NCBI GenBank assembly: GCA_963969365.1
Contig: OZ017758.1
Coordinates: forward strand, 1,860,001-1,924,000
Source of the DNA: Asterochloris sp. CNOR1
Lineage: Eukaryota > Chlorophyta > Trebouxiophyceae > Trebouxiales > Trebouxiaceae
Reading direction: 5' to 3'
DNA length: 64,000 nucleotides
The notes beneath the pieces were generated by a model. That model was given only the letters and a program-made list of their open reading frames with translations. It had not been told where the DNA came from and made no database searches. Each line of letters starts with the position of its first letter. Position 1 is the stretch's first letter. This document shows, one piece after another, positions 1 through 64,000 of this stretch. The translations under genes were made by a program, and so were the position numbers.

Positions 1-1667
1 CTGCGCCTCGTCCTCGCCGTCTGACGCCTCATCCTCTGCCTGAGTGTCCTGCCCCAGGAAGAACTTGAGTGCCGCCAGCATGATGTGCGAGTTGGAGTGC
101 AGGGCGGCACTGGCTGCAGGCACAGGCAGCAGACAGTCAAGCCACACGCTGCAGGGAGCTGCCAGCCTTGTTGGGAGTTGGGGTGCAGGGCACAGCTGGC
201 GCATGTGCAGGCAGATCAGGGAACTTAGCTTCTCACGCTGCACGGCAAGCTTGTGATGAGAGTGCCGCTAGCATCATGTCGGGGTGCACAGCAACATTGG
301 CTTGAGCTCTGGGTAGGCAGAGGGGGCAAACTGGCACTGACAGCATGCCGCTGTCTGCAAGCACCTTCCCCTTGGCACGCCACAAGTGACGGTGCTCGGC
401 CCATCGCGTGTGCTGGGCAATCTCTGGAGCTTGCAACAGGCCCCATATGCAAGAGAGAGGGCACCATGCAGGGCTCTCTTACACCAAGCATGCACCTGGT
501 ACTTGCTCAGGGTGTGCAAAGCCTGTATGCTAGATGCCGAGCTTGCAGAGCCCCAGGCACACCTATCACGTTCACAGTGCGCGCGTCACGCCACACATGG
601 CGCCTCCATAGCTCTGTGAGCACGGCCAACGATTTCTTGGCAGCCATCTCACTGTCGTCCTGCAGCATGCTGTACAGGAAGTTCTGTATGCTGCGGTTCA
701 GGCGCTCGTCGCGGTGCTTCTGATTGGCGCCCTTGATGTCTGCAGGCATGATGTGCAGCTTTGAGTGGGAGAGGAGTCTGAGCGCTTCTGCCACTTGGGC
801 AGCAGGTGAGGTTGGGTGGCAGCCTGCAGAGGGGCACTGTGCAATAGCAAATGTCCCAGGTACAGCTGCAGAAACTACAGGCAATGATAGGTTGGCATGC
901 AAGGCCAGCGCAGGAGTCCCTGCATTCTTTGAGAACAGGCAGAAACGGCACCCAGTGCCTCACCTGCCACAATGTGGGAGAACAGCATCTGCCTGAGAGC
1001 CTTGTCGCGGCACCTGAACAGGCGGAAGAAGAGCGGCAGCACCTCCATGGGCGACACCTGGCCCCTGTTGCGCAGCAGGATCAGCGCCTTCACTGCCGCT
1101 TGGCGCAGGGCTGAGTCCAACGCCTCGCTGTGGGTGTCCAGCAGCTGCATGAGCTCTGCCGGGAATCCTGCAGTGTCCTTGGGGTAGCACTGTGCCACCT
1201 GCGCACAGCGTTGGTGGTGAGAGACAAGGTAAAATTACTGCCATAAGATGTCAAAGACAGCACAAGTGGATCCCTTGGACAGGCAGGCCTCAAAGTTCTC
1301 TAGTTCGCAAGACAACGGGCTGCCAAGTGGCAGAGGGACCAAGAAGGCTGCTGTCAAAGCTGCCGCCTAGGATTTAGCTGGCAAAGCTGACCTGTGCCAA
1401 GAAGGCCAGCAGGTCTGCAAACTCCCTGGAGTCATTGCTGGGCTTGAGGGTGAAGATGTCCATGCACGCCCTATAGTGACGCCACTGCATCTCAAAGTCC
1501 TCTGCAAAGCCATCTGGATCTCTTTTTATGCTGCCCTGCAGTCAGAAGACATAGCTGGTGGTTGCAGATGAAGTCTGGCAGCTGTTGTCTCTACAAGTAT
1601 TAGCAGTCAAAACATGAGGGATACGCTTTACCTGCAGGGTGAGCAGGGCCTGATTGCTCTTGGACAT
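1..1667 (-). CDS. SDA1: SDA1 homologue (60S ribosome biogenesis / actin organisation factor), 3' part outside window
   Basis: Minus-strand gene running off the left edge. Exons read by frame and splice sites: 1667-1632 (MSKSNQALLTLQ), 1535-1392 (starts GSIKRDPDGF), 1198-964 (includes KALILLRNRGQVS and LFFRLFRCRDKALRQ), 739-563 (includes RSIQNFLYSMLQDD and ARTVNVI), and 113 to the edge (SHIMLAALKFFLGQD, then a Glu/Asp-rich tract). The order LLxLQ, IKRDP, ALILLRN, LFRCxDKxLR, NFxYxML, TVNVI and ALKFFLG is that of the SDA1 N-terminal region. In yeast SDA1 acts in the nucleolus in 60S subunit maturation and export and was first found through actin defects; that role is carried over from the family. 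The start at 1667 is the first ATG giving the conserved LLxLQ segment; an upstream in-frame extension is open but not conserved. Exon phases agree at every junction. C-terminal half not in the window. Confidence 0.9.
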
Positions 1668-1752
1668 GTGGATGATCTGCTGCTTGTACTCCGACTTGAA
1701 CGTTGCCGCCGCTGCTTGATTTCCGCCGCCGGTCAGCGCAGCTGATCACAAC
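1668..1752. promoter_or_regulatory. Shared 85-base divergent promoter, SDA1 / methyltransferase
   Basis: The SDA1 start codon (minus strand, 1667) and the methyltransferase start codon (plus strand, 1753) face away from each other with 85 bases between them. The stretch is GC-rich and I see no TATA box. Both genes act on ribosomes by family knowledge, so one bidirectional promoter is a reasonable inference. If either start codon is wrong the shared region changes size. Confidence 0.45.
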
Positions 1753-4700
1753 ATGAACAGCCAGCCACTGTCTTCATCCCGCATGATGCAAAACCTGCGG
1801 CAGATACCCCGTGCGGTACTGCGGTGGCATGTGTGCCAATTCCATCACCAGCACCACCACGCATTGCACAATGGCGCCTGTAGGTTGCTGGCTGCACCAG
1901 TGGCACCATCAGCTGCTCAGGTCCCTGCCCAGGTCCCTGCCCCCACTAATCCAGTCCAGCAGAGCCAGCAGAAGCGGCATGCTGGGAATGCACCAGTGGA
2001 AACTCTGCTAGGCAATATGGCCAAGGAAATTGGAGGTAACCATGAGGCTGCTCTACCCACAAACCTTGCTTCTGGCGTCCAATAGCATGTGCAGTTGTTT
2101 CCTCCACATTGCAGGGAGTCACTTGCACTGCCATTTGCTACTCCCACAAGCAACACCACCTGCGGGTGCCCCACCTCGGCGATGCACATGATATAGAGGC
2201 CTGCCCCTGCAGCTCATGCTGGCCCCCACACCTGCCCTGCAGGCATCCCCAAGGTGGTGCTTAAGCGAGATAAGGCCCGTCTGTTCAAGGGGGGTCACCC
2301 AATGGTGTTCTCGGGGGCCGTTGACAGGGTTGTGGGCAAGCAGCCTCGCAAGGGCGATGCAGTCCTGGTCACAGACGGCGCAGAGACAGCCCTGGCCTGG
2401 GGCGTGTACAATGGCAGCTCCATGTTCAGAGTCAGGTCAGTCTCAGCTTGGCACATTGCATCACCCTGATTCTGTGCACAGCATGTCATGCTGGAGGTCA
2501 GGCCTGCTGCAGTCCTGACCTTGCCCTTTGACGCAACATGCACAGCAATGCATCTGCCACAAGATCAGGTGTAAGGGGCTGGCAGACCGCTGTTGAGCCA
2601 CTCGGATGGGCAGGCCTTCTTTTTACCAGCCAGCTGTGGCAGGCAGGGGCTCTGCGTGACAAGTCAATGCAATATGGTCTGGTATCGAGCTCAGCTCCAG
2701 TCCACACAGTGTAGGACCTGAGCATCCCACTCGTCTCCCATGCTGCTCTCTGAGTCAATGAAGTCTGCATGTGTCCCACTGGATGCCTATCTGAACCCCT
2801 GTGCACAGCATGCAGCCAGCAATATCATTGACAGACATCGTCCCCTTGCCCCTGCAGGCTGGTACAGCTGGAGTGCTACAAGCGCGCCGCCATCCACTAC
2901 TCTCAAATCTTTTCGATCTCTGGAGGTTCTTCGTACTCCACAACTGACTGTCACACCCTGTCGCCCTGCAGGCTGATGCAGCTGGAGTCCTCCATGCGGC
3001 GCCCAGGTGCCCTGGACCTGGCCTTCAATGTCGAGGCTCTGGTGGCTGCCAGGCTGCAGACTGCACTGCAGCTGCGTGCGGCGCTGGGCATCAGCCAGCA
3101 GGGCATCTACAGGCTGGTCAACGCAGAGGGCGACAGGTGAGACCCCCCAAGCTTGCAGTGAGGCCAACTTGCTGTTTGGGCACTGCCCTCTGACCTACAT
3201 CCTACATGTCAGGGCTGGTACAGGTTGGTGACACAATGTTGGCCAAGGTCGTCAGCAGCCTTGCTCGCTGAACTTCTGCCTTGATCAGAAGAGCATGGGA
3301 CAGCCTGTCCTGCTGGCTCGGCATGTGAACAGTCGACAAATGATCTTTGTCTGCCTGCAGGCTTTCTGGACTCGTGGTGGATGTCTTCAGAGGCCAGAGC
3401 AGCGTGCACCTGGCAGTGGTGTCCTCAGCAGCATGGGTTGAGAGGTGACTAGCTGCGCTGCCAAGCCAGCCTAGGCAGCTTGACCTGATGAGACACACAT
3501 CTGCTGGTCAGCACAAGGCAACCCCCCCGAGGCGGTGTGCAAAAGGCTAGCCTGCCAATCTGCAAAGAGTCTACTCCGCAGCCGGAGCTGCAGCTCTGCA
3601 TCTGACAAAGTGCTCCAGGTCACTCATTCAAAAGCACTGCTGCACAGTTCAAAGGGGCACCTGACTGTGGAACCTTCACCAGCATGGGGCAGGAGGTGAC
3701 TGACTGCACTGCCATGCCCTGACATACATCACTGCAGCGCATGTTGCCCACACAGCAATGTGTTGAGTGGCATCAGCCTGCCCCTTCAAAGCAGTTGTGA
3801 CGGACCAGCCTGACATGCTGCCCTCAGCTTTTGCAGTCCCTGCTTCCAAGCTATTTTGCCGCCTGCCCAACGTGCTCAGCGCATGATGCTGAGCAGCATG
3901 CCCTGCTTACAGCTCATGCCTGCCCACCATGCTGCAGATACCGCCCCTTCATTGAGCAGCAGCTGTGCAGCCTCTTCAATAAGGACGATAGCCCTGAGGT
4001 CATCTGGCTGCCTGCGGCAGCGATGCTGCAGGAGGAGGGGATTGCTGCAGATGTGGACGCTGCAGCTCAACCAACAGAGGAGGCCCCCGTAGATGCACAA
4101 GTGACCAAACCTGCCTGGGCCATGCAATACACCTTGTCTTTGGCGCCTTAACATGATTGATGCGCCCCAGAGCGGTGTGGGCAGGCTGTGGCGCGCCACG
4201 GCACTCAGCTATGAGGGCACAGGTGGAAGCTGTTTTGCGGCAAAGTGGTGCCAGAAGGCCTGACATGTTTTGCAGTGTGAGCAGGATGCATGCAATGCAT
4301 ACACACTGGCACCCTCCATCTGTGCAGGCATGTACTTGCGGCCAAGCTTGCGGTTAACATGAACATAAACATAAACATGACCTTTTGGTGTTGCAGGAGC
4401 CCCAGACAGTGCAGGTCGAGGAGCACAGCGTGAAGTACAAAATCGCGCAGCGTGGGGGCCAAAAGACAGGTTTCTATGCAGATCAGCGGGACAGCAGACG
4501 CCTCATACAGCAGCTTTGCCGGGAGAAGCGGGTGCTGGACCTGTGCTGCTACACAGGCGGTTTCGCACTCAATGCTGCTGTGGGCGGCGCTGCGCACGTG
4601 ACAGGTAGCTTGGGCTGGGACGTGCGGGCTGGGCAGCACTCAGGGAATATGCTGTGTAGCTATGCTGTGCAGCCAGCATGCACTCGTGCATGACATGTGC

Positions 4701-6018
4701 TGCTGCACTGATGGTTTGGCCTTGGCCGGAACATCCCAACCAACCCAGCTGCAAGGCAGGTCTGCTCGCTCTACAGCACACCAGATATACTTTATGCCTT
4801 GCAATGCTGCTTCCCTTAGGCTCTGAAAGCAGGTGCCTCCATTTGCGTTTGTCCTCATGTTGCTTGGACAGCTCTGAGGGGCCTGTGAAGGTGCAGCTGA
4901 CCAACATTGTGGATCTCACATCACCTTACGGCTTGCATGTCTGGACTCTACCTGCATCCACGCAACTTATTGAAGGCGCACCCGCCTTTGCTTGCCTTTG
5001 CATACTTGCATTCGTCTGCCTGCAGGTGTGGACACCTCAGCCTCCGCCATCCAGCAGGCCCACCACAATGCAGCCCTGAACGGCCTGCCAGCTACCCAGT
5101 ACACCTTTGTGAGGGAGGACATCCAAGACTTTCTCAAGGACCACCTGCGAGACAGCCCTGAGTTGCCGCAGGCTTGGGACGTGGTGGTGCTTGACCCTCC
5201 CAAGCTGGCGCCCAATCGCAAGAGCCTGGACAAGGCCAACAGCATGTACCGCAAGCTGAATGGGCTGGTGAGAGCTGGGTCAGAGCAATCGGGCGTTTCT
5301 CTGTGGCAGTCTAGTCTCTAGGCAAGGGCGACTGCATATACTGTGACCAAAATGCCTGGTTGAGAGCAGCAGTTGCCGCCTGAGAATGACAACGGGGTGT
5401 TCAGTAGCACTTTGGGGCGCCATGAGACGCGCAGCCTGCACAGGCCCAGTTGCAGCCCCTGCTTGTGGCCAGGCTGAAGCTGATGCAGACTGCTTGGGAG
5501 GGGGGGCAGCTGATGGGTGAGCTGACTGGCTGGCCTTGAATTGTGACTGGTACTGGAACCTGACGCAAGAGCAGCCGGCTAGGCTGCTGGGTCGAATGTG
5601 TGCCTCCGTCGCCCATTACTTTGCATTGACAATTTGTGTCGGCACTGCAGGTCCCCCATGCAATCTTACTGATACTGCCCTTGCTCCATGTGCAGGCCAT
5701 GCGCGTCATCAAGCCTGGGGGACTGCTGATGACCTGTTCCTGCTCTGGCGCCATGACCCAGAGTGGCAATTTTGTGGACATGCTCCAGGCAAGCTCCCAC
5801 AAGTTCTTGTCGATGTGGTGCTATGATTGACAAGGATGCAGACTGGATCTGGCCTCCCACAAGCTGCTCAGCCTACATGCTGCCCGCAGGTTGCCGCTCG
5901 TGCCAATGGCAGGTCCATCACCATAGTGCGCATGGCAGGGGCAGCTCCAGATCACACCCTCGACCCTGCCTACCCAGAAGGCGCCTACCTCACAAACGTG
6001 CTGCTGCGGGTGCTCTGA
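1753..6018 (+). CDS. RlmI-like SAM-dependent rRNA (cytosine-5) methyltransferase with PUA domain and likely organelle targeting peptide
   Basis: Exons: 1753-2035, 2243-2435, 2972-3136, 3361-3444, 3938-4100, 4397-4604, 5026-5267, 5696-5788, 5890-6018. The first about 90 residues are rich in Arg, Gln, His and Ala with few acids, like a transit peptide. Next comes a PUA-type domain ([20 protein letters not shown], then GDAVLVTDG). The RlmI-type domain follows, with SAM motif [18 protein letters not shown] in [11 protein letters not shown] (motif IV) and the Cys-containing TCSCSGAM (motif VI), ending [15 protein letters not shown]. Bacterial RlmI methylates 23S rRNA C1962; the substrate here, probably chloroplast or mitochondrial rRNA, is inferred. 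The eighth intron (5789-5889) starts GCAAGC, a GC donor. Exon 3 has a second possible acceptor at 2857 that would add 38 in-frame codons. A small extra exon between 5267 and 5696 cannot be excluded. Confidence 0.88.
2851..2985 (+). repeat. Duplicated 3' splice site of methyltransferase exon 3
   Basis: The acceptor and exon start CCTGCAGGCTGGTACAGCTG at 2851 recur, slightly changed, at 2965. The distance is 114 bases, 38 codons, and the interval has no stop in the coding frame. Use of the first acceptor would insert 38 residues before LMQLE, with LVQLE at the start of the insert. The second acceptor is taken as the main one because it gives the compact family-like join. Confidence 0.6.
3421..3720 (+). 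repeat. Duplicated 5' splice site of methyltransferase exon 4
   Basis: The exon end and donor at 3421-3465 (CAGCAGCATGGG, then GAGAGGTGACTAGCTGC) have a degraded copy at 3673-3720 (ACCAGCATGGGG, then AGGAGGTGACTGACTGC), both followed by CTGCCAAGCC or CTGCCATGCC. The copy lies inside the intron. The two donors are 251 bases apart, so the copy would change the frame. Confidence 0.55.
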
Positions 6019-6261
6019 GCCCTGCAAGCGACCTCCTTGATTTCTTGAAACTCCCACAAGGAATAAGAGATCTGTTTACAGGTTTGGCAGGCAGGTAATT
6101 CTGTCATGCCTGTCCAACTTGTCAAGTACACACACTGAATGAGTAAAAGCATGGCCTCCTGCTGACCGTGAGAATGGCATGCAGGGCGTTGCAAGAAGGT
6201 ACTTGACTTTGGGGAAACGCATGGTGAATGCAAGTTACACCTAATCTAACCCTGTTGAATG

Positions 6262-9200
6262 TTAGCTTGCAATATCATTCTCCTTATTGTAGGATAGCTG
6301 GCTTGTTGAGATGGCTGGCTGCGAATCAGGCTCAGGGGACTTGAAAGGGGTGCTGCCACCAGTTGAAGGCGCAATCAGGTCATTTGTGCTGGTGGGGCTG
6401 GCACTTACAATCTGCCTGCCGAAGTCCAGCTGCTTGAGGGGGGTGCAGGCTGCAGGTTGGTCGGGGACTGCAGGTTGATTGCCGGGCCCTGTCTCAGCCT
6501 CCAACTGCGTCACCTGCCGGGCGTGCAAGGTGCGTGACAGCAGGCTGCTGCTACGTGGCGCTTTGCGGGCACTAGTGTGCACCAGCTGGTCAATGCAGGC
6601 CGCCATCTCCCTGCGGCTGCTGGCGATGGCCCTCCCCAGCTCCTGCAGACACAGAATCAGCAGCTAAGAGCTGAAGACGCAAGAACCACTTGGCTTGTCA
6701 GAGTGGTGAAAGGGGAAGAGGAGGAAGGCAGCAGGACTGCAGGGGAAGGCAACAGCCCCAGAGCTTGACTGCAGCAAATCAGGCTGGCAAAGCTGAGGCA
6801 GTCACAGTCCCTGTCTGCTTGTAGTCAAGCATCAAGGTTGCATCTGCGGGTTTGTGCGCATGGTCCAAGTCAAGCGATTGCCCTGAATGTGCTGGTGTCA
6901 CCTCCACATTGGCGCTGCATGGCGTCTGCACGCCGTCAGACTCTGCCGACGTGCTGGCTGGGCTCGACGCTGCAGCCTTCTGGGCAGCCACCTGCTGGAG
7001 CTGGAGCTCTGTCAGCTGTCGCTCCAGCCTGATGACAGCGCCCCGCATGACTGCCACATCCTGTGCACCTGCACAGTGAAGAGCTCAAGTCGTAGCTGAT
7101 GACAGTGCCATGCAGCCAACTGCGTGGGAGGCAATGTTAGGTTATACATGCTGCCCAGGGCCCACACGACCCCTCGTAGGTGTGCTGAGCATGTCTCTCC
7201 AACCTAAGCAGCTGCCTCCACACATACTGTGTGCTGCGGTGCAGTGGCTTACGTCTTGTAGCAACGTTGCACCTCCACATGCACTGCAAGCTTTCATGCA
7301 CACAGCAGCAGCAGCAGGGCGCTGGTCGCCGTCGCAGGCGGGCTAGGCTGCTCTCATACATCAATGCACGGAGAGGTTCATGTCTGTATGGCCGCATGGG
7401 CTTCACTTGGTATGCAACAGACGTTGAGATGCACCTCGTGCAGCCTGCAGGGGCATTCCCTGCAGCAGCGGGGCTGCGGGGGCCTGTGGCAGGCACAGCA
7501 GTTAAGACGCACCGTATACGTCTGTGCAGCAGGCTCACCTGCTGCAGCAGGGCTGCGGGGTGCAGAGGCAGGCGTGGCAGGCCTCTTAGCTGAATGCCTC
7601 TGCAGGTCCAGCAGCTGCCGGCGAGTCGCAGCATGCGCCCCACGCTCTGCCGTCAAGTCAGCCCCTAGCGCCTCTGCATGCTGAGCTGCAGCCGCCAGCT
7701 GCTCCTGCAGCGCTGCCTGGTCAGGCTGTGCGTCACCTTCCACAGTGCGTGAGGCCTGCACAGCAAATGCCCACAGGTTTTGACCACACTCCAACACAGC
7801 AACATGATACCTTTCATTGTGTGAGGCCTGCTGTAGTATTGCATGGAAGTGGCTGCTGTGCACAAGGTGTGCTAAGAAGATGTCCTCTTCCATCTAGATC
7901 CACATGACGGCGTGGCCAACACAGACTGCCCACACACATGGGCTCCATGCATCGCAGATTGGCTGGCAATGGCATGCATACCTTGAGCTCCTGTCTTGCC
8001 TCCTCCAGCCTCAGCAGCGTGCTCTGGAGCTCGCGATAGTGCTGCATGCTCTGTCTCTGCAGGAGGGTTCTCATGGTAGTAATGGGGAGGTTACAGCGCA
8101 TGTCAAAGCTTCGTGAACAGCTAGCTTCCAGTGCCTTGGTGGATGTCAACAAGAATCAGCAGCTTCCAGTCAAGGAGCTGCATGCCACATGCCAACTACT
8201 ATGGGCAGCTGCCACTTTCAGGAGTCTCGCCACAAAGTAGTAATCTAGCCTCATGTCTGCACAAGCCACATGGTTTGCCAGAGCAGCAATAGCTCAGCTC
8301 TGTCAGCTGCTTCCTACTGCGCCTCAGCCAGCCTGCACAGTCATACTCCAGCTGCTAAGGGCAGCTGCCGCCACCTGGACTCCTCACAAGTCAACCCTGG
8401 ACAGCTGCCATGCGGCCCACCTCGGCGCGCGCCACGTCATTTCCCAGAGCGGCAGCAGCCTGTGCCCTGTCAGCAGCCTCCTGCTGGGCAGCCGCCAGGC
8501 GCTGCTCGTGCAGGCTGGCTGCTGCCTCCAAGCTGGCCTCTGATGCCTCTAGCACATGCAACCGCTCCTGCAGCACCTGCAGCTTGGTGCTCTGGGTCTC
8601 GATGATGGCAACCAGCCCATCCTCTGGCTGGCCGCCATCACCTGCCGTACCTTCAGCTGCCTGCAGGCACTGGAGCGCTTGCTGAATAGGGTAGGCTGTG
8701 GTGTGGCTGACAGCCATTACCCGCTGCAAAACGGCTGCTTACAAGCGCAGGTCAGCTTGATGAGCAGGACAATGCTGTATATCAAGAGGCAGCCATCACC
8801 TGCGGCAACCCTACGTCCACCTGCCTGATGTGCGATGACAGGCACCTTGAAGGGGATCTTTGGGACACTTTCAGATCAACAGCACGGCCCAATGACTCCA
8901 TTGTTGCCATAGCAGATGAGCAGCTATCACCCCTGACGCACCTTACTGACTGCTCTCAAGGTTTGGCTCTGCTGCAGCTTCGAGACCAGCCTCTGCGCTG
9001 CATCCCGTTCATCGTCAGCAGTCACCGCAGTCATCTTGGCAGCAGCCAGCTCCAGCTGGAGCTGCTCCATGGCCTGCAGGCGCAGCACTGACTTCTGCAC
9101 CAACTTTTGAAAAGGGAGTCACAACTGCAGTACTTCTGTGCAGCCGGACAATGTGATGTCAATGTGGCAAGACACACAGCTTTAGTGCACAAGATGTTTT

Positions 9201-12200
9201 TGGGGCTTCACAGCCATGTAGGTGGTACTGGCAGCAGGGACTGACCTGCGAGAGGGCCTCAATCTGGGCTAGACGCTGGTCAGCCTGCTGCTGCAGCTCA
9301 GCCCGCTGTGCAGAGACCTGCAGCAGCTCGTCAGACTGCACGCCTGCTGCTCCCTGTAGCTGCTCCACCAGCACTCTGAGCTGGCTCCTGCTCTGCAGGA
9401 CCTCTGCCAGCTCTTGCTGCACCTGGGCATGTGCAGGCTCCAGCTCTGCCAGTTGCATCCGCAAAGTGGCAGCGGCCTCTGCCGCCTGACCCGCAGCATA
9501 TCCCTGCTGTTGCAGCTTGGCCTGGAGTCTGGCCACCTCTGCCCCAGCCGCTTCTGCTGAGGCCTGCTCCACCGCCTTAGCCTCTGTCAGGTCATTCACT
9601 GCCTGCTTGGCAGCCTGCAGCTCCTCTGACAGCACCACCGCTTCTCTGCCGGCAGCAGCACCTGCATCAAAGGACTGTCACCAACGAGGACAGAGCATGA
9701 AGACAGTTGTGTGTAGCTCACTCAGCTCACTGACATCTGCTTCTGTGCGCTGGGGCAAGCAGCCATCAGACAGGCTTGCCTGCTGTTGCGTGAGCTGCTT
9801 GCAGCTGCTTTGAACACAAAGCTTTTGAAGTCGCCCACCTCAGCCCTGCAGCTTACTGGTAGTTATTGCTGCTCTTCCACTGTGACATGGGCTCACCTGT
9901 GGCTTGAGCTGCCTGCAGCTGGTCAGCTGCCTGCTGCAGCCTCTGTCTGAGGTTGCACCCCTCCCTGGCTGCGTCTGCCTGCTGTTCAGCCAGAGTCTGC
10001 TTGGCTGCCTGCAGCTGGTGTGTGAGCCCTTGCAGCTGCTGCTGGAGCTCCTTTGCAGCTGCCTCAGCACCAGCCTTGGCCTCCCTAGCTGCCTGAGTCT
10101 CCCTCAAGGCGGCGGCTAGGTGTGCTTGCTGCAGGACAGCCTCCTGTTGCAGTTGCTGCAACTTGGCATTAGACTGTGCCACCTGTGCCTCTGCCGCCTC
10201 CAGCTGCCGCTGTGCAGCAGTGGCAGCAGCCAAAGCCGAGATTTGGGCCTCTTCTGCTGTTCCTGCCCGCTCCTCAGCAGCCGCCAAAATCCTCTGTGCC
10301 CGAGACTGATCCTGGTCTAGCCGCTGCTGCTTGCTGTGGGCTGCTGCCAGTTCCCCCTGAGCCGCCCTCAGCTGCTGCTGCAGCCTCTCAGCTGAAGCGT
10401 GGGCAACCGCAGCGTCCTCCTCTGCTGACTGTGCCCGCCTGTCAGAAGCTGCGAGACTCTTCTGCGCCCGAGACTGGTCCTGGTCCAGCTGCTGCTGCCT
10501 GCTGTAAGCAGCTGCCAGCTCCCCTTCAGCATCTCTGAGTTGCTGCTGCAATGTCTCAGCTATGGCGTGTGCAGCAGCAGCATCATCCTGTGCAGCTGTG
10601 GCAGCACCCTCAGCAGCACTAAGGAGTCGCCTGAGCTCCTGTGCCTCGCTCTCATGCTGCTGCTTGGCATTGCTGGCATCTGACCGCGCTTCCGCATGGT
10701 GTGCCTCAGCGGCCGCCAATCTCTGCATGCATTCATCCCGGACTCCAGGCATGACAAGCCAGCAAGAAACAATATACCTTGCAACATGGAGGGATAGCCC
10801 AATGCATGCAGAGTCGCGTTTGGGACACCACCTGTCAACTGGCATCCCTCCAGAGCAGTTGGCCACCCTGAGGTGCCTGCTCCAGCCAGAGCAATTGCAG
10901 ACGCGCACCTGATCGGCTGCAAGCTGGCCAGTGTGTGCTGCCTCTGCTTGGGCATGAGCGCTGGCCATTGCCTCTTGCAGCTTAGCTGTCAGCCGTGCCA
11001 CATCCTGTGCTGACTTAAGCAGGTTCTCTTCTAGCTTCCGCGCTTCAGCAGCGGCACCTCTTTCGCGTGCCTCTGCGGCTGATACATGTGCTCCTGCTGC
11101 ATCCAGCTGCTGCTGCAGATCCTACAGGGCATCAGTGGCCAATAAATTCTGGTCAGAAGTGTGCCAAGGCAGCCACATGGCACCCCATTCTGACGCAGAG
11201 CAGCTTGGTGCGGCTGCTGTCACAGCTGATTGCATCCTCTCACACAGAGTGCATAGCTGCACTGCAGTCACCTGGCGCTCAGCCTCAGCCTGCTGCTGCA
11301 TCTCCCTCTGCACTGCCTCCGCAGACTGCTTTGCCTCCTCAAGCTGCTTACTTAGCTGCTCATTTGCTTTAGCAGCACTGTCGCTGACAGCGGTGGCATC
11401 AGCAGCGCCTGCTTCAGCAGCAGCCAGCCTCTGCTGCAGGTCAGCTACCTCCTGAGTCCTGCTGGCTGCCTCCTGCTGCACTTGCTGAAGCTGTGAGCCT
11501 GTGGCAGCCTCTGCCGCCGCAGCCCTTGACACTTCTCGTTGCAGGCCAGTCTTCACATCGGCGAATTTCTGTGCTGCCACCTCCGCATCCAGCAGCTTCT
11601 GCTCAGCGGTGGCCTTGCCTGCAGTGGCAGCCTGCAGCTCCTCCTGCAGCGCCTCTGCCTGCTGCTGCAAGGTTGCCTGACTGCTCTCAGCCTGCTTGAC
11701 GCGACGCAGAAGATCACTGCTGGATGACTTGGCAGCCTGTAGGCATGTGGCAGGGATTTCAGCAGCTGGACGCTCCACTGGTGCAGGCCTGGCACTGATC
11801 TGACGCTCAACACAAACAATTTGGCAACCACAGGGTGGCTAGCGCGGTGCCTGATCAGCAACTGTTTGATGGCAGACACTGTGGCACATTCAAGCTGTAC
11901 TCATCACTCATTGTGCAGATTTGCAGGCAAAAACAGAGCAATGCAGCGTGGCCAGGACCATAGAGATACTGTGTCTCTTTAGATCATCTGCGAGCAAAAT
12001 GCAAGTTGTTCAAGCTTATGCCATATTAGCCATAGCCCCAGCACCCACCTGCAGCTCACTGATCATGTCCAGCTTGGCATCCAGCTCATCCTCCAGCCAG
12101 CGCTGGCGGGCTTCAGCCTCAGCCGCCACACGCCGAGCCTCAGCCAGCTGCTGCACAAGGGCGCCTGTCTGGTCCACCTGCAAGGAATTATTGGGAACTT

Positions 12201-15200
12201 TGGGACACATCAGTATTTGCAGCTTCAGCCTCTACAGGCACTGGCCAGGCTGGGCCTCAGCCAGCTGCTCGACCAGTAATTACCCTGAACCACCTACAGA
12301 ACGGGTGCAGGCCCACTCGAGAAGAAGCTACACCTTTGCAGCATTGGTCGGTCAAGCCAGCTGCTGGACCAGCGTGCCAAGCTGGGCTCTCATCTGCAGC
12401 ATCAGCTTACGTCTGGCAAGGCACCTTAGCTGCCAGCAATCTCAGCTGCGTCTGCAGCCCAATCTGGTAAAGCTTGGCATCCAGCCGCATCTCAAGCGCC
12501 GGAGTGCTCTGACAGCTCAGGTGCAATAGGTGAATGCAAAGGAACCACACAGGAGATATGCTGACATAGTTTTTCACCTGCTGCTTCTGCAGCCTGATGT
12601 GGTGCTCTTTGGCATCCAGCTGGGCCTGCAGGGCCTGCATGTGGGCCAGTATGCCATCCATCTCCTCCCCCTTTCCAGCAATCTGCTGCCCAGAGCTGCC
12701 CAGGCGCTCGTGCAATGACGCCACGGCCGCGCGCAGCGCCGCATGCTGCTCCTCAGCCTGGGCAGCCCTCTGCTGCTGCTGGGCAGCCTGCTGTGCCTGG
12801 TCCTGGAGCTGTGCCTGTGCCTTGGCCAGGCTCTTGGCATCCTCTGCCTGCTGCTGCTGCAGGTTGGCCACGTGCTCTGTGAGGAGCTTGATCTGAGTCA
12901 CATCCTTCTCGTGCTGCCTGCCGGCCTGCTGCACCTGCTCCTGTAGCGTTCTCTCCCTGTCCGCAGCGGCGCTCAGCTCAGCCTGCATCTGGCCATGCTT
13001 TTCCTGCTCGGCCCTGGTCTGCCCACGCTGCGCTGCCAGCGTGGCTTCCAGGCAATCCAGATGCTGCACACGCTCCTGCATTAAGGACAGGCTTCTGGTG
13101 GCTTCTCATATGACATTCCGCATGCCAGCAATCATTTCATTACAGCTGCATGTAGCGCGATGACCCCAGCTTGTATTCTGGCTCAGAGCAGGACAAACTT
13201 GGCAGTCTGCATTGTGACATTGTACCTGTAGCCATTTGTTGTCAGCTGTCTTCTGGGCAAGCGCCTCTTCACGAGCAGCCGCTGTGGTGCCTGCTGTTTC
13301 TAGTGCAGCCTGCCGCTGCTCCAAGTCTGCCAAAAGTCTAGATTCGGTGGCCTCAAGGGCTTCTACTGCTGCGCGCATGGTAGCCATCTGCTGCTGGCCT
13401 GCATGGCCCGACACAGCAATTCAGGCATGATTGTCGTGCACAGATGTCCTTGTTGTGTTTAATGCGTCAGTGATGATGCCAGCTGAGCCATGTGCACTCA
13501 TGATCATCACAGCCTGCTGTTCTACCTCCACGGGTGCGGTCTTTGGCTCACCAGCTTGCAAGTCATTGTGGAGCTGTGCGAGCTGTGCATCTTTGACCCC
13601 CAGCAGCTGGGCGGTGTCAGCTGCCTGCTGGTCCTTCTCCCGCAGCTGCTCTTGCAGTTGCCTGATCCTGCCAGAAAGAGCATCAGCACCTGATAGCCGC
13701 TCCTGACTGTGGGACAGCTCCTGCTGTGCATTTGCCAGTGCAGCCTGTGCCTGCTCAAGGTCGGCCACTGCATGCCTCAGCTGCTTGGCCTGCTCATTGG
13801 CAGCTGCAGTTGCAGCGGCCTGCTGCCGTTTCTGAGCCTGCAGTGCAGACTCCACCGACTGCCTGCCTTGCACAGCCTGCGGAGAAAAAACAGACCAGCA
13901 TGTCAGCATGACTGCAGACTCCCACCTGCGGCAGCCAGGGAACAACTTGCCGTAGTGCAAGGCCACATCAGCTTTCAGTGAGACAGTGACGAACTTGTGG
14001 AGAGTGACGGCAAAATGGCCTTGCTTATCAAGTGGCACTGTCTGCTGCAGCGCTGGTGCACAGTCCTCAGCCTGCTGGCTCATCTCACCTGCTGGAGCTG
14101 ACTCTTGGCACCCTGCAGCTCATCCTGCTGCTGGCGCTGCAGGCTCTGCAACTGCATGAGGGCTTCAGCCTTGTCAATGAGCAGCTGCTGCTGGCGCCTG
14201 TGCTGGCGCTCTAGAGCCTCCTGTGCCTGCTGGGCGCCGCTGGCCTGGTGTGTAGCCGCAGCGGCTTGCGCCTGCCTAAGCTGCGCTTCCAACCGCCCCA
14301 CCTCCTCTGCATGCTGCTCTCGTACGTGGCAAATCTCCAGCGACTGCTGCTGCTTGGTGCTGGCCAGCTGGCCGTGCAGGGCTTTGAGCTGCCGCAGCAG
14401 GCTGGCGTGCTCCTGCTGAAGGCCCTGCATGTGAGCTGCATGTGAGTTGAAGCTGCTATGCCACAGATGACAGGGCTTTGGACTGAGGTTCCATGCCCAC
14501 CTCGCCAACATCTGACAGCCAGAACAAGACAGCGACAAGGCATCATTCTACTGCAGAATTGACCAGCAAGGCTGCAGGCCTCTTACCTTCTCAGAGTCTG
14601 AACAACAGGCTGGGGCACACCTTCATGTTGCCAACCTGGCCCTCAAGATCTTCCACTCGCCTCAGGAGCATTGCCCTCTCGTCCCGGTGGGCCTTGTCTT
14701 TCTCGGTCAGGCTGGCCTTGACTGTGCTGAGCTGCCCTTGAAGGGCGCTCGCAAGCTCTGTACGCTGGTGGTGTTCCTGCAGGAAGCAGGGCTCAAATTT
14801 TTAGTAACATGTATGTGCTGACTGCCACCACGAGACTGCAAATTTGTGATCCAGCCTGCTGCAGCGTTTGGAATGGCACACGGTGCTGCTCAGGGTGTAG
14901 CACAGCCAGCCGCGGCTTGCCCTGTAGCAGAGCTAGGCAGCACCTCAGAGCTGCATGACCTTCGTTCCAGCCCTGCAGAGGGCCTCTTTTACGGCTTCAA
15001 CAGTTCCTGCACCAGTGCTGAAATGTCCTGCTGCAGCTGGCGCCCTGGACGCACCTTACTCTGAAGCTGCAGCTTGCCTTCCAGCTGCAGCCTGTCATCT
15101 TCCAGTTGGCGACAGCTGGCTGTGAGCTGATCCACATCACGTCTCAGCTCCTTGGCAGTCTGCATGGGCAGAGGTGTTGGCTGCAGTGCCTGCTGGTGAT

Positions 15201-15428
15201 GTCCAAGCAGCAGCAGGCAGAGACTCTCCTGCTGCTGGCATAGGTGGCTTACCAGTTGTGCCTTGCCAAGTGCTGTCTCCAGATTGTCCACCTGACACGA
15301 CTTGCGCTGCAGCTGAGCTTGGGCCTGCAAGGCAATCAGCATCTGGCCTGCTGCAGCAACAAAGTGTGGGAAGCAGTCCAGGCACCTCAGCATGTTACCT
15401 GGCACAGCTCCTGCTCTAAGTTGCGCAT
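6262..15428 (-). CDS. Giant Ala/Gln/Leu-rich coiled-coil protein (family not recognised)
   Basis: Minus-strand gene of many exons coding almost only for heptad coiled coil. Clear coding blocks, 5' to 3': about 15366-15260, 15165-14990, 14760-14640, 14430-14090, 13880-13540, 13400-13220, 13080-12580, 12180-12050, 11740-11120, 10990-10920, 10730-9895, 9660-9245, 9080-8960, 8690-8395, 8060-7980, 7760-7550, 7070-6800 and 6642-6262. The start is uncertain: 15428 (MRNLEQELCQ with donor GTAACA) is attractive but its phase does not join cleanly to the next block. The largest exon has a near-perfect 56-residue (8-heptad) repeat. The C-terminal about 125 residues are not coiled: Ser/Pro/Thr-rich, ending QLSYNKENDIAS with a KEN-box-like triplet. 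A golgin, centrosomal or spindle scaffold would fit, but nothing proves it. Internal exon edges are approximate. Confidence 0.7.
10245..10585 (-). repeat. 168-base (56-residue, 8-heptad) tandem repeat inside the coiled-coil exon
   Basis: Two adjacent units start AETLQQQLRDAEGELAAAYS and AERLQQQLRAAQGELAAAHS. Each continues RQQQLDQDQSRAQKSLAAS or KQQRLDQDQSRAQRILAAA. Matching DNA landmarks, cctggtctag at 10311 and cctggtccag at 10479, lie 168 bases apart. A length of exactly eight heptads keeps the coiled-coil register, which fits in-frame duplication under selection. Confidence 0.85.
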
Positions 15429-15705
15429 GTTCGGATGCACAGAGGACAATCTTTATTGCAAGTTGCATCCAGTGCTGGTAACCAGCTCCTCACGTACAAA
15501 CCAGCACGATCTGATGGCCATAAACATGATACTGGAAGACGCTAGGCTAGATCAGGCCGACCCTGCTCGCTGACCGCCAAAACCCCGAGAAAGACAAAGT
15601 AGCCATGCAGGTCAACATCTCCAAATGCTGGCAGGCCGTTTCTGCACCTGCTCAACACGTCAGATAACCAGACTGAGTAGGCTTGGCAAGACTCAGGTTG
15701 TCACC
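15429..15705. other. Divergent intergenic region, coiled-coil gene / HAD gene
   Basis: About 280 bases between the likely start of the minus-strand coiled-coil gene and the plus-strand HAD gene. It should carry both promoters. No strong TATA box or repeat is visible. Confidence 0.35.
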
Positions 15706-16846
15706 ATGGCAAGTGTGGCCAACAGCAGACCTCAGATCCGAGGCATCCTGTGAGACTTTGACTTGAGCTTTTTGCGTTAATTCTCACAGTGAGTGACGAA
15801 CCTGCCTGCCATGCACTGCAGGTTCGACATGGTGGGGTCAAAACTTCACCATTGCTGAAAGGGCACACTGGCAGCCTGGACCACATCACAGGAGCGTTTG
15901 CCTGCAGGATGGTACATTGACAAAGCCTGTGATTGACTTCGATTTGATGCGAAGGCGATGTGGCATTCTCGAGGGTGAGCAATTTCTTTTTGGCATGCAC
16001 AAGTGCAGCTCAGGGAGCAAGTCTGCTGCTAGCAGGGGACATCTTGACTGTGCTGGATAGCATGCCTCCTGAGCGGCAACTCAAGGCAAGGAAGGCCATC
16101 GAGGAAGTTGAGCAGGAGGCAGGTTGGCATGCTCCAAGGGAGTCCAAGTCCTTGCAGATGCCATGTACTGGCGCAGTGCTAGAGAACTCAAGTCATGCCT
16201 GCAGGCACTTGACCGCATGGAGCTGATGCCAGACCTGCATGAGCTGGCTGCCTTCATGGATAAGTATGGCCTGCCAAGGTAGGAGCTATGCTGCAGCTCA
16301 CTGCTCCAGAGGGTTGCCAGTCTCTGTTGCACCACAAATCTAGGTGACTGCTCCCACATCAATTGCTCTGCCACATCTCCTTGGCCTGCAGGGCTTTGAT
16401 CACGAGGAACACGTCGGAGTCAGTGGAGTTCTTTCATAGGTTGCTACCTGCCGGGCTGGCCCCCTTCAGCCCTGCATTGTCTCGTGAATTTCTGCCCTAC
16501 AAGCCGTCCCCAGATGCACTTATACACATCTGCAAGAGCTGGGGCATTGCCCCACAGCATGCTGTCATGGTTGGCGACAGCGCAAAGGCAAGCCTCTTAG
16601 AATGTCCAGGGTTTGCTGGGTGCCATGTCCTAGACAACATCTTCTAGTGTGCCCCTGCAGGATGACATACTAGCTGGCAGGAGGGCAGGCTGCGTGACAG
16701 TCTTGTTAGATGGCGAACACCACTACACTTCCCCAGAAGACCTGGAGGAAGAGTTGAGACCACATTTTCTGATCAGGTCTCTCTCAGGACTTCGCAAGGT
16801 GCTTTCAGTGAATTATGAACTGCTGGGCCAGAATGTTCTCACATGA
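15706..16846 (+). CDS. HAD-superfamily hydrolase (plant-type phosphatase, phosphoglycolate phosphatase-like)
   Basis: Exons: 15706-15749, a 10-base microexon 15822-15831, 15908-15974, 16036-16118, 16205-about 16279, about 16392-16587 and 16661-16846. Joined motifs: RPQIRGILFDMDGTLTKPVIDF (HAD motif I, DMDGT), ALITRNTSESVEFFH (motif II), then SPALSREFLPYKPSPDALIH, and VMVGDSAKDDILAGRRAG (motif IV). Order and spacing match the short plant HAD family of which Arabidopsis AT2G33255 is a member. The nucleophile Asp lies on the microexon and the second Asp starts the next exon. Two introns have GC donors: 16119-16204 (GCAGGT) and 16588-16660 (GCAAGC). Both joins restore conserved sequence (EQE-ALDRMELMPDL and GDSAK-DDI). 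Substrate unknown; phosphoglycolate or a small sugar phosphate is a family-level guess. No clear targeting peptide. Confidence 0.88.
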
Positions 16847-17011
16847 AAGCAGTTTGCTGAGTGATCTTGTGTGGCGTTTGCTATTACTCCTACACGCAGA
16901 CATGCATGCCGGGTCCCATGCAACCGGGTGTCACCCGTCACTTTAGCGCGTTTGGTGGTTTCAGAGCTGCGTGGAAAAAAAATCCTGTCAGTCGGATCGA
17001 GATCCAGCAAT

Positions 17012-20000
17012 ATGACATCCAGCAAAATGACCGCCAGTGGCGATGCTGGGCTTTCTGACGAGCTCCTCAAGCAGCCTGCCGAACCCAAGAGACCAGCCAT
17101 CAGCAAGATGCACATGGGACTCGCCCTTGTCGCCATCGCCTGTCTCGCTTATGCAGCACCCCTCTCTTCGGACAGCTATCTCAGGCTGTTCCAGGGATCA
17201 GAACGTCTCCCCAGTGCAGCAGGCACTGAAGACAGGGAGCTTTATCTGACAATGCCTGCTGTGATGGTGCCGCCGTCCTGGTCTCAGATGACGGTGTGCT
17301 ATCCTTTCCCTGTGAGTAGGAGGGCTCTGTGCTGGCGGCTCCACTGAAGCTGCCCTGACCTTTTTGCAGTGCACAGCCTAAGCTGGATATCGTGCATTTG
17401 CACGTTCTGCCAACATGCATGCATGTGATCCCTCACAAAGTTACTGAGAATTCTCACTTCCTGCATATGCGCATGAACCCTCGCGTGGCGAAGAACCCCC
17501 CTTGGTGTGCAGGCTGGGCGATTTGATCTTGTCAGCACGCACTGGGCCATTGACGATGAGCAGACAGTTCATCAGGCAACAGCCAGCCTGCACCATGTCG
17601 CGGGGGACTCACACCCCGAGCGGCTGCTCATCTCTGAGTCAGACAGGGCCCAGGTCGGGCAGGGGTCCCTGATTGGCAGCTGGAGCAAGACGCAGGGGGC
17701 AACTCAGATGGAGCTGCCAGCCAAGGTTGGCATCGAGTTGGGCTGGGGTGAGTCATCTGTGCGCATCTGCAGCCGGCCACCAGGGCTGTGCAGCATGCCT
17801 CACAAGCAATCAGAGCAGCCGGTTGTCGCCGGTGGCCATGTACACCCTACACGACCCTGTCTTGACAGCAGCAACAGGCTGAGATGTGGGCAGTTGTGCT
17901 GCAGATGCACCACACAACTGCATCTGCCTGGATGTGGTGTTCCATAACGAGCAGGAGCAGACATATGTGGAGGACAACTCTGGAGTGCACCTGGTGCTGA
18001 GTCCCCAGCCTGAGCCCAGCCAGGCCGCACTCCTCAAGTGAGCAACTATGAGAAGGCTGGACACTGCAGATGTCACGCCACGCAAGCTGCAGTGATGAGC
18101 ACGCTGAACACACTGCCTGAGGGAGCTGCAATGCATGACTGCCAGGGCACTTGAGTGTGCACATGTGTCATCGTATGCAGCCGTTGCATACAGGACTCTC
18201 CCCTTGCTGCAGGCTTGGCCCGTCTCTATCACCAGCTGATATCCCTGAGGACCAAGGCCCCTGGGCAACCAGCTCAGTGTGCAGGTGAGAACAGTGCTGC
18301 CTGGCTGTGTGCTGGTAGCAGCTGAGCACCTTGTTGTGCTGCCTAGCTGCGGTGCTGCTAGCAGCTGACAGCTTCATGCACTGCTTGTCCATGTTGCTGC
18401 CAGCAGCTGAGCCATTCTGTTTGCTGGCTGGCCATGTTGATGTCAGAAGCTGAGCAGCAGCCTGCATGAGTGGCCTCCACCTAAATGAGTTGAGCCAGCC
18501 ACCTGTGCTGCCAGCTTCGGTGTTGGAGACTGGTCGCTGGATGGCCCTGCTTCCACCCGAGCATAGCCGGCAGCCCTGCTTCTCTGTAACTTAGGTCAGC
18601 AGCAGGTAGACATTGTTGCTGCTGCAGATTCAAGGCCCGTAGCGATGGGCAACCCTGGCAGGTCATCGCAGTCTTCTCACATGCAGCCATCCTGCGCGGT
18701 CGCAGCCAGACAGCGCGCACAGAAGTCCTGCGACCCACACTCAGCGCCAACGGTGCACCCGAGTGGACCAGGGTGGGCCTGCACTGACTGTGTCGCAGCA
18801 AGCAGGCGCCTGTGCATTCGTCTACTCTGCTCTGGCAGCGCTGCTTGTGCGTCTGAACGCCTTGATTCCAGTTTGACGCTGTTTTGCAACTGGACATGGG
18901 AGGCTCTGGAGTCTGTCAGGAGCCTGCTGAACAAGTTGAAGAAGCCAGGGGATTGAGTAGTGTGCTGCACAAAGCTGTGAGGAACTCTTTGTGCGGCAAG
19001 TGGCAGCTGTGAGCTTGTCTGCCCTGCATGCAGGTCCATGAGTTTGTTGTCCAGGCAAACGAGCAGGCTCAGCAGCCACAGAGCGTTGACAGTGCGTTCC
19101 TTCGGTCAGGTCAGCTACGCTATGATGCTGTGCTTGCACGCCGATAAATGTTGCCTGGTTCAGCGCTGCCCAGTTAGTCCTCCCCTGCCTGGGAGTCTGC
19201 AGCGACATGGCTGCGGGTCTCCCCCGCTCTCAGACATCACTCCTCATCTGCAGGTGATGTGCTGGCAACCACGTGCAGCTTTGACGGCAATGCAGATCAG
19301 GAAATGACAGGCAGGCCTGATCTCTATCGACGTGTGCCCAGTTGCAGTTATCAGCCAAATCCCAGTAGATTGACCTTGAGCTGTCTTCCATGCTGCTGTA
19401 GGCGATGACGTATGCAGTCACACGCTGGCTTTGGCACCGGCAGACACACTGCTCTTTGATGCAGCCTTCGAGTGCCATGGTGAGCTTGATCACGGCGTCT
19501 GACACACCTGCCCAGGGCTCAATGCACCCTGCTTCTGTAGCGTCAGACCCTGTCAGCAGCCTTCTGGGCCAGTGCTGTGCATTTGAGGTCGCTCTGCCTG
19601 TCTGCAGGGCCCAGCATGACCTGGCCCCTCAGCGCCTCAGACTTCCAGCAGTTGTCACTTTCAGCGCTGAAGTACCGTGCAGACTGGTTCCTGGAAGTGC
19701 AGGAGGGCAGGTGGGCAGCCCCAGTGCATGCAGCGCTGCCCCCTGAGTGTCTCAGGTGGACAACCCTGTTGTCTGCATCCTCACAGTGTTTCACCAGATG
19801 CTGACCAAAGCTTGACTGCTTCCTGGTTTACCCTGCACAGTGACGCTCACCCAATCCATTCCTGTCTTAATGCAGACTAGCGTGCGCAGACGTGCCTGAC
19901 CTTGAGGCAGTCAGGGCTGCCTGTGGATCCGCTTGGGCTCCAGTCTTTGGCAACAGCACCCACCACCTGCACCTTGACCTCGATGCAGCCACCTCTGAGC

Positions 20001-20570
20001 CAACGCAGTGCAGCACGCAGTGCAGCAAGCAGATCTTCAACCTGCTGGCCTGCACAGTGGATGAGGCGCAGGAGCAGGTGCGTGCGCACTGTTGAGGTCG
20101 CAGCCACTGGAGTGTGACAATGTCTGCGCCCTTCTCGGCTGGTTCTGGTTGTGAGTGCTGGTGAAGAAACAGCGCTCCCCTGGGTATCACATGTGGAGGC
20201 ATGGGGGACATAAGATGCTTGTCTCCTGCTGCAGGACTTGCAATTGCATGCAGTTGCCCAGCAAGTTGAGCTGTATGCCAGTCACCATTGCTCCAAGGTA
20301 AGGCCCATTGTGCAGCGGCTCAAATTTGCTGCAATCTTCCTTCTCAGCCCAGCCTATGGCTCACCAAACATGCCTGCTGTGTTGCAGTGGTTACTTGATG
20401 CTGAGCTCACACCGCGCACATGGCTCACTTCCAGAATGTCAAGCATTACAAGTATGCCAATGCCAGCTCTGATTGGCTTGGCGGCCTTGTTGCTCATCTG
20501 TGGCATCCTGGCAGACCTGGCTGTTTCCCTGAGGAAAAAGTGCCGGACAGCACAGGACCCTCTCCTCTAG
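17012..20570 (+). CDS. Unknown protein with a hydrophobic segment at each end (probable endomembrane, luminal domain)
   Basis: The N-terminal exon (from 17012, MTSSKMTASGDAG) holds a hydrophobic stretch MGLALVAIACLAYAAPL after about 34 residues, like a signal anchor. The last exon (about 20387-20570) has MPALIGLAALLLICGILADL followed by a basic tail, RKKCRTAQDPLL. Likely exons between: about 17518-17747, 17900-18039, 18213-18286, 18630-18950, 19034-19120, 19608-19710, 19880-20080 and 20235-20299 (HAVAQQVELYASHHCSK). Sequons such as FGNSTHH suggest a luminal glycosylated region. One anchor at each end resembles GPI-transamidase subunit PIG-S, but I could not match its conserved motifs, so no function is assigned. 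Exon edges in the middle are weak. It starts about 165 bases after the HAD gene on the same strand. Confidence 0.5.
18290..18480 (+). repeat. Degenerate intronic repeat, units about 50-60 bases
   Basis: The phrase GCTGCCAGCAGCTGAGC and near copies (GCTGGTAGCAGCTGAGC, GCTGCTAGCAGCTGACAGC, TGATGTCAGAAGCTGAGC) recur about four times with diverged spacers. The stretch lies in an intron of the unknown membrane protein gene and looks like an old expanded minisatellite. Confidence 0.5.
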
Positions 20571-20819
20571 CCACGACATATAACTAGCCCACGAATGTGC
20601 GCCAAAAGAAGCCGCCACCAGAAACCTGATGTTGCCTGCTGCCTGCAGTTGAAATGTATTCCCGCAATGTGTTTGTGGTCACTGTATTTCTGCAGTGATT
20701 GTACCTATTTCACTTCCTGCTTGCATAACCTGGCTGTGCAAAGGTGCATCTGCAAACACTGCACTATCGCATTTGATTCCACCATTAATGTAAAATATGT
20801 GAGCCAAAAGCACTTCAAT
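20571..20819. other. Convergent 3' intergenic region
   Basis: 249 bases between the stop of the plus-strand membrane protein gene and the stop of the minus-strand BIG gene. The stretch is more AT-rich than its surroundings and includes TGTAA at about 20789. TGTAA is the usual polyadenylation signal of volvocine green algae, but here it lies far from the stop. Confidence 0.4.
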
Positions 20820-23800
20820 TTAAAGCTGGGGGATCTGCATGTGCATCAGCTGTCCCAAGTGCTTGCGAACAGAGGGCTGGGCACTGCAAACCAACTTAGC
20901 AAAGCAACTGAACAGCTGGGGAAGTTCCTGGGCCCAGATGTGAGGCCGGACTTGCTGGTAGGCTTGCAAAATTGTCACCACAAGGGGCGCCCGTATGGCC
21001 TGCAAGGGCAGTACCTGGCTCAGTGGGAATGTCACAGCGCTCTCTTCAACTCAGGTAACACCAGGATGGCACGCACAAAGAGTCAGGCCAATACGGAAGT
21101 GCTCAGGGCAGCAGGACAGGGGAGCAACCAGGCTTGGCGCGCACCTGCTCCCATGTGAAGCCCTCTGGAGCAGCGGTGCTGGCCTGCGCCTTGTCCTGAG
21201 TTTGCCAGGCTCCATCAGCCGCATGAAAGATGACCTGCCTGCTGAAGGTCAGCAGATGCTGTTCAGCCTGCTGCTGCAGCTCTGACTGGCTGCCTGCAGG
21301 CAGTGTAATCCTCTTAGCCCCAGACACGGGCACAGATGTGGCAAAATAATGGGCTCCACAACTTGAGGACCCTGTCACACTGCCTCAAGATGATGCTCTC
21401 TGAACCACTGGGCCTCCCCTCACCCAATTGCCCACAGATGAGGCAGAAAGGCCGGCAGACAATGCCCCGCCCAACCCATCCAGCGGGACCAGAGCAGCCG
21501 CACACCTGAACCCACCGACACTGACTGTTGACTTGCCACATGCAGCATCCCCGCACCCCATCAGAGACCCCTGATCCCCATGTGCCAGTGCGTCACCCTG
21601 CTGCATGCAGCGCTACAGCGCCTGTCAGTGCCCTGCACTCAAAGAAGACCCCCTCGTTCTGCGGCGACAACAACTCACCCTGCTGCATGCAGCGCCGCAG
21701 CGCCCCAATGAGAAGGATGCCCCCCTCGACCTCCTGCCGCATGAGTGCAGGGAGCAGCTGCTCGACCGACACGTCCCAGGTCTGGGCCACACCCCCCTCG
21801 CTGACATAGCGCCCGGTCACCCGAGATGAGGCCAGGCTGGTGCGGCTGGCCTGGCGGCTGGCGGCGCTGCCTGCCTGCTGGGACGCCTGCACCACACCTT
21901 GAGAGCTGACTCAGCTAAGAGATTGCATGATTCTGCCGGGCCTTGCAGCACGGTAAAACGAGAGAGCTGATGCGTCACCCAGCTGCGCAAGAAGACTGAT
22001 GGCCAGATCAGGCAGCCGGGCGGCTGGCACCATTGTCTGCCTGCTGGGGCGCCTGCGGCAGGGCATGGAGTCGTTGTGGCTCTCAGCTACGCAAGAGGCA
22101 CCTTTTCCTGGCTAGCCTGTTGGCCGGCAACCAAGTCTACCTGCTGGAGTTCCTGCAGCCTGCAGAAATGCATGGGAGCCACTGTCTGCAACAGATTCTA
22201 GGGTGCTCACAAGCAGGCTTCCTCTGCACACTCTGGGGCCTGCAGCAGGACATGAGAACTGGTATAACACTCTGCTGCACAAGGTTGGTAGACTGGCGGC
22301 CTCGTCTGCCTGCAGCAAGGCCTGAAGCTGCTGCATGGCCATGTGCATTCCATGACGGTCACATGCGGAGGGCTTCTGCCTGGAAAGACAACCCCCAGCA
22401 GGGCACCAGCTGTGCTTCATGCATCAAGACGAGGACTGTCTGTGCTGCTGGCCTGGCGCCTGGCAACCCCTCCCTGCCTGCTGTGCAGTGATGCAAGCTA
22501 GACAAGCAACGAGTCAAGGTCAGGTCTTGGTGTGCCATGGCATAGAACCTCTGACGTCAGTGCCAGGCATGGCAGGGCAGGGTCCTGTGTGCAGGCTTGA
22601 GCTGCATGTGCATGGCCCGGTCTGGGGGATGTGCTACCTGCAGCACAGCTGGAGTCTCTCCTGACCAAGCAGGCCGCCTGGCTGAGCACTCTGCGGCAAC
22701 ACACTGACCTCGTAGGGTGGCAGCACTGATCCACAGCCACCTGCTGTCCAGGACATGCAGCAAACGCACAATGAGCATGGCAAGCCAGCAGCTTCAGTGA
22801 CCTGCAGCCTCACAGCCGCGGTCAGGCCAGGCGTCAGCACAGCTGCCGGGCCTACCGTCGCGGCCCCCCCAAGATCCATGGCTGAGTCCAGCACCTCGCT
22901 CTGGATGCCTGAAGGCTCAGCCTGCTCTGCTGCAGGGTTGAGGGAGAGGCGGCTGCTGTCTGGTTCTTCTTCTGGGATGGTGCCAGCGACAGGGCGCCCC
23001 TTGGCAGCAGCGGAGCCCCTCACTGGGCTGCTGCCTGCAGGCGATCCAGCGCAAGCATGAGCAGCAGTCTTAGCTTGAGCGCCTGGCTGGCCTGCAGGGG
23101 ATCAAGGCTGCAGGGCATCCCCTCAGCGAGTGGCACCCTGCAGGGCCCCACTGTAGGAGCGGAAATGCAGTCTTGGCTTGGCCCTGGTGGCAGGATGCCT
23201 GTAGAGGGCCCAGTGCAAGCAGCAGACAGCAGTCTTGGCCTGGCTTGGCTTGCAGTCATCATGGAAGAGGGAGATGGAAGGGGGCAATGCAGTCGTAGCT
23301 GGTAGCTGCCAGCTCATGGCGGCTGGAGTATAGCATCAGCAACAAGGGGGGCACACGTGCTGCTGCACTGGAGCAGCACAGCTACATGGCGAAACAAGCA
23401 GGGAGTAGCCAGTGCACCTGCTCTTGACAGTCACAGCAGGAGGGCTGCAATGCCTCACTGCCTGCTTGAGAGTACACTCACAACACCAATGCGGGTACAG
23501 ATCAGCCAGTGCACCGCTCGCTGTCTGGCAAGCAATAGGAGCTTCTGTGCCCTACCGTCTGCACCGTGGAATGCTGCTGGCCCCATGCAGGCCTGCACGA
23601 TGGCAGGCAGCGGCGAAGGGAGCTGGCGGTGGACTGGGACATCCACCTCAGGCTGCAGAACCTCCTCAGCTGCAGCACGCCGCGCCAGGTCGCAGTTGAA
23701 CTCTGCAGCAGTTTCCACCGTCTCCTGCAGTCAACACTATCCAGAAGTGCAGTTTGCTCTGATTGATGTGAGGTCTGGAGTTGCACCATCTGCGGGGGGA

Positions 23801-26800
23801 TCAGCATCAATCAGAAGTGCTGCACTATAGCCCTATTGAGCAGCCAACTCTGCCTTGAAGTCATTTGTCTCCTGCAGTCGCAGTGGTCGGCTGTCAGAGC
23901 TTTGCTGTGCAATGCGCTGTGCAGACTCATTGCACAATGGGACCAGACAGCCTGAGGTTGGCTGCCACTGAGCTGACAGGCTACCCACAGGGGCAAGCTT
24001 CATCACCAAGATGCTTGAGCCTCAGGGGTCAGGTGGGTCCCATGTGGAACCCAGAGAAGCGGCAACCTGCCGGCCAGCTGACAGGGCAAGGCACATGCCA
24101 CGCAGCTGACTGCTTCGGACATCCAATCTGTACATCCCCTGATTACAGGACATCCCCCATAACCGTTCTGTCCTGAACCTGAGTGCCTCACCTGCAGTAC
24201 ATCGAGCAGCTCCAGCTGCATAGCGGCAGGCATGTGAGCCGTGCAGCGCTGGTGGGTATGGTCGAGCAGATGCTGCAGCAGCAACGTGGTGCGGCAGCGC
24301 AGGCGGATGACCTCTGCGCTGCTGGCACCCGTGATGCTGATGCCTGGCAGGGCCTCAGTGGTTGCGTCCAGGGAGGAGTCGCTGCAGGCAGCACAACACC
24401 TGCGTCAAGTCATATACCGCATCTCATTCTGTGAAGGCCTTGGCTGGGGCATCTAGGGAGCAATGGTTGTTCCAAGCAGCAGACGGGCACCCCGTTACCC
24501 CTAGCAACAGACGTCAAATCGAGGGAGGGCCTCGGTGGTGGCATCCAGAAGCTTTTTTTCCTGTGGCAGGCAGCACAGGTAGTGTCATTTTGCATCCATT
24601 CTGAGTTGCCACATTCAGCATGCGACCTGATAAAGGAGTTGGCCAGGGTATGAAGCCAGGGTGGCTGCTGTAGGCAGCAGAGGGCGCGTTGTGAGCGCAT
24701 GTTTGACAAACAACAATGACAGAGGGGAACTGAGTGGTGTTGTCCTGGGTACTCAGCACTGCAGACAACATGGTCCAGCATGGTTTGCATGACACAGCGG
24801 GGGCAGCAGGGAACAACGTGAGGCTAGCCTGAGCGTTGGCGAGTGATATATGCAGTAGTGAGCAGGATGACTCGGTGCTGTGTCTAGTGCCGCTTGGGGA
24901 AACACATTGGCCAGTGTCCTGCAGAAGGCACGGGATCAAGCCCCCTCTTTTTGTCTCTGAAGCGGTGACAGGGAGAGCTACCTGTGGCTTGAACAACTGT
25001 GCCGCCCTGCAGGGGCCCAGCCAAGCTGCCGCTTGCAGGGGGACCTCAATGGAAGCTCACGCCAGCCTGGCAGATCGCAGACAGCAGCACCAGAGGGGTC
25101 CTGTCAAGCAGCAGCCACACCATGTGTCCCCAACAAGCGGCACCAGCAGTCCACCCTGTCAGGCAGCCTCTTGCACCACTCACCTCACATTCCCAGCCAG
25201 CAGCACCAGCAGGGCTCGAGCGCTGCACGCCCGCCTGCACTCTGAGATGATGGCCTGCCAGGCTGCCTCGTCGGCTGCAGGCGCCATCTGCCCCACCAGG
25301 TCCTGTAGGAGGTTGACCCCCAGAAGAGCCATCGCCTCTTCCTCCGACTGCAGGATATACCTAACGACCAAGGTCAGCACCTGCAGCCAGAAGACGTCAA
25401 GACTGAACTCTGCCTTGCATCGCAGGCCATTGCAGACATGTCCGGCTGCAGGTCATGCCTGGCCAGCACATACAGCCACAGTGCACTACTACCAGCAGAA
25501 GAAAGCAAAAGTGTGTGTCATCAGGCGCTTCGCCACCACTGCCAGCACCTGCAGCTGTTTAGCAAAGATGAGATGAGTGGGCAATTACCTGTCAGCTGGA
25601 AACCCACCTGAGCCCAGCCGCAGCCAGGAGACTGGGCCTGTGCACCTGTTGCAGCCACAGTACCGTGTGGCACGGCGTCACTGACTCAAAGCATTACAAG
25701 ACTGACTGTGCGGGGCAAGCAAGGGTCAAGCTTGGGCCTCTGCCTTGCTGCAACAGATGAGGACATGTTGCCAGGGCAGGGTGCTGGCTGTGAAGCAGCA
25801 GAGCCTGAGCTGGTGCGCAATGGTTACCCCTGCAGCCCTGTAGCAAAGTTTCATCACGATGAACAGGAGATAGCAGGTTTGCCCTGCTGACAGCACACAC
25901 CTGGTGCAAAATGACCGACCCTGCAGCCTTGTACTGCACGACCAGCAGGCCAAACAGGGAGGGCAGGTGCTGTGCGCCCTGCCGCCGCATGCGGTCAAGG
26001 CCCTCCACGCTCCAGCCAACCTGCAGGCAGAAGCCTCATTGTTCCTGTGCCATGTAGCCCTGTTGCAGCCTCAGCTGGGGACATGCAGGTGATGTAGACT
26101 GGAGCGCAGACATACATTCATCCACTGATGGTCCACAGCCCCCGCCCAGAAATGTATGGCAAGCGTCCAACAATTGCTGTGCTCATGAAGTTTTATTGCT
26201 TGGTCAACAGCTGCTCATGTCTGGCAGACGTTCAGCAGCTCCCCATGCAAGGCAGCTTTCAGCGTTTGCAGCGCATGCAGCTGTATTCGAAGCAACAACA
26301 GCCCCTACGACTGGGCAGCACAGATATGAGTGCAGTGTCAAATGGCTTACGGGCCAGCTCACTGTGGCTGTCTCAGCAGCCGAGTAAATCCCAAGGCAAA
26401 TGCTAACTTCACGAAGAGCGCATCACAGCTGTCTTTCGAGCGTGGAGGGGGGTACACATGACACATTGCTGACTTACTGCAGCTGTCTCAGATGCCGACG
26501 CAGTCTCCTCAGAAGGAGTGGGCAGCTCAAACAGGTAGCTGACGGCCCTCGCATAGCTGGCACGCCAGCTGCTCGCCTCCCAGGCGCTGCAGTTGTCCTG
26601 CATGACCTCCAGCAGTGCCTGGGCTGCCGCGTCGGCCACACGCGGCCGCGGGTCATGCCGTGCAACCACTGCCAGGCTGCCCAGCAGGAGGGCCCAGGGG
26701 TGGTCCGCCTGCGCCAGAGCAGCACGTTATGTCACCAGCAGCATGCCCACGTGGGTGTTGAGAGGCACGCCACAAGCTTGAGGCAGAAGGCTGTGCTGCA

Positions 26801-29800
26801 GGAGGGTGAGGCTGCCCAGCAGCAGCGCCAAGGGTGCTCCACCTGTGGCAGGCTAGAGAGGAAGTTGAGCGTGTCACTGCTGCAGGGCTTATGTCCTTGA
26901 GAGGAGGGTGATCACGATGGGCTGTGTCCGAGACCAGATAGGGGAAACAGCGGCTAGGTGCAGGCAAAAAGCTTAAGAAATCAGGCAGCGTCCAGCAGAG
27001 GCACATGTGGCTTTGTTGAGGACCTGTCCTCTACAGCTGACCCATACGGCAGCTATGCCTCTTTCAGCCACTTGAAGCCAGATCTGCGTTGCGCACAAGC
27101 TCACTTCGGCTGCCACCTCATCTGCAGTGCGCCTGGGGCTGAGGGCTGGGTCACTGGTGCTGGCCCGCCTGCTGGCAGAGGCAGGTGAGCGCCACCCAGT
27201 TTTTGTCAGCGCTGGTGTCTTCCATACCTGCAGCACAATGCTGGAACCCATCAGCGCCTTCAGTACCAGATGTCGTTGGCTAAGATGCTGCTGGGATGAG
27301 CCACCATATTGTCCCTAAAGGTGCCTGCCTAGCTTGATATTGTGACCATGCAGGGGCGCATGCACGTAGTGCCATTGAAGCTGCATCTATTTGAACACAT
27401 GGGGGGCTGGCATCTGATCAGCTGCGTCCACCTGAGTTCAGACCCAGCTAGCCGACTGGAGGTGATTTAGAGCAGCAGATGGCAGCAAATGCAGTCGTCA
27501 TGCCAGTTCGTGCAGCCATAGCAGGGGAATAAACAGGTGCCGTCACGGCAGCTGCATCTTGCCCTGACACTAAGTTTTGCAAGGAGTACACTCACCTGAG
27601 GGTCAGACTCTGCCAGCCGCCTGGAAATGGTCTGCATAAGCTTGATGGCACCGATGCTGAGCTCCTCATTGCCAGGGTTCCTGATGGCCAGGCTGACTGC
27701 TGTGACACAGTCATGGAAGTGGCCGTGCCCAATGCCTGTGCCCCTGGAGAGGTGGGGCAGGCAATTTCAACATGCACAGCTTGTCGTCGGTCTGCAAGCA
27801 CATGCATGCAGACGCAGCCTTACAGCTGCGGTCTTCACCAAAAGATGCCCCCTGTGTATCAAGAGGCTGAGCCATGGTGGCTAGCAATGGCAGCAGTTGC
27901 GCTCGAGCAGATATTGCAGGCCCTGCCGGTCAGGGGGGTCATGAAGTTCGCACAGGCAGCTGGCCAGATGCAGCAACTGATTTGCACCTGTAGAGGGACT
28001 CGATGACCGGCATGATGGACCTCAGAGCGCCATTCACGACAGCAGGCACAGGGTCTGTGGCTGCGACCGTGAGCGCTTGCAGCGCACTCCGCCAGCCTGC
28101 AGCAGGGCAGATGTGAGGGACGGGGCCACCTAAGAGCAGAAGCATGCACAAATCTCAAAGTCAGAGCAGCAAACAAATGTAGAGATGATGAAGGGGAGTG
28201 AGTCCATTGCACAGCTTTCTCAGCGGTGCCACTGGCCGCACACGCAAGCTACGCTCCACCAAACACCACAAAAGGCAATCCAGAGCGTCACCTGAGCCCA
28301 GAGCCTTGGGATGCATGCTGATGGCCTGCCCAATGCACTGCACAGCCAGCTCCCGCACCACAGGGCTATCGCAGTGGCGCAGCACTTGCACAAAGGTGCG
28401 CAGCGCCTCATCCTGCAGGAGCAGGCATTTCCAGTTTCCAGTTTGTACGATGTAGTTTGCAGTTGCAGCTGTTCAGGCATGGCTTGGAATCCCTCACAGG
28501 AGTACTCAGCATCAGGCACACGCATGCACGGCTGAGTAGGTGTGCCACTGCCTGGGCGTGCGGCATTTGCAGTGCACTCTATATCCAGGGTAGCAAGCAG
28601 GTACGTGCTCCCCGAGCTGGCAGTCACAGCCTGGCTCTTACTCCCTGGCTTGATATCCTACACAGAGGGACATTGCCAAGGCAACAAGGCTAACCTGATG
28701 ACGACAGATAGCCAGAGCACTGCTCTATTAGCTATCAGACAACCAGCAAGAGCAAACCCACCCAGTGCACACATGGAGAGCCAGCTCGCTATCCCACCCT
28801 CAACAACCCTGCACGAGACCATCAAAAACATAAACCACACCTGGTGCATGAACACAGTCAGCTCGCTGCGCTCAGCCTTCGCGAGAAGTTTGGCCACCAG
28901 CTGCCTCAGGCTATCCACAGCATAGGCAGCCACGCCAGGGTCTGCGTGGCAGGCTGCGCTGACCAGGTGAGGCGCCATGGCAGTCCAGAGGCGCCCCCAG
29001 ACCAGGCGAATGCGCCCCAGGTTGTGGTAGGCGCACTCAGTCAGCCGCTGCAGTGAGTACACCCTGCAGGGGGATGTGTGGCTGTCAACAAGGTGGTCCC
29101 AGTCAAAGTTCAAGGTCAGCAAATAATGTACCTGGCACGTCTATGTTGAAGCACAGTGTGCTTCACAGTGGACGCAGCTTTAAGACCAGGCCAATTCATA
29201 TGGTAAGCACCCCCAGTCAGCCCCTGGAGCAAGTACACCCTTCAAGTGCTCACTATCTGTTTGCAAACGTGACATCTGTGACCCACACTTGCTGAGCCAA
29301 CGTGGCCCATCACCCTCTACATGCAAGTCCTGGTGGCATGCAGCCTGGCCCCACAGGCATGCCCAAGCAGATGCCTGCTATTGTTGCATGCAGGCATGCG
29401 GCGAAGTCAGATCAAACGCAGCCAGTGTCCATCCCTCAGCCTGTGGCAGGTCAGCAAACCTCTAGGTCTGACTGAAAACAGAACGTTTGGGCATCAAGCA
29501 ACACCCGGTCTGTGAATGCACCTTGGGGGGTCCTCAGGCTGGCGGGGAGTAAGTTCTTCTTGGCTGATGGCACACAGCGCCCGCACAAAGATGACCACCG
29601 CCTCGCCATTCAGTGTGCCACTTCTGGCGTATACCTTCTCAATGTGCTCGGCCCCTGGTCCCTGTGCCCAGCTGATCTGCACGCAGCAGGCAAGCAAACA
29701 ATGGATTGGGGTGGGGCGTCCAGAGGTGCACACGGCTGATTGCATGTGGCAGACAATGACGGCAGCGAGGCCACTCGGCAAAGTAGCAGACGAGGACCAG

Positions 29801-32800
29801 GTGTTCCCTGCCTACTCAAGGCGAGGGCTGAGGGCCAGTTAGCAGATGACACCTGGTGCGTGCTTGTTTGCTCAATGGCTGCAGGCTCACGACATGCCTG
29901 CAGCCTCCCTTGGTAGCAGGCAGCAATATTGATTAGGGAAGGGGCTGTGCACAGGCCGCCTTAGGCCCTGCCGTTGTCGGCAGGGGTCCAGCTGCTCTGG
30001 TATTGCGCACCAGGCCAGCACCAGGCTCCAGCTTAGACCCAGCAGTGCGGTCCAGTGACAGCGTCCTGGCCAGGCTGGGACGCTTGGCCGACTTTGCCTT
30101 GGCGCCCGCAGCAATTGCTGGTAGCGGCAGCGTTGGCATTGCAGAGGGGTGCATGGTGCTGGCATCCTGCAAGGTGGCCACAGGCGTCCATGCAATGTGC
30201 TGGTACAGAAGCAGGTTTGCCTGGGAGACACACATTTGCAGCACTGTGCCGCCTCTGACCGCAGCAACATGAGCCGCACACTTTACAGCCTCACCGCAGG
30301 GGCTGCTGCCTCTGGTGATGCCTCGCTCTTGACTCCCAGCCCTATGTTGGACATCAGCCTGCTGAAGGCGCCCTCCCTGGCTTGTTGAGCAGCAGCGAGG
30401 GGGCCATTGGAAGCAGGAGAAGGCACTGCAGGAGCATGGACAGAGCATTGTCAGATCAGGGCTGGAACATCAGGCTAAGTGCTTGTGGTCAACAGTGCTC
30501 CAGGCGACATTTGCATGAGGGTGCAACAACCTCTCACAGCCAGCGCTCAGACCTATGCTGTGCTTAGCCACCTGGGCAGGACTGGATTGTTGGTGTACAG
30601 CTTGCTGCCTACCTGGTGTTGCAGCTGTCGGCTGTGATGCATTGGCCAGGGAAGTTGCTGTGGCAGTCTCCTCAGCAGCATTAAACAGGAACTCGTCACC
30701 AGACACCTGCTTGGACATCCCAAAGGAGTTGTGAGGGTTGCCTGCATCAGGAACACAGCATGTCTCATATGTGCAGGCTGCATGGTCTAGTTGAATGCCT
30801 GGCAGAGGTGCTGTGATACACTAAAGGTACTCCACGTCTGGTCATATCAACAAGGGCAGCTTGTCAGAAATGACATGAAGCATAGTGCAGCTTTGCACAT
30901 CAGGGGCCATGAGAGGGAGTGATGTGAAGCAAAGGATACATTCCAGGCATTGAGACAAAAGGGGTGCTTCTCACCTCCAAATGTAGGGGTGAACGTGGCA
31001 GTCTGTGCACCAGACGTGGTGCGCTGAGGGGCTGCTGCTGGTGGAGGTGGAGGGGCTTGTGGGGTTGGGGGGGCGGGCGGGGGTGGTGGCAACTCCCGCT
31101 TGGCTCCTGCAGCGGCCTGCTGGGCAGCACAAAGCAGTATGTGAGCACAAAGCCTGTGGGGTGCCCCTGCCCCTGCCCCTGCTAGGTGGATACTTCACCT
31201 CCTACTTGGCGCCTGCAGCAGTCTGCAGGGCAGCGCAGAGTTGGGTGCATGACGGAGTCTGTGAGGTACCTTAGCCAATGCAGAGGCGTCCCCTCCTGCT
31301 TGGCGTCTGCAGCAGCAGAGTGGAGGGCATGCAGACTTGGTCTGGAGCAAGCAGGTCCAAGGGCTCCTCAGGCAGGGTTGTTAGCTGCACACAGGACACT
31401 TGTGAATGGCTGGAGTCGAGCCGCACAAAGCAGTACTGCCAGTGCTCTTCCATTGTTGTCACGCAGCATGGCAGCAGCCATCACAGAAGTTGTCGCTGCC
31501 AGACCCTGGCTCCTATGAGCAGTCAACCACTGTGCAGATCGAGCTAGGCTGCTGCAGGTTGTCACCCTTGCTGACAAAGCCGTCGATCACTTGCAACAGC
31601 AAGCCTTCCAGCCAGATGGGGTTTGATATGTATGTATGTGTATGTTTGATCTGATCTGGTTTGCAACTTGAGCCATTGCAGGCTGCAAGACAAACCTCAG
31701 GATACAAGCCCCACCCACCTGCAGCGCCTCCAACATTGACAGAGTGCGAAGCACCACAATCCAGCCGCCCCCAAGCAACCCTGCCTCAGCACCGCCAGCA
31801 ATCTGCACAATCACATCAGGAGGTCAAGCTGAATCACACAGGACGAGAACACAAGCGAGAGCCAGGGGGCCAATGTGTCAGCAGCCAGGGGGCTGGCCTA
31901 GACTTTAGCTGCAACTTGCATGTGTGACCTGAGGCACGGTCTGGCAATGGGCTAGGGGCTGGCGCTGAGCATAACACTGGCTTGCAAAGATGCGCAACAA
32001 GCATCGAGGTGCATTTCAACAACCCCAAGACGAAGCATGTTGTTGGAGCCCCGGTGCTTCAGAAGCAGTGAGATGCAGCGTGTGACCAGGCTCTGACAAG
32101 CACTGAGTTGCAGCTTGTCAACAAAGCCTACCTGGACAAGGGCCTCCAGCGCCGCCACCTGCTTTGCCTCTGCAGGACTTCCCCCAGCAGCAGGAGCAGT
32201 CATTCCTGCTGCTGAGGCCAGGCCTGCCACCATCTGCTCGCACAGCCTGTCCAGGCCGACTGCACCTGCCAGCCTGCACACCAGTTGTCTATTGATGAGG
32301 TACAGGGGGCCCCCCCAGCAGACTGGGATCATGGCGGGTACGACATGGCAACAGCCAGCTTCCTGCCACAACAGCAATGCAGGATGGCATGCGCGGCAAG
32401 GGTGACCAGTCGGGCCACGTTCTAAGCGGCCCCAGAAGCCTGTGCTGCAGGATCATGGTGGCGTGGCATTGATGAGCAGCTCGTGCCGCCAAGCAAAGCA
32501 GGCACGCCATGCGCATGGTCGCTGTGTATGCCAGTGTGGAGAGTGTGCTGCAACAAACAGGGGCAGCACACCTGATGGCAACAGACCAGGCATCCAGGAC
32601 AGTACGAGCTGCTGCTGCATCCGCCACAGACCCGAATGCTGCCTGGAAGGCTTTGAGAAGAGCCTCGCCGCTGACCTGCAGGCAGCCACAGGCTTCCTTG
32701 ATAGCATTTACATGCGTTGCGCCTACATCAGGTCTGCAACAGCTGAGCAGAGGTGCCGGACTTGCTCCACACTGACGTCACCCTGCCACCTGTTTCAAGC

Positions 32801-35800
32801 AGCAGTATCAGCAGTCCCTGCTCTATCAGCAGGTCGCTGACCTGAAGCATGGGCCTTGCATGCTCCGCATTCTGGGCAGTGTGCCAGAAGGTGCCAGCCT
32901 GCAACCCCCTGGCGACTAGCTCCTGCGTGTGCTGCAGCAGGCGCTTGCGCTCCACAGCCACCCCATGCTGCTTGTCCCAGGTGTTGCCCACCCTGCAGGG
33001 GCAGATGACTGAAGTCAAGAGGCTTGGCAAGGGCTGCCTGCCCTCAAGCAGGCTGACTGCCCCTTGTCCAGGGAACAAGAGACAGCTGGAAGAGCAACAG
33101 AGTGCAGGCAGACATGCTGATCAGCAGACGTCGCAACACAGCAGTATAATGCGACTGTCCAGACAAAAAAATAGTCTGGGGATGCGCAGTGACGGTTTCA
33201 TGTTCCTGACCTGAAGGGGAGCATGAGCTGGGTCAAGCCCATGGCTGACGCCAGCTGAGCAGCAGCCTTGGGCTTGGGTCCGCTCCCCTTGCCAGCCTTG
33301 GGGTCTGCACGGCTGCCGTCTGGCAGCGCAAACTCATCCCTCAGGATGCGCTCATACATGGTTGTCAGCTCCTCTGGCGGCAGGATGGGCTCCAGCACAC
33401 CATCCTCACTCTGCAGGGCCGGAGGACAAGCCCTGAGGTTGCGCCTCGAGATGGTCATCTGGCTTGCCAGAGGCTGCAAGACTGCATGACGACTTGCGTC
33501 CGCAATGTGCTGTGCACTGTGACAGCAGGTAGTGTATTCTGCCACAGCAACTGCGTTCACACATGCCACTTGAAAGTTAACCCTGAGACCAGCACATCTG
33601 GGCCCAAGACTCACCGACGACTGGCACATGCCAATGAAGTCCTCTGCACTGATGTTTTTGTCAGCCATGGGGTTGTGGGCATCAGTGTTCAGCATGATGA
33701 GGGCAAAGGAGAGCAAGTAGGCCCCGTCTGCTGTGTGGAAGGCCCCAGGATTGTCGCGGCAGAAGCGCTCTGCAAACTTCTCCATGATGCGATCGATCTT
33801 CTGAGCCTCCCCTGCAGGGCAGATGCACAGCATTCAGCAGTATTGCCGTCTGTCGATTTTTTTCTCAAACCTGCCCAGCGGTATTGGACAAAGCTTGAGG
33901 GCCCCAAACAGGTCAAGCATGTAGCAATTAGCAGGCAGGAATACTGTGTTAACAGGGCAGCTCAAGCAAGGGCCCTGAGGGCAGCCAGGCATGAGAGCTT
34001 GGCACGCAGGCTGGTGCTCTGACACTCAAATAGCATGGGTGAGGCACTTGCTGACGCTGAGGTCTTGACAGGATCTACTGTCAAACCCTGGTGGCACACA
34101 TGACTAGCCCTCAGCGTCAGAGCACAGCGATCAGGGCAGCTTGCCTGGCAGCTGGAAACCCTTCAACAGTTTGCGCAGCGCAGCATCGATGGTGAGCCCA
34201 GCAGAGCTGTGCAGATCAATGTAGGCGTGCATGATGGCCACCTGCAGGTGCATCACATGAGTCTGGGCAGGGAAGGGGAGCACAGCCACCGCTTGCTGCG
34301 CCAGTGATGCAGTCCTGCTGCGCCAGCAGCCCTTCCTGAGCAACATCAGGAGCTGAGGAGCAAGTTGGCTTGAGAGGAAAGAGGGTTACCAAAATTGGGC
34401 ATGAAGCAGTCCTGCACAGCAGAGTGTCCACAGCTCTGCCATGCTGGCGGCCACTCATGGTCAGGCGGTCCTGCTATGCTGGGCGGTGGAGACTTGAGCT
34501 TGGTGCACTCTCTGGGGCCGAGTGTCAACCAGGCATAGTTCTTTGACCACAGTCGTGGGTGACGCTGAGCCAGCAGCAGTGCTGAACCAGGGCACTCAGG
34601 TCACCTCGCGGTCCTCATGGTGCCCAAAGAGCTCTCCCAGCTGCGTCTTGTCCAGCAGCGCGCTGTGCTCCATCAGGAATGCAGCGATACTGGCTGGGTC
34701 ATTTCGCACACTGCCAGATGTGATAAGAGCCTTTAAGCCTTTCACAGGATTCCTGCAGCATGAGCCCTGCTTGAGAGAGACGCTGGTGGTTTCAAGCAAG
34801 CCTGCCTATGCAGCACAGGGCCCAGCTTCAGAGTCTGAGGCTGGGTACAAAAATTACCATGTGGACATCCAGCGTCTTCCAACAGAGATGCTGCATGTGG
34901 TCCTCCGTGCAATCAGGACTCCTCCTCAGGCGCTGTGAGACCCTGAAAGGCCCTAGAGCCACAACACGCCTGCCCATTGCACACACAGCCTCAGGCTCAC
35001 AACTGGAGGGACACCAGGCAATGCTTCCTCCCCCATGCAGCGCAGCATCCAGCTCTACGCCTCTCTGTGAAGTCGTTCTCAGCCCTCACTTACTGATTGA
35101 ACTGGCTGATGCCCGACTCTAGGGAATGCTTGCGCTCCTTAGCTGCCCCAAATCTTGCAATCTCCTCAGAGGCTGCAGAGCCGTTGGCGTGGCTGACCAA
35201 CAGGCTGCCATCGTCGCTCTGGCGTGCAACATAGCCCACTGAGTCATGAGAGGATGGCTCCACAGTCCCGTCTGCAGCCGATGCCGCCGCTGCCGCCTCC
35301 TGCATGAGAAGCATTGAGACTCAATTGCTCAGCTTCACCCCTGGGTTTCGTGGGCACATACATGACATTGCCCAGCAACAGCCACATACGATGGATACTA
35401 ACCTTGAAAAAGGTATGGTCTGCAAAAATGGCACAGCATTGCCCAGGTCTAGCTGCCGTTCAGGTCCTGGGCTACATGCTGCACGTCCTTTAGCGAGCTC
35501 CCAGTGAGCTGCACCCTGTCACACCGCACCGCACCTTGATGGGGCCCGCCCAGCCATCCAGGCTTTTCAGCAAAGCCAGCAGGGCCTTCAGGGCGAGCTC
35601 CCGCAGCTTGGGCGCAGCCTGGGAGCTGCTGCTGCTGAAGACTGAGGTGATGGGCTCTTTGACAGCAGCCTTGCTGACGCCGCGCACAATGCGCTCAAAC
35701 AGGTTGGCGGCTTGCAAGTCGCAGTCGAAGTTGACAAAGAGGTCCACCATGAGTTGCGGCTCAGCGCACAGGGTGCAGATGGCCTCCAGGGCTGCTTTCA

Positions 35801-38800
35801 GCTGAGACACATCAGGCCTGCAGCATTGGGAGGGGCAAGCATCAAATAGGGTGTGCACAGCTTCAGCAGGTCCAGGGAGGTGCTGGATGATGTGGATGCA
35901 TGCCAATATTGCACCCTGTAGCTGCACTACGTGGGCCCGCAGCACTGGCAAAGGTGTGCAGGTTTACTTGTTTTTCTACGCCAAAACTTAACAGCCCATC
36001 TGTGGCGACTCAAAAAAAGTATAGCCCAAGCGCACTTGCATAGCTCAAGTACAGCTTGACCTTGTTCAGGTTCAGCCGCCAGACAACACTAGATGACTTG
36101 CTCACTTATCTGTCTCCAGCGGCCGCAGCAGCAGCAGGTTCAGGAAGGCTCCCAGCTCTGCCTTCAGCCCGCTGCGCAGCTTGGGCAGCATGAGCACAGC
36201 CGCAAACAGCTTGGTTGCCGCTGAGAAGGCCTCATCGTAGGGGCTGACGCAGTTCCGCAACAGCGCAAGGCAAAGTGGCTGCTTGAACTGGCCACAGAAC
36301 TGCATGGCAGGCATGTCCGTGCATGAATGCTTTTGTCTGGTAAGCAAAGCACAGCAGCTAGTCTTGTACTGGCCACTGAAAAGCAGGGCAGGCCGGCTTG
36401 CATGGGCCAGGGGTACAGCCCCGATGGCTGCACTGGGGCCCGACCTTGGACGGACCTGTGCGGAGTGTGTGCACTGTGAGTAGACGTGACCAGGGACCTG
36501 AAGCAGCACAGCTGAGCACACCCTGCTGGGCATGTCAAGGGCTCACCTCTGTGCGAACATTGCTCCAGTCCTGAGACTTGTTCTGAAGCACAGTGACCAA
36601 AAGCTCCAGCGCCAAAAGTTTGCCAGCGTGCATGTACGACTCAACAGCTCCAATGCCTGTCTCTCTGGCAGCCATCTGCAGGCAGTCAGGGGCATCACAG
36701 TTGTGGCCTGCAGCCTGGTCTAATCTGGCAGAGCCCATCCCAAAGCATGCATTGCAGTCTGGCGCTGACTAGAGACATGCATGGAACTAAGCACCGCTCT
36801 GGCACCTTGGACAGTCTTGCAAACGCCCCATTTTGGGGGCTCAAATGCCTGGATCGCTCAGCACACCTTGCACACTGCTGCAAAGACGGTGAGCACGTCC
36901 CGCTCAGGAACCTTCAGGTGTCGCCAGGCTGACAGGCGCTTCTCGCGCATCAGAACACGCCGCACATCATTGTCCTCGCCGTCCCTGCCGTCCACCTGCG
37001 GGTTGCATGAACTTGGAGAGTGTTTGGTTCACATGCTGGCACAACGTGCCTGACATGCCAGCAAAGTGGACACTGAACATGCAGCAGCAGCTGAGTGGCG
37101 GCGCGTCACATCATGCTGTGTCTTGCCTGCCGCGAGGAGCACGCAGTACGCTCAACAGACGCTCCGCAGCAGCATCTGAAGAGCAATCAATAGACTTCAC
37201 TTCACAGGCTCATGGCCAGAAGGGCTTGCATGTCACCAAAGAGCCCCTCCCTCACACTGGAACTGCAGCCTCCCCTCCCTCACAGCATTGCTATTGCCGT
37301 GCACAGAGAGCCTGCACACCCCAAGAAAACCCATCCCAGCCCTCCCACCTTTGCAGCTGCACTGTTGCCTGCCTGCACCTGCTGCTGCTCCAGCTCCTGA
37401 ACTGTGGCTGCTGAAGCAGTTCCATCGCTGCTGGCCTGCACGCTTGCCGGCGGGCCTGCAGGCATGCTGGGCTGCTGCGCCTTGGAGGCGCCACGCCAGC
37501 TGCCGTCCATCTGGTCCAACGCCTTCTCAAGGCCCCTGCAGACAGATGCCATTGAATTCATCACGCTGCTGGAGCCCGGGTGTGGCGGCGCAGGAGCGGC
37601 TTCTGCCATCTTAATATGCGTTACCATCAGAACAGGCAGGCGGATATGGGAGCCACCCCTGTTGAGGAGGCCGTGCTAACATGCACAAAGACTGGCAGAG
37701 CCTTGACAGAATCTGAGCAGTGCGACACCTGCACTCTAAGTCTTGTAACATACCCACAGCATATTACTGGCTGCCTCATCTTGGGCTGCTCAGTAAGTGC
37801 AGCCAGCCTAGCTATGGATACACTCTCCTCAGAGCTGTGGCAGATACCAAGTGGTGAAGAGCAGCTGCAATTTGGCCATGTCTGTGACCACAAAACCCCT
37901 GAATCACCTGATGTCCGCTCGCTCAGCAAGCATGGTGTGCCTAGCTGTCCGCATACTGTCTGTTTGAGCAAATCTCATGCATTGCTTGAGGGCAGTTAGA
38001 CCCAATGCAGTGCTCAGCGACAACATAAGGCCGCAGGCAAACACAGGCACCACTGCATGATGGACGGCCAGGCGGTTCCATGGGGCTCGCCTGATGTCCG
38101 CCTGCTCAGCGAGTGTGGCCAGCCTGGCTGTCCTCATGCTCTCGGCCTTAGACTTCTCGGCGGCCTCCTCAGGAGTCAGGGGAGCCTGCTGCTGCTCCTC
38201 GTCATGGGAGTCCTTCAGCGCTGAAGGCCCACTGCTGTCCTGGGCTGGCTTGGCACCCTGCCGTGGGCTCCCTGCAGCTGACCCGTCAGCACCAGGAGCT
38301 CCGCTCTGGCTGGTGCTGGCAGCGCTTTCTGGGGCCAGCCCTTCTTGAGAGTCACCTTGCTGGGCACTGCTGGGGTGCTCTGCAGCCTCTGTGGCGTCAC
38401 TGGCAGCCTGCTGGTGTGATGATGCCTTGCCAGCATCTGCCATCAGGGTATCCCGGTTGTGCTGCCCTGATGACGCACCAGCCTGCTCAGCAGCCTGGCC
38501 CTTCAATGGGGCTGAGACGGACTCACGGCGGGACTGCAGCAGGGCAAAGCACGCCTGAATTGTACAGGGGCGTTTTGCCCTGGCAGACTTGGCCGGTAAC
38601 ACAGCTGTATGCAATTGACTAGTGGTCATGTGGGCTGCTGCCTTGCGCAGCTGCTCAGTCAAGGCTCTGTCAAAGTTGCACGAAAACTACATGACAGCTT
38701 GGTCAACCAGTGCTGCATCAGAGGTCCCTGCATCAGATGTCCCTGCTTCAAATGTCCATGGCTCTTGAGTTGCAGCAGTTCAATGCTCATACCAGAGGGT

Positions 38801-40271
38801 ACAAAGTCACTCTCTTCAAGATGGTGTTGAGCATCTGGAGCAGTGCATTGCGAGCAGTGCGCTGGATGTCCTGCGAGTCACTGCCGATGGCAATGTTGAA
38901 CACGGTGCGCACCTGCAGCCAAGATGAGAAGCCTGCCTCCCTGGAAGACGACTGGTCATGCTGTGGCTAGGTTGAAGCAGAATCAGTCCAAAAGGGGGCC
39001 ACCGTGGCTGATGGCATGCATACTGCTGCAGAGTGCAGCATCCGCAGGCCAGGATTGATGCATCACAGGCAGGACCTATGCCCAGCCAGTGGTGCGACAC
39101 CCCAGTAGAAGGCCGGCAAGCTGTCAACATGTGACGGCAGGCACAACGACCCAGCAACATACATGAAGACTAGAGAAATCAAAGACTTAAGGAATGGAGC
39201 TGACGACAAGTGCAGACGCACCGCCTGCATGAGGCTCTCCCCATGCGCCACGAAGTGCTCAGCCGTAGTGATGGTCAGTAGCGCCCGAATGACTGCCAGC
39301 TGGACTGCCTCTGAGCTGTTCTCCCCACACTTGGTAATGGAGGTCACCACCTGCACACAATGTCCAACCCCTCAGAACTCCATAAGCCCGTGGGAGGGGC
39401 GCCTCCACCCTACAATCGATTGAAGGGATAGCAAAGCATAGGCACTAGCAATTATCAGATGTGGTAACGACACATAGCAGTCCTGCGCGGTAAAGCAAGG
39501 AAGGCGCAAGGCCTGACCTGCGCCACCAGGGTTCCATCGTCCAGCTTCCCGCCAGGCGAGCTCTCTGCTTGCAAGTAGGCATGAGCCACCTGCAGCACAA
39601 GAGAAAGCTTTTCAAGCTGTCATGGGCTGCTCAGATGCTGCCTCAGCCACTGTGTTGAGGCTGTGCCTCACCAATTTGTGGATGCAGCCAAGGGCTGGCT
39701 CCACGATGCGAGGAGCATCGAGGGTGCAGGCAAGCTGCAGAGGCTCCAAGACCTGCAAATGGCAGCCGGGGTCAGCAGCAACTCAAGCAGCACAGCTGCA
39801 CCCCACTGCATGCAGCAACATGCATATTGCTAGGGCTGCTGTAGTACACTGTGCATCTGCGATGCACACCTCTATACATGCTTCTCTGTCTAAAGGGGCT
39901 GTGACCGGGGCCGGCACCTGTCCCTCCTGTCCCTGGTAAGCATCTGCAGAGCAGGGCACAAGCTTTGCCATTGCAGCATCGGTAGTAGTGACGCCTCTGT
40001 ATTGGATCCAGAGATTGCCAGGGCTGCAACAGATAGCATGTTCACCAGGCAAGCAGATGGGCAGTTCCACAGCCTCACCCAACAGCTTCTTGCAGCAGTC
40101 CCTGATGTGTCGCTGCTCCTTGCCCCGTGCTGATTTTGTCTCATTGTAGATCGCTGTGAGGCCATTGTCAACCAGGAAGACCTCAAATGCAGTGTCTCCT
40201 GTCCGCCTTGCAGGTGTGGGAGAGTCCTCTACCTCACTGGTACCCCCAAAGAGCTGCTTCCACCGCGACAT
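20820..40271 (-). CDS. BIG-type ARF guanine-nucleotide exchange factor (Sec7 family)
   Basis: One minus-strand gene of about 19.4 kb. The first exon, 40271-40046, starts [20 protein letters not shown] and begins the DCB domain. DCB continues at 39755-39672, 39592-39521, 39354-39170 and 38911-38812; HUS lies about 36995-35533. Sec7 is encoded by 34754-34605, 34242-34145, 33811-33615, 33410-33212 and 32992-32838. [20 protein letters not shown] carries the catalytic Glu finger, and [18 protein letters not shown] is the second signature. C-terminal HDS exons include 29065-28842 ([29 protein letters not shown]), 28414-28292, 28109-27990, 27711-27597, 26706-26500 and 25382-25185. The gene ends at 21035-20820 ([20 protein letters not shown]). 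BIG proteins load GTP on ARF at the trans-Golgi for vesicle budding. The intron splitting LPG/GEAQ has a GC donor. Many minor exon edges are approximate. Confidence 0.9.
21590..22110 (-). repeat. Copied exon edge in a C-terminal BIG intron
   Basis: The exon edge around 21860-21915 (plus strand ctgcctgctgggacgcctgc, then tgagagctgactcagc) has a diverged copy at 22036-22092 (ctgcctgctggggcgcctgc, then ttgtggctctcagc) in the neighbouring intron. Only the edge and its flank are shared. Confidence 0.45.
24350..24570 (-). repeat. Copied exon edge in BIG, 24.4 / 24.5 kb
   Basis: On the plus strand, agggcctcagtggttgcgtc with downstream gcaggcagcac (24351-24393) recurs as agggcctcggtggtggcatc with ggcaggcagcac (24525-24576). 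The first copy is the 5' edge of an HDS exon that reads [10 protein letters not shown] on the minus strand. The second lies upstream in the intron. Confidence 0.5.
26640..26860 (-). repeat. Copied 3' splice site of a BIG HDS exon
   Basis: The exon beginning at about 26706 (minus strand [18 protein letters not shown]) has a copy of its first about 45 bases and acceptor at 26800-26855, upstream in the intron. There the same frame would read EHPW and then lose similarity. The copy keeps CTGGGCAGCCT and a CACAG acceptor. Confidence 0.55.
31020..31092 (-). repeat. Proline-rich low-complexity exon of BIG with G-run tract
   Basis: On the plus strand the stretch is a G-rich run (ggttgggggggcgggcgggg, then gtggtgg). 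On the coding minus strand it encodes [20 protein letters not shown] within an exon of the BIG gene. The G runs could form a G-quadruplex on the non-template strand. It sits in the linker between the Sec7 and HDS regions, where length variation is tolerated. Confidence 0.6.
37902..38150 (-). repeat. Duplicated exon end and 5' splice site in BIG
   Basis: The exon tail reading [18 protein letters not shown] ends at 38091 before GCGAGC. A copy reading [18 protein letters not shown] ends at 37908 before GTGATT. The two possible donors are 183 bases (61 codons) apart, and the frame stays open between them. So the exon could end at either copy: the first has a GC-type donor, the second a GT donor. 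Confidence 0.7.
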
Positions 40272-40606
40272 GTGGGCATCAAGGCCTCACCATGCACTGC
40301 AGATCGCTGAAGAGATAGAAAGATAGCAGCTCTTGACCTGAAGTCACTGCCAAAACATCTTGGAGTGTCTTGCCTTCTGGCTGCTTCAAGCATCCGGCTG
40401 GAATGCTGACTTGCGTTGTGATGCAGCCACCAAGATTGATTGAGTGTTTTTCTGTTCATTGTTACATCAAGCTGAGTACCTCAAAGTACGCCAAACAAAC
40501 GTCCTCTGGCACCTATTGCACAGATGTCAGGGGCAAGCAATCACCAGGCATCACACAGTATGCTTGGGAAAGACCACGTTAACAAGCCGAGCGTTTACTC
40601 TGAACA
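40272..40606. other. Intergenic region between BIG and the multi-pass membrane protein gene
   Basis: About 335 bases between the 3' end of one minus-strand gene and the 5' end of the BIG gene. It should hold the BIG promoter and 5' UTR. No coding signal or repeat is visible. Confidence 0.35.
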
Positions 40607-41882
40607 TCACTGGGGAAGGAAGCTCTTTAAAATCGCGCCAGAGCGCCTCCTCCTCAGCATGATGTGCGCCAGGGCAAACAGCGCTGGGGGCGTCAGCATC
40701 ACCACGACGCACTTTAGCATCAGCTCAGACATGGATCCAGTGGATGCAAGCAAGCAGTACTTGCCACTGTAATCCCTGTACGCAGCAGCAGTTAAAGGCA
40801 TCAAGGGTAGTGCTAGCCTGGTGCAAGCAGGCCGCTGCATCATTGCACCAACTCACCTGCAGTAGCCAAAGTAGTTTGCAGACACAAGAAGGAGAGTGCC
40901 TGCAACAGAGCACAGGAGTGACAGCTCATGCTGCCGGTAGGCTGTGTGCTGCAGCACCAGTGTCAGGGCTTCAGGCAAGCTGCAGCTGCAATCTTGAGCC
41001 TTGCAGTCCAGGCTGTACTGCTGCAGGAGGGGCACTGACAGGCCCTGGTGTGGGCCTTATGTGCTGTGCCCAAGGCAGGCAATTCTTGCAGCCCCTGCTC
41101 TGCGTTGGAGCATGCATGTTGCAGCGCTTGAGCAAGCTGGACCTGGAGCACTTGCTCACCGAATGCGGCCGCCTTGGGCATCACGCTGGGCCCTAGTCGC
41201 AGCCAGCAGTCCAGGCAGATGCCGCCCACTGCATACAGGGACAGGTTGTAGAGCACGAGCAGCCACATCAGGCTGTCTGTGGAAACAGGAGTGAAGGTGT
41301 GAATCGTCCAGAAGATGGCGTGCAGACTCCAGGGCGTCAGGCTGGCGGCTGTGAGGGTCCCCGGCTTTTGATACACTGCAATGTAGACCACTAAGGCGGC
41401 CAGGTGGTGCCACACCTGCAGACCACAACAGGCTTTTGGTGAGCTAAGAGAAGGACTAAGCATTGTGACAAACACAGATATCCCTGCCATTGGTGCAGGG
41501 CGCTTTGGCTGACAGGAGTGACTTGCCTGTGGCAGCCAGGCACAGTGTTGATGCTCGTAGTCAGGCTGAGGGGTTGGCCAGTCTCACCAGGTAGACATTG
41601 TCATAGATGAGGACGGTGTCGAGCGCCAAGGTTGTGCCGTGCAGGGCCAGGCAGAAACGGAACTGGCGCACTGCCAGGTGACTGGGGTCATGCGCAGTAG
41701 GCACCCAGCGGTGCGCCCAGAAGCACCATCCCCAGCACAGCAGTGAAGAGGGTAGGAAAGCACTGTGCGCTGCTGCCAAGAACAGCAGCAGGGGTTGCGT
41801 GTATCTCACATACATCCAACCAGTAGGCCAGCCCCTGCCGCATGGGCAGCAGGGCTGTCATCATGTGCACCGCTCCCTGCAT
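40607..41882 (-). CDS. Multi-pass membrane protein, family not recognised (5' end uncertain)
   Basis: Exons with consistent phases: 41882-41814 (VHMMTALLPMRQGLAYWLD), 41762 to about 41711 (FPTLFTAVLGMVLLGAPL), about 41678-41587 (RQFRFCLALHGTTLALDTVL, IYDN), 41416 to about 41160 (WHHLAALVVYIAVYQKPG, FWTIHTFTPVSTDSLMWLLV, LYNLSLYAVGGICLDCWLRL), about 40905-40859 (TLLLVSANYFGYC) and about 40772-40607 (RDYSGKYCLLASTGS, then LKCVVVMLTPPALFALAHIM and the basic tail RRRRSGAILKSFLPQ, TAG/TAA class stop). At least five hydrophobic helices are visible. The ATG at 41882 sits right after a good acceptor (TTTCAG), so an upstream exon is likely. A candidate reading RPYTRFTKWTWAPLW lies near 42290. A cytosolic basic C-terminus is inferred. 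Transporter or enzyme role unknown. Confidence 0.65.
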
Positions 41883-42414
41883 GCTGAAACAGACAGAGCT
41901 TAGCAAGTCATGCCATAAACAATGCTCAGCTGCAGATACTGCCCACATCACGTCTTGTCACTTTCCCTGTCATCTTCCAATTTTTGATGGTAAAGCTGGG
42001 GTCCCATGCTGACTCAGTTTGAGCTAGCCAGGCTGAGTATCCGATGTTCGGGTTCGACCCCATGCTGCCTATGCCACACGAGCCAGCTCAGCATACTTGA
42101 CCTGCTGCAGTGCCACTGTGAAGTCAGTCCATCCATGCTGCTACAACAATCATGCTTCTCACGAGTACTGACAGGTGATGTTACATTGATGAAGGCTATC
42201 ATATACGCCATCAGATCGGGAAACCAGCATCAACAGGCTGAGGAAATCGGGCCCAGAGGGGGGCCCAGGTCCATTTGGTGAAACGCGTGTAGGGCCTAGG
42301 GCCATACGGGGTGTTACATAAGAGGAGTCCAGGACAGCTTTTGACATAGCAACCCTCCAGCTGGCAGCAGCACTGTGCCCATGCAGCCTGCAGGCCGCGA
42401 ACAATATTGGAGCC

Positions 42415-42445
42415 GCTTTTTGTGGGGGGGGGGGGGAGGGGGAAA
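42415..42445 (+). repeat. Poly-G tract
   Basis: A run of 14 G (42422-42435) broken by one A and followed by more G. It is the longest homopolymer in the window. It may lie in the 5' region or first intron of the minus-strand membrane protein gene and is prone to sequencing error and slippage. Confidence 0.8.
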
Positions 42446-43172
42446 GGTGGGGGCGGGGCAACAGGCTCATTGCAGCACGCCACACTGGCAGCACTGCACA
42501 ACACCAGCAGCACATTGCAGAGCGCAGTCCCGTATACAGCAGGTGTTTCAGTGTGCAGAGTGTGCTTCAGTCATGTGGGGTGAGCTGATCGGGAGGTACA
42601 ATGCCAGAAGGCAAGCAGCTAGTCAGCACTTACTGATAGTAACTGGGGCACCTGCTGACTTGCATGTGGTCGTGCTGCTGGTTGCTAAAAAGGGCTGAGC
42701 TTCATGGCACATAACTCTGCCCCCTACTGAGGGCGAGACCCTACTGTCAAGCAGGTTGCTCACTCCTTGTTCATGCCTAACAGCCCTGCTTCCGGCAACC
42801 CGCATTCCGCACCCTGGCTGCCCGCACAGGCATGAACCACGCCAACACGCCATGCCTCAGGAGCACTGCATAAAGATGCTTTGCCAGACATCAAGGTGAC
42901 CTGGAGGGCAGAAGTACACAATACATCTGAGGATTGCCAAGCCATGTCATGTACTTTCAAAATCAGATAAATCATAAGTAAACAGTTGTACAGCACAGCA
43001 ATGCTGCTGCCATGCAGTCATGGTGTGCAGCGCAGGTAGCCAGTCCAAGGCTTCGAACAAGTACGGGTTGAGGTACCAGGACATGCGGCATGTCAGCATA
43101 CCACTCTTGCCGATCAGGGTCAGGCATGGTTTCATCTCAAACTGCCTCGCGTAGGTGGTGGGCCAGCATGTC
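42446..43172. other. No confident gene
   Basis: A minus-strand stretch at 43135-42947 reads MKPCLTLIGKSGMLTCRMSW and then YLNPYLFEALDWLPA. It could be a further exon of the 43.2-44.1 kb gene, but I cannot place its acceptor. Otherwise nothing recognisable. Confidence 0.3.
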
Positions 43173-44063
43173 TTAATGCGAAAGCCTAGGTCGGTATCTT
43201 GTCACCATAGCCTCTGGGCCCAGATACTTAACTGCCTTGCGCAGTGGGATCTGGTATGTGCGCATGTGCTGCAGCGCATCCAGAAACTGAAGCTGGTTGT
43301 CCTTGCCTGCAATCCTAGCACACTGTTCCGCCAGCTTGTCAAGCTGTGCAAGCAGATCCATGGCAATGTGAGGTGAAAGCATGGGCAACTATGCGTTGCC
43401 CAGGTACTTGACCGCATCATAAACACTCTGTGGCACAAAGTGGTGCGTGATTGTGCAAAGATCGCTGGCCCGCGGGCAGGTGAGCTGCGCAATGAAGCCA
43501 AGGTCAAGCAGTTTCCCCAGAGCAGCCTGCTGAACATCATTCGGCAGCTCAGCCCTTTTATACAGATCTTGGAGCTGCTGGCACTTCCACCCTCCACGGC
43601 CTTCAATTCAAGCAGGCATGCGAAGCGCCAAGACATCGATCTGCCACGCATGAACCACCTCAAAGAGGTCGATCAACTCCTGCAGAGAGCTTGAAGCAAT
43701 GAGCAGAGCATGCATAGACATGATGATTGCCGGCATGATGACAGCTGAACACACCTCACACGTGAGAGCATCAACAGACTTCTCCCATGGCTCCGCCCAG
43801 AACAGATTGTCCAGGATGCCCATCGTAGCCGCTGAGCAGTCCAGGGGCAGTGGGGCGTCCACTTCCCTGGCTGCATTCAGCAGCTGCTTGCTGTGCGTGA
43901 GAAGGATGTTTGTTGTGGTTCTAATCCTGAGGCTGCTGTCACGCGAGCTGACAATGACCTCACGAAGTTCAAGCTGCATTCTGGGGTCAGACATGTCTTC
44001 ACGAGGCACCAGCGAGGCTAAGGACGCAGAGGCATCTGATGCCCTGGGTCGTTTGCTGCCCAC
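43173..44063 (-). CDS. Unknown protein, three-exon model
   Basis: Exon 1, 44063-43659, starts MGSKRPRASDASASLASLVP and ends SSLQELIDLFE. An 84-base intron follows. Exon 2, 43574-43413, reads LQDLYKRAELPNDVQQAALG and so on to QSVYDA. Exon 3, from 43343 after a 69-base intron, reads LDKLAEQCARIAGKDNQLQF to KAVKYLGPEAMVTRYRP, stop TAA. Both introns preserve phase 0. Without the second intron an in-frame TAG would interrupt the ORF. The KRPR near the start could be a nuclear signal. Composition is alpha-helical. I recognise no domain. The donor of exon 2 (GCGGTCAAGTACCTGGGC) and a site in exon 3 (GCAGTTAAGTATCTGGGC) are near-identical, so exon 3 may also be spliced there and the gene may continue to about 42947. 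Confidence 0.5.
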
Positions 44064-44482
44064 TGCAGGTCAGATAGCCATTGTGTAAAGAGCAGCTGCT
44101 TGACGAGCATTCCCGCCTAGTGTGCTCACCTTTCATGCTGGCATCCTGTTTGAGGGCCTGCTGCTGCATGCCATCAGGCTGATGCTACTGCACAGCCTTG
44201 TCTTGAACCTGGGGCTTCTGACACCAGCCACTGTGCTGCTAAGCAATGAATGTGTGCTTGGTATGGATCTGCTCGATGCTAGCGGTCTGCTGATGGTTTC
44301 TTGCCTGATGGTGAGAGTAGTGCCATTTGCACATGAGCCGTTGTAAGGAAAACCTTGAGCTTGATGGATGGGGCTATTGGAGTTTTGACATTCCCCTGCC
44401 CATCTATGCACATCTGAGGCAGTGCAGCCCCCGCATCTCAGATCCAGCTGGGACATCTGCCTGCCCTTTAGATCCCTCCAAA
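44064..44482. other. Divergent intergenic region
   Basis: About 420 bases between the unknown minus-strand gene and the plus-strand secreted protein gene. An open plus-strand frame at 44122-44346 is Leu-rich and lacks splice or family support, so I do not call it a gene. Confidence 0.35.
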
Positions 44483-45546
44483 ATGGCCAGAGCAGCAATG
44501 TGTACAGCTGCATGCCTGCTATTGTGTGCATGCAGCGGTGCTGCAGCCGGCAGGTTTGAGCAGGAGGATAGCCTGAGCCACTCAGAGCTGCAAGCAGAGG
44601 TGATGTTGACTGTGGCCAGCATGGCTGCAGGTTGGGATGCTGCGGATCCCTGCATAGCAACAATCAACAAGCTGTCTGCTGCAGGTTGTGCGCTTGAGAT
44701 CCTGCAGTCGACCAGCACGCCCTGCCCTTCTTTCGAGGTGCTTACAATGCCACTTGCCTGCCCTGCATCAGATAGTGCTGATAATTGCTCACAGCATCAG
44801 GGCGTCATGCTTGCCATTTTGTGCATCCTGCATGGCCTTGAGCATGCAGCGCTGCAGCCCTGCAAGGCGAGCACTTTAGTCACCATTTCTGCCATGCACC
44901 CTGAGGCTGCCTGATTGGATTGAGCTCAGATTCTGTACTCACCTTGCAGGATGTGGCCCAGAATGTTGCCCAGAACACACTTGAGAACGTTGCATCAGGT
45001 ATGTGACTGTGGTGGGGGTTGTCACTGGCCGGATCTAGGAGGCGAACACACCTTCGACCTGAACTGGCTTCCTGACTCCAGGGAACTCTGTAACTCTAGT
45101 GAACACAGGGCGGAAGATGCTGTCCACTAGAGCACACCTTCTCATTGTTCAGGAGCCACAGGTGCACCACCTGGTAAATGCAGCTGTGGGGTGCATATCA
45201 GCAATCAGTGCTGGGCTTCTTGTGCCTGCAGAACCTGCAGTGACATTTCTCACTTTATCTGCATCCTCTCAAAGACCTGCTGCATTCTATTGTATTAACT
45301 TTTGTCATGCTCTGCAGGTACCAGTGGCAGCCAGGAAGCGCCACCTTCTGCAGACCACAGCGCCGCCCAGCGGGCTTGACCTTACAAACTTTGCTCAGAA
45401 TGGACTGCAGAATACGGTGAGCTCATGCAGCTCCCAGCGCATCCTGCAGTGGCCGTCACACTCTCGCAGACCTGCTGACTCACTCGCCCTTTGTTTTGCA
45501 GGGTGAAAACATCCTGTCTAACAACGATGTCATCATAGGACGCTGA
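44483..45546 (+). CDS. Small secreted protein with QN-rich motifs, relative of the 46.4 kb gene
   Basis: The start at 44483 gives a signal peptide, MARAAMCTAACLLLCACSG, with a likely cut after AAAG. Further exons: about 44951-45000 (DVAQNVAQNTLENVAS), 45319-45417 (PVAARKRHLLQTTAPPSG, LTNFAQNGLQNT) and 45502-45546 (GENILSNNDVIIGR, TGA). The motifs AQNxxQNTLENV and QNGLQNT match the repeat of the neighbouring gene (GQNxxQNTLQ), and RHLLQT mirrors the RSLLQA there. The phase between the second and third exon does not close, so at least one exon (45000-45320) is missing from this model. Function unknown; a cell-wall or extracellular role is inferred from the signal peptide. Confidence 0.5.
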
Positions 45547-46349
45547 CAGACAATCTGCTAATGTAACAAGCGATTCAAACGAACCCACCAGACCAGTGGA
45601 ACCCACCGCCTGCCTATGGGGAGCCTGCCTGCTGCAGCACCGGCTCAACAGGCTTTGCACCACCGAGCTCGGCAGTTTTTACTTAGTGACACCCTCCTGA
45701 TGTTGCCATGTCCTTTCCCCCGTGACAGCTCTTGGGTGTGGTGGCATGGCACAACCTCCTGGGCATCTGAGTTTTGCTCCCATTCATTGTCTCTGGCAGC
45801 TATCTTGTAACCCAGAAACTAAAGCATAGCTTGACACCAACCAAGGCCCTGGGGGCGCCTGGACAAAAGCAGGAGCTCAAGGCACAATCTAAGCGTTACA
45901 ATGTATCTGTCAGCCTCCCTCCGGAGGATCCTGGACAGCATTTGACAGATCCTGGACAGCATTTGACAGAGACTTTCATACCAAAGTGCAGTGGAACCTC
46001 TGGCTGCAGTGGCAGAACGCCGTAGGACTGTTACTCCCCTGGAAACCTGTATGGTGGTGCGCAGCCCCCCTGTCACATCTAGAGCTGCCAGAGGTGTCCG
46101 CCTCCACCATCCCTGCAGCCAGCATGTACGTGCCGCCTGCATCTCTGTCACCTTCAGTCAACCCCACCACATGCATCAAGATAGAACTCCGTATGACATC
46201 CAGGATGTGATATGTTGGAGGATGAGGCGGGACAATCCAGGCATCAACAACCAGCCAGCATCTGCCTCATCTCACACACCACAGCCAGTGCCCCAGAACA
46301 GGCAGCTTCAGGCTCCCCCTGCAGTTCCCTGCCTGATACCGTGGTCGCC
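45547..46349. other. Intergenic stretch with a short tandem repeat
   Basis: No coding signal recognised. At 45930-45974 the 22-base unit atcctggacagcatttgaca occurs twice in a row. The region should hold the promoter of the 46350 gene. Confidence 0.5.
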
Positions 46350-48743
46350 ATGAAAACCACTGTTTTCTTGATAGCCACACTGGGCTTGTCCTCAGTGACA
46401 GCGTATGCACAGCGCAGTCTGCTTCAGGCAGACTCAAGTTCTATTGGGACACCAGTTAGCTTGCTTCTTCATCTGATGAAGCTGCCTGCATTCCTGTCTT
46501 GCGTGCTTTTGCTCCATTTTTACCCATGCATTGTCTGCTCTGCAGACCAACTGCACTTCACAGGGGCTGGTGGCAGGCCTGACTGCCACCAGCTGCAGGG
46601 AGCCTTCCACCGGCAGCCATGTGAGTCACTGCTACAGAGTAAGTGCTGCAGCCACATAGATGGCAGACCGACTGGCTCTGGTGCCAGGACACCCCTGTGA
46701 CTGAGCTGGTGCAGCTTCATGCCTTGATTGCTTGCTGCCTGCCTTCCACCGCTGTGCACTGTATGCACCTGCCAACTTCGTGGCTTGTTTGTGTCAGCTG
46801 TTTGTCTGGCTCCTAAGCTCCAGGAAGGCATCCTGCCAGGCCTGGACAATGTCAACCGCAAGCTGCACCAGATGACCAATGTGGGGCAGAATCTTGGCCA
46901 AAACACACTGCAGGTGAGAGCTATGTCACGCCATGCAGCATGAGACCTGCATGCACATCCTGCAGAGGATGTGCACTGACATGCCCTGATCATCAGGTTG
47001 CCCCAGTCCATGCCCACTGCTGCATGCTGTATTGTGCCGTCGGCTGTTCACAATCACATGCAACCCCTCGCTGCCTCTTGCATCTCTGTGCCCACAGCTG
47101 TTTCTCTTCCTGCAGAACATCGGCAGCTCCAACTCAGTGCGCTCCAGTAGTGCTGCTGGTGGCAGCGGTGCAGCAGATGGAGGTCTGCTGGGGGGCCTGA
47201 CATGCAGGAGGCTGCACCAGATGGGCGATGTTGGACAGCATGCTGGTGCGTGTGCTTGAAACATACAGCGGCGGCATGTGGTCAACACTCGAGTATTGAC
47301 CAGGGGATGGAGCTCCATTCTCTGTGTCATTACAGCCCAGAAACCCCTGCTTCCTTGTTCAGAGAGTGCTTCGCCCATCTTCTGCCCTGATACAGAGTTG
47401 TGTCTTAGGATGGCTTGGCGCACTCTTCAGCGCCTTCACTCTTTCAAACTCACCTCTATTTTTGCAGGCCAGAACATGCTAGCCAACATTGGCTCCAACA
47501 ACCAGGCAGATGCAGGCAGCCTGTTGGGTCGCAAGCTGTAGCAACTGGACCTCGGCTCTCTGGATACCCTGCCAGCAATGGACATGTCTGACATTGGGCA
47601 AAACGCAATGCAGAACACTATCCAGGTGAGAGCAGGCGTCCACCTCAGATTTGAGACCTTGGCAGCATCTTGCATGTTTTTGTTTTGGTAGGATCCCCTC
47701 CACCATTTGATACTTGCAGCTGTTTGCTTCCGCAACTTGTTGTTGACAACCCTGTCATTTGCATGTAGAATGTTGGATCAGGCAACAGGGTTGACATGGG
47801 CCGCAAGGTGAAGCAGATGTCTGATGTGGGGCAAAACACAATGCAGAATACCCTTCAGGTGAGCAGGCAGAGATTGGGCACCAGACAAGTGGTATTTTCA
47901 CTTATGTTGCCCTGCTGAGTGGTACCATGGCAACAGTGTGGTTCGAATATCGTTTTGCACGTGTATTTTGTAATGAGTTCGCCTCCGCCATTTGATACTT
48001 GCAGCTTACATAATTATATGCTTCCGCACCTTGTTGTTGACAACCCTGTGGTTTGCATGCAGAATGTTGGATCAGGCAACGGGGTCGACTTGGGCCGCAT
48101 GCTGAAGCAGATGTTCGATATGGGGCAAAACGCAATGCAGAACACGTGCACCCTTCAGGTGAACAGGCAGAGGTTGGGCAAGTGGTTATTTCTTGTATTG
48201 CAATACAAGAGAGTAGCCAATTGGCTTCTCTGCTTCTGGTTACTTTGCTGAGCCGCACTGTTAGCCTTCAGCTTTGCTGCCTGGCAAATTCTTTCTGTTT
48301 GATGTGGCAGGCTGACAGGCATTTAGCATCCCTGTGACATGGGTGCAAGCTGATGCATAGTTCAACTTGGGCTTGCAGAACATTGGCTTGGGAAACAGCG
48401 TGGGCAGGAAGACGCTACAGACAGATGCTTCAAGCACAGGGCAGGACTTGGGGCAGGTGGGTCACGCTGCCACAGCTTTGTGATCAGCTGCTGCACCAAT
48501 GCACATTGTCATGGATACAATGGTTGCTCTGCCACCTGTGACTTGTGATACAATGATGGCAATATTGTTTGAAACCCTCAAATTCCCCCCCAACTTTTGC
48601 AGAACTTGCTTGGGAGTGTTGAAGATGACAACTCAGCCACAGTGGAGCAGCAGGTGCCTGACATGGACATGTCTAATGTTGGGCAGATTGCTGGCCAGAA
48701 TATGTTGGCGAATGTTGGCTCTGGCAACAGCGTGGGGCTGTAG
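46350..48743 (+). CDS. Secreted modular protein of tandemly duplicated ~30-residue Asn/Gln repeats
   Basis: Nine exons: 46350-46454 (MKTTVFLIATLGLSSVTAYA signal peptide, then QRSLLQAD), 46546-46620, 46818-46913, 47116-47245, 47468-47625, 47769-47858, 48063-48158, 48379-48456 and 48603-48743 (ending GQNMLANVGSGNSVGL, TAG). Exons 3 and 6-8 are phase 0 and each encodes one repeat; 4, 5 and 9 carry related modules. Consensus: NVGSGNxVDxGRxLKQM, then xDVGQNxMQNTLQ. Introns around exons 6 and 7 are also alike, so units of about 290 bases were duplicated whole. Exon 5 contains an in-frame TAG at 47539-47541, at the place where sister repeats have Lys or His. It is either a true end of a shorter protein or a nonsense change. 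I know no family with this repeat. Secretion and a structural extracellular role are inferred. Confidence 0.7.
47694..48176 (+). repeat. ~290-base intron-exon-intron tandem duplication
   Basis: The stretch from ccatttgatacttgcagc through ttgttgttgacaaccctgt, the repeat exon and the donor flank aggtgagcaggcagag (47700-47880) recurs at 47987-48176 with few changes in the exon and moderate change in the intron. The second copy has extra bases in the intron (cttacataattatatg) and six extra exon bases (two residues, CT) near the end. Confidence 0.8.
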
Positions 48744-49118
48744 AACCTGCACATTCACAAACAGCCCATCTCACATGAACTCAATGCTGCATCACCCACT
48801 GCCTGACTTCGAAACATTAGTTCTGTACAATTCGCCGCCTTGTTTGTCCTGCATTCACTTGTCCTCTTTTGATGCCAGCCAAACCCCCGGAACTCATTAC
48901 ATGAAACTGGAGTTGACCAGGCTGGAACCACATATCGTGTGTTGCGCAGTGTTGAACTGCTGGTGGGCAACGGCCTGTTTGTTGATCAGTTTCATCTTCA
49001 CAAAATGAAGAGTCTGCATGAGACCTTCCTGAGAATTTACTCGACTGGGCTGCCTGCAATGGACAGCATACACCACTGGTCACACAATTTTTCACTGATC
49101 TTGCTGGCCTACATCAGG
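48744..49118. other. Convergent 3' intergenic region
   Basis: 375 bases between the stops of the secreted-repeat gene and the ARID gene. Minus-strand TGTAATG at about 48897 could be a polyadenylation signal for the ARID gene. No coding signal recognised. Confidence 0.35.
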
Positions 49119-51365
49119 TTATCCCCCACCTGACACATCCTGAGGGTTTGCCTCCTCATACTCAGACAGCCACTGCTGGTAGTGGCGTTTGAGGGCGTTC
49201 CCCACGCCAGTCATCTTATGGCCAGCTGTGTAATTTTTCAAGCGTGGAAAGACCTGCAGACACTAGCTGTCTGAGGCTGAAGCCCCTCATCAGCAATTGA
49301 CATGCACGTTCTTGGGGCCTCACACAAACACTATGCAGGAACAGAGGGCAGCAACAGCATGGAAAGGGAAGGGCAGTGTGTTGCAGAGCCTTGCCTGCCC
49401 TGCCCAATTGATGGTGGGCGCATGCTTGAAGCCGCCCCGCTGGCACACTTCTCGGTATAAACTAGCTAAGTCCAGCTGCATGCTGTTAACAACGGCGCCA
49501 GGGAAGCTCTCCGGGGGCAGCTCCCGACATCTGGACTTCTGCAGGCAGTACGAATATAAGTTGCCTGGGACTTGAGCCATTGGCCAGCAGCACAGCAAGC
49601 TACCAAGCAGCGCATATGCAGGTTGTCTCTACACTAGCATGCACCCATGCATGCCCAAACATGCCACACTCCTACAGGAAGCAGGCCGCCCAGTGCCAGG
49701 CATAGCAGTTGAGGTAAGATTTAGCTGGAGGCCCATACAGTAACAGTGCCCACCTCCAGGAAGCGCCTGATGTCCTCTACCAGGTCTGCATCGCTGCAGC
49801 TGCTCAGCTCTGGTCGTTCAGACTGCCACAGGTCAGCTTCTGCAGCATACACCGCGTTGTGATTGAGGGGCGCGTAAGCAGCCATTGCCTCAGGCAGCAG
49901 CAATTAAGACTTGGCTGCAAGGGGTCAACAGTACGAGACAGCACTGCAGTCGCTGCAGCTGGGTGCTGCAGCAGATGGCAGGCACGTTGCATGCAGGCAG
50001 CTTGATGACGTCAGCTCAAGCAACAATGGAAGACAGAGAGCATGATGGAGGACTTGCGGGTATGCACACATCAGGTTGCCAGCTGCATGCAGCAGGGTCC
50101 CTGCGTGCCCGCCACATGCTGCCAGCAAGTGCTGACCTTCCACCTGCCCCATCACATTGATGCGCGGCTGCTTAGCGCCCCTGCTGGGGGGCAGAGGCTC
50201 CTCCTCCCGTTCCCGTTTCCTGTACGGCGCAGGGAGCAGGTCTGTGGACAGAAAGTGGCTGGCAGATGATGGCCAGGTTGCACCTGTGCAATGCTGTGTG
50301 TGAGTCTCTGACACAGGCACCATAGCAGACGCAGGTCGCAACAAGCATGCTGTTTGGCTGCATGCTGTGCAGGGGAACAGGCTCAGGCACCAACATAATG
50401 CATGCCACCATCCCTCAAGTGCCAGGGTAGAATTTAAAGTGTGGCTGACAGCCTGCATCTTGGCTTCCTGCACCTGACACCCTGTCGGGCTGATGCAACT
50501 CTGCAACTGGAATGGTGACACCATTGCGCATGTGCATTTCAGAAACACCCTTACTGGTGCAATGCTGCTGCCGGAAAATTGACTCTGGCCATCTCAGAAA
50601 CAGTGGCTGTGGCCATCTCAGAATCATTCAATGCTGCTACTGGACTGTTGAAGCAATTGCTGTTGGCCACCTCAGAAACACCCGCAATAGGCAGTCAAAA
50701 GCACTGCGAGGATGCTTTGAGGGTGCCAGCTAGTTGTGCCTGGCAGACTGCCTGTCTCACTAGGGTGCTGTTGCTTGACCTGCTGCCAGCAGCGCTGTCC
50801 GTGTGCAAGTCCTTTCGCAGGCCCATGTGAGGCAGCGGGCGGGGCAGCCCAGCCTGCCCTGCCAGGGTCTTACAGCCTTTGACTGACCTGCCTCCAACAA
50901 GCACCGACTGTCTGCAACTCCCCTGGGCACCCTGCCAGGGGCGGCATGTGGGGAACAGGCTGCTCAACCAAGCCTGACAGCAGAACAGGGCATTGACCAA
51001 CCAACCTGTCTCCCAAACCCAAAGGGGCACCCTGTGCAGCAGGATCTCCTCCAGCAGCTGCATGTCAGGCATTGGGCATGGCACACCTGCCCAAACCCTT
51101 TGGGGCTATCAAAGAGCTGCTTGTCCCTGCCTGACACCAGGAAAGAACAAGAAATTGACCTGCTGGCAGCAGCGGCGCCATCTGCCTGCAACTCCTCTGG
51201 TGGACCCACGTCTGGCAGCGGGCGGGGCACTCCCGCCTGCCCCGCCAGGGGGTTTGAAAACTGACTTGGCTGAGCTGGGCGCCGCGGGGCCTCCCCAGTC
51301 GAGACAGAAGCCGGCCCCGAGGGTGCGGCTGAGTGTGGCGGCCGCAGCGCGTGGTGTCCATCCAT
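49119..51365 (-). CDS. ARID (BRIGHT) domain DNA-binding protein; upstream exons uncertain
   Basis: The 3' half is firm. Exon 50241-50144 is basic (YRKREREEEPLPPSRGAKQP); about 49890-49754 ends SDADLVEDIRRFLE; 49538-49395 reads KSRCRELPPESFPG, MQLDLASLYREVCQRGGF and APTINWAGQ; 49253-49119 reads VFPRLKNYTAGHKMTGVGNA, LKRHYQQWLSEYEEA, then DVSGGG and TAA. FLE, P, LDLASLYREVxxRGGF, INWxxVFPRL and LKxHYxxxLxxYE are ARID landmarks. ARID proteins bind DNA in chromatin remodelling or transcription. Here the domain ends the protein, and no JmjC or ELM2 domain follows. The last intron (49394-49254) has a GC donor, GCAAGG. A likely first exon, 51365-51160, starts MDGHHALRPPHSAAPSGPAS, but its phase does not join directly to 50241, so at least one exon is missing. 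Confidence 0.75.
50515..50700 (+). repeat. Degenerate minisatellite, unit around GGCCATCTCAGAAACA
   Basis: Four copies of the phrase (CATTTCAGAAACACC, GGCCATCTCAGAAACAGTG, GGCCATCTCAGAATCATT, GGCCACCTCAGAAACACCC) alternate with spacers sharing CAATGCTGCTRCYGG. It lies in an intron of the ARID gene or in its 5' region. Confidence 0.65.
50745..51262 (-). repeat. Three diverged copies of an exon end with its donor (ARID gene)
   Basis: The exon tail reading NPLAGQAGVPRPLPDVGP (51258-51160, donor GTCAAT) has a copy reading TLAGQAGLPRPLPHMGL at about 50875-50770 (donor GTCAAG). A third, shorter copy lies at about 50950-50885. All share the GC-rich core ggcagcgggcgggg or its relic. These could be repeated exons or splice-site relics. 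Confidence 0.55.
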
Positions 51366-52680
51366 TGCCCCGTTTGCCAGGGTCGTCACTGCAACGCCTG
51401 CAGGCAGAAGGCTCCTATTGACATGGACGCCAACCCTGAGGGTGCAGCAACATGTGGCTCCTACAGAGGCAACTGCTGCGCTGACACAGCACTTCCCAAG
51501 GTCAGGCTGCAGGACAATGCCCTGCTAGAATGGAAGCTGGCTCACAGGGTGCAATAAAATCTGGCAGTCATAGCAGGTGGTGCCTGTTTGTCATTTCATG
51601 TCCAGAGACCACGCCCAGAGTCAGGCCCATGCTGGAATGGGAGCAGGCATTTGGGATTGTGGCTTCCAGGAAGACCATGCTGCAGACCATCTCAAGATGC
51701 GTACGAGGGGACCAAGCCGTGTGCAGGCACAACATCTGAAGGTCTGTGGGAGGTAGGGCTTTTGCTAAGTTCAGCAAGGCCAGGAGAGAGAGCCATGCAC
51801 AGCTCTGCAAAGAACCTCAGGTGACTGCTGAGGTCTGCTTAAGGCAATAATTGGTGACACAAATGCCACATATGTTTGGCCGGCCAGATAACGCCAAAGA
51901 CAATGTTGCAGCGCTCAAAGGGGCATCCGGCTGGTAGATGTGAAGGGCCACGGCCTCACCATTTGCACCCAACTGGGCTGAGGTGGTCGTCAGGCCGGTG
52001 AAACGCTCTGCATCAGTGGCTCCAAAGGCAGATGTGGAAGTGCTGCCCACAGCCGCAATGCCCAAAGCCACCAAGCCCCTGAAGCTTGAGTCCTGCAGAG
52101 GCATTCGGTGCTCAGCGTCAACGGCTCCCAAAGCAGATGCCCCAGGAGACCAGGCCCAGGAAACTTTTGCTGGAGTCTGGCAGGAGCAGTGAAGCACTTC
52201 GTGTCAGGGGCTCCACATGACCAGCAGCGGCAGGGGGTTTGACGGCTGCAGTGCCCAGGGAGACTGCAGCAAGTGCAGCGGTCTGTCTCAGAGGCTTCAG
52301 AGGCAGCCTTGACTGTACACAGCCCATGCAAGGGCCTGAGCAGCCTTAGTGCCTGCCACCACACAGTTGTCCAGCATGGACACATTGTTGTGTACGCTGG
52401 ACCATTGAGCTGTCGGCGTCAGGGACCAGTTGCTCTGCTGCTGTGCGTATAGATGCAGTGGCCCAGCAAGAGCAAGCCTCAGGCGCACTTGAAGAGCCAC
52501 ATATCAATCAAGGCCCAAATCTGTGCCTGTGCTTGTGTTCATGCCATGTCAGCGCAGCGTACGCAGCTTGACCATGCCAGAAACACCAGACGCAAAGAGC
52601 CCTACCCGACAAAGTGTGCACCAGCAGGTGCACTGCCTGCAGGCTGGTAAACACAACAACAGCAACCAGCAGATCTGGCT
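51366..52680. other. No confident gene; Ala-rich minus-strand frame
   Basis: A minus-strand frame at about 52190-51850 reads ASALGAVDAEHRMPLQD and, 35 codons on, SAFGATDAERFTGLTTTSAQ, an internal in-frame duplication. No splice pattern ties it to the ARID or CHAT gene, and I recognise no family. It could be the 5' part of the ARID gene or the 3' UTR of the CHAT gene. Confidence 0.3.
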
Positions 52681-55600
52681 CTATTCAAGCCCAGAAGCCA
52701 CCTGAAAGAGAGCGTGATCTGCCGGATGCATTCGCACTAATAATATTGTGCACACGCAGCAGCAAGTATGGGGCTGCTAGAAAGTGAGCTTGGGCCCACC
52801 TGAGAGGCGCAAGAAGCTGCAGCCAGCCCACCTGACATGAACCGCACACAATGTGCACCCTGAGAATGCTAGCGCTGGCCACAGCAGCAGGCAAAGACCA
52901 ACAATGTGAGGTCGGCAGCGAGGCCCAAGTGACATAGCATGGGCTGCAGGTCCACTGCCAAACACTGGAGACTGTCACACCGCCACAGTTGATGGTGCAG
53001 CTTTGCAAGAGTGCCAGCAGCCACACCCGTATAGCCCCACCTGACAGAGCGTGCGCAGCAGGTGCACAGCCCACACGCTGGTGACCGCCACAGCATCCAC
53101 CACAGGGGACCCCCCCGCAACAGCCGCGCTGCTGCGGGCTACAGGCGCCGGCTCCCCTGGCGGGGGCAGCTTGAACTGCAGGCTCAGCGCGTCTGCCACC
53201 AGGGTCTGCCTTAGGGCGTGCTCCACCAGAGGCTCGCTTGCTGACACTGCAGGGCACAGCAATTACATTTGTGAAGCTGACACTGCAGGGCACAGCAGTT
53301 GCGATTGTGAAGCTTACACTGCAGGGCATCCACAGTTGAAGTGGGTGACCAAGCAATGCTGCCCAGGATGCAGTGAGGGCAGTGCAGCTGGTGGTGCACC
53401 AAGCGCTCATGTGGGAAATCTCCAGGGGGCGCAGACAGGAGCGATTGCGGGCGCAGCAAGGGTGTGCAGGCGTCGCACCAGGTGGCCACGCCAGAGGCCT
53501 CCCATTGTCTGGCGGCTCCCTGAGGGAAACAACAGCAGGCCTGTGCCCACAGTGTGACGAGGACGCAGCCCGCCAAAGGGCATCCCCCGACAAGGGTGTT
53601 GGATATTATGCATAGCGAAGGCAGCTTCCAACCTCTTAAGCTCACCGTCTGGCGGGCCCCCTAGTACGACTGTCGCATGCCCTCCGCTGGCGCTGCGAAC
53701 GTTGCAGCGCACGGCGGTGCAGCCCTGGGGCAGGTGGGCAGGCACCCGCTCCGTGGCCTGCTGGTTATGCACTGTCAGGCCACGCATTTCCAGCACAAGC
53801 AGCGCCCGCAGAGCCTCCCCCAGGTAGCTGCAGACAGACAGGGAAAGCCAGCTATGAAAGGACAGCAGGCAAGCAGTCACTGTGAAACTTGGAAATGTAC
53901 AGGGATGTACCAGGCACCAGAAAAGCTGCCAGCATTGGGCATTCAAAGAACTGGCTAGATGTGTCTGCATAAGCAGCCTGTGCCAGGCTCACAACATTTA
54001 TCTGCATAACATATAGGCAGCAGAAAGATGCAATCACAGTCACTGCCCAGCAGCTGCTAGCGCTGGCAAGTGTGGGACTTTCAGCTAGACAATACAGAGC
54101 CTTGCACAGACGCGCCATGTCGCCAGCACGGCACCTGAGGCGGTGTGCATCAATGAGGCAGCTCTGCCCGCTGCACAGCAGACGCATCTCCGCATGTGGG
54201 GCCAGCAGTCGCACATCGTCCCACCCAGGCACCACCGCTGAGATGCCATGGCTGAAGTCTAGGCCCTGCATGCAAGATTGTGTGTGGGTTGCCAGCAGCG
54301 ACATGAGGCCTGTCAAAGCATCTTAGCCCGGACTGCTGAGCGTAAGGCACCTCAGGCTTTTCTGTCTGCTGCATCTGAACTGGGCCTGCAGTACAACATC
54401 TGTAGGGAATGACTGCAGACTGGCAGTGACATGCCATCATCACTTTCAGTGAGCCTGCGAATAAGTCGGACACAAAGGCATTCGATGTGATCCTGAGCAG
54501 AACACAGAGCTGAGCTGTGTGGGCTGCTCATGCTGCCACAGGTTGGCCTGTCTTGCACCTTGACTCTGGTGAAGCGCAATGACGCCCTGGGTGGTAAAGG
54601 ATTAGGCAGCCTAGATGTCAGCTTGCTAGGCAAGTTGACCGAAGCAAACCACAGGCCTGCCTGAAGGGCATCGCGGTGGGAAAGAGCACAGATGTGCTGG
54701 CTGGCAAAGATCATGAAACAGGAACATCCCAGTCAGCTTGGCTAGTGACGAGCCAGCGCCATGATCACTGTTGGACGAAGCAGAGGCACAAAACTTTGCA
54801 TTGATACAGCAGCCCTCAGAGGTTGGGTGCCAAGGTCCTCAACCGCACCTCAACTGTGGGCAGGGGCACCGATGAGCTGGCTGGCAGTGCTGCTGGCTGG
54901 TCTGCCACATAGCGGGGCAGCAGAGGGGCCACAGGCTCGTGCAGGCTGCTGCCGCTGCAGTGCGCATGACAGGCGTGGACTGCCACTGCAAAGGCCTGCA
55001 GGGACAGAGGCGGTGCTTCCTGAAAAGAAGCTCACTGAAGGGGACAGACACTCAGTGAGCTGCCACTGCAGTCATTGCTTGCAGGGAGGGGCTGGGTACG
55101 AGCATGGAGCGCGCTGCAGGGAGAGTGGACTGCAGTGTATTGCATGTTGTTACAAACTGCTGAGCAGACAAGCTGCTGGTGACCCACTATTCACAAACAG
55201 TTGAGCGCACTGTCATCAGGATGACTCAAAGGCAACGAGCTGCTCACTGCAGAAGCAAAAGTACGTGGAATGGCCTGTTACCACGCTGTGCTGCAGAGGA
55301 ATCGACAGCACAATGCTGTACACCAGCAGCGACATGACTGGAGGAGTGGCAACGCATACTTGATGCGTTTCCTTTGACAAAGGCAGATCAGTCCATCCTG
55401 GCCAAGGTGGCTTGCTGCTGCAGCATTCAGGCTTGGAGCTTCTTGCCAGCGGGCTGGCCCTTACCTCTCCCACTGATGCCCCAGGATTCCTGAGCATGCT
55501 GAGGAAAGCATGACCAAAGTGGGAGGCCTGGATGATTGGCATGGCTTCCTTGGGCTGCCAGTGTATGACATGCGGCACACCAGCCGCCCTGAGCGCATCG

Positions 55601-56677
55601 GCTGCAGCAGACAGCACGGTGCAGTGAGCATGCTGCCTCTGCGGCGTTGGCTGCAGCAGGCAGGAGGGTGGTGTAACACGCTGCACCACATCTGCAGCGG
55701 TCATCAGGGCAATTCCGTGGCCAGCACCCTTTAGGGTGCATGGCAGCCATCTACACAGCTGTGTTATGGTACAGGAGCTGCATCACCCCGAGCCCCACAA
55801 TGGTGCAGGACCTAGCTACCCTTCCAGAATGCTTCAAGGGTGATGGCAAGCTGCCCAGTTGTGCTTCTATCTCCTGCAGCCAACATGCTACTGCCCTGTG
55901 CACCACCATCCAGCTCCTCCTGCGCAGCTCTGTTCTGGCCATGTCCTTGGGGCAAGCAGTTGGCCCTGTGCACCATGCACAAGTAGCACGGCTGCCAACT
56001 GGCCATCTGCTTGTGGCACATGTGCAGGCAGCTCACCAACCACAGCCGGGCAGCTGCCCATAAGGAAGACGACCTGCACGCTGGAAAGGCCCTGCAGACT
56101 TGCTGCCATCTCAGCTGTTAGTGCCTCTGTGAGTCCTGCAATGGGCACCAGTTCCTTGGAGACCAGCAATGCCATTCGCTGCATTGGCATGCGGCATGCA
56201 AATTGTGCCTCAAAGCTGCTTCATAGCTTTGTGCTGCCTCGATATCTGGCATGCATGCAGTGCCCAATGCTCAGGTGCCGGCGAAAGCACAGGAGACCAG
56301 ACTCACCTGCATTGCCCTGCATGCTCAGCATCAGGGGCTTCACAACCTCCTGGGAAGTCTCAGGCCCTGCATTGCTGGTAAGATACAGCAGCGTCGCATT
56401 GTGAGCCTGTACAGCTTCTCTAAGGCTGGCAGCTGATGGTCGCTGCTGCAGCAGAACAATCTGCAGAGGAGATGTGAGCACGTCAGTGTGAAGGAGAGCC
56501 AATCTTATGGGGGAGAAGGGCTCCCAATGTGGTCTGACAGCTGCAGGAGACTCAGCTTACCTCTACCTCAGACCCAGCCAAATCGTAAATCTCCTGCAGA
56601 GGACCAAGCCTTCCCTCTGCCAGGCCTTCTGTCTCCTGACCGGCAGTGACAGCCAGCACCTTCAGTCTGGCTGCCAT
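52681..56677 (-). CDS. CHAT-domain (caspase/separase-fold) protein, probably without catalytic His
   Basis: Nine exons with fully consistent phases: 56677-56561, 56460-56307, 56135-56037, 55601-55465, 54995-54849, 54265-54135, 53827-53646, 53246-53041 and 52701-52681. They sum to 1194 bases, 397 residues. Start MAARLKVLAVTAGQETEGLA. The core reads NATLLYLTSNAGPETSQEV, LTEALTAEMAASLQ, VQVVFLMGSCPAVV, ADALRAAGVPHVIHWQPKEA, then HFGHAFLSML. This order (strand, LTAE helix, VVFLxxC, AAGVPxVIxW, FxxxFxxxL) is that of CHAT domains. The Cys of VVFLMGSC is kept. The usual GHG histidine position reads SNAG, so proteolysis is doubtful. Later exons (YLGEALRALLVLEMRGLTVH and HALRQTLVADALSLQFKLPP) are outside the core and unrecognised. 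The last exon encodes only VASGLE. Cellular role unknown. Confidence 0.75.
53241..53330 (-). repeat. 36-base triplicated 3' splice site in the CHAT gene
   Basis: Three copies of a 36-base unit put CTGCAG acceptors at 53247-53252, 53283-53288 and 53319-53324. Each is preceded on the coding strand by TGTGCC or GATGCC and followed by TGTCAGC or TGTAAGC. Only the copy nearest the exon leads into open frame; the two upstream ones meet a stop within the unit. Confidence 0.8.
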
Positions 56678-56949
56678 CTTGCTTGAGCTTGCTGTAAATT
56701 TGATCCTGGTGGTCAACGCACCTCAAGCCAACAAAGTCGGCGTTTGAGGGCTCTGAAAGCTAATTTGGCTCTGGATCTGGCTAATGGACACTGCCCGCTG
56801 GCCGCTCTGTCTTGTCAGCCAATGCTTGCAACTCTGCCCCTGTACTCCGTATAAATCGTGCACATCATGACTGAGATGGCCTGCACCCCAGTGCATTGCA
56901 AGACAACGATGGTGTGAACGATCCCACATGTTGTGTTGGCATGCACCTG

Positions 56950-57420
56950 AGGTGTAAGAGCAGGTGATGACATCTGCTAGCATCACTCCTTTCTGCAAGC
57001 CGAGCAGTTGCATGTCCTCCAAAGCAGCAGCTAGGGCTGCAAGGGGGAGATCAAGAGACGAGCCAAGGATGAGACAAATGACGTGCTACAGAAAACATCG
57101 GAGAAGCAGACCAGTCAGCCCATTGTACAGCTGCTGGATGCAAAGACTGCAGGTCAGGCCTCTGGCATGGGTGGTGGTGGCTGCAGAAAGACAATCTCCA
57201 GCCTGGCAGGATGAATAACTCACCTAAAGGTGTGGGAATACACTGCCAGGGCTGCAGGGGCACCCTGTTCTGCATAGTGAGGCACATTGCATCTTGAAGG
57301 CTGCAAGTCAGACGCGCCGTTGCTGTGGTCTACCTGCTGCACTTGCCTACAACAGCAGAGCTGAGGGCAGTCGTCATTTGCCAGCTGGAGCTGCGTCTGC
57401 AACAGAGCCTCCTCTGCAGT
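56950..57420 (-). CDS. Exon group of an unknown gene, or 5' extension of the CHAT gene
   Basis: Three consecutive minus-strand exons join in phase: 57416-57347 (EALLQTQLQLANDDCPQL), 57300 to about 57233 (LQDAMCLTMQNRVPLQPWQC, IPTPL) and about 57040-56953 (LAAALEDMQLLGLQKGVMLA, DVITCSYTS). The first junction uses a GC donor, GCAAGT, with a 46-base intron. The phase at 56953 would also fit an acceptor at about 56697 that runs into the CHAT gene start, so this may be an alternative N-terminus. No family recognised. The coding call rests on splice signals and protein-like composition only. Confidence 0.35.
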
Positions 57421-58738
57421 TCATCATCATGTGCAACAGGATGCTGACCATGTGAGCAATGCAAAATGAGACAAGCAGCCTGCAGCAATGGAGCTGCTCA
57501 ATGGAGTGCAGCAGGCGCTGGGCAGGCTCACACACTGAGTACAAGCATCTGAACAAGCCAGCAACTGCTTGCACAACCGCAGAAAGCAGACTGACTGACA
57601 GCAACAATTCTTGCAGACATGTGTCCTCTCACTCACAAGTCGGCTTGCATGGGCACATATGTTACATGTCAAGCAGCTGAGCAGCACTTTAGCTATGTTG
57701 GTACCCATGAGCACAGGTCATAGGAGGCTCTCATGTCACTTCTCCAAATTGACAAGCATGCTCACTGCTAGATACTGCTTGATGTGCTGCAGAATTGAAG
57801 TGCGTGCTGCCATTTTGCTGCACTATTAGAGAGCCACACCCCGCGTGCATCATGTGGCACCTTCTGCCTTGCAGGGCAATGTTGGTTGCATGGCCAATGA
57901 CAGCCAAATTTGTTGCTTACTCTCTGCTATAAAGTTTTTAGGTTCTCGCAGTGTGCCATCACTGGATCCTCGCGGTTGAGAGGTAGCCAACACTAGGTCA
58001 TATTAGGTCTTGAACATCTGAGCTCCTTCAAACAGAAGCTGGGTCAATCATAAGGACTGGCCTGCGCAACAGAGTTGCCACTGGTGGCAGTGGATCGCTT
58101 TGGCAGGCAGCCTTTCTCGTCTGCTGATCTGCATACCGTCTGCCTGCCTGGCAGTATTGGACAGGTGGCCTGAGGGCACCTGAGGACGAGACTTTTCTGA
58201 AAGGCTCTGTTGGAGGTAATGCCTGCGCACGCCCAGCACCTGCAACAGCGCACAGGCCCACATGGCCCCTGTGAACAAGATGTGCCTGCCTGTGAGTGCT
58301 TGCTGATGTTTTGGAGGCATGCGCTGCAACACGCTTCCTCTGCGAAACTCTGTGCCGCTCCACAGGGGACAAGCAGCATTCAAAATATGTGCACGCATCA
58401 GCTGCAGCAGGCAGTGACTGCATACAGATCACATACAGTTGTTCTGTCCGATACAAGCCCTGAGAGACACACACGGCCTGGCAAGAGACCCCGCACAAGA
58501 GATCGGCAGGCTGAACCTGGGAACAGATGTTGCAATGATGTGCATGTGTCTGACCAGCATGCAGGCATGATAAAGGACAGAAGCTACAATCTTGCCACAG
58601 ACTTGGTCAGCATGTAGGGTGGGCAATAGAGGGACACGTGCATGTGGGTGACCTTGATGCAGGCTGGACTTTAGGGAGGACTCCCCTAGCCAACTGGTCC
58701 TCTGCTTGGTTCAGCCTGCCTGGCATGCAGGCTCGACA
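57421..58738. other. About 1.3 kb without a recognised gene
   Basis: Mixed composition, with AT-richer stretches near 57930-57950. No frame with splice support or family similarity was found on either strand. The right part should carry the promoter of the 58739 gene. Confidence 0.4.
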
Positions 58739-61700
58739 ATGGAGGGGAATAGCACAGCCACCCGGGGCCCACCTCGGCGCAGCGAGAGCAGTGTCAGCAG
58801 CCAACCTCAGCCTGCCAAGAAGGTGGTCGGGTTCCATGTGGAGGGCCTGCCCCAGTCCCCTGCGCCCCACAACACCCTGCTGGCAGACTCGCAGCACGCC
58901 ACCACCACCTCAGGCTCGCCCAACCCTGTCATCATTCCGCCCTCCTTCCAGGTGACCTGGCCTGCTTGCTTGTAATCAAGACGAGGCGTGCGGGAAATAA
59001 GTGTGGGAAATTGCCTTTCAGATTGGCAAAGCCTCGCAAAGCCTGGCAATGTCATGCCATTCAGGTGAGCAGGAGCCGGCAATCTTTGCGCCTGCACTGC
59101 TTCCAATATGGTAGCATACATTGCCTGTGTTTGACTCCCAGAGGTGACTTCAGCATGTGCTTGCATGGAATGGCATTGCAAATGAGCACTTGAATCTAGA
59201 ATGCTGCATATGCTACTAGACGACGGCCCACACAGGCCTTCTTGAAGCTTCCCTGCAGCCCCTGCAACAGTCTCCTCTGCACTATTTGTGCAAGGGATCT
59301 ATAGGCTGTTTGCTTGAGGGGGCCATCTCCTGAGTGCTCCAGGCACTAGCCATGCGCGCGTGGCATGTGCTCCTGCCGCAAGCATGTGCACAGTTATCAG
59401 AGCCAGCCCTGCTTCCAGGGCACCAAAATCTCTCTGATTCAACACAAGCTTTCTGTTTGCCAGCTGAGGTCATTTTGAGATCCAGCTGAAGAGGTGTGGG
59501 GTGATGCGTTGCAGACCGACTCTCCCACAGCGCACCGCCCCACCACTGATGGGGTACCCCTGACCAGGGGCCACACGCTGCCAGTGGGGTCAGTGGCTCC
59601 CATAGGAAGCTTCATGGAGGTGCGCCCCTGTCTGGCGGGTTGCAAATAGCCAGCGAGCATGTTGGTGCAGCATTGAGGCAGAACTTGCACAGTGGCAGCT
59701 CTGGCACTGCGGCAGGCCTGGCTGCATGGGTCTCAGGCAGCAGATGCTGAGACCAAGGACTGCTATGTAGGACCTCAGCTCCAGCATAGTCAGCCTGTGT
59801 TTGTTTCTGTGCTGTTCCTTTGCGGTTGGGCTGGCTGTATTCAGCTCAGGCAAGAGCTGAGGGCTGGTCAGTGTGTGCTGCAACAATGCCAAGTACTGTC
59901 CAAGCTGTCAAGAGTGTCGTTTTTGCAACATTGGCCAGCAGCCTGCAGGACCTCCACCCCCCTCCTTCTGTAGGCGGCGCACGGGATGGCAGGTAGGGTG
60001 TTGCAGATGCACTTGCGGTCCCTGGCTCACATCCCTACCTGCGCAACATATTGCTTGTGGTGTCAGCACCTTGAAGGAGAAAGACTGTGCAGACGCTAAT
60101 CGAAAGGAGCACACACACAAAGTCAGCCAGCACAGTTATGCTGCGCAGCTGCCCCTGCTGGTATGGCCCACATGAGAGCCAGGGATGAGAAGCCCGGGTA
60201 TGTATTCATGTCGTGGTCATGCAGGCAGGCCCCGAGCTGGAACAAGCTCCAGGCAACCAGCAGCCTGCCCCCCACAGACGCCATGGAACAGGTGGACACC
60301 GAGTATCTTGCCCGTGTGGCTGCTGGCAGCCAGAGCCCTCCCCGTGGCCCGGCAGCACTCCGTGGCCTCGGGCACGTATCGCCCACTGCCCTGCTACGGC
60401 GCAGCACTGAAAGCACGCCCAACACCCCCAAGGTGCCAGGTGCGCGCTGCATGTGCTGCATGGAGGACGCACGACTCCCCAGCTGCCATGTTGGTGCAGG
60501 GCGTTTGTTGCCACATGCATGCAGCCTCTCAGCTGGAACTTAGACAGCCTGAGAAGCCCCACGGCGCATGCCTCTTGTTCTGTGCATGTTCATGGAGCAA
60601 ACACATGCTGCAAGGCCTCCGCTGACTTGTTTCAGTGCAACGCCAGAGCCACCCAGCTGATGTCTAAGCCATCCATGCAAGAAGTGGGCAGCAACAGTGT
60701 GTGCCCTGGTTTGCTGCAGGCTCCGGGTCAGCCAGCCCCTTTGCAGATGCCAGAGCTTCCCCATCCACGCCCTCCTTCCCAGGACCGGCCAGGCTGCCAT
60801 CTGCGGCCGCAGCAGCTGCGGCGGCTGCTAGTGCCTTTGGGATGACCGGCTCGCGGCGCAGCAGTGGCACGGTCTCCCCTGAGCCTCCCGGCGAGTGTGG
60901 CATCTCCAGCTCCCTGCATGCCGTGCTCTTGCTGCTTTGCACATACAAGGTAGCAAGCTGCTGCACTGACTGGGGTGCCAGCAGTAACTGGGCAACCTCG
61001 GCAGCCTCCTATAGGCCTGAAACTAAGCAGGGACATTCTGGTAATGTGTCCGGGAGCATTGCTGCACAGGTAGATGAGCTGTGGGCAGCCTAATCGTGGC
61101 AGCCTCCTGTGATTGCAGCCTGATGCCTGCTGCAAGAGTTGTACAGTGCCCTTGGCTTAGTTGCCCTGCATACTTCATACAGGGCCACTGTTCCTGAGAA
61201 CCTCTGGGCGGCAGCCCCAGCTATTGTGACGCCACCGCTTTCAGGCTGCTGCACGTCCACTGCATCAACTCTTGGTTTGCAGAGCCATCGTCCCTCAACA
61301 GCGCTGCACAGCCAGCCCCCAGCAGTCGGCACACCAGCCCATCAAGGTCACCTGACACTCACTGTGATTCTTTCATATCTGCAGAGCCACTGTCCTTGAG
61401 CACCTCTGGGCAGGCAGCCCCCAAGGGTCGGGATGCCAGCCTGGCTGAGGCTTCACGACGCAGCAGCCGTGAGAGCACAGCAGCTCCAGAGGCACCCCGA
61501 CGCAGCAGCCGCGACGACACAGCAGCTGGGCGCTCCAAGCGCGTAAGCCGGGACAGCTCCGGTTCTGATCCCTCCAAGCGCGCCAGCAGGGACAGCGGTG
61601 GCGCTGAGCCCTTCAAGCGCACCAGCAGGGATGGTGCTGGCACTGACGCCTCCAAGCGCAGCAGTCTGGCAGGGTCTGCCTCGGGGACCCCCAGGACGCC

Positions 61701-64000
61701 AGGTGCTGGTGTGGCTCAAATTGCCACTGGTGTGGGCGCTAGAGGTGAGAGCCGCCCCCACAACCGCACAGGACCTTAGCAGCTGCCATGCTTTGCTACT
61801 TATAATGCAGCAGGGGCAGCCAGGGGCGCCTGTGAGGAGGGGACATTGATCTGGAGTGGGCAGTCCCTCACAACCTATGGCAGCTGATCCTTTGATTTGT
61901 TAGTCTTGCAGGTCTTGTGTCAGATAACTAAATATTGACAGGTGCTGGCATTGTGGTTGGCGTTGCCAGTGCTGCAGGCTCATGGGGAGTGCAAATCGCT
62001 GCACACTGACGACCAAGTTTGTAGTGTCAACATGCTGCTCAAGCTTGACACCTGCAGGCTGTGCTGTGGGCGTGTGATCGCGAATACTGCATGGCATGCT
62101 GCCGCAAAGTGGCAGCCCATCTCCAGACGCTGGCAGCCTGGAAGCCAAGGGCTGGCAGAGGGCAGTGTGCGAAAATTTGCTTGCTTCCACACCCTGTAGG
62201 CCAACAAAGAGCATTCTGCAGATGTGTCTTTGGCTCCAGGATGAGCCCAGCAGCCCCATGCGCCAATGCTTTGCTTTTCATGCTCTGCAGTGTCTGGCGG
62301 AAGTGCTGATGGTGCAAATCGGCCGCTCAGCCCTCAGCAGGTGTCCCCTAGGATGGCTGCGGCCTCGCTGCTTCAGGCAGGGCGGCGGGTTTCAGGGGCT
62401 GGGGCCATGGCCTCACCCTTCGCTGCAGGTGACCGCGTGCAGGGGCCTCCTGCCTCTTGAGCATTGCCTCACAAGTCCGTGTGGACTCAGCACAGGGGTG
62501 GGCTGCTGTGTCAGCTGTTGCAGCAGCCTTGCTGATTATCGTTATTCTGAAATGACATGTCCACCTCTTCTCTGCTAAGACTCTGCTGTTGAGGGCTGAC
62601 TGCTGGCCCAGTACAGCTGCCCACCATTCACATGCTATACAGAGAACACTGTCTGCTGTTGCGCCCTGCAGCACACTGCTCAAAGCCTTGCTTTGGGCAG
62701 GGCCTTGACACTTGCTGTGATCGGCGGCATAGCGCTCCAAGCCATGCTGAGACTATGGGGAGAGGTGTTTCAGCCAGCTCCGCACTGTCTACTCCAGCAT
62801 CGCCACCATGTCAGCTACCTCTGCCAATCCCAACAGCGCATGTGCCTCAACTGACACCAGTGCTTTACACTGCAGGTGCCCAGCAGAATGCCCCCTGGTC
62901 GCCCTTGCACCCCGGCGGCCCAGACACTGCCCAGCAGGCAGCGTCTGACAAGCCAGGGCGCACCCCCTTCTCCAATGGGCGCCCTGTGCGCACATCCGAG
63001 GACGAGCCGCAAGCCAAGAGCCAGCCGAGTTCCAGGGAAGCCTCTGGGGAGGCAGCTCTTCCATCTGCAAAGGGCCATGCAGCCACCTCTCAGGTGAGTT
63101 CCAATGTGCAGCCTGCCACTCTAGTCTCCCCTGAATGTCAGAGGGCACTTAGAAGCGCATGCCGATGAGCAGGCAGAGCGTCAAGAGTGGCTCTGCAGTC
63201 GTACAGGCGCCTGCGCCGGTGGGCTACCTCCAAGAATGCAAGTCCTTGCTGGTCAGGCAGGCAGAAAGGGCAGTCCTGGGTACGCAGCATTCGCATTGGC
63301 ATCATGGTCATTCAGTGACCTGCATATTCACACGCCCACACACCCATATATTTAAATGTGTGTGTTTGTGGCATGTGTGTGCATGTAGCACTGCCAATCC
63401 TACCTCAGCGCAGGGAAGAGCAGGTATTTTCTGAGCTTAAGGAGCAGCGGGGGCCGCATTGTGTGGGCGCCTTGATAGATGTCATGACAGAGCAAGGCCC
63501 AGTATTCACCTTGTTGCAAATGTTTGAATGTTGCTTCAGTGGCCTTTCAGGGCACAGCATCTGTCAGCACTGCCTCAGGTAAGGGCAGCAAGGAGCAAAG
63601 CCCAGCGCTTCACGTCTTGTCAGAGCTGCAGGCATTCCTTGCTGTGCTCGTGCAGGCTGTGCGTCCTGCAAGCAGCTCCTCTGAAGAGGCTGGTGGGGAC
63701 CAGGATCTAGGCAGAGCTGCACTGCCCAGCAGCAGCGGCCAGGAGGCCGCTGCTGCTGACTGCAGCCCTGAGCGCAGCCCCAATGCAGAAAGCCCCGCAC
63801 GGGAACACTCCCACAGCGTGCGGCGGCGCTCTCAGCGGCAAGATCAGGGGCTGCAGCAGCGGGCGTGGAGCTCTGAGAGCGCGGGCCTGTCCTCCTCAAC
63901 AGACATGTTTTCACACCTGCGCAGCTGGAAGGTGAGACTCTGAGACTGCCATGAACAAGCCGGGGTGGCGTGTGCTTGCAGGGCAGTTCTCACACCTGCA
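58739..64000 (+). CDS. Ser/Arg-rich low-complexity protein with RxxS repeats, 3' end outside window
   Basis: Exons with consistent phases: 58739-58951 (MEGNSTATRGPPRRSESS start), 59515-59619, 60253-60439, 60720-60890, 61385-61744, 62291-62428, 62876-63093, then 63551-63578 and 63656-63931; more follows. Some exons between 63093 and 63551 are unplaced. Almost all is predicted disordered: Ser, Pro, Ala, Gly and Arg. There is an Ala run of 9-10 near 60810 and five 13-residue units such as SKRASRDSGGAEP (61455-61670). Each unit carries R-x-x-S, the basophilic-kinase and 14-3-3 type site. The end of exon 60890 may be a GC donor (GCGAGT), since only that join keeps the frame to 61385. A cytoskeletal or signalling scaffold is possible; a folded domain may lie beyond the window. 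Function not assigned. Confidence 0.65.
61176..61425 (+). repeat. Triplicated 3' splice site upstream of exon 61385
   Basis: The acceptor and exon start AGAGCCACTGTCCTTGAGCA with CTCTGGGCAGGCAGCCCCCA (61383-61425) have two diverged copies upstream in the intron. One is at 61180-61222 (GGGCCACTGTTCCTGAGAAC, CTCTGGGCGGCAGCCCCAGC), the other at 61279-61323 (AGAGCCATCGTCCCTCAACA, CAGCCAGCCCCCAGC). Spacing is about 100 bases. Confidence 0.7.
61455..61672 (+). repeat. 39-base coding repeat, 13-residue RxxSRD units
   Basis: Successive units read SRRSSRESTAAPE, PRRSSRDDTAAGR, SKRVSRDSSGSDP, SKRASRDSGGAEP and FKRTSRDGAGTDA, then SKRSS. The core R-x-S-R-D is constant while the spacer varies, which suggests selection on the basic-Ser motif. 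Confidence 0.85.
63327..63395 (+). repeat. CA-rich / TG-rich inverted microsatellite
   Basis: A CA-rich stretch (cacacgcccacacaccc) is followed by atatatttaaat and a TG-rich stretch (gtgtgtgtttgtgg). The halves can pair into a hairpin with the AT core as loop. It lies between exons of the Ser/Arg-rich gene. Confidence 0.6.

Follow-up and report, generated by a model that had tools for sequence, protein, structure and literature searches.

About one in five introns in the window, a 64,000-nucleotide stretch of the genome of the green alga Asterochloris sp. CNOR1, retains an old, decaying copy of the adjoining exon edge nearby. These copies, referred to below as echoes, are probably for the most part what remains of small, ordinary duplications in which an exon-intron junction happened to be included.

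Self-trained, purely predicted gene models of the window comprised 8 genes and 128 intron regions, of which 121 were testable and 7 were left out as too short. In the edge test, 40 exonic bases at each junction were compared with the adjoining intron, exons shorter than 60 bp being merged into introns, and scored against a null of 300 random stretches of other introns; an edge outscoring all 300 reaches the floor of p = 1/301. This was the case for 23 of the 242 junction edges (0.8 expected), against 1/144 mid-exon windows and 1/198 far edges, so that the comparison of junctions with mid-exon windows proposed in the first-pass annotation came out in its favour. At p≤0.005, 13/121 donors and 10/121 acceptors were positive (mid-exon windows 1/144, far edges 1/198), and at p≤0.01 the total was 26/242, made up of 16 donor and 10 acceptor echoes, 6 of them already noticed in the first-pass annotation and 20 additional. 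The excess at edges was reproduced with two gene models and four settings. Introns positive at p≤0.01 (25 of the 121 tested) were spread over seven of the eight genes, in agreement with the earlier statement that echoes occur in unrelated genes. With the reverse-complemented intron as target, 5/242 edges were positive at p≤0.01 (2.4 expected), compared with 26/242 in the forward orientation; this control was not clean, as mid-exon windows against the reverse-complemented intron gave 7/144 at the same threshold (1.4 expected), an excess without explanation. Relatives were sought in viral and prokaryote collections and none was found there.

Local duplication was present at all nine places for which exon-edge copies had been claimed, with unequal security. 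Those near 2.85, 3.67, 22.0, 24.5 and 26.8 kb reached the floor of the edge test, p = 1/301. Two lie in a methyltransferase gene on the forward strand: an echo of acceptor junction 2971/2972 at 2827-2888, identified by edge test and alignment, with AG kept, the echo junction at 2857/2858 and a shift of about 114-116 bases, and an echo of donor junction 3444/3445 at 3640-3718, with GT kept at 3696 and a shift of about 251-255 bases. On the reverse strand, an SDA1-like gene (Pfam SDA1_HEAT) carries an echo of acceptor junction 114/113 at 158-251 in which AG is lost. A coiled-coil gene on the same strand carries echoes of donor junctions 7539/7538 (7408-7478, shift 79) and 8421/8420 (8205-8338, shift about 166-169), both with GT lost, as well as an exon-side echo of donor 9897/9896 at 9705-9794, the wide alignment of which does not include the junction. 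The exon edge at acceptor 12178/12177, also on the reverse strand, is echoed in two stretches within 12222-12398, with lags of about 117 and 216.

In the BIG-type ARF-GEF gene (reverse strand), the first echo of acceptor junction 21887/21886 lies at 21966-22118, with AG kept and the echo junction at 22052, and further echoes of this exon edge lie at 22110-22159 (score 106; 95% and 99% points of the null 94 and 109) and 22444-22485 (score 130; null maximum 112). Acceptor junction 24382/24381 has an echo at 24475-24605 and possible weaker copies of its edge at 24429-24483, 24644-24681 and 24716-24770, each not significant alone. Other acceptor echoes of this gene were found at 26769-26904 (junction 26709/26708; 131 bases of the 139-base shift covered by the alignment), 29145-29248 (29064/29063), 31196-31281 (31117/31116; AG kept, within a longer run to about 31340) and 36363-36404 (36300/36299; AG lost), and donor echoes at 24999-25100 (25184/25183), 25747-25840 (25901/25900) and 27429-27512 (27596/27595; CAG|GTG kept). 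The claimed place near 37.9 kb passed the edge test as well; here, 37904-37976 copies the edge of predicted donor 38091/38090 at a lag of 183 (38091 corresponding to 37907). Because the reading frame is open through the copy, which carries GT in place of the GC of the predicted donor, the copy may itself be the real exon end, and either of the two may hold that role.

At the claimed place near 50.8 kb, in the ARID gene (Pfam ARID; reverse strand), a strong duplication with a lag of 383 spans 50775-51250 (50775-50867 matching 51155-51250), and since both copies are read as coding in the gene models, it may be a duplicated exon. Near 53.3 kb, a 36-bp unit repeated 2.5 times with about 90% identity occupies 53240-53338 at acceptor 53247/53246 (reverse strand); it was found by the repeat scan, which classed it as intron-intron, and failed the edge test (p 0.54) because only about 7 exonic bases fall inside the repeat. 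Near 61.2 kb, in a Ser/Arg-rich gene on the forward strand, exon-edge copies at 61180-61547 (61180-61346 matching 61382-61547; lags about 105 and 202) were detected by the scan only, with an edge-test p of 0.057. Elsewhere between 50 and 64 kb, all on the reverse strand, are echoes of donor junctions 53041/53040 (52563-52672; lag about 434, GT kept) and 54849/54848 (54660-54755) and of acceptor junction 54996/54995 (55056-55121; AG changed to AA).

The copies are diverged local duplications with lags of 59-603 (median 166). At least 18 exonic and at least 20 intronic positions are included in 17 of the 26 alignments, and the wider alignment turned out to be intron-intron for 2 of the 26 edges positive at p≤0.01. 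A copy length of 30-60 bases, as first described, is too short, since alignments extend to about 150 columns; in six clear cases among the 26, alignment and shift measure 131/139, 71/79, 84/91, 147/169, 144/175 and 138/172 bases. Tandem arrangement was seen in these clear cases, several other copies having a short span relative to their lag (110 for a lag of 434 at 52563-52672; 57 for a lag of 603 at 21824-21880). The scan for local duplications listed 57 events in its final form (reduced from 61 in the first), namely 26 exon-to-intron events, 9 exon-to-intron mixed with exon-exon, and, off junctions, 11 intron-intron, 10 exon-exon and 1 whole-exon; the span exceeds 1.1 lags in 11 of the 35 junction events, which may be run-ons or multi-copy arrays.

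In the explanation that we favour, the clear cases would represent head-to-tail units of about 80-250 bp, generated by replication slippage, break repair or unequal exchange and presumably neutral at fixation. A duplicated piece that includes the splice site would leave the message unchanged if the outer site, that is, the upstream donor or the downstream acceptor, were used. The extra exon piece would then turn into intron and decay freely, the true exon edge being held by coding constraint. As exon-derived copies would stay recognisable longer than copies arising wholly inside introns, and coding-only duplications would mostly be removed, visible remnants would accumulate at junctions. Each event would add one unit of intron length, and repeated events would give ladders such as that at 21.9-22.5 kb. 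Echo-positive introns are indeed longer, with a median of 449 bp vs 202 bp (209.5 bp among tested introns), in line with the suggestion of the first-pass annotation that echoes may feed intron growth; after subtraction of the shift their median is 268 bp and the difference is no longer clear (p 0.097).

The state of the copies is compatible with neutral decay. Codon-position mismatches of 0.18/0.21/0.33 (26 edges), the third position being about twice as distant as the first two, agree with the comparison of a copy that decays freely with an exon under constraint; the strict form of this count omits 4 of the 26 exon-to-intron events, with a span above 1.15 lags. Exon-exon controls gave 0.24/0.24/0.32, and the pattern by itself does not exclude coding use. 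It is quite improbable that selection maintains the echoes as functional alternative splice sites or exon ends, even if several have good motifs (AG before 2858, score 13.4; AG at 31222, 11.7; GT at 3696, 8.7), some were modelled as mini-exons by the gene finder, and those at 37.9 and 50.8 kb read as open coding sequence. AG was kept in 7/10 acceptor echoes and GT in 5/12 donor echoes, together 12/22 vs 12.6 expected from flank identity (4 of the 26 edges, whose alignment lacked the junction, being excluded), so that splice dinucleotides survive about as the flanks predict and selection for echo sites is not supported in this small sample; the codon-position mismatches likewise match a decaying copy. 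An in-frame preference of the lags was rejected, their remainders modulo 3 (0/1/2) being 12/10/13. Where the first-pass annotation had offered selection or tolerance as alternatives, the evidence thus favours tolerance. A scanning spliceosome would often choose the upstream copy of an acceptor, yet the number of acceptor echoes is not far below that of donor echoes (10 vs 16), an observation that runs against the tolerance view.

A second observation against that view concerns age. Depending on which of two identity measures is used, 0/24 or 1/24 junction events have at least 85% identity, whereas a constant rate would give 28% (P 0.0004 and 0.004, respectively); the count covers 24 junction and 11 intron-intron events and leaves out 2 of the 26 exon-to-intron events (lag at least 500) and all 9 mixed ones. 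A steady neutral process does not account for this scarcity of young copies. A past wave of small duplications that preferentially hit transcribed splice junctions, lengthened about a fifth of the introns and has since slowed would leave few young copies, a scenario that we regard as unlikely. Also unlikely is a duplication process itself attracted to junctions, for example through breaks at sites of co-transcriptional splicing or R-loops. Local similarity peaks about twofold on the exonic side (at 20 bp, 15.6% of windows on the donor side and 15.9% on the acceptor side, compared with about 6-13% within introns); such a peak is expected anyway, as the exon half decays more slowly, similarity is also raised throughout introns, and windows deep in a few long exons equal or outscore junctions in places (small n; probably coding repeats). 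Placement was modelled as uniform placement multiplied by simulated detectability, at divergences of 0.15-0.35 and two indel rates. Placement alone gives a junction:intronic ratio of 0.96 (1.13 with deduplicated lags), and the full model predicts a ratio of junction to intronic events of 1.2-4.1 with the lower indel rate and of 1.3-8.8 with the higher, compared with 26:11 or 35:11 observed. The observed ratio exceeds the uniform prediction at a divergence of 0.15 and the lower indel rate (P 0.038 for 26:11, 0.002 for 35:11), and at 0.22, the value suggested by codon positions, P is 0.10 and 0.011, respectively; at 0.30 the uniform model already yields 2.7:1, and across divergence, indel rate and count used P ranges from 0.002 to 1.0. 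Since uniform placement combined with better detectability of exon-derived copies covers the observed ratio under some of these assumptions, tolerance would suffice to explain the junction excess and the junction-favouring process proposed earlier would not be required; the excess at low divergence makes some moderate junction bias possible.

There is a small but appreciable chance that the echoes are templated filler DNA, copied from adjacent sequence during break repair by synthesis-dependent strand annealing, instead of adjacent tandem duplications. The short span for the lag in several copies would fit this, and such events are described for human (PMC2671141); in the clear cases the alignments take up most of the lag, as is characteristic of head-to-tail duplication, and old tandem copies too shrink through decay. 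The Rogers model, in which introns are gained when an exonic AGGT segment is duplicated in tandem and which the first-pass annotation named as the nearest known process, is very improbable as the source: donor regions resemble their own acceptor regions in 14/126 introns at p≤0.05 (6 expected), but echoes sit one unit inside the junction and not at the intron's other end. Among the 4/126 introns at p≤0.01 none was convincing on inspection, since overlapping windows had produced the best candidate as an artefact and the other three were weak, and intron gain of this type was rejected. An introner family was also rejected, as a search of the 8128 intron pairs of this window for dispersed near-identical introns found none, giving only 12 matches between introns at E≤0.01, all of them short.

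If remnants of small junction-covering duplications prove general, they would point to a simple and testable way in which introns lengthen and explain one source of decoy splice sites. The exon edge would act as a dated tag, its constrained original persisting while the copy decays, by which old duplications otherwise invisible inside introns could be timed and counted. Echoes also resemble exons, several having been called as mini-exons here, which is a warning for gene finders. Gao and Lynch, in a 2009 study cited in PMC4974935, reportedly treated internal (tandem) duplication in genes together with the creation of introns, with small within-gene duplications, some covering intron-exon structure; those are likewise small and within genes, but here the echo was apparently absorbed by an existing intron and no new intron arose. 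Introners (PMC9860276) share repeated intron sequence with the echoes, but no dispersed intron family was found in this window. Tandem duplication touching splice sites is described for Drosophila, as intron sliding or tandem duplication (PMC2891723), and in the Rogers AGGT model (PMC3443670); in both, coding duplication creates introns, which was not convincingly found here. Repair-mediated duplications in primates (PMC2671141) are local copies of up to 619 bp that include intron splice sites, as echoes do, but in that work cases in which insert and template lay no more than 50 bp apart were removed as tandem, and partial exon/intron donors made up only 4/824. In a 2016 study (PMC4974935), a duplicated segment copied an intron-exon structure, including its branch site, pyrimidine tract and 3' splice site; that copy became a new intron and an inserted exon, whereas the echoes described here are read as silent intronic sequence.

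Gene models were predicted with a custom-written gene finder trained on the window itself, which has a GC content of ~58% and dense, short introns; this resulted in eight models without internal stops. Composition and gene content of this 64-kb eukaryotic sequence suggest that it probably comes from a green alga. A Pfam search with sequences from five of the eight genes backed the models in part, with matches to SDA1_HEAT, PUA_3 plus SAM methyltransferase, HAD hydrolase and ARID, and to Sec7, HUS and DCB for an ARF-GEF gene, designated BIG in the first-pass annotation, for which a second protein piece had no match. The start of the BIG model may join neighbouring genes, and the region 38500-44169 probably represents separate genes fused by the gene finder. 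The first exons of the model, located there, encode segments unlike ARF-GEF, one of which, with no Pfam match in this region, presumably resembles a multi-pass membrane protein. The trained acceptor was nearly invariant GCAG across the window (G at -4, 88%; C at -3, 96%), and ~15% of the predicted donors were GC instead of GT, a share that the gene finder may inflate.

Echoes, that is, diverged copies of an exon edge and its splice site within the adjacent intron, are real and statistically strong. In the 121 of 128 introns that were usable, 40-base exonic queries from both junctions were aligned to the adjacent intron, using 300 random stretches of equal length from other introns as the null. 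The comparison of junctions with controls called for by the first-pass annotation, run here in one window, identified 23/242 edges at p≤0.005 (donors 13/121, acceptors 10/121), compared with 1/144 mid-exon windows and 1/198 far edges of the same exons. At p≤0.01, 26/242 edges were positive against the forward intron and 5/242 against its reverse complement, the 26 edges representing 25 of the 121 tested introns and seven of the eight genes. Across two gene models and four query-length/scoring settings, 13-24 of 242-248 edges were positive, whereas mid windows gave 0-3 of 101-198 and far edges 0-4 of 171-248. Mid-exon 40-mers aligned to the reverse complement of adjacent introns gave 7/144 at p≤0.01 with 1.4 expected, an excess in a control that possibly reflects local inverted repeats.

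Twenty-three of 26 wide alignments included the junction, 17 had ≥18 positions in the exon and ≥20 in the intron, and two were intron-intron. In clear cases the alignment covered 131/139, 71/79 and 84/91 bases of the distance between copies (the lag); with the lag mostly filled, the pattern is that of head-to-tail duplication. Other copies, covering little of the lag (for example, 110 of 434), may be dispersed copies or have decayed ends. Two copies of the edge at 21886, with scores of 151 and 130, exceeded the highest null score (112); another was above the 95% point (106 vs 94), and weaker ones were also present. An annotation-free scan of the window yielded 61 events, reduced by strict realignment to 57: 26 exon-to-intron, 9 mixed with exon-exon, 11 intron-intron, 10 exon-exon and 1 whole-exon. 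The exon-exon class included 168-bp repeats within an exon of a coiled-coil gene (10012-10724, ~70-78% identity). Any exon-to-intron event was counted as a junction event, even where the alignment does not cross the junction. Lags of the 35 junction events ranged from 59 to 603 (median 166), and multiples of three were not favoured among them (remainders 0/1/2, 12/10/13).

The first-pass annotation proposed, as one alternative, a process favouring junctions; the enrichment over controls held, but such a preference is not needed given placement and detectability. With introns of ~230 bp and units of ~150 bp, junction-covering and intron-internal placements are about equal (ratio 0.96, or 1.13 with deduplicated lags), and an exon-derived copy remains recognizable for a longer time, as free decay affects just one of the two partners. 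Combining placement with simulated detectability (divergence 0.15-0.35) predicted a ratio of junction to intronic events of 1.2-4.1 at the lower indel rate and 1.3-8.8 at the higher; the ratio counted in the window was 26:11, or 35:11 if mixed events are included. Under uniform placement at the lower indel rate, the probabilities of these two ratios were 0.038 and 0.002 at divergence 0.15, and 0.10 and 0.011 at 0.22; given the low values at 0.15 and, for 35:11, at 0.22, a moderate junction preference is possible, but at divergence 0.30 uniform placement suffices (0.73 and 0.40). We consider it unlikely that the copies stem from a duplication process itself drawn to splice junctions. Ordinary duplication is the probable mechanism. 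In offset profiles, similarity was raised along the full length of introns (~6-13% of windows at p≤0.02), with ~16% for the exonic side of junctions; in places it was equal or higher far inside the few long exons, probably owing to coding repeats.

Besides the frequency of echoes, the scarcity of young copies is of interest. If the rate were constant, copies with ≥85% identity should make up 28% of the junction copies detected; the observed number was 0/24 by one identity measure (P 0.0004) and 1/24 by strict realignment (P 0.004). Intron-intron events were likewise older than simulated (2/11 vs 35%). This may reflect a wave of duplication in the past, collapse of young copies in the assembly or rapid early divergence. 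Young exceptions outside those 24 were a 36-bp array at 53.24 kb (~90%), a whole-exon duplication at 47.67-48.18 kb (0.87) and, with a lag of 527, a partial copy (0.89). The youngest large duplication of the window (47584-48180) lies in a gene encoding a protein full of QN-rich repeats; the duplicated unit of ~294 bp comprises a whole exon and flanking intron, ~87% identical (exon part 81/90), and a third copy is partial.

The splice dinucleotide was kept in 12 of 22 echoes whose alignment included the junction (acceptors 7/10, donors 5/12), with 12.6 predicted from flank identity. Judged by motif, the single strong echoes at 2858, 3696 and 31222 could serve as splice sites. Mismatches by exon codon position were 0.18, 0.21 and 0.33, which as distances puts position 3 at ~2x positions 1-2, a pattern matching decay throughout the copy and mainly third-position change in the exon. 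Exon-exon events, in which both copies are coding, gave similar values (0.24/0.24/0.32), so the codon-position test alone cannot exclude coding use. At two places listed in the first-pass annotation, 37.9 and 50.8 kb, copies are present but may be real coding sequence instead of intronic echoes. The region 37904-38686 is a candidate alternative or misassigned exon end; the exon frame there is open across a 183-bp (61-codon) duplication, the predicted donor being GC and that of the copy GT. At 53240-53338, one exon start carries a series of acceptor-like sites at 36-bp (12-codon) spacing.

The suggestion that echoes feed intron growth is consistent with intron length: the median was 449 bp for echo-positive introns (n=25) and 202 bp for the others (n=103), and 209.5 bp for the 96 tested echo-negative introns (p 1.6e-7). 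After subtraction of the echo shift, the distance between copies, the median was 268 bp (n=22; p 0.097). The difference fits intron growth by duplication; long introns also give more room for echoes. Among the matches listed from the titles and abstract openings of open literature, none dealt with the general class of duplications that span a junction and are taken up silently by the intron; with coverage largely confined to open literature, this is weak evidence of absence. Tandem duplication within genes is well known, as is its contribution to intron gain (PMC3443670, PMC2891723), repair duplications copying splice sites are known from primates (PMC2671141), and in potato a duplication carrying full 3' splice signals created a new intron (PMC4974935).
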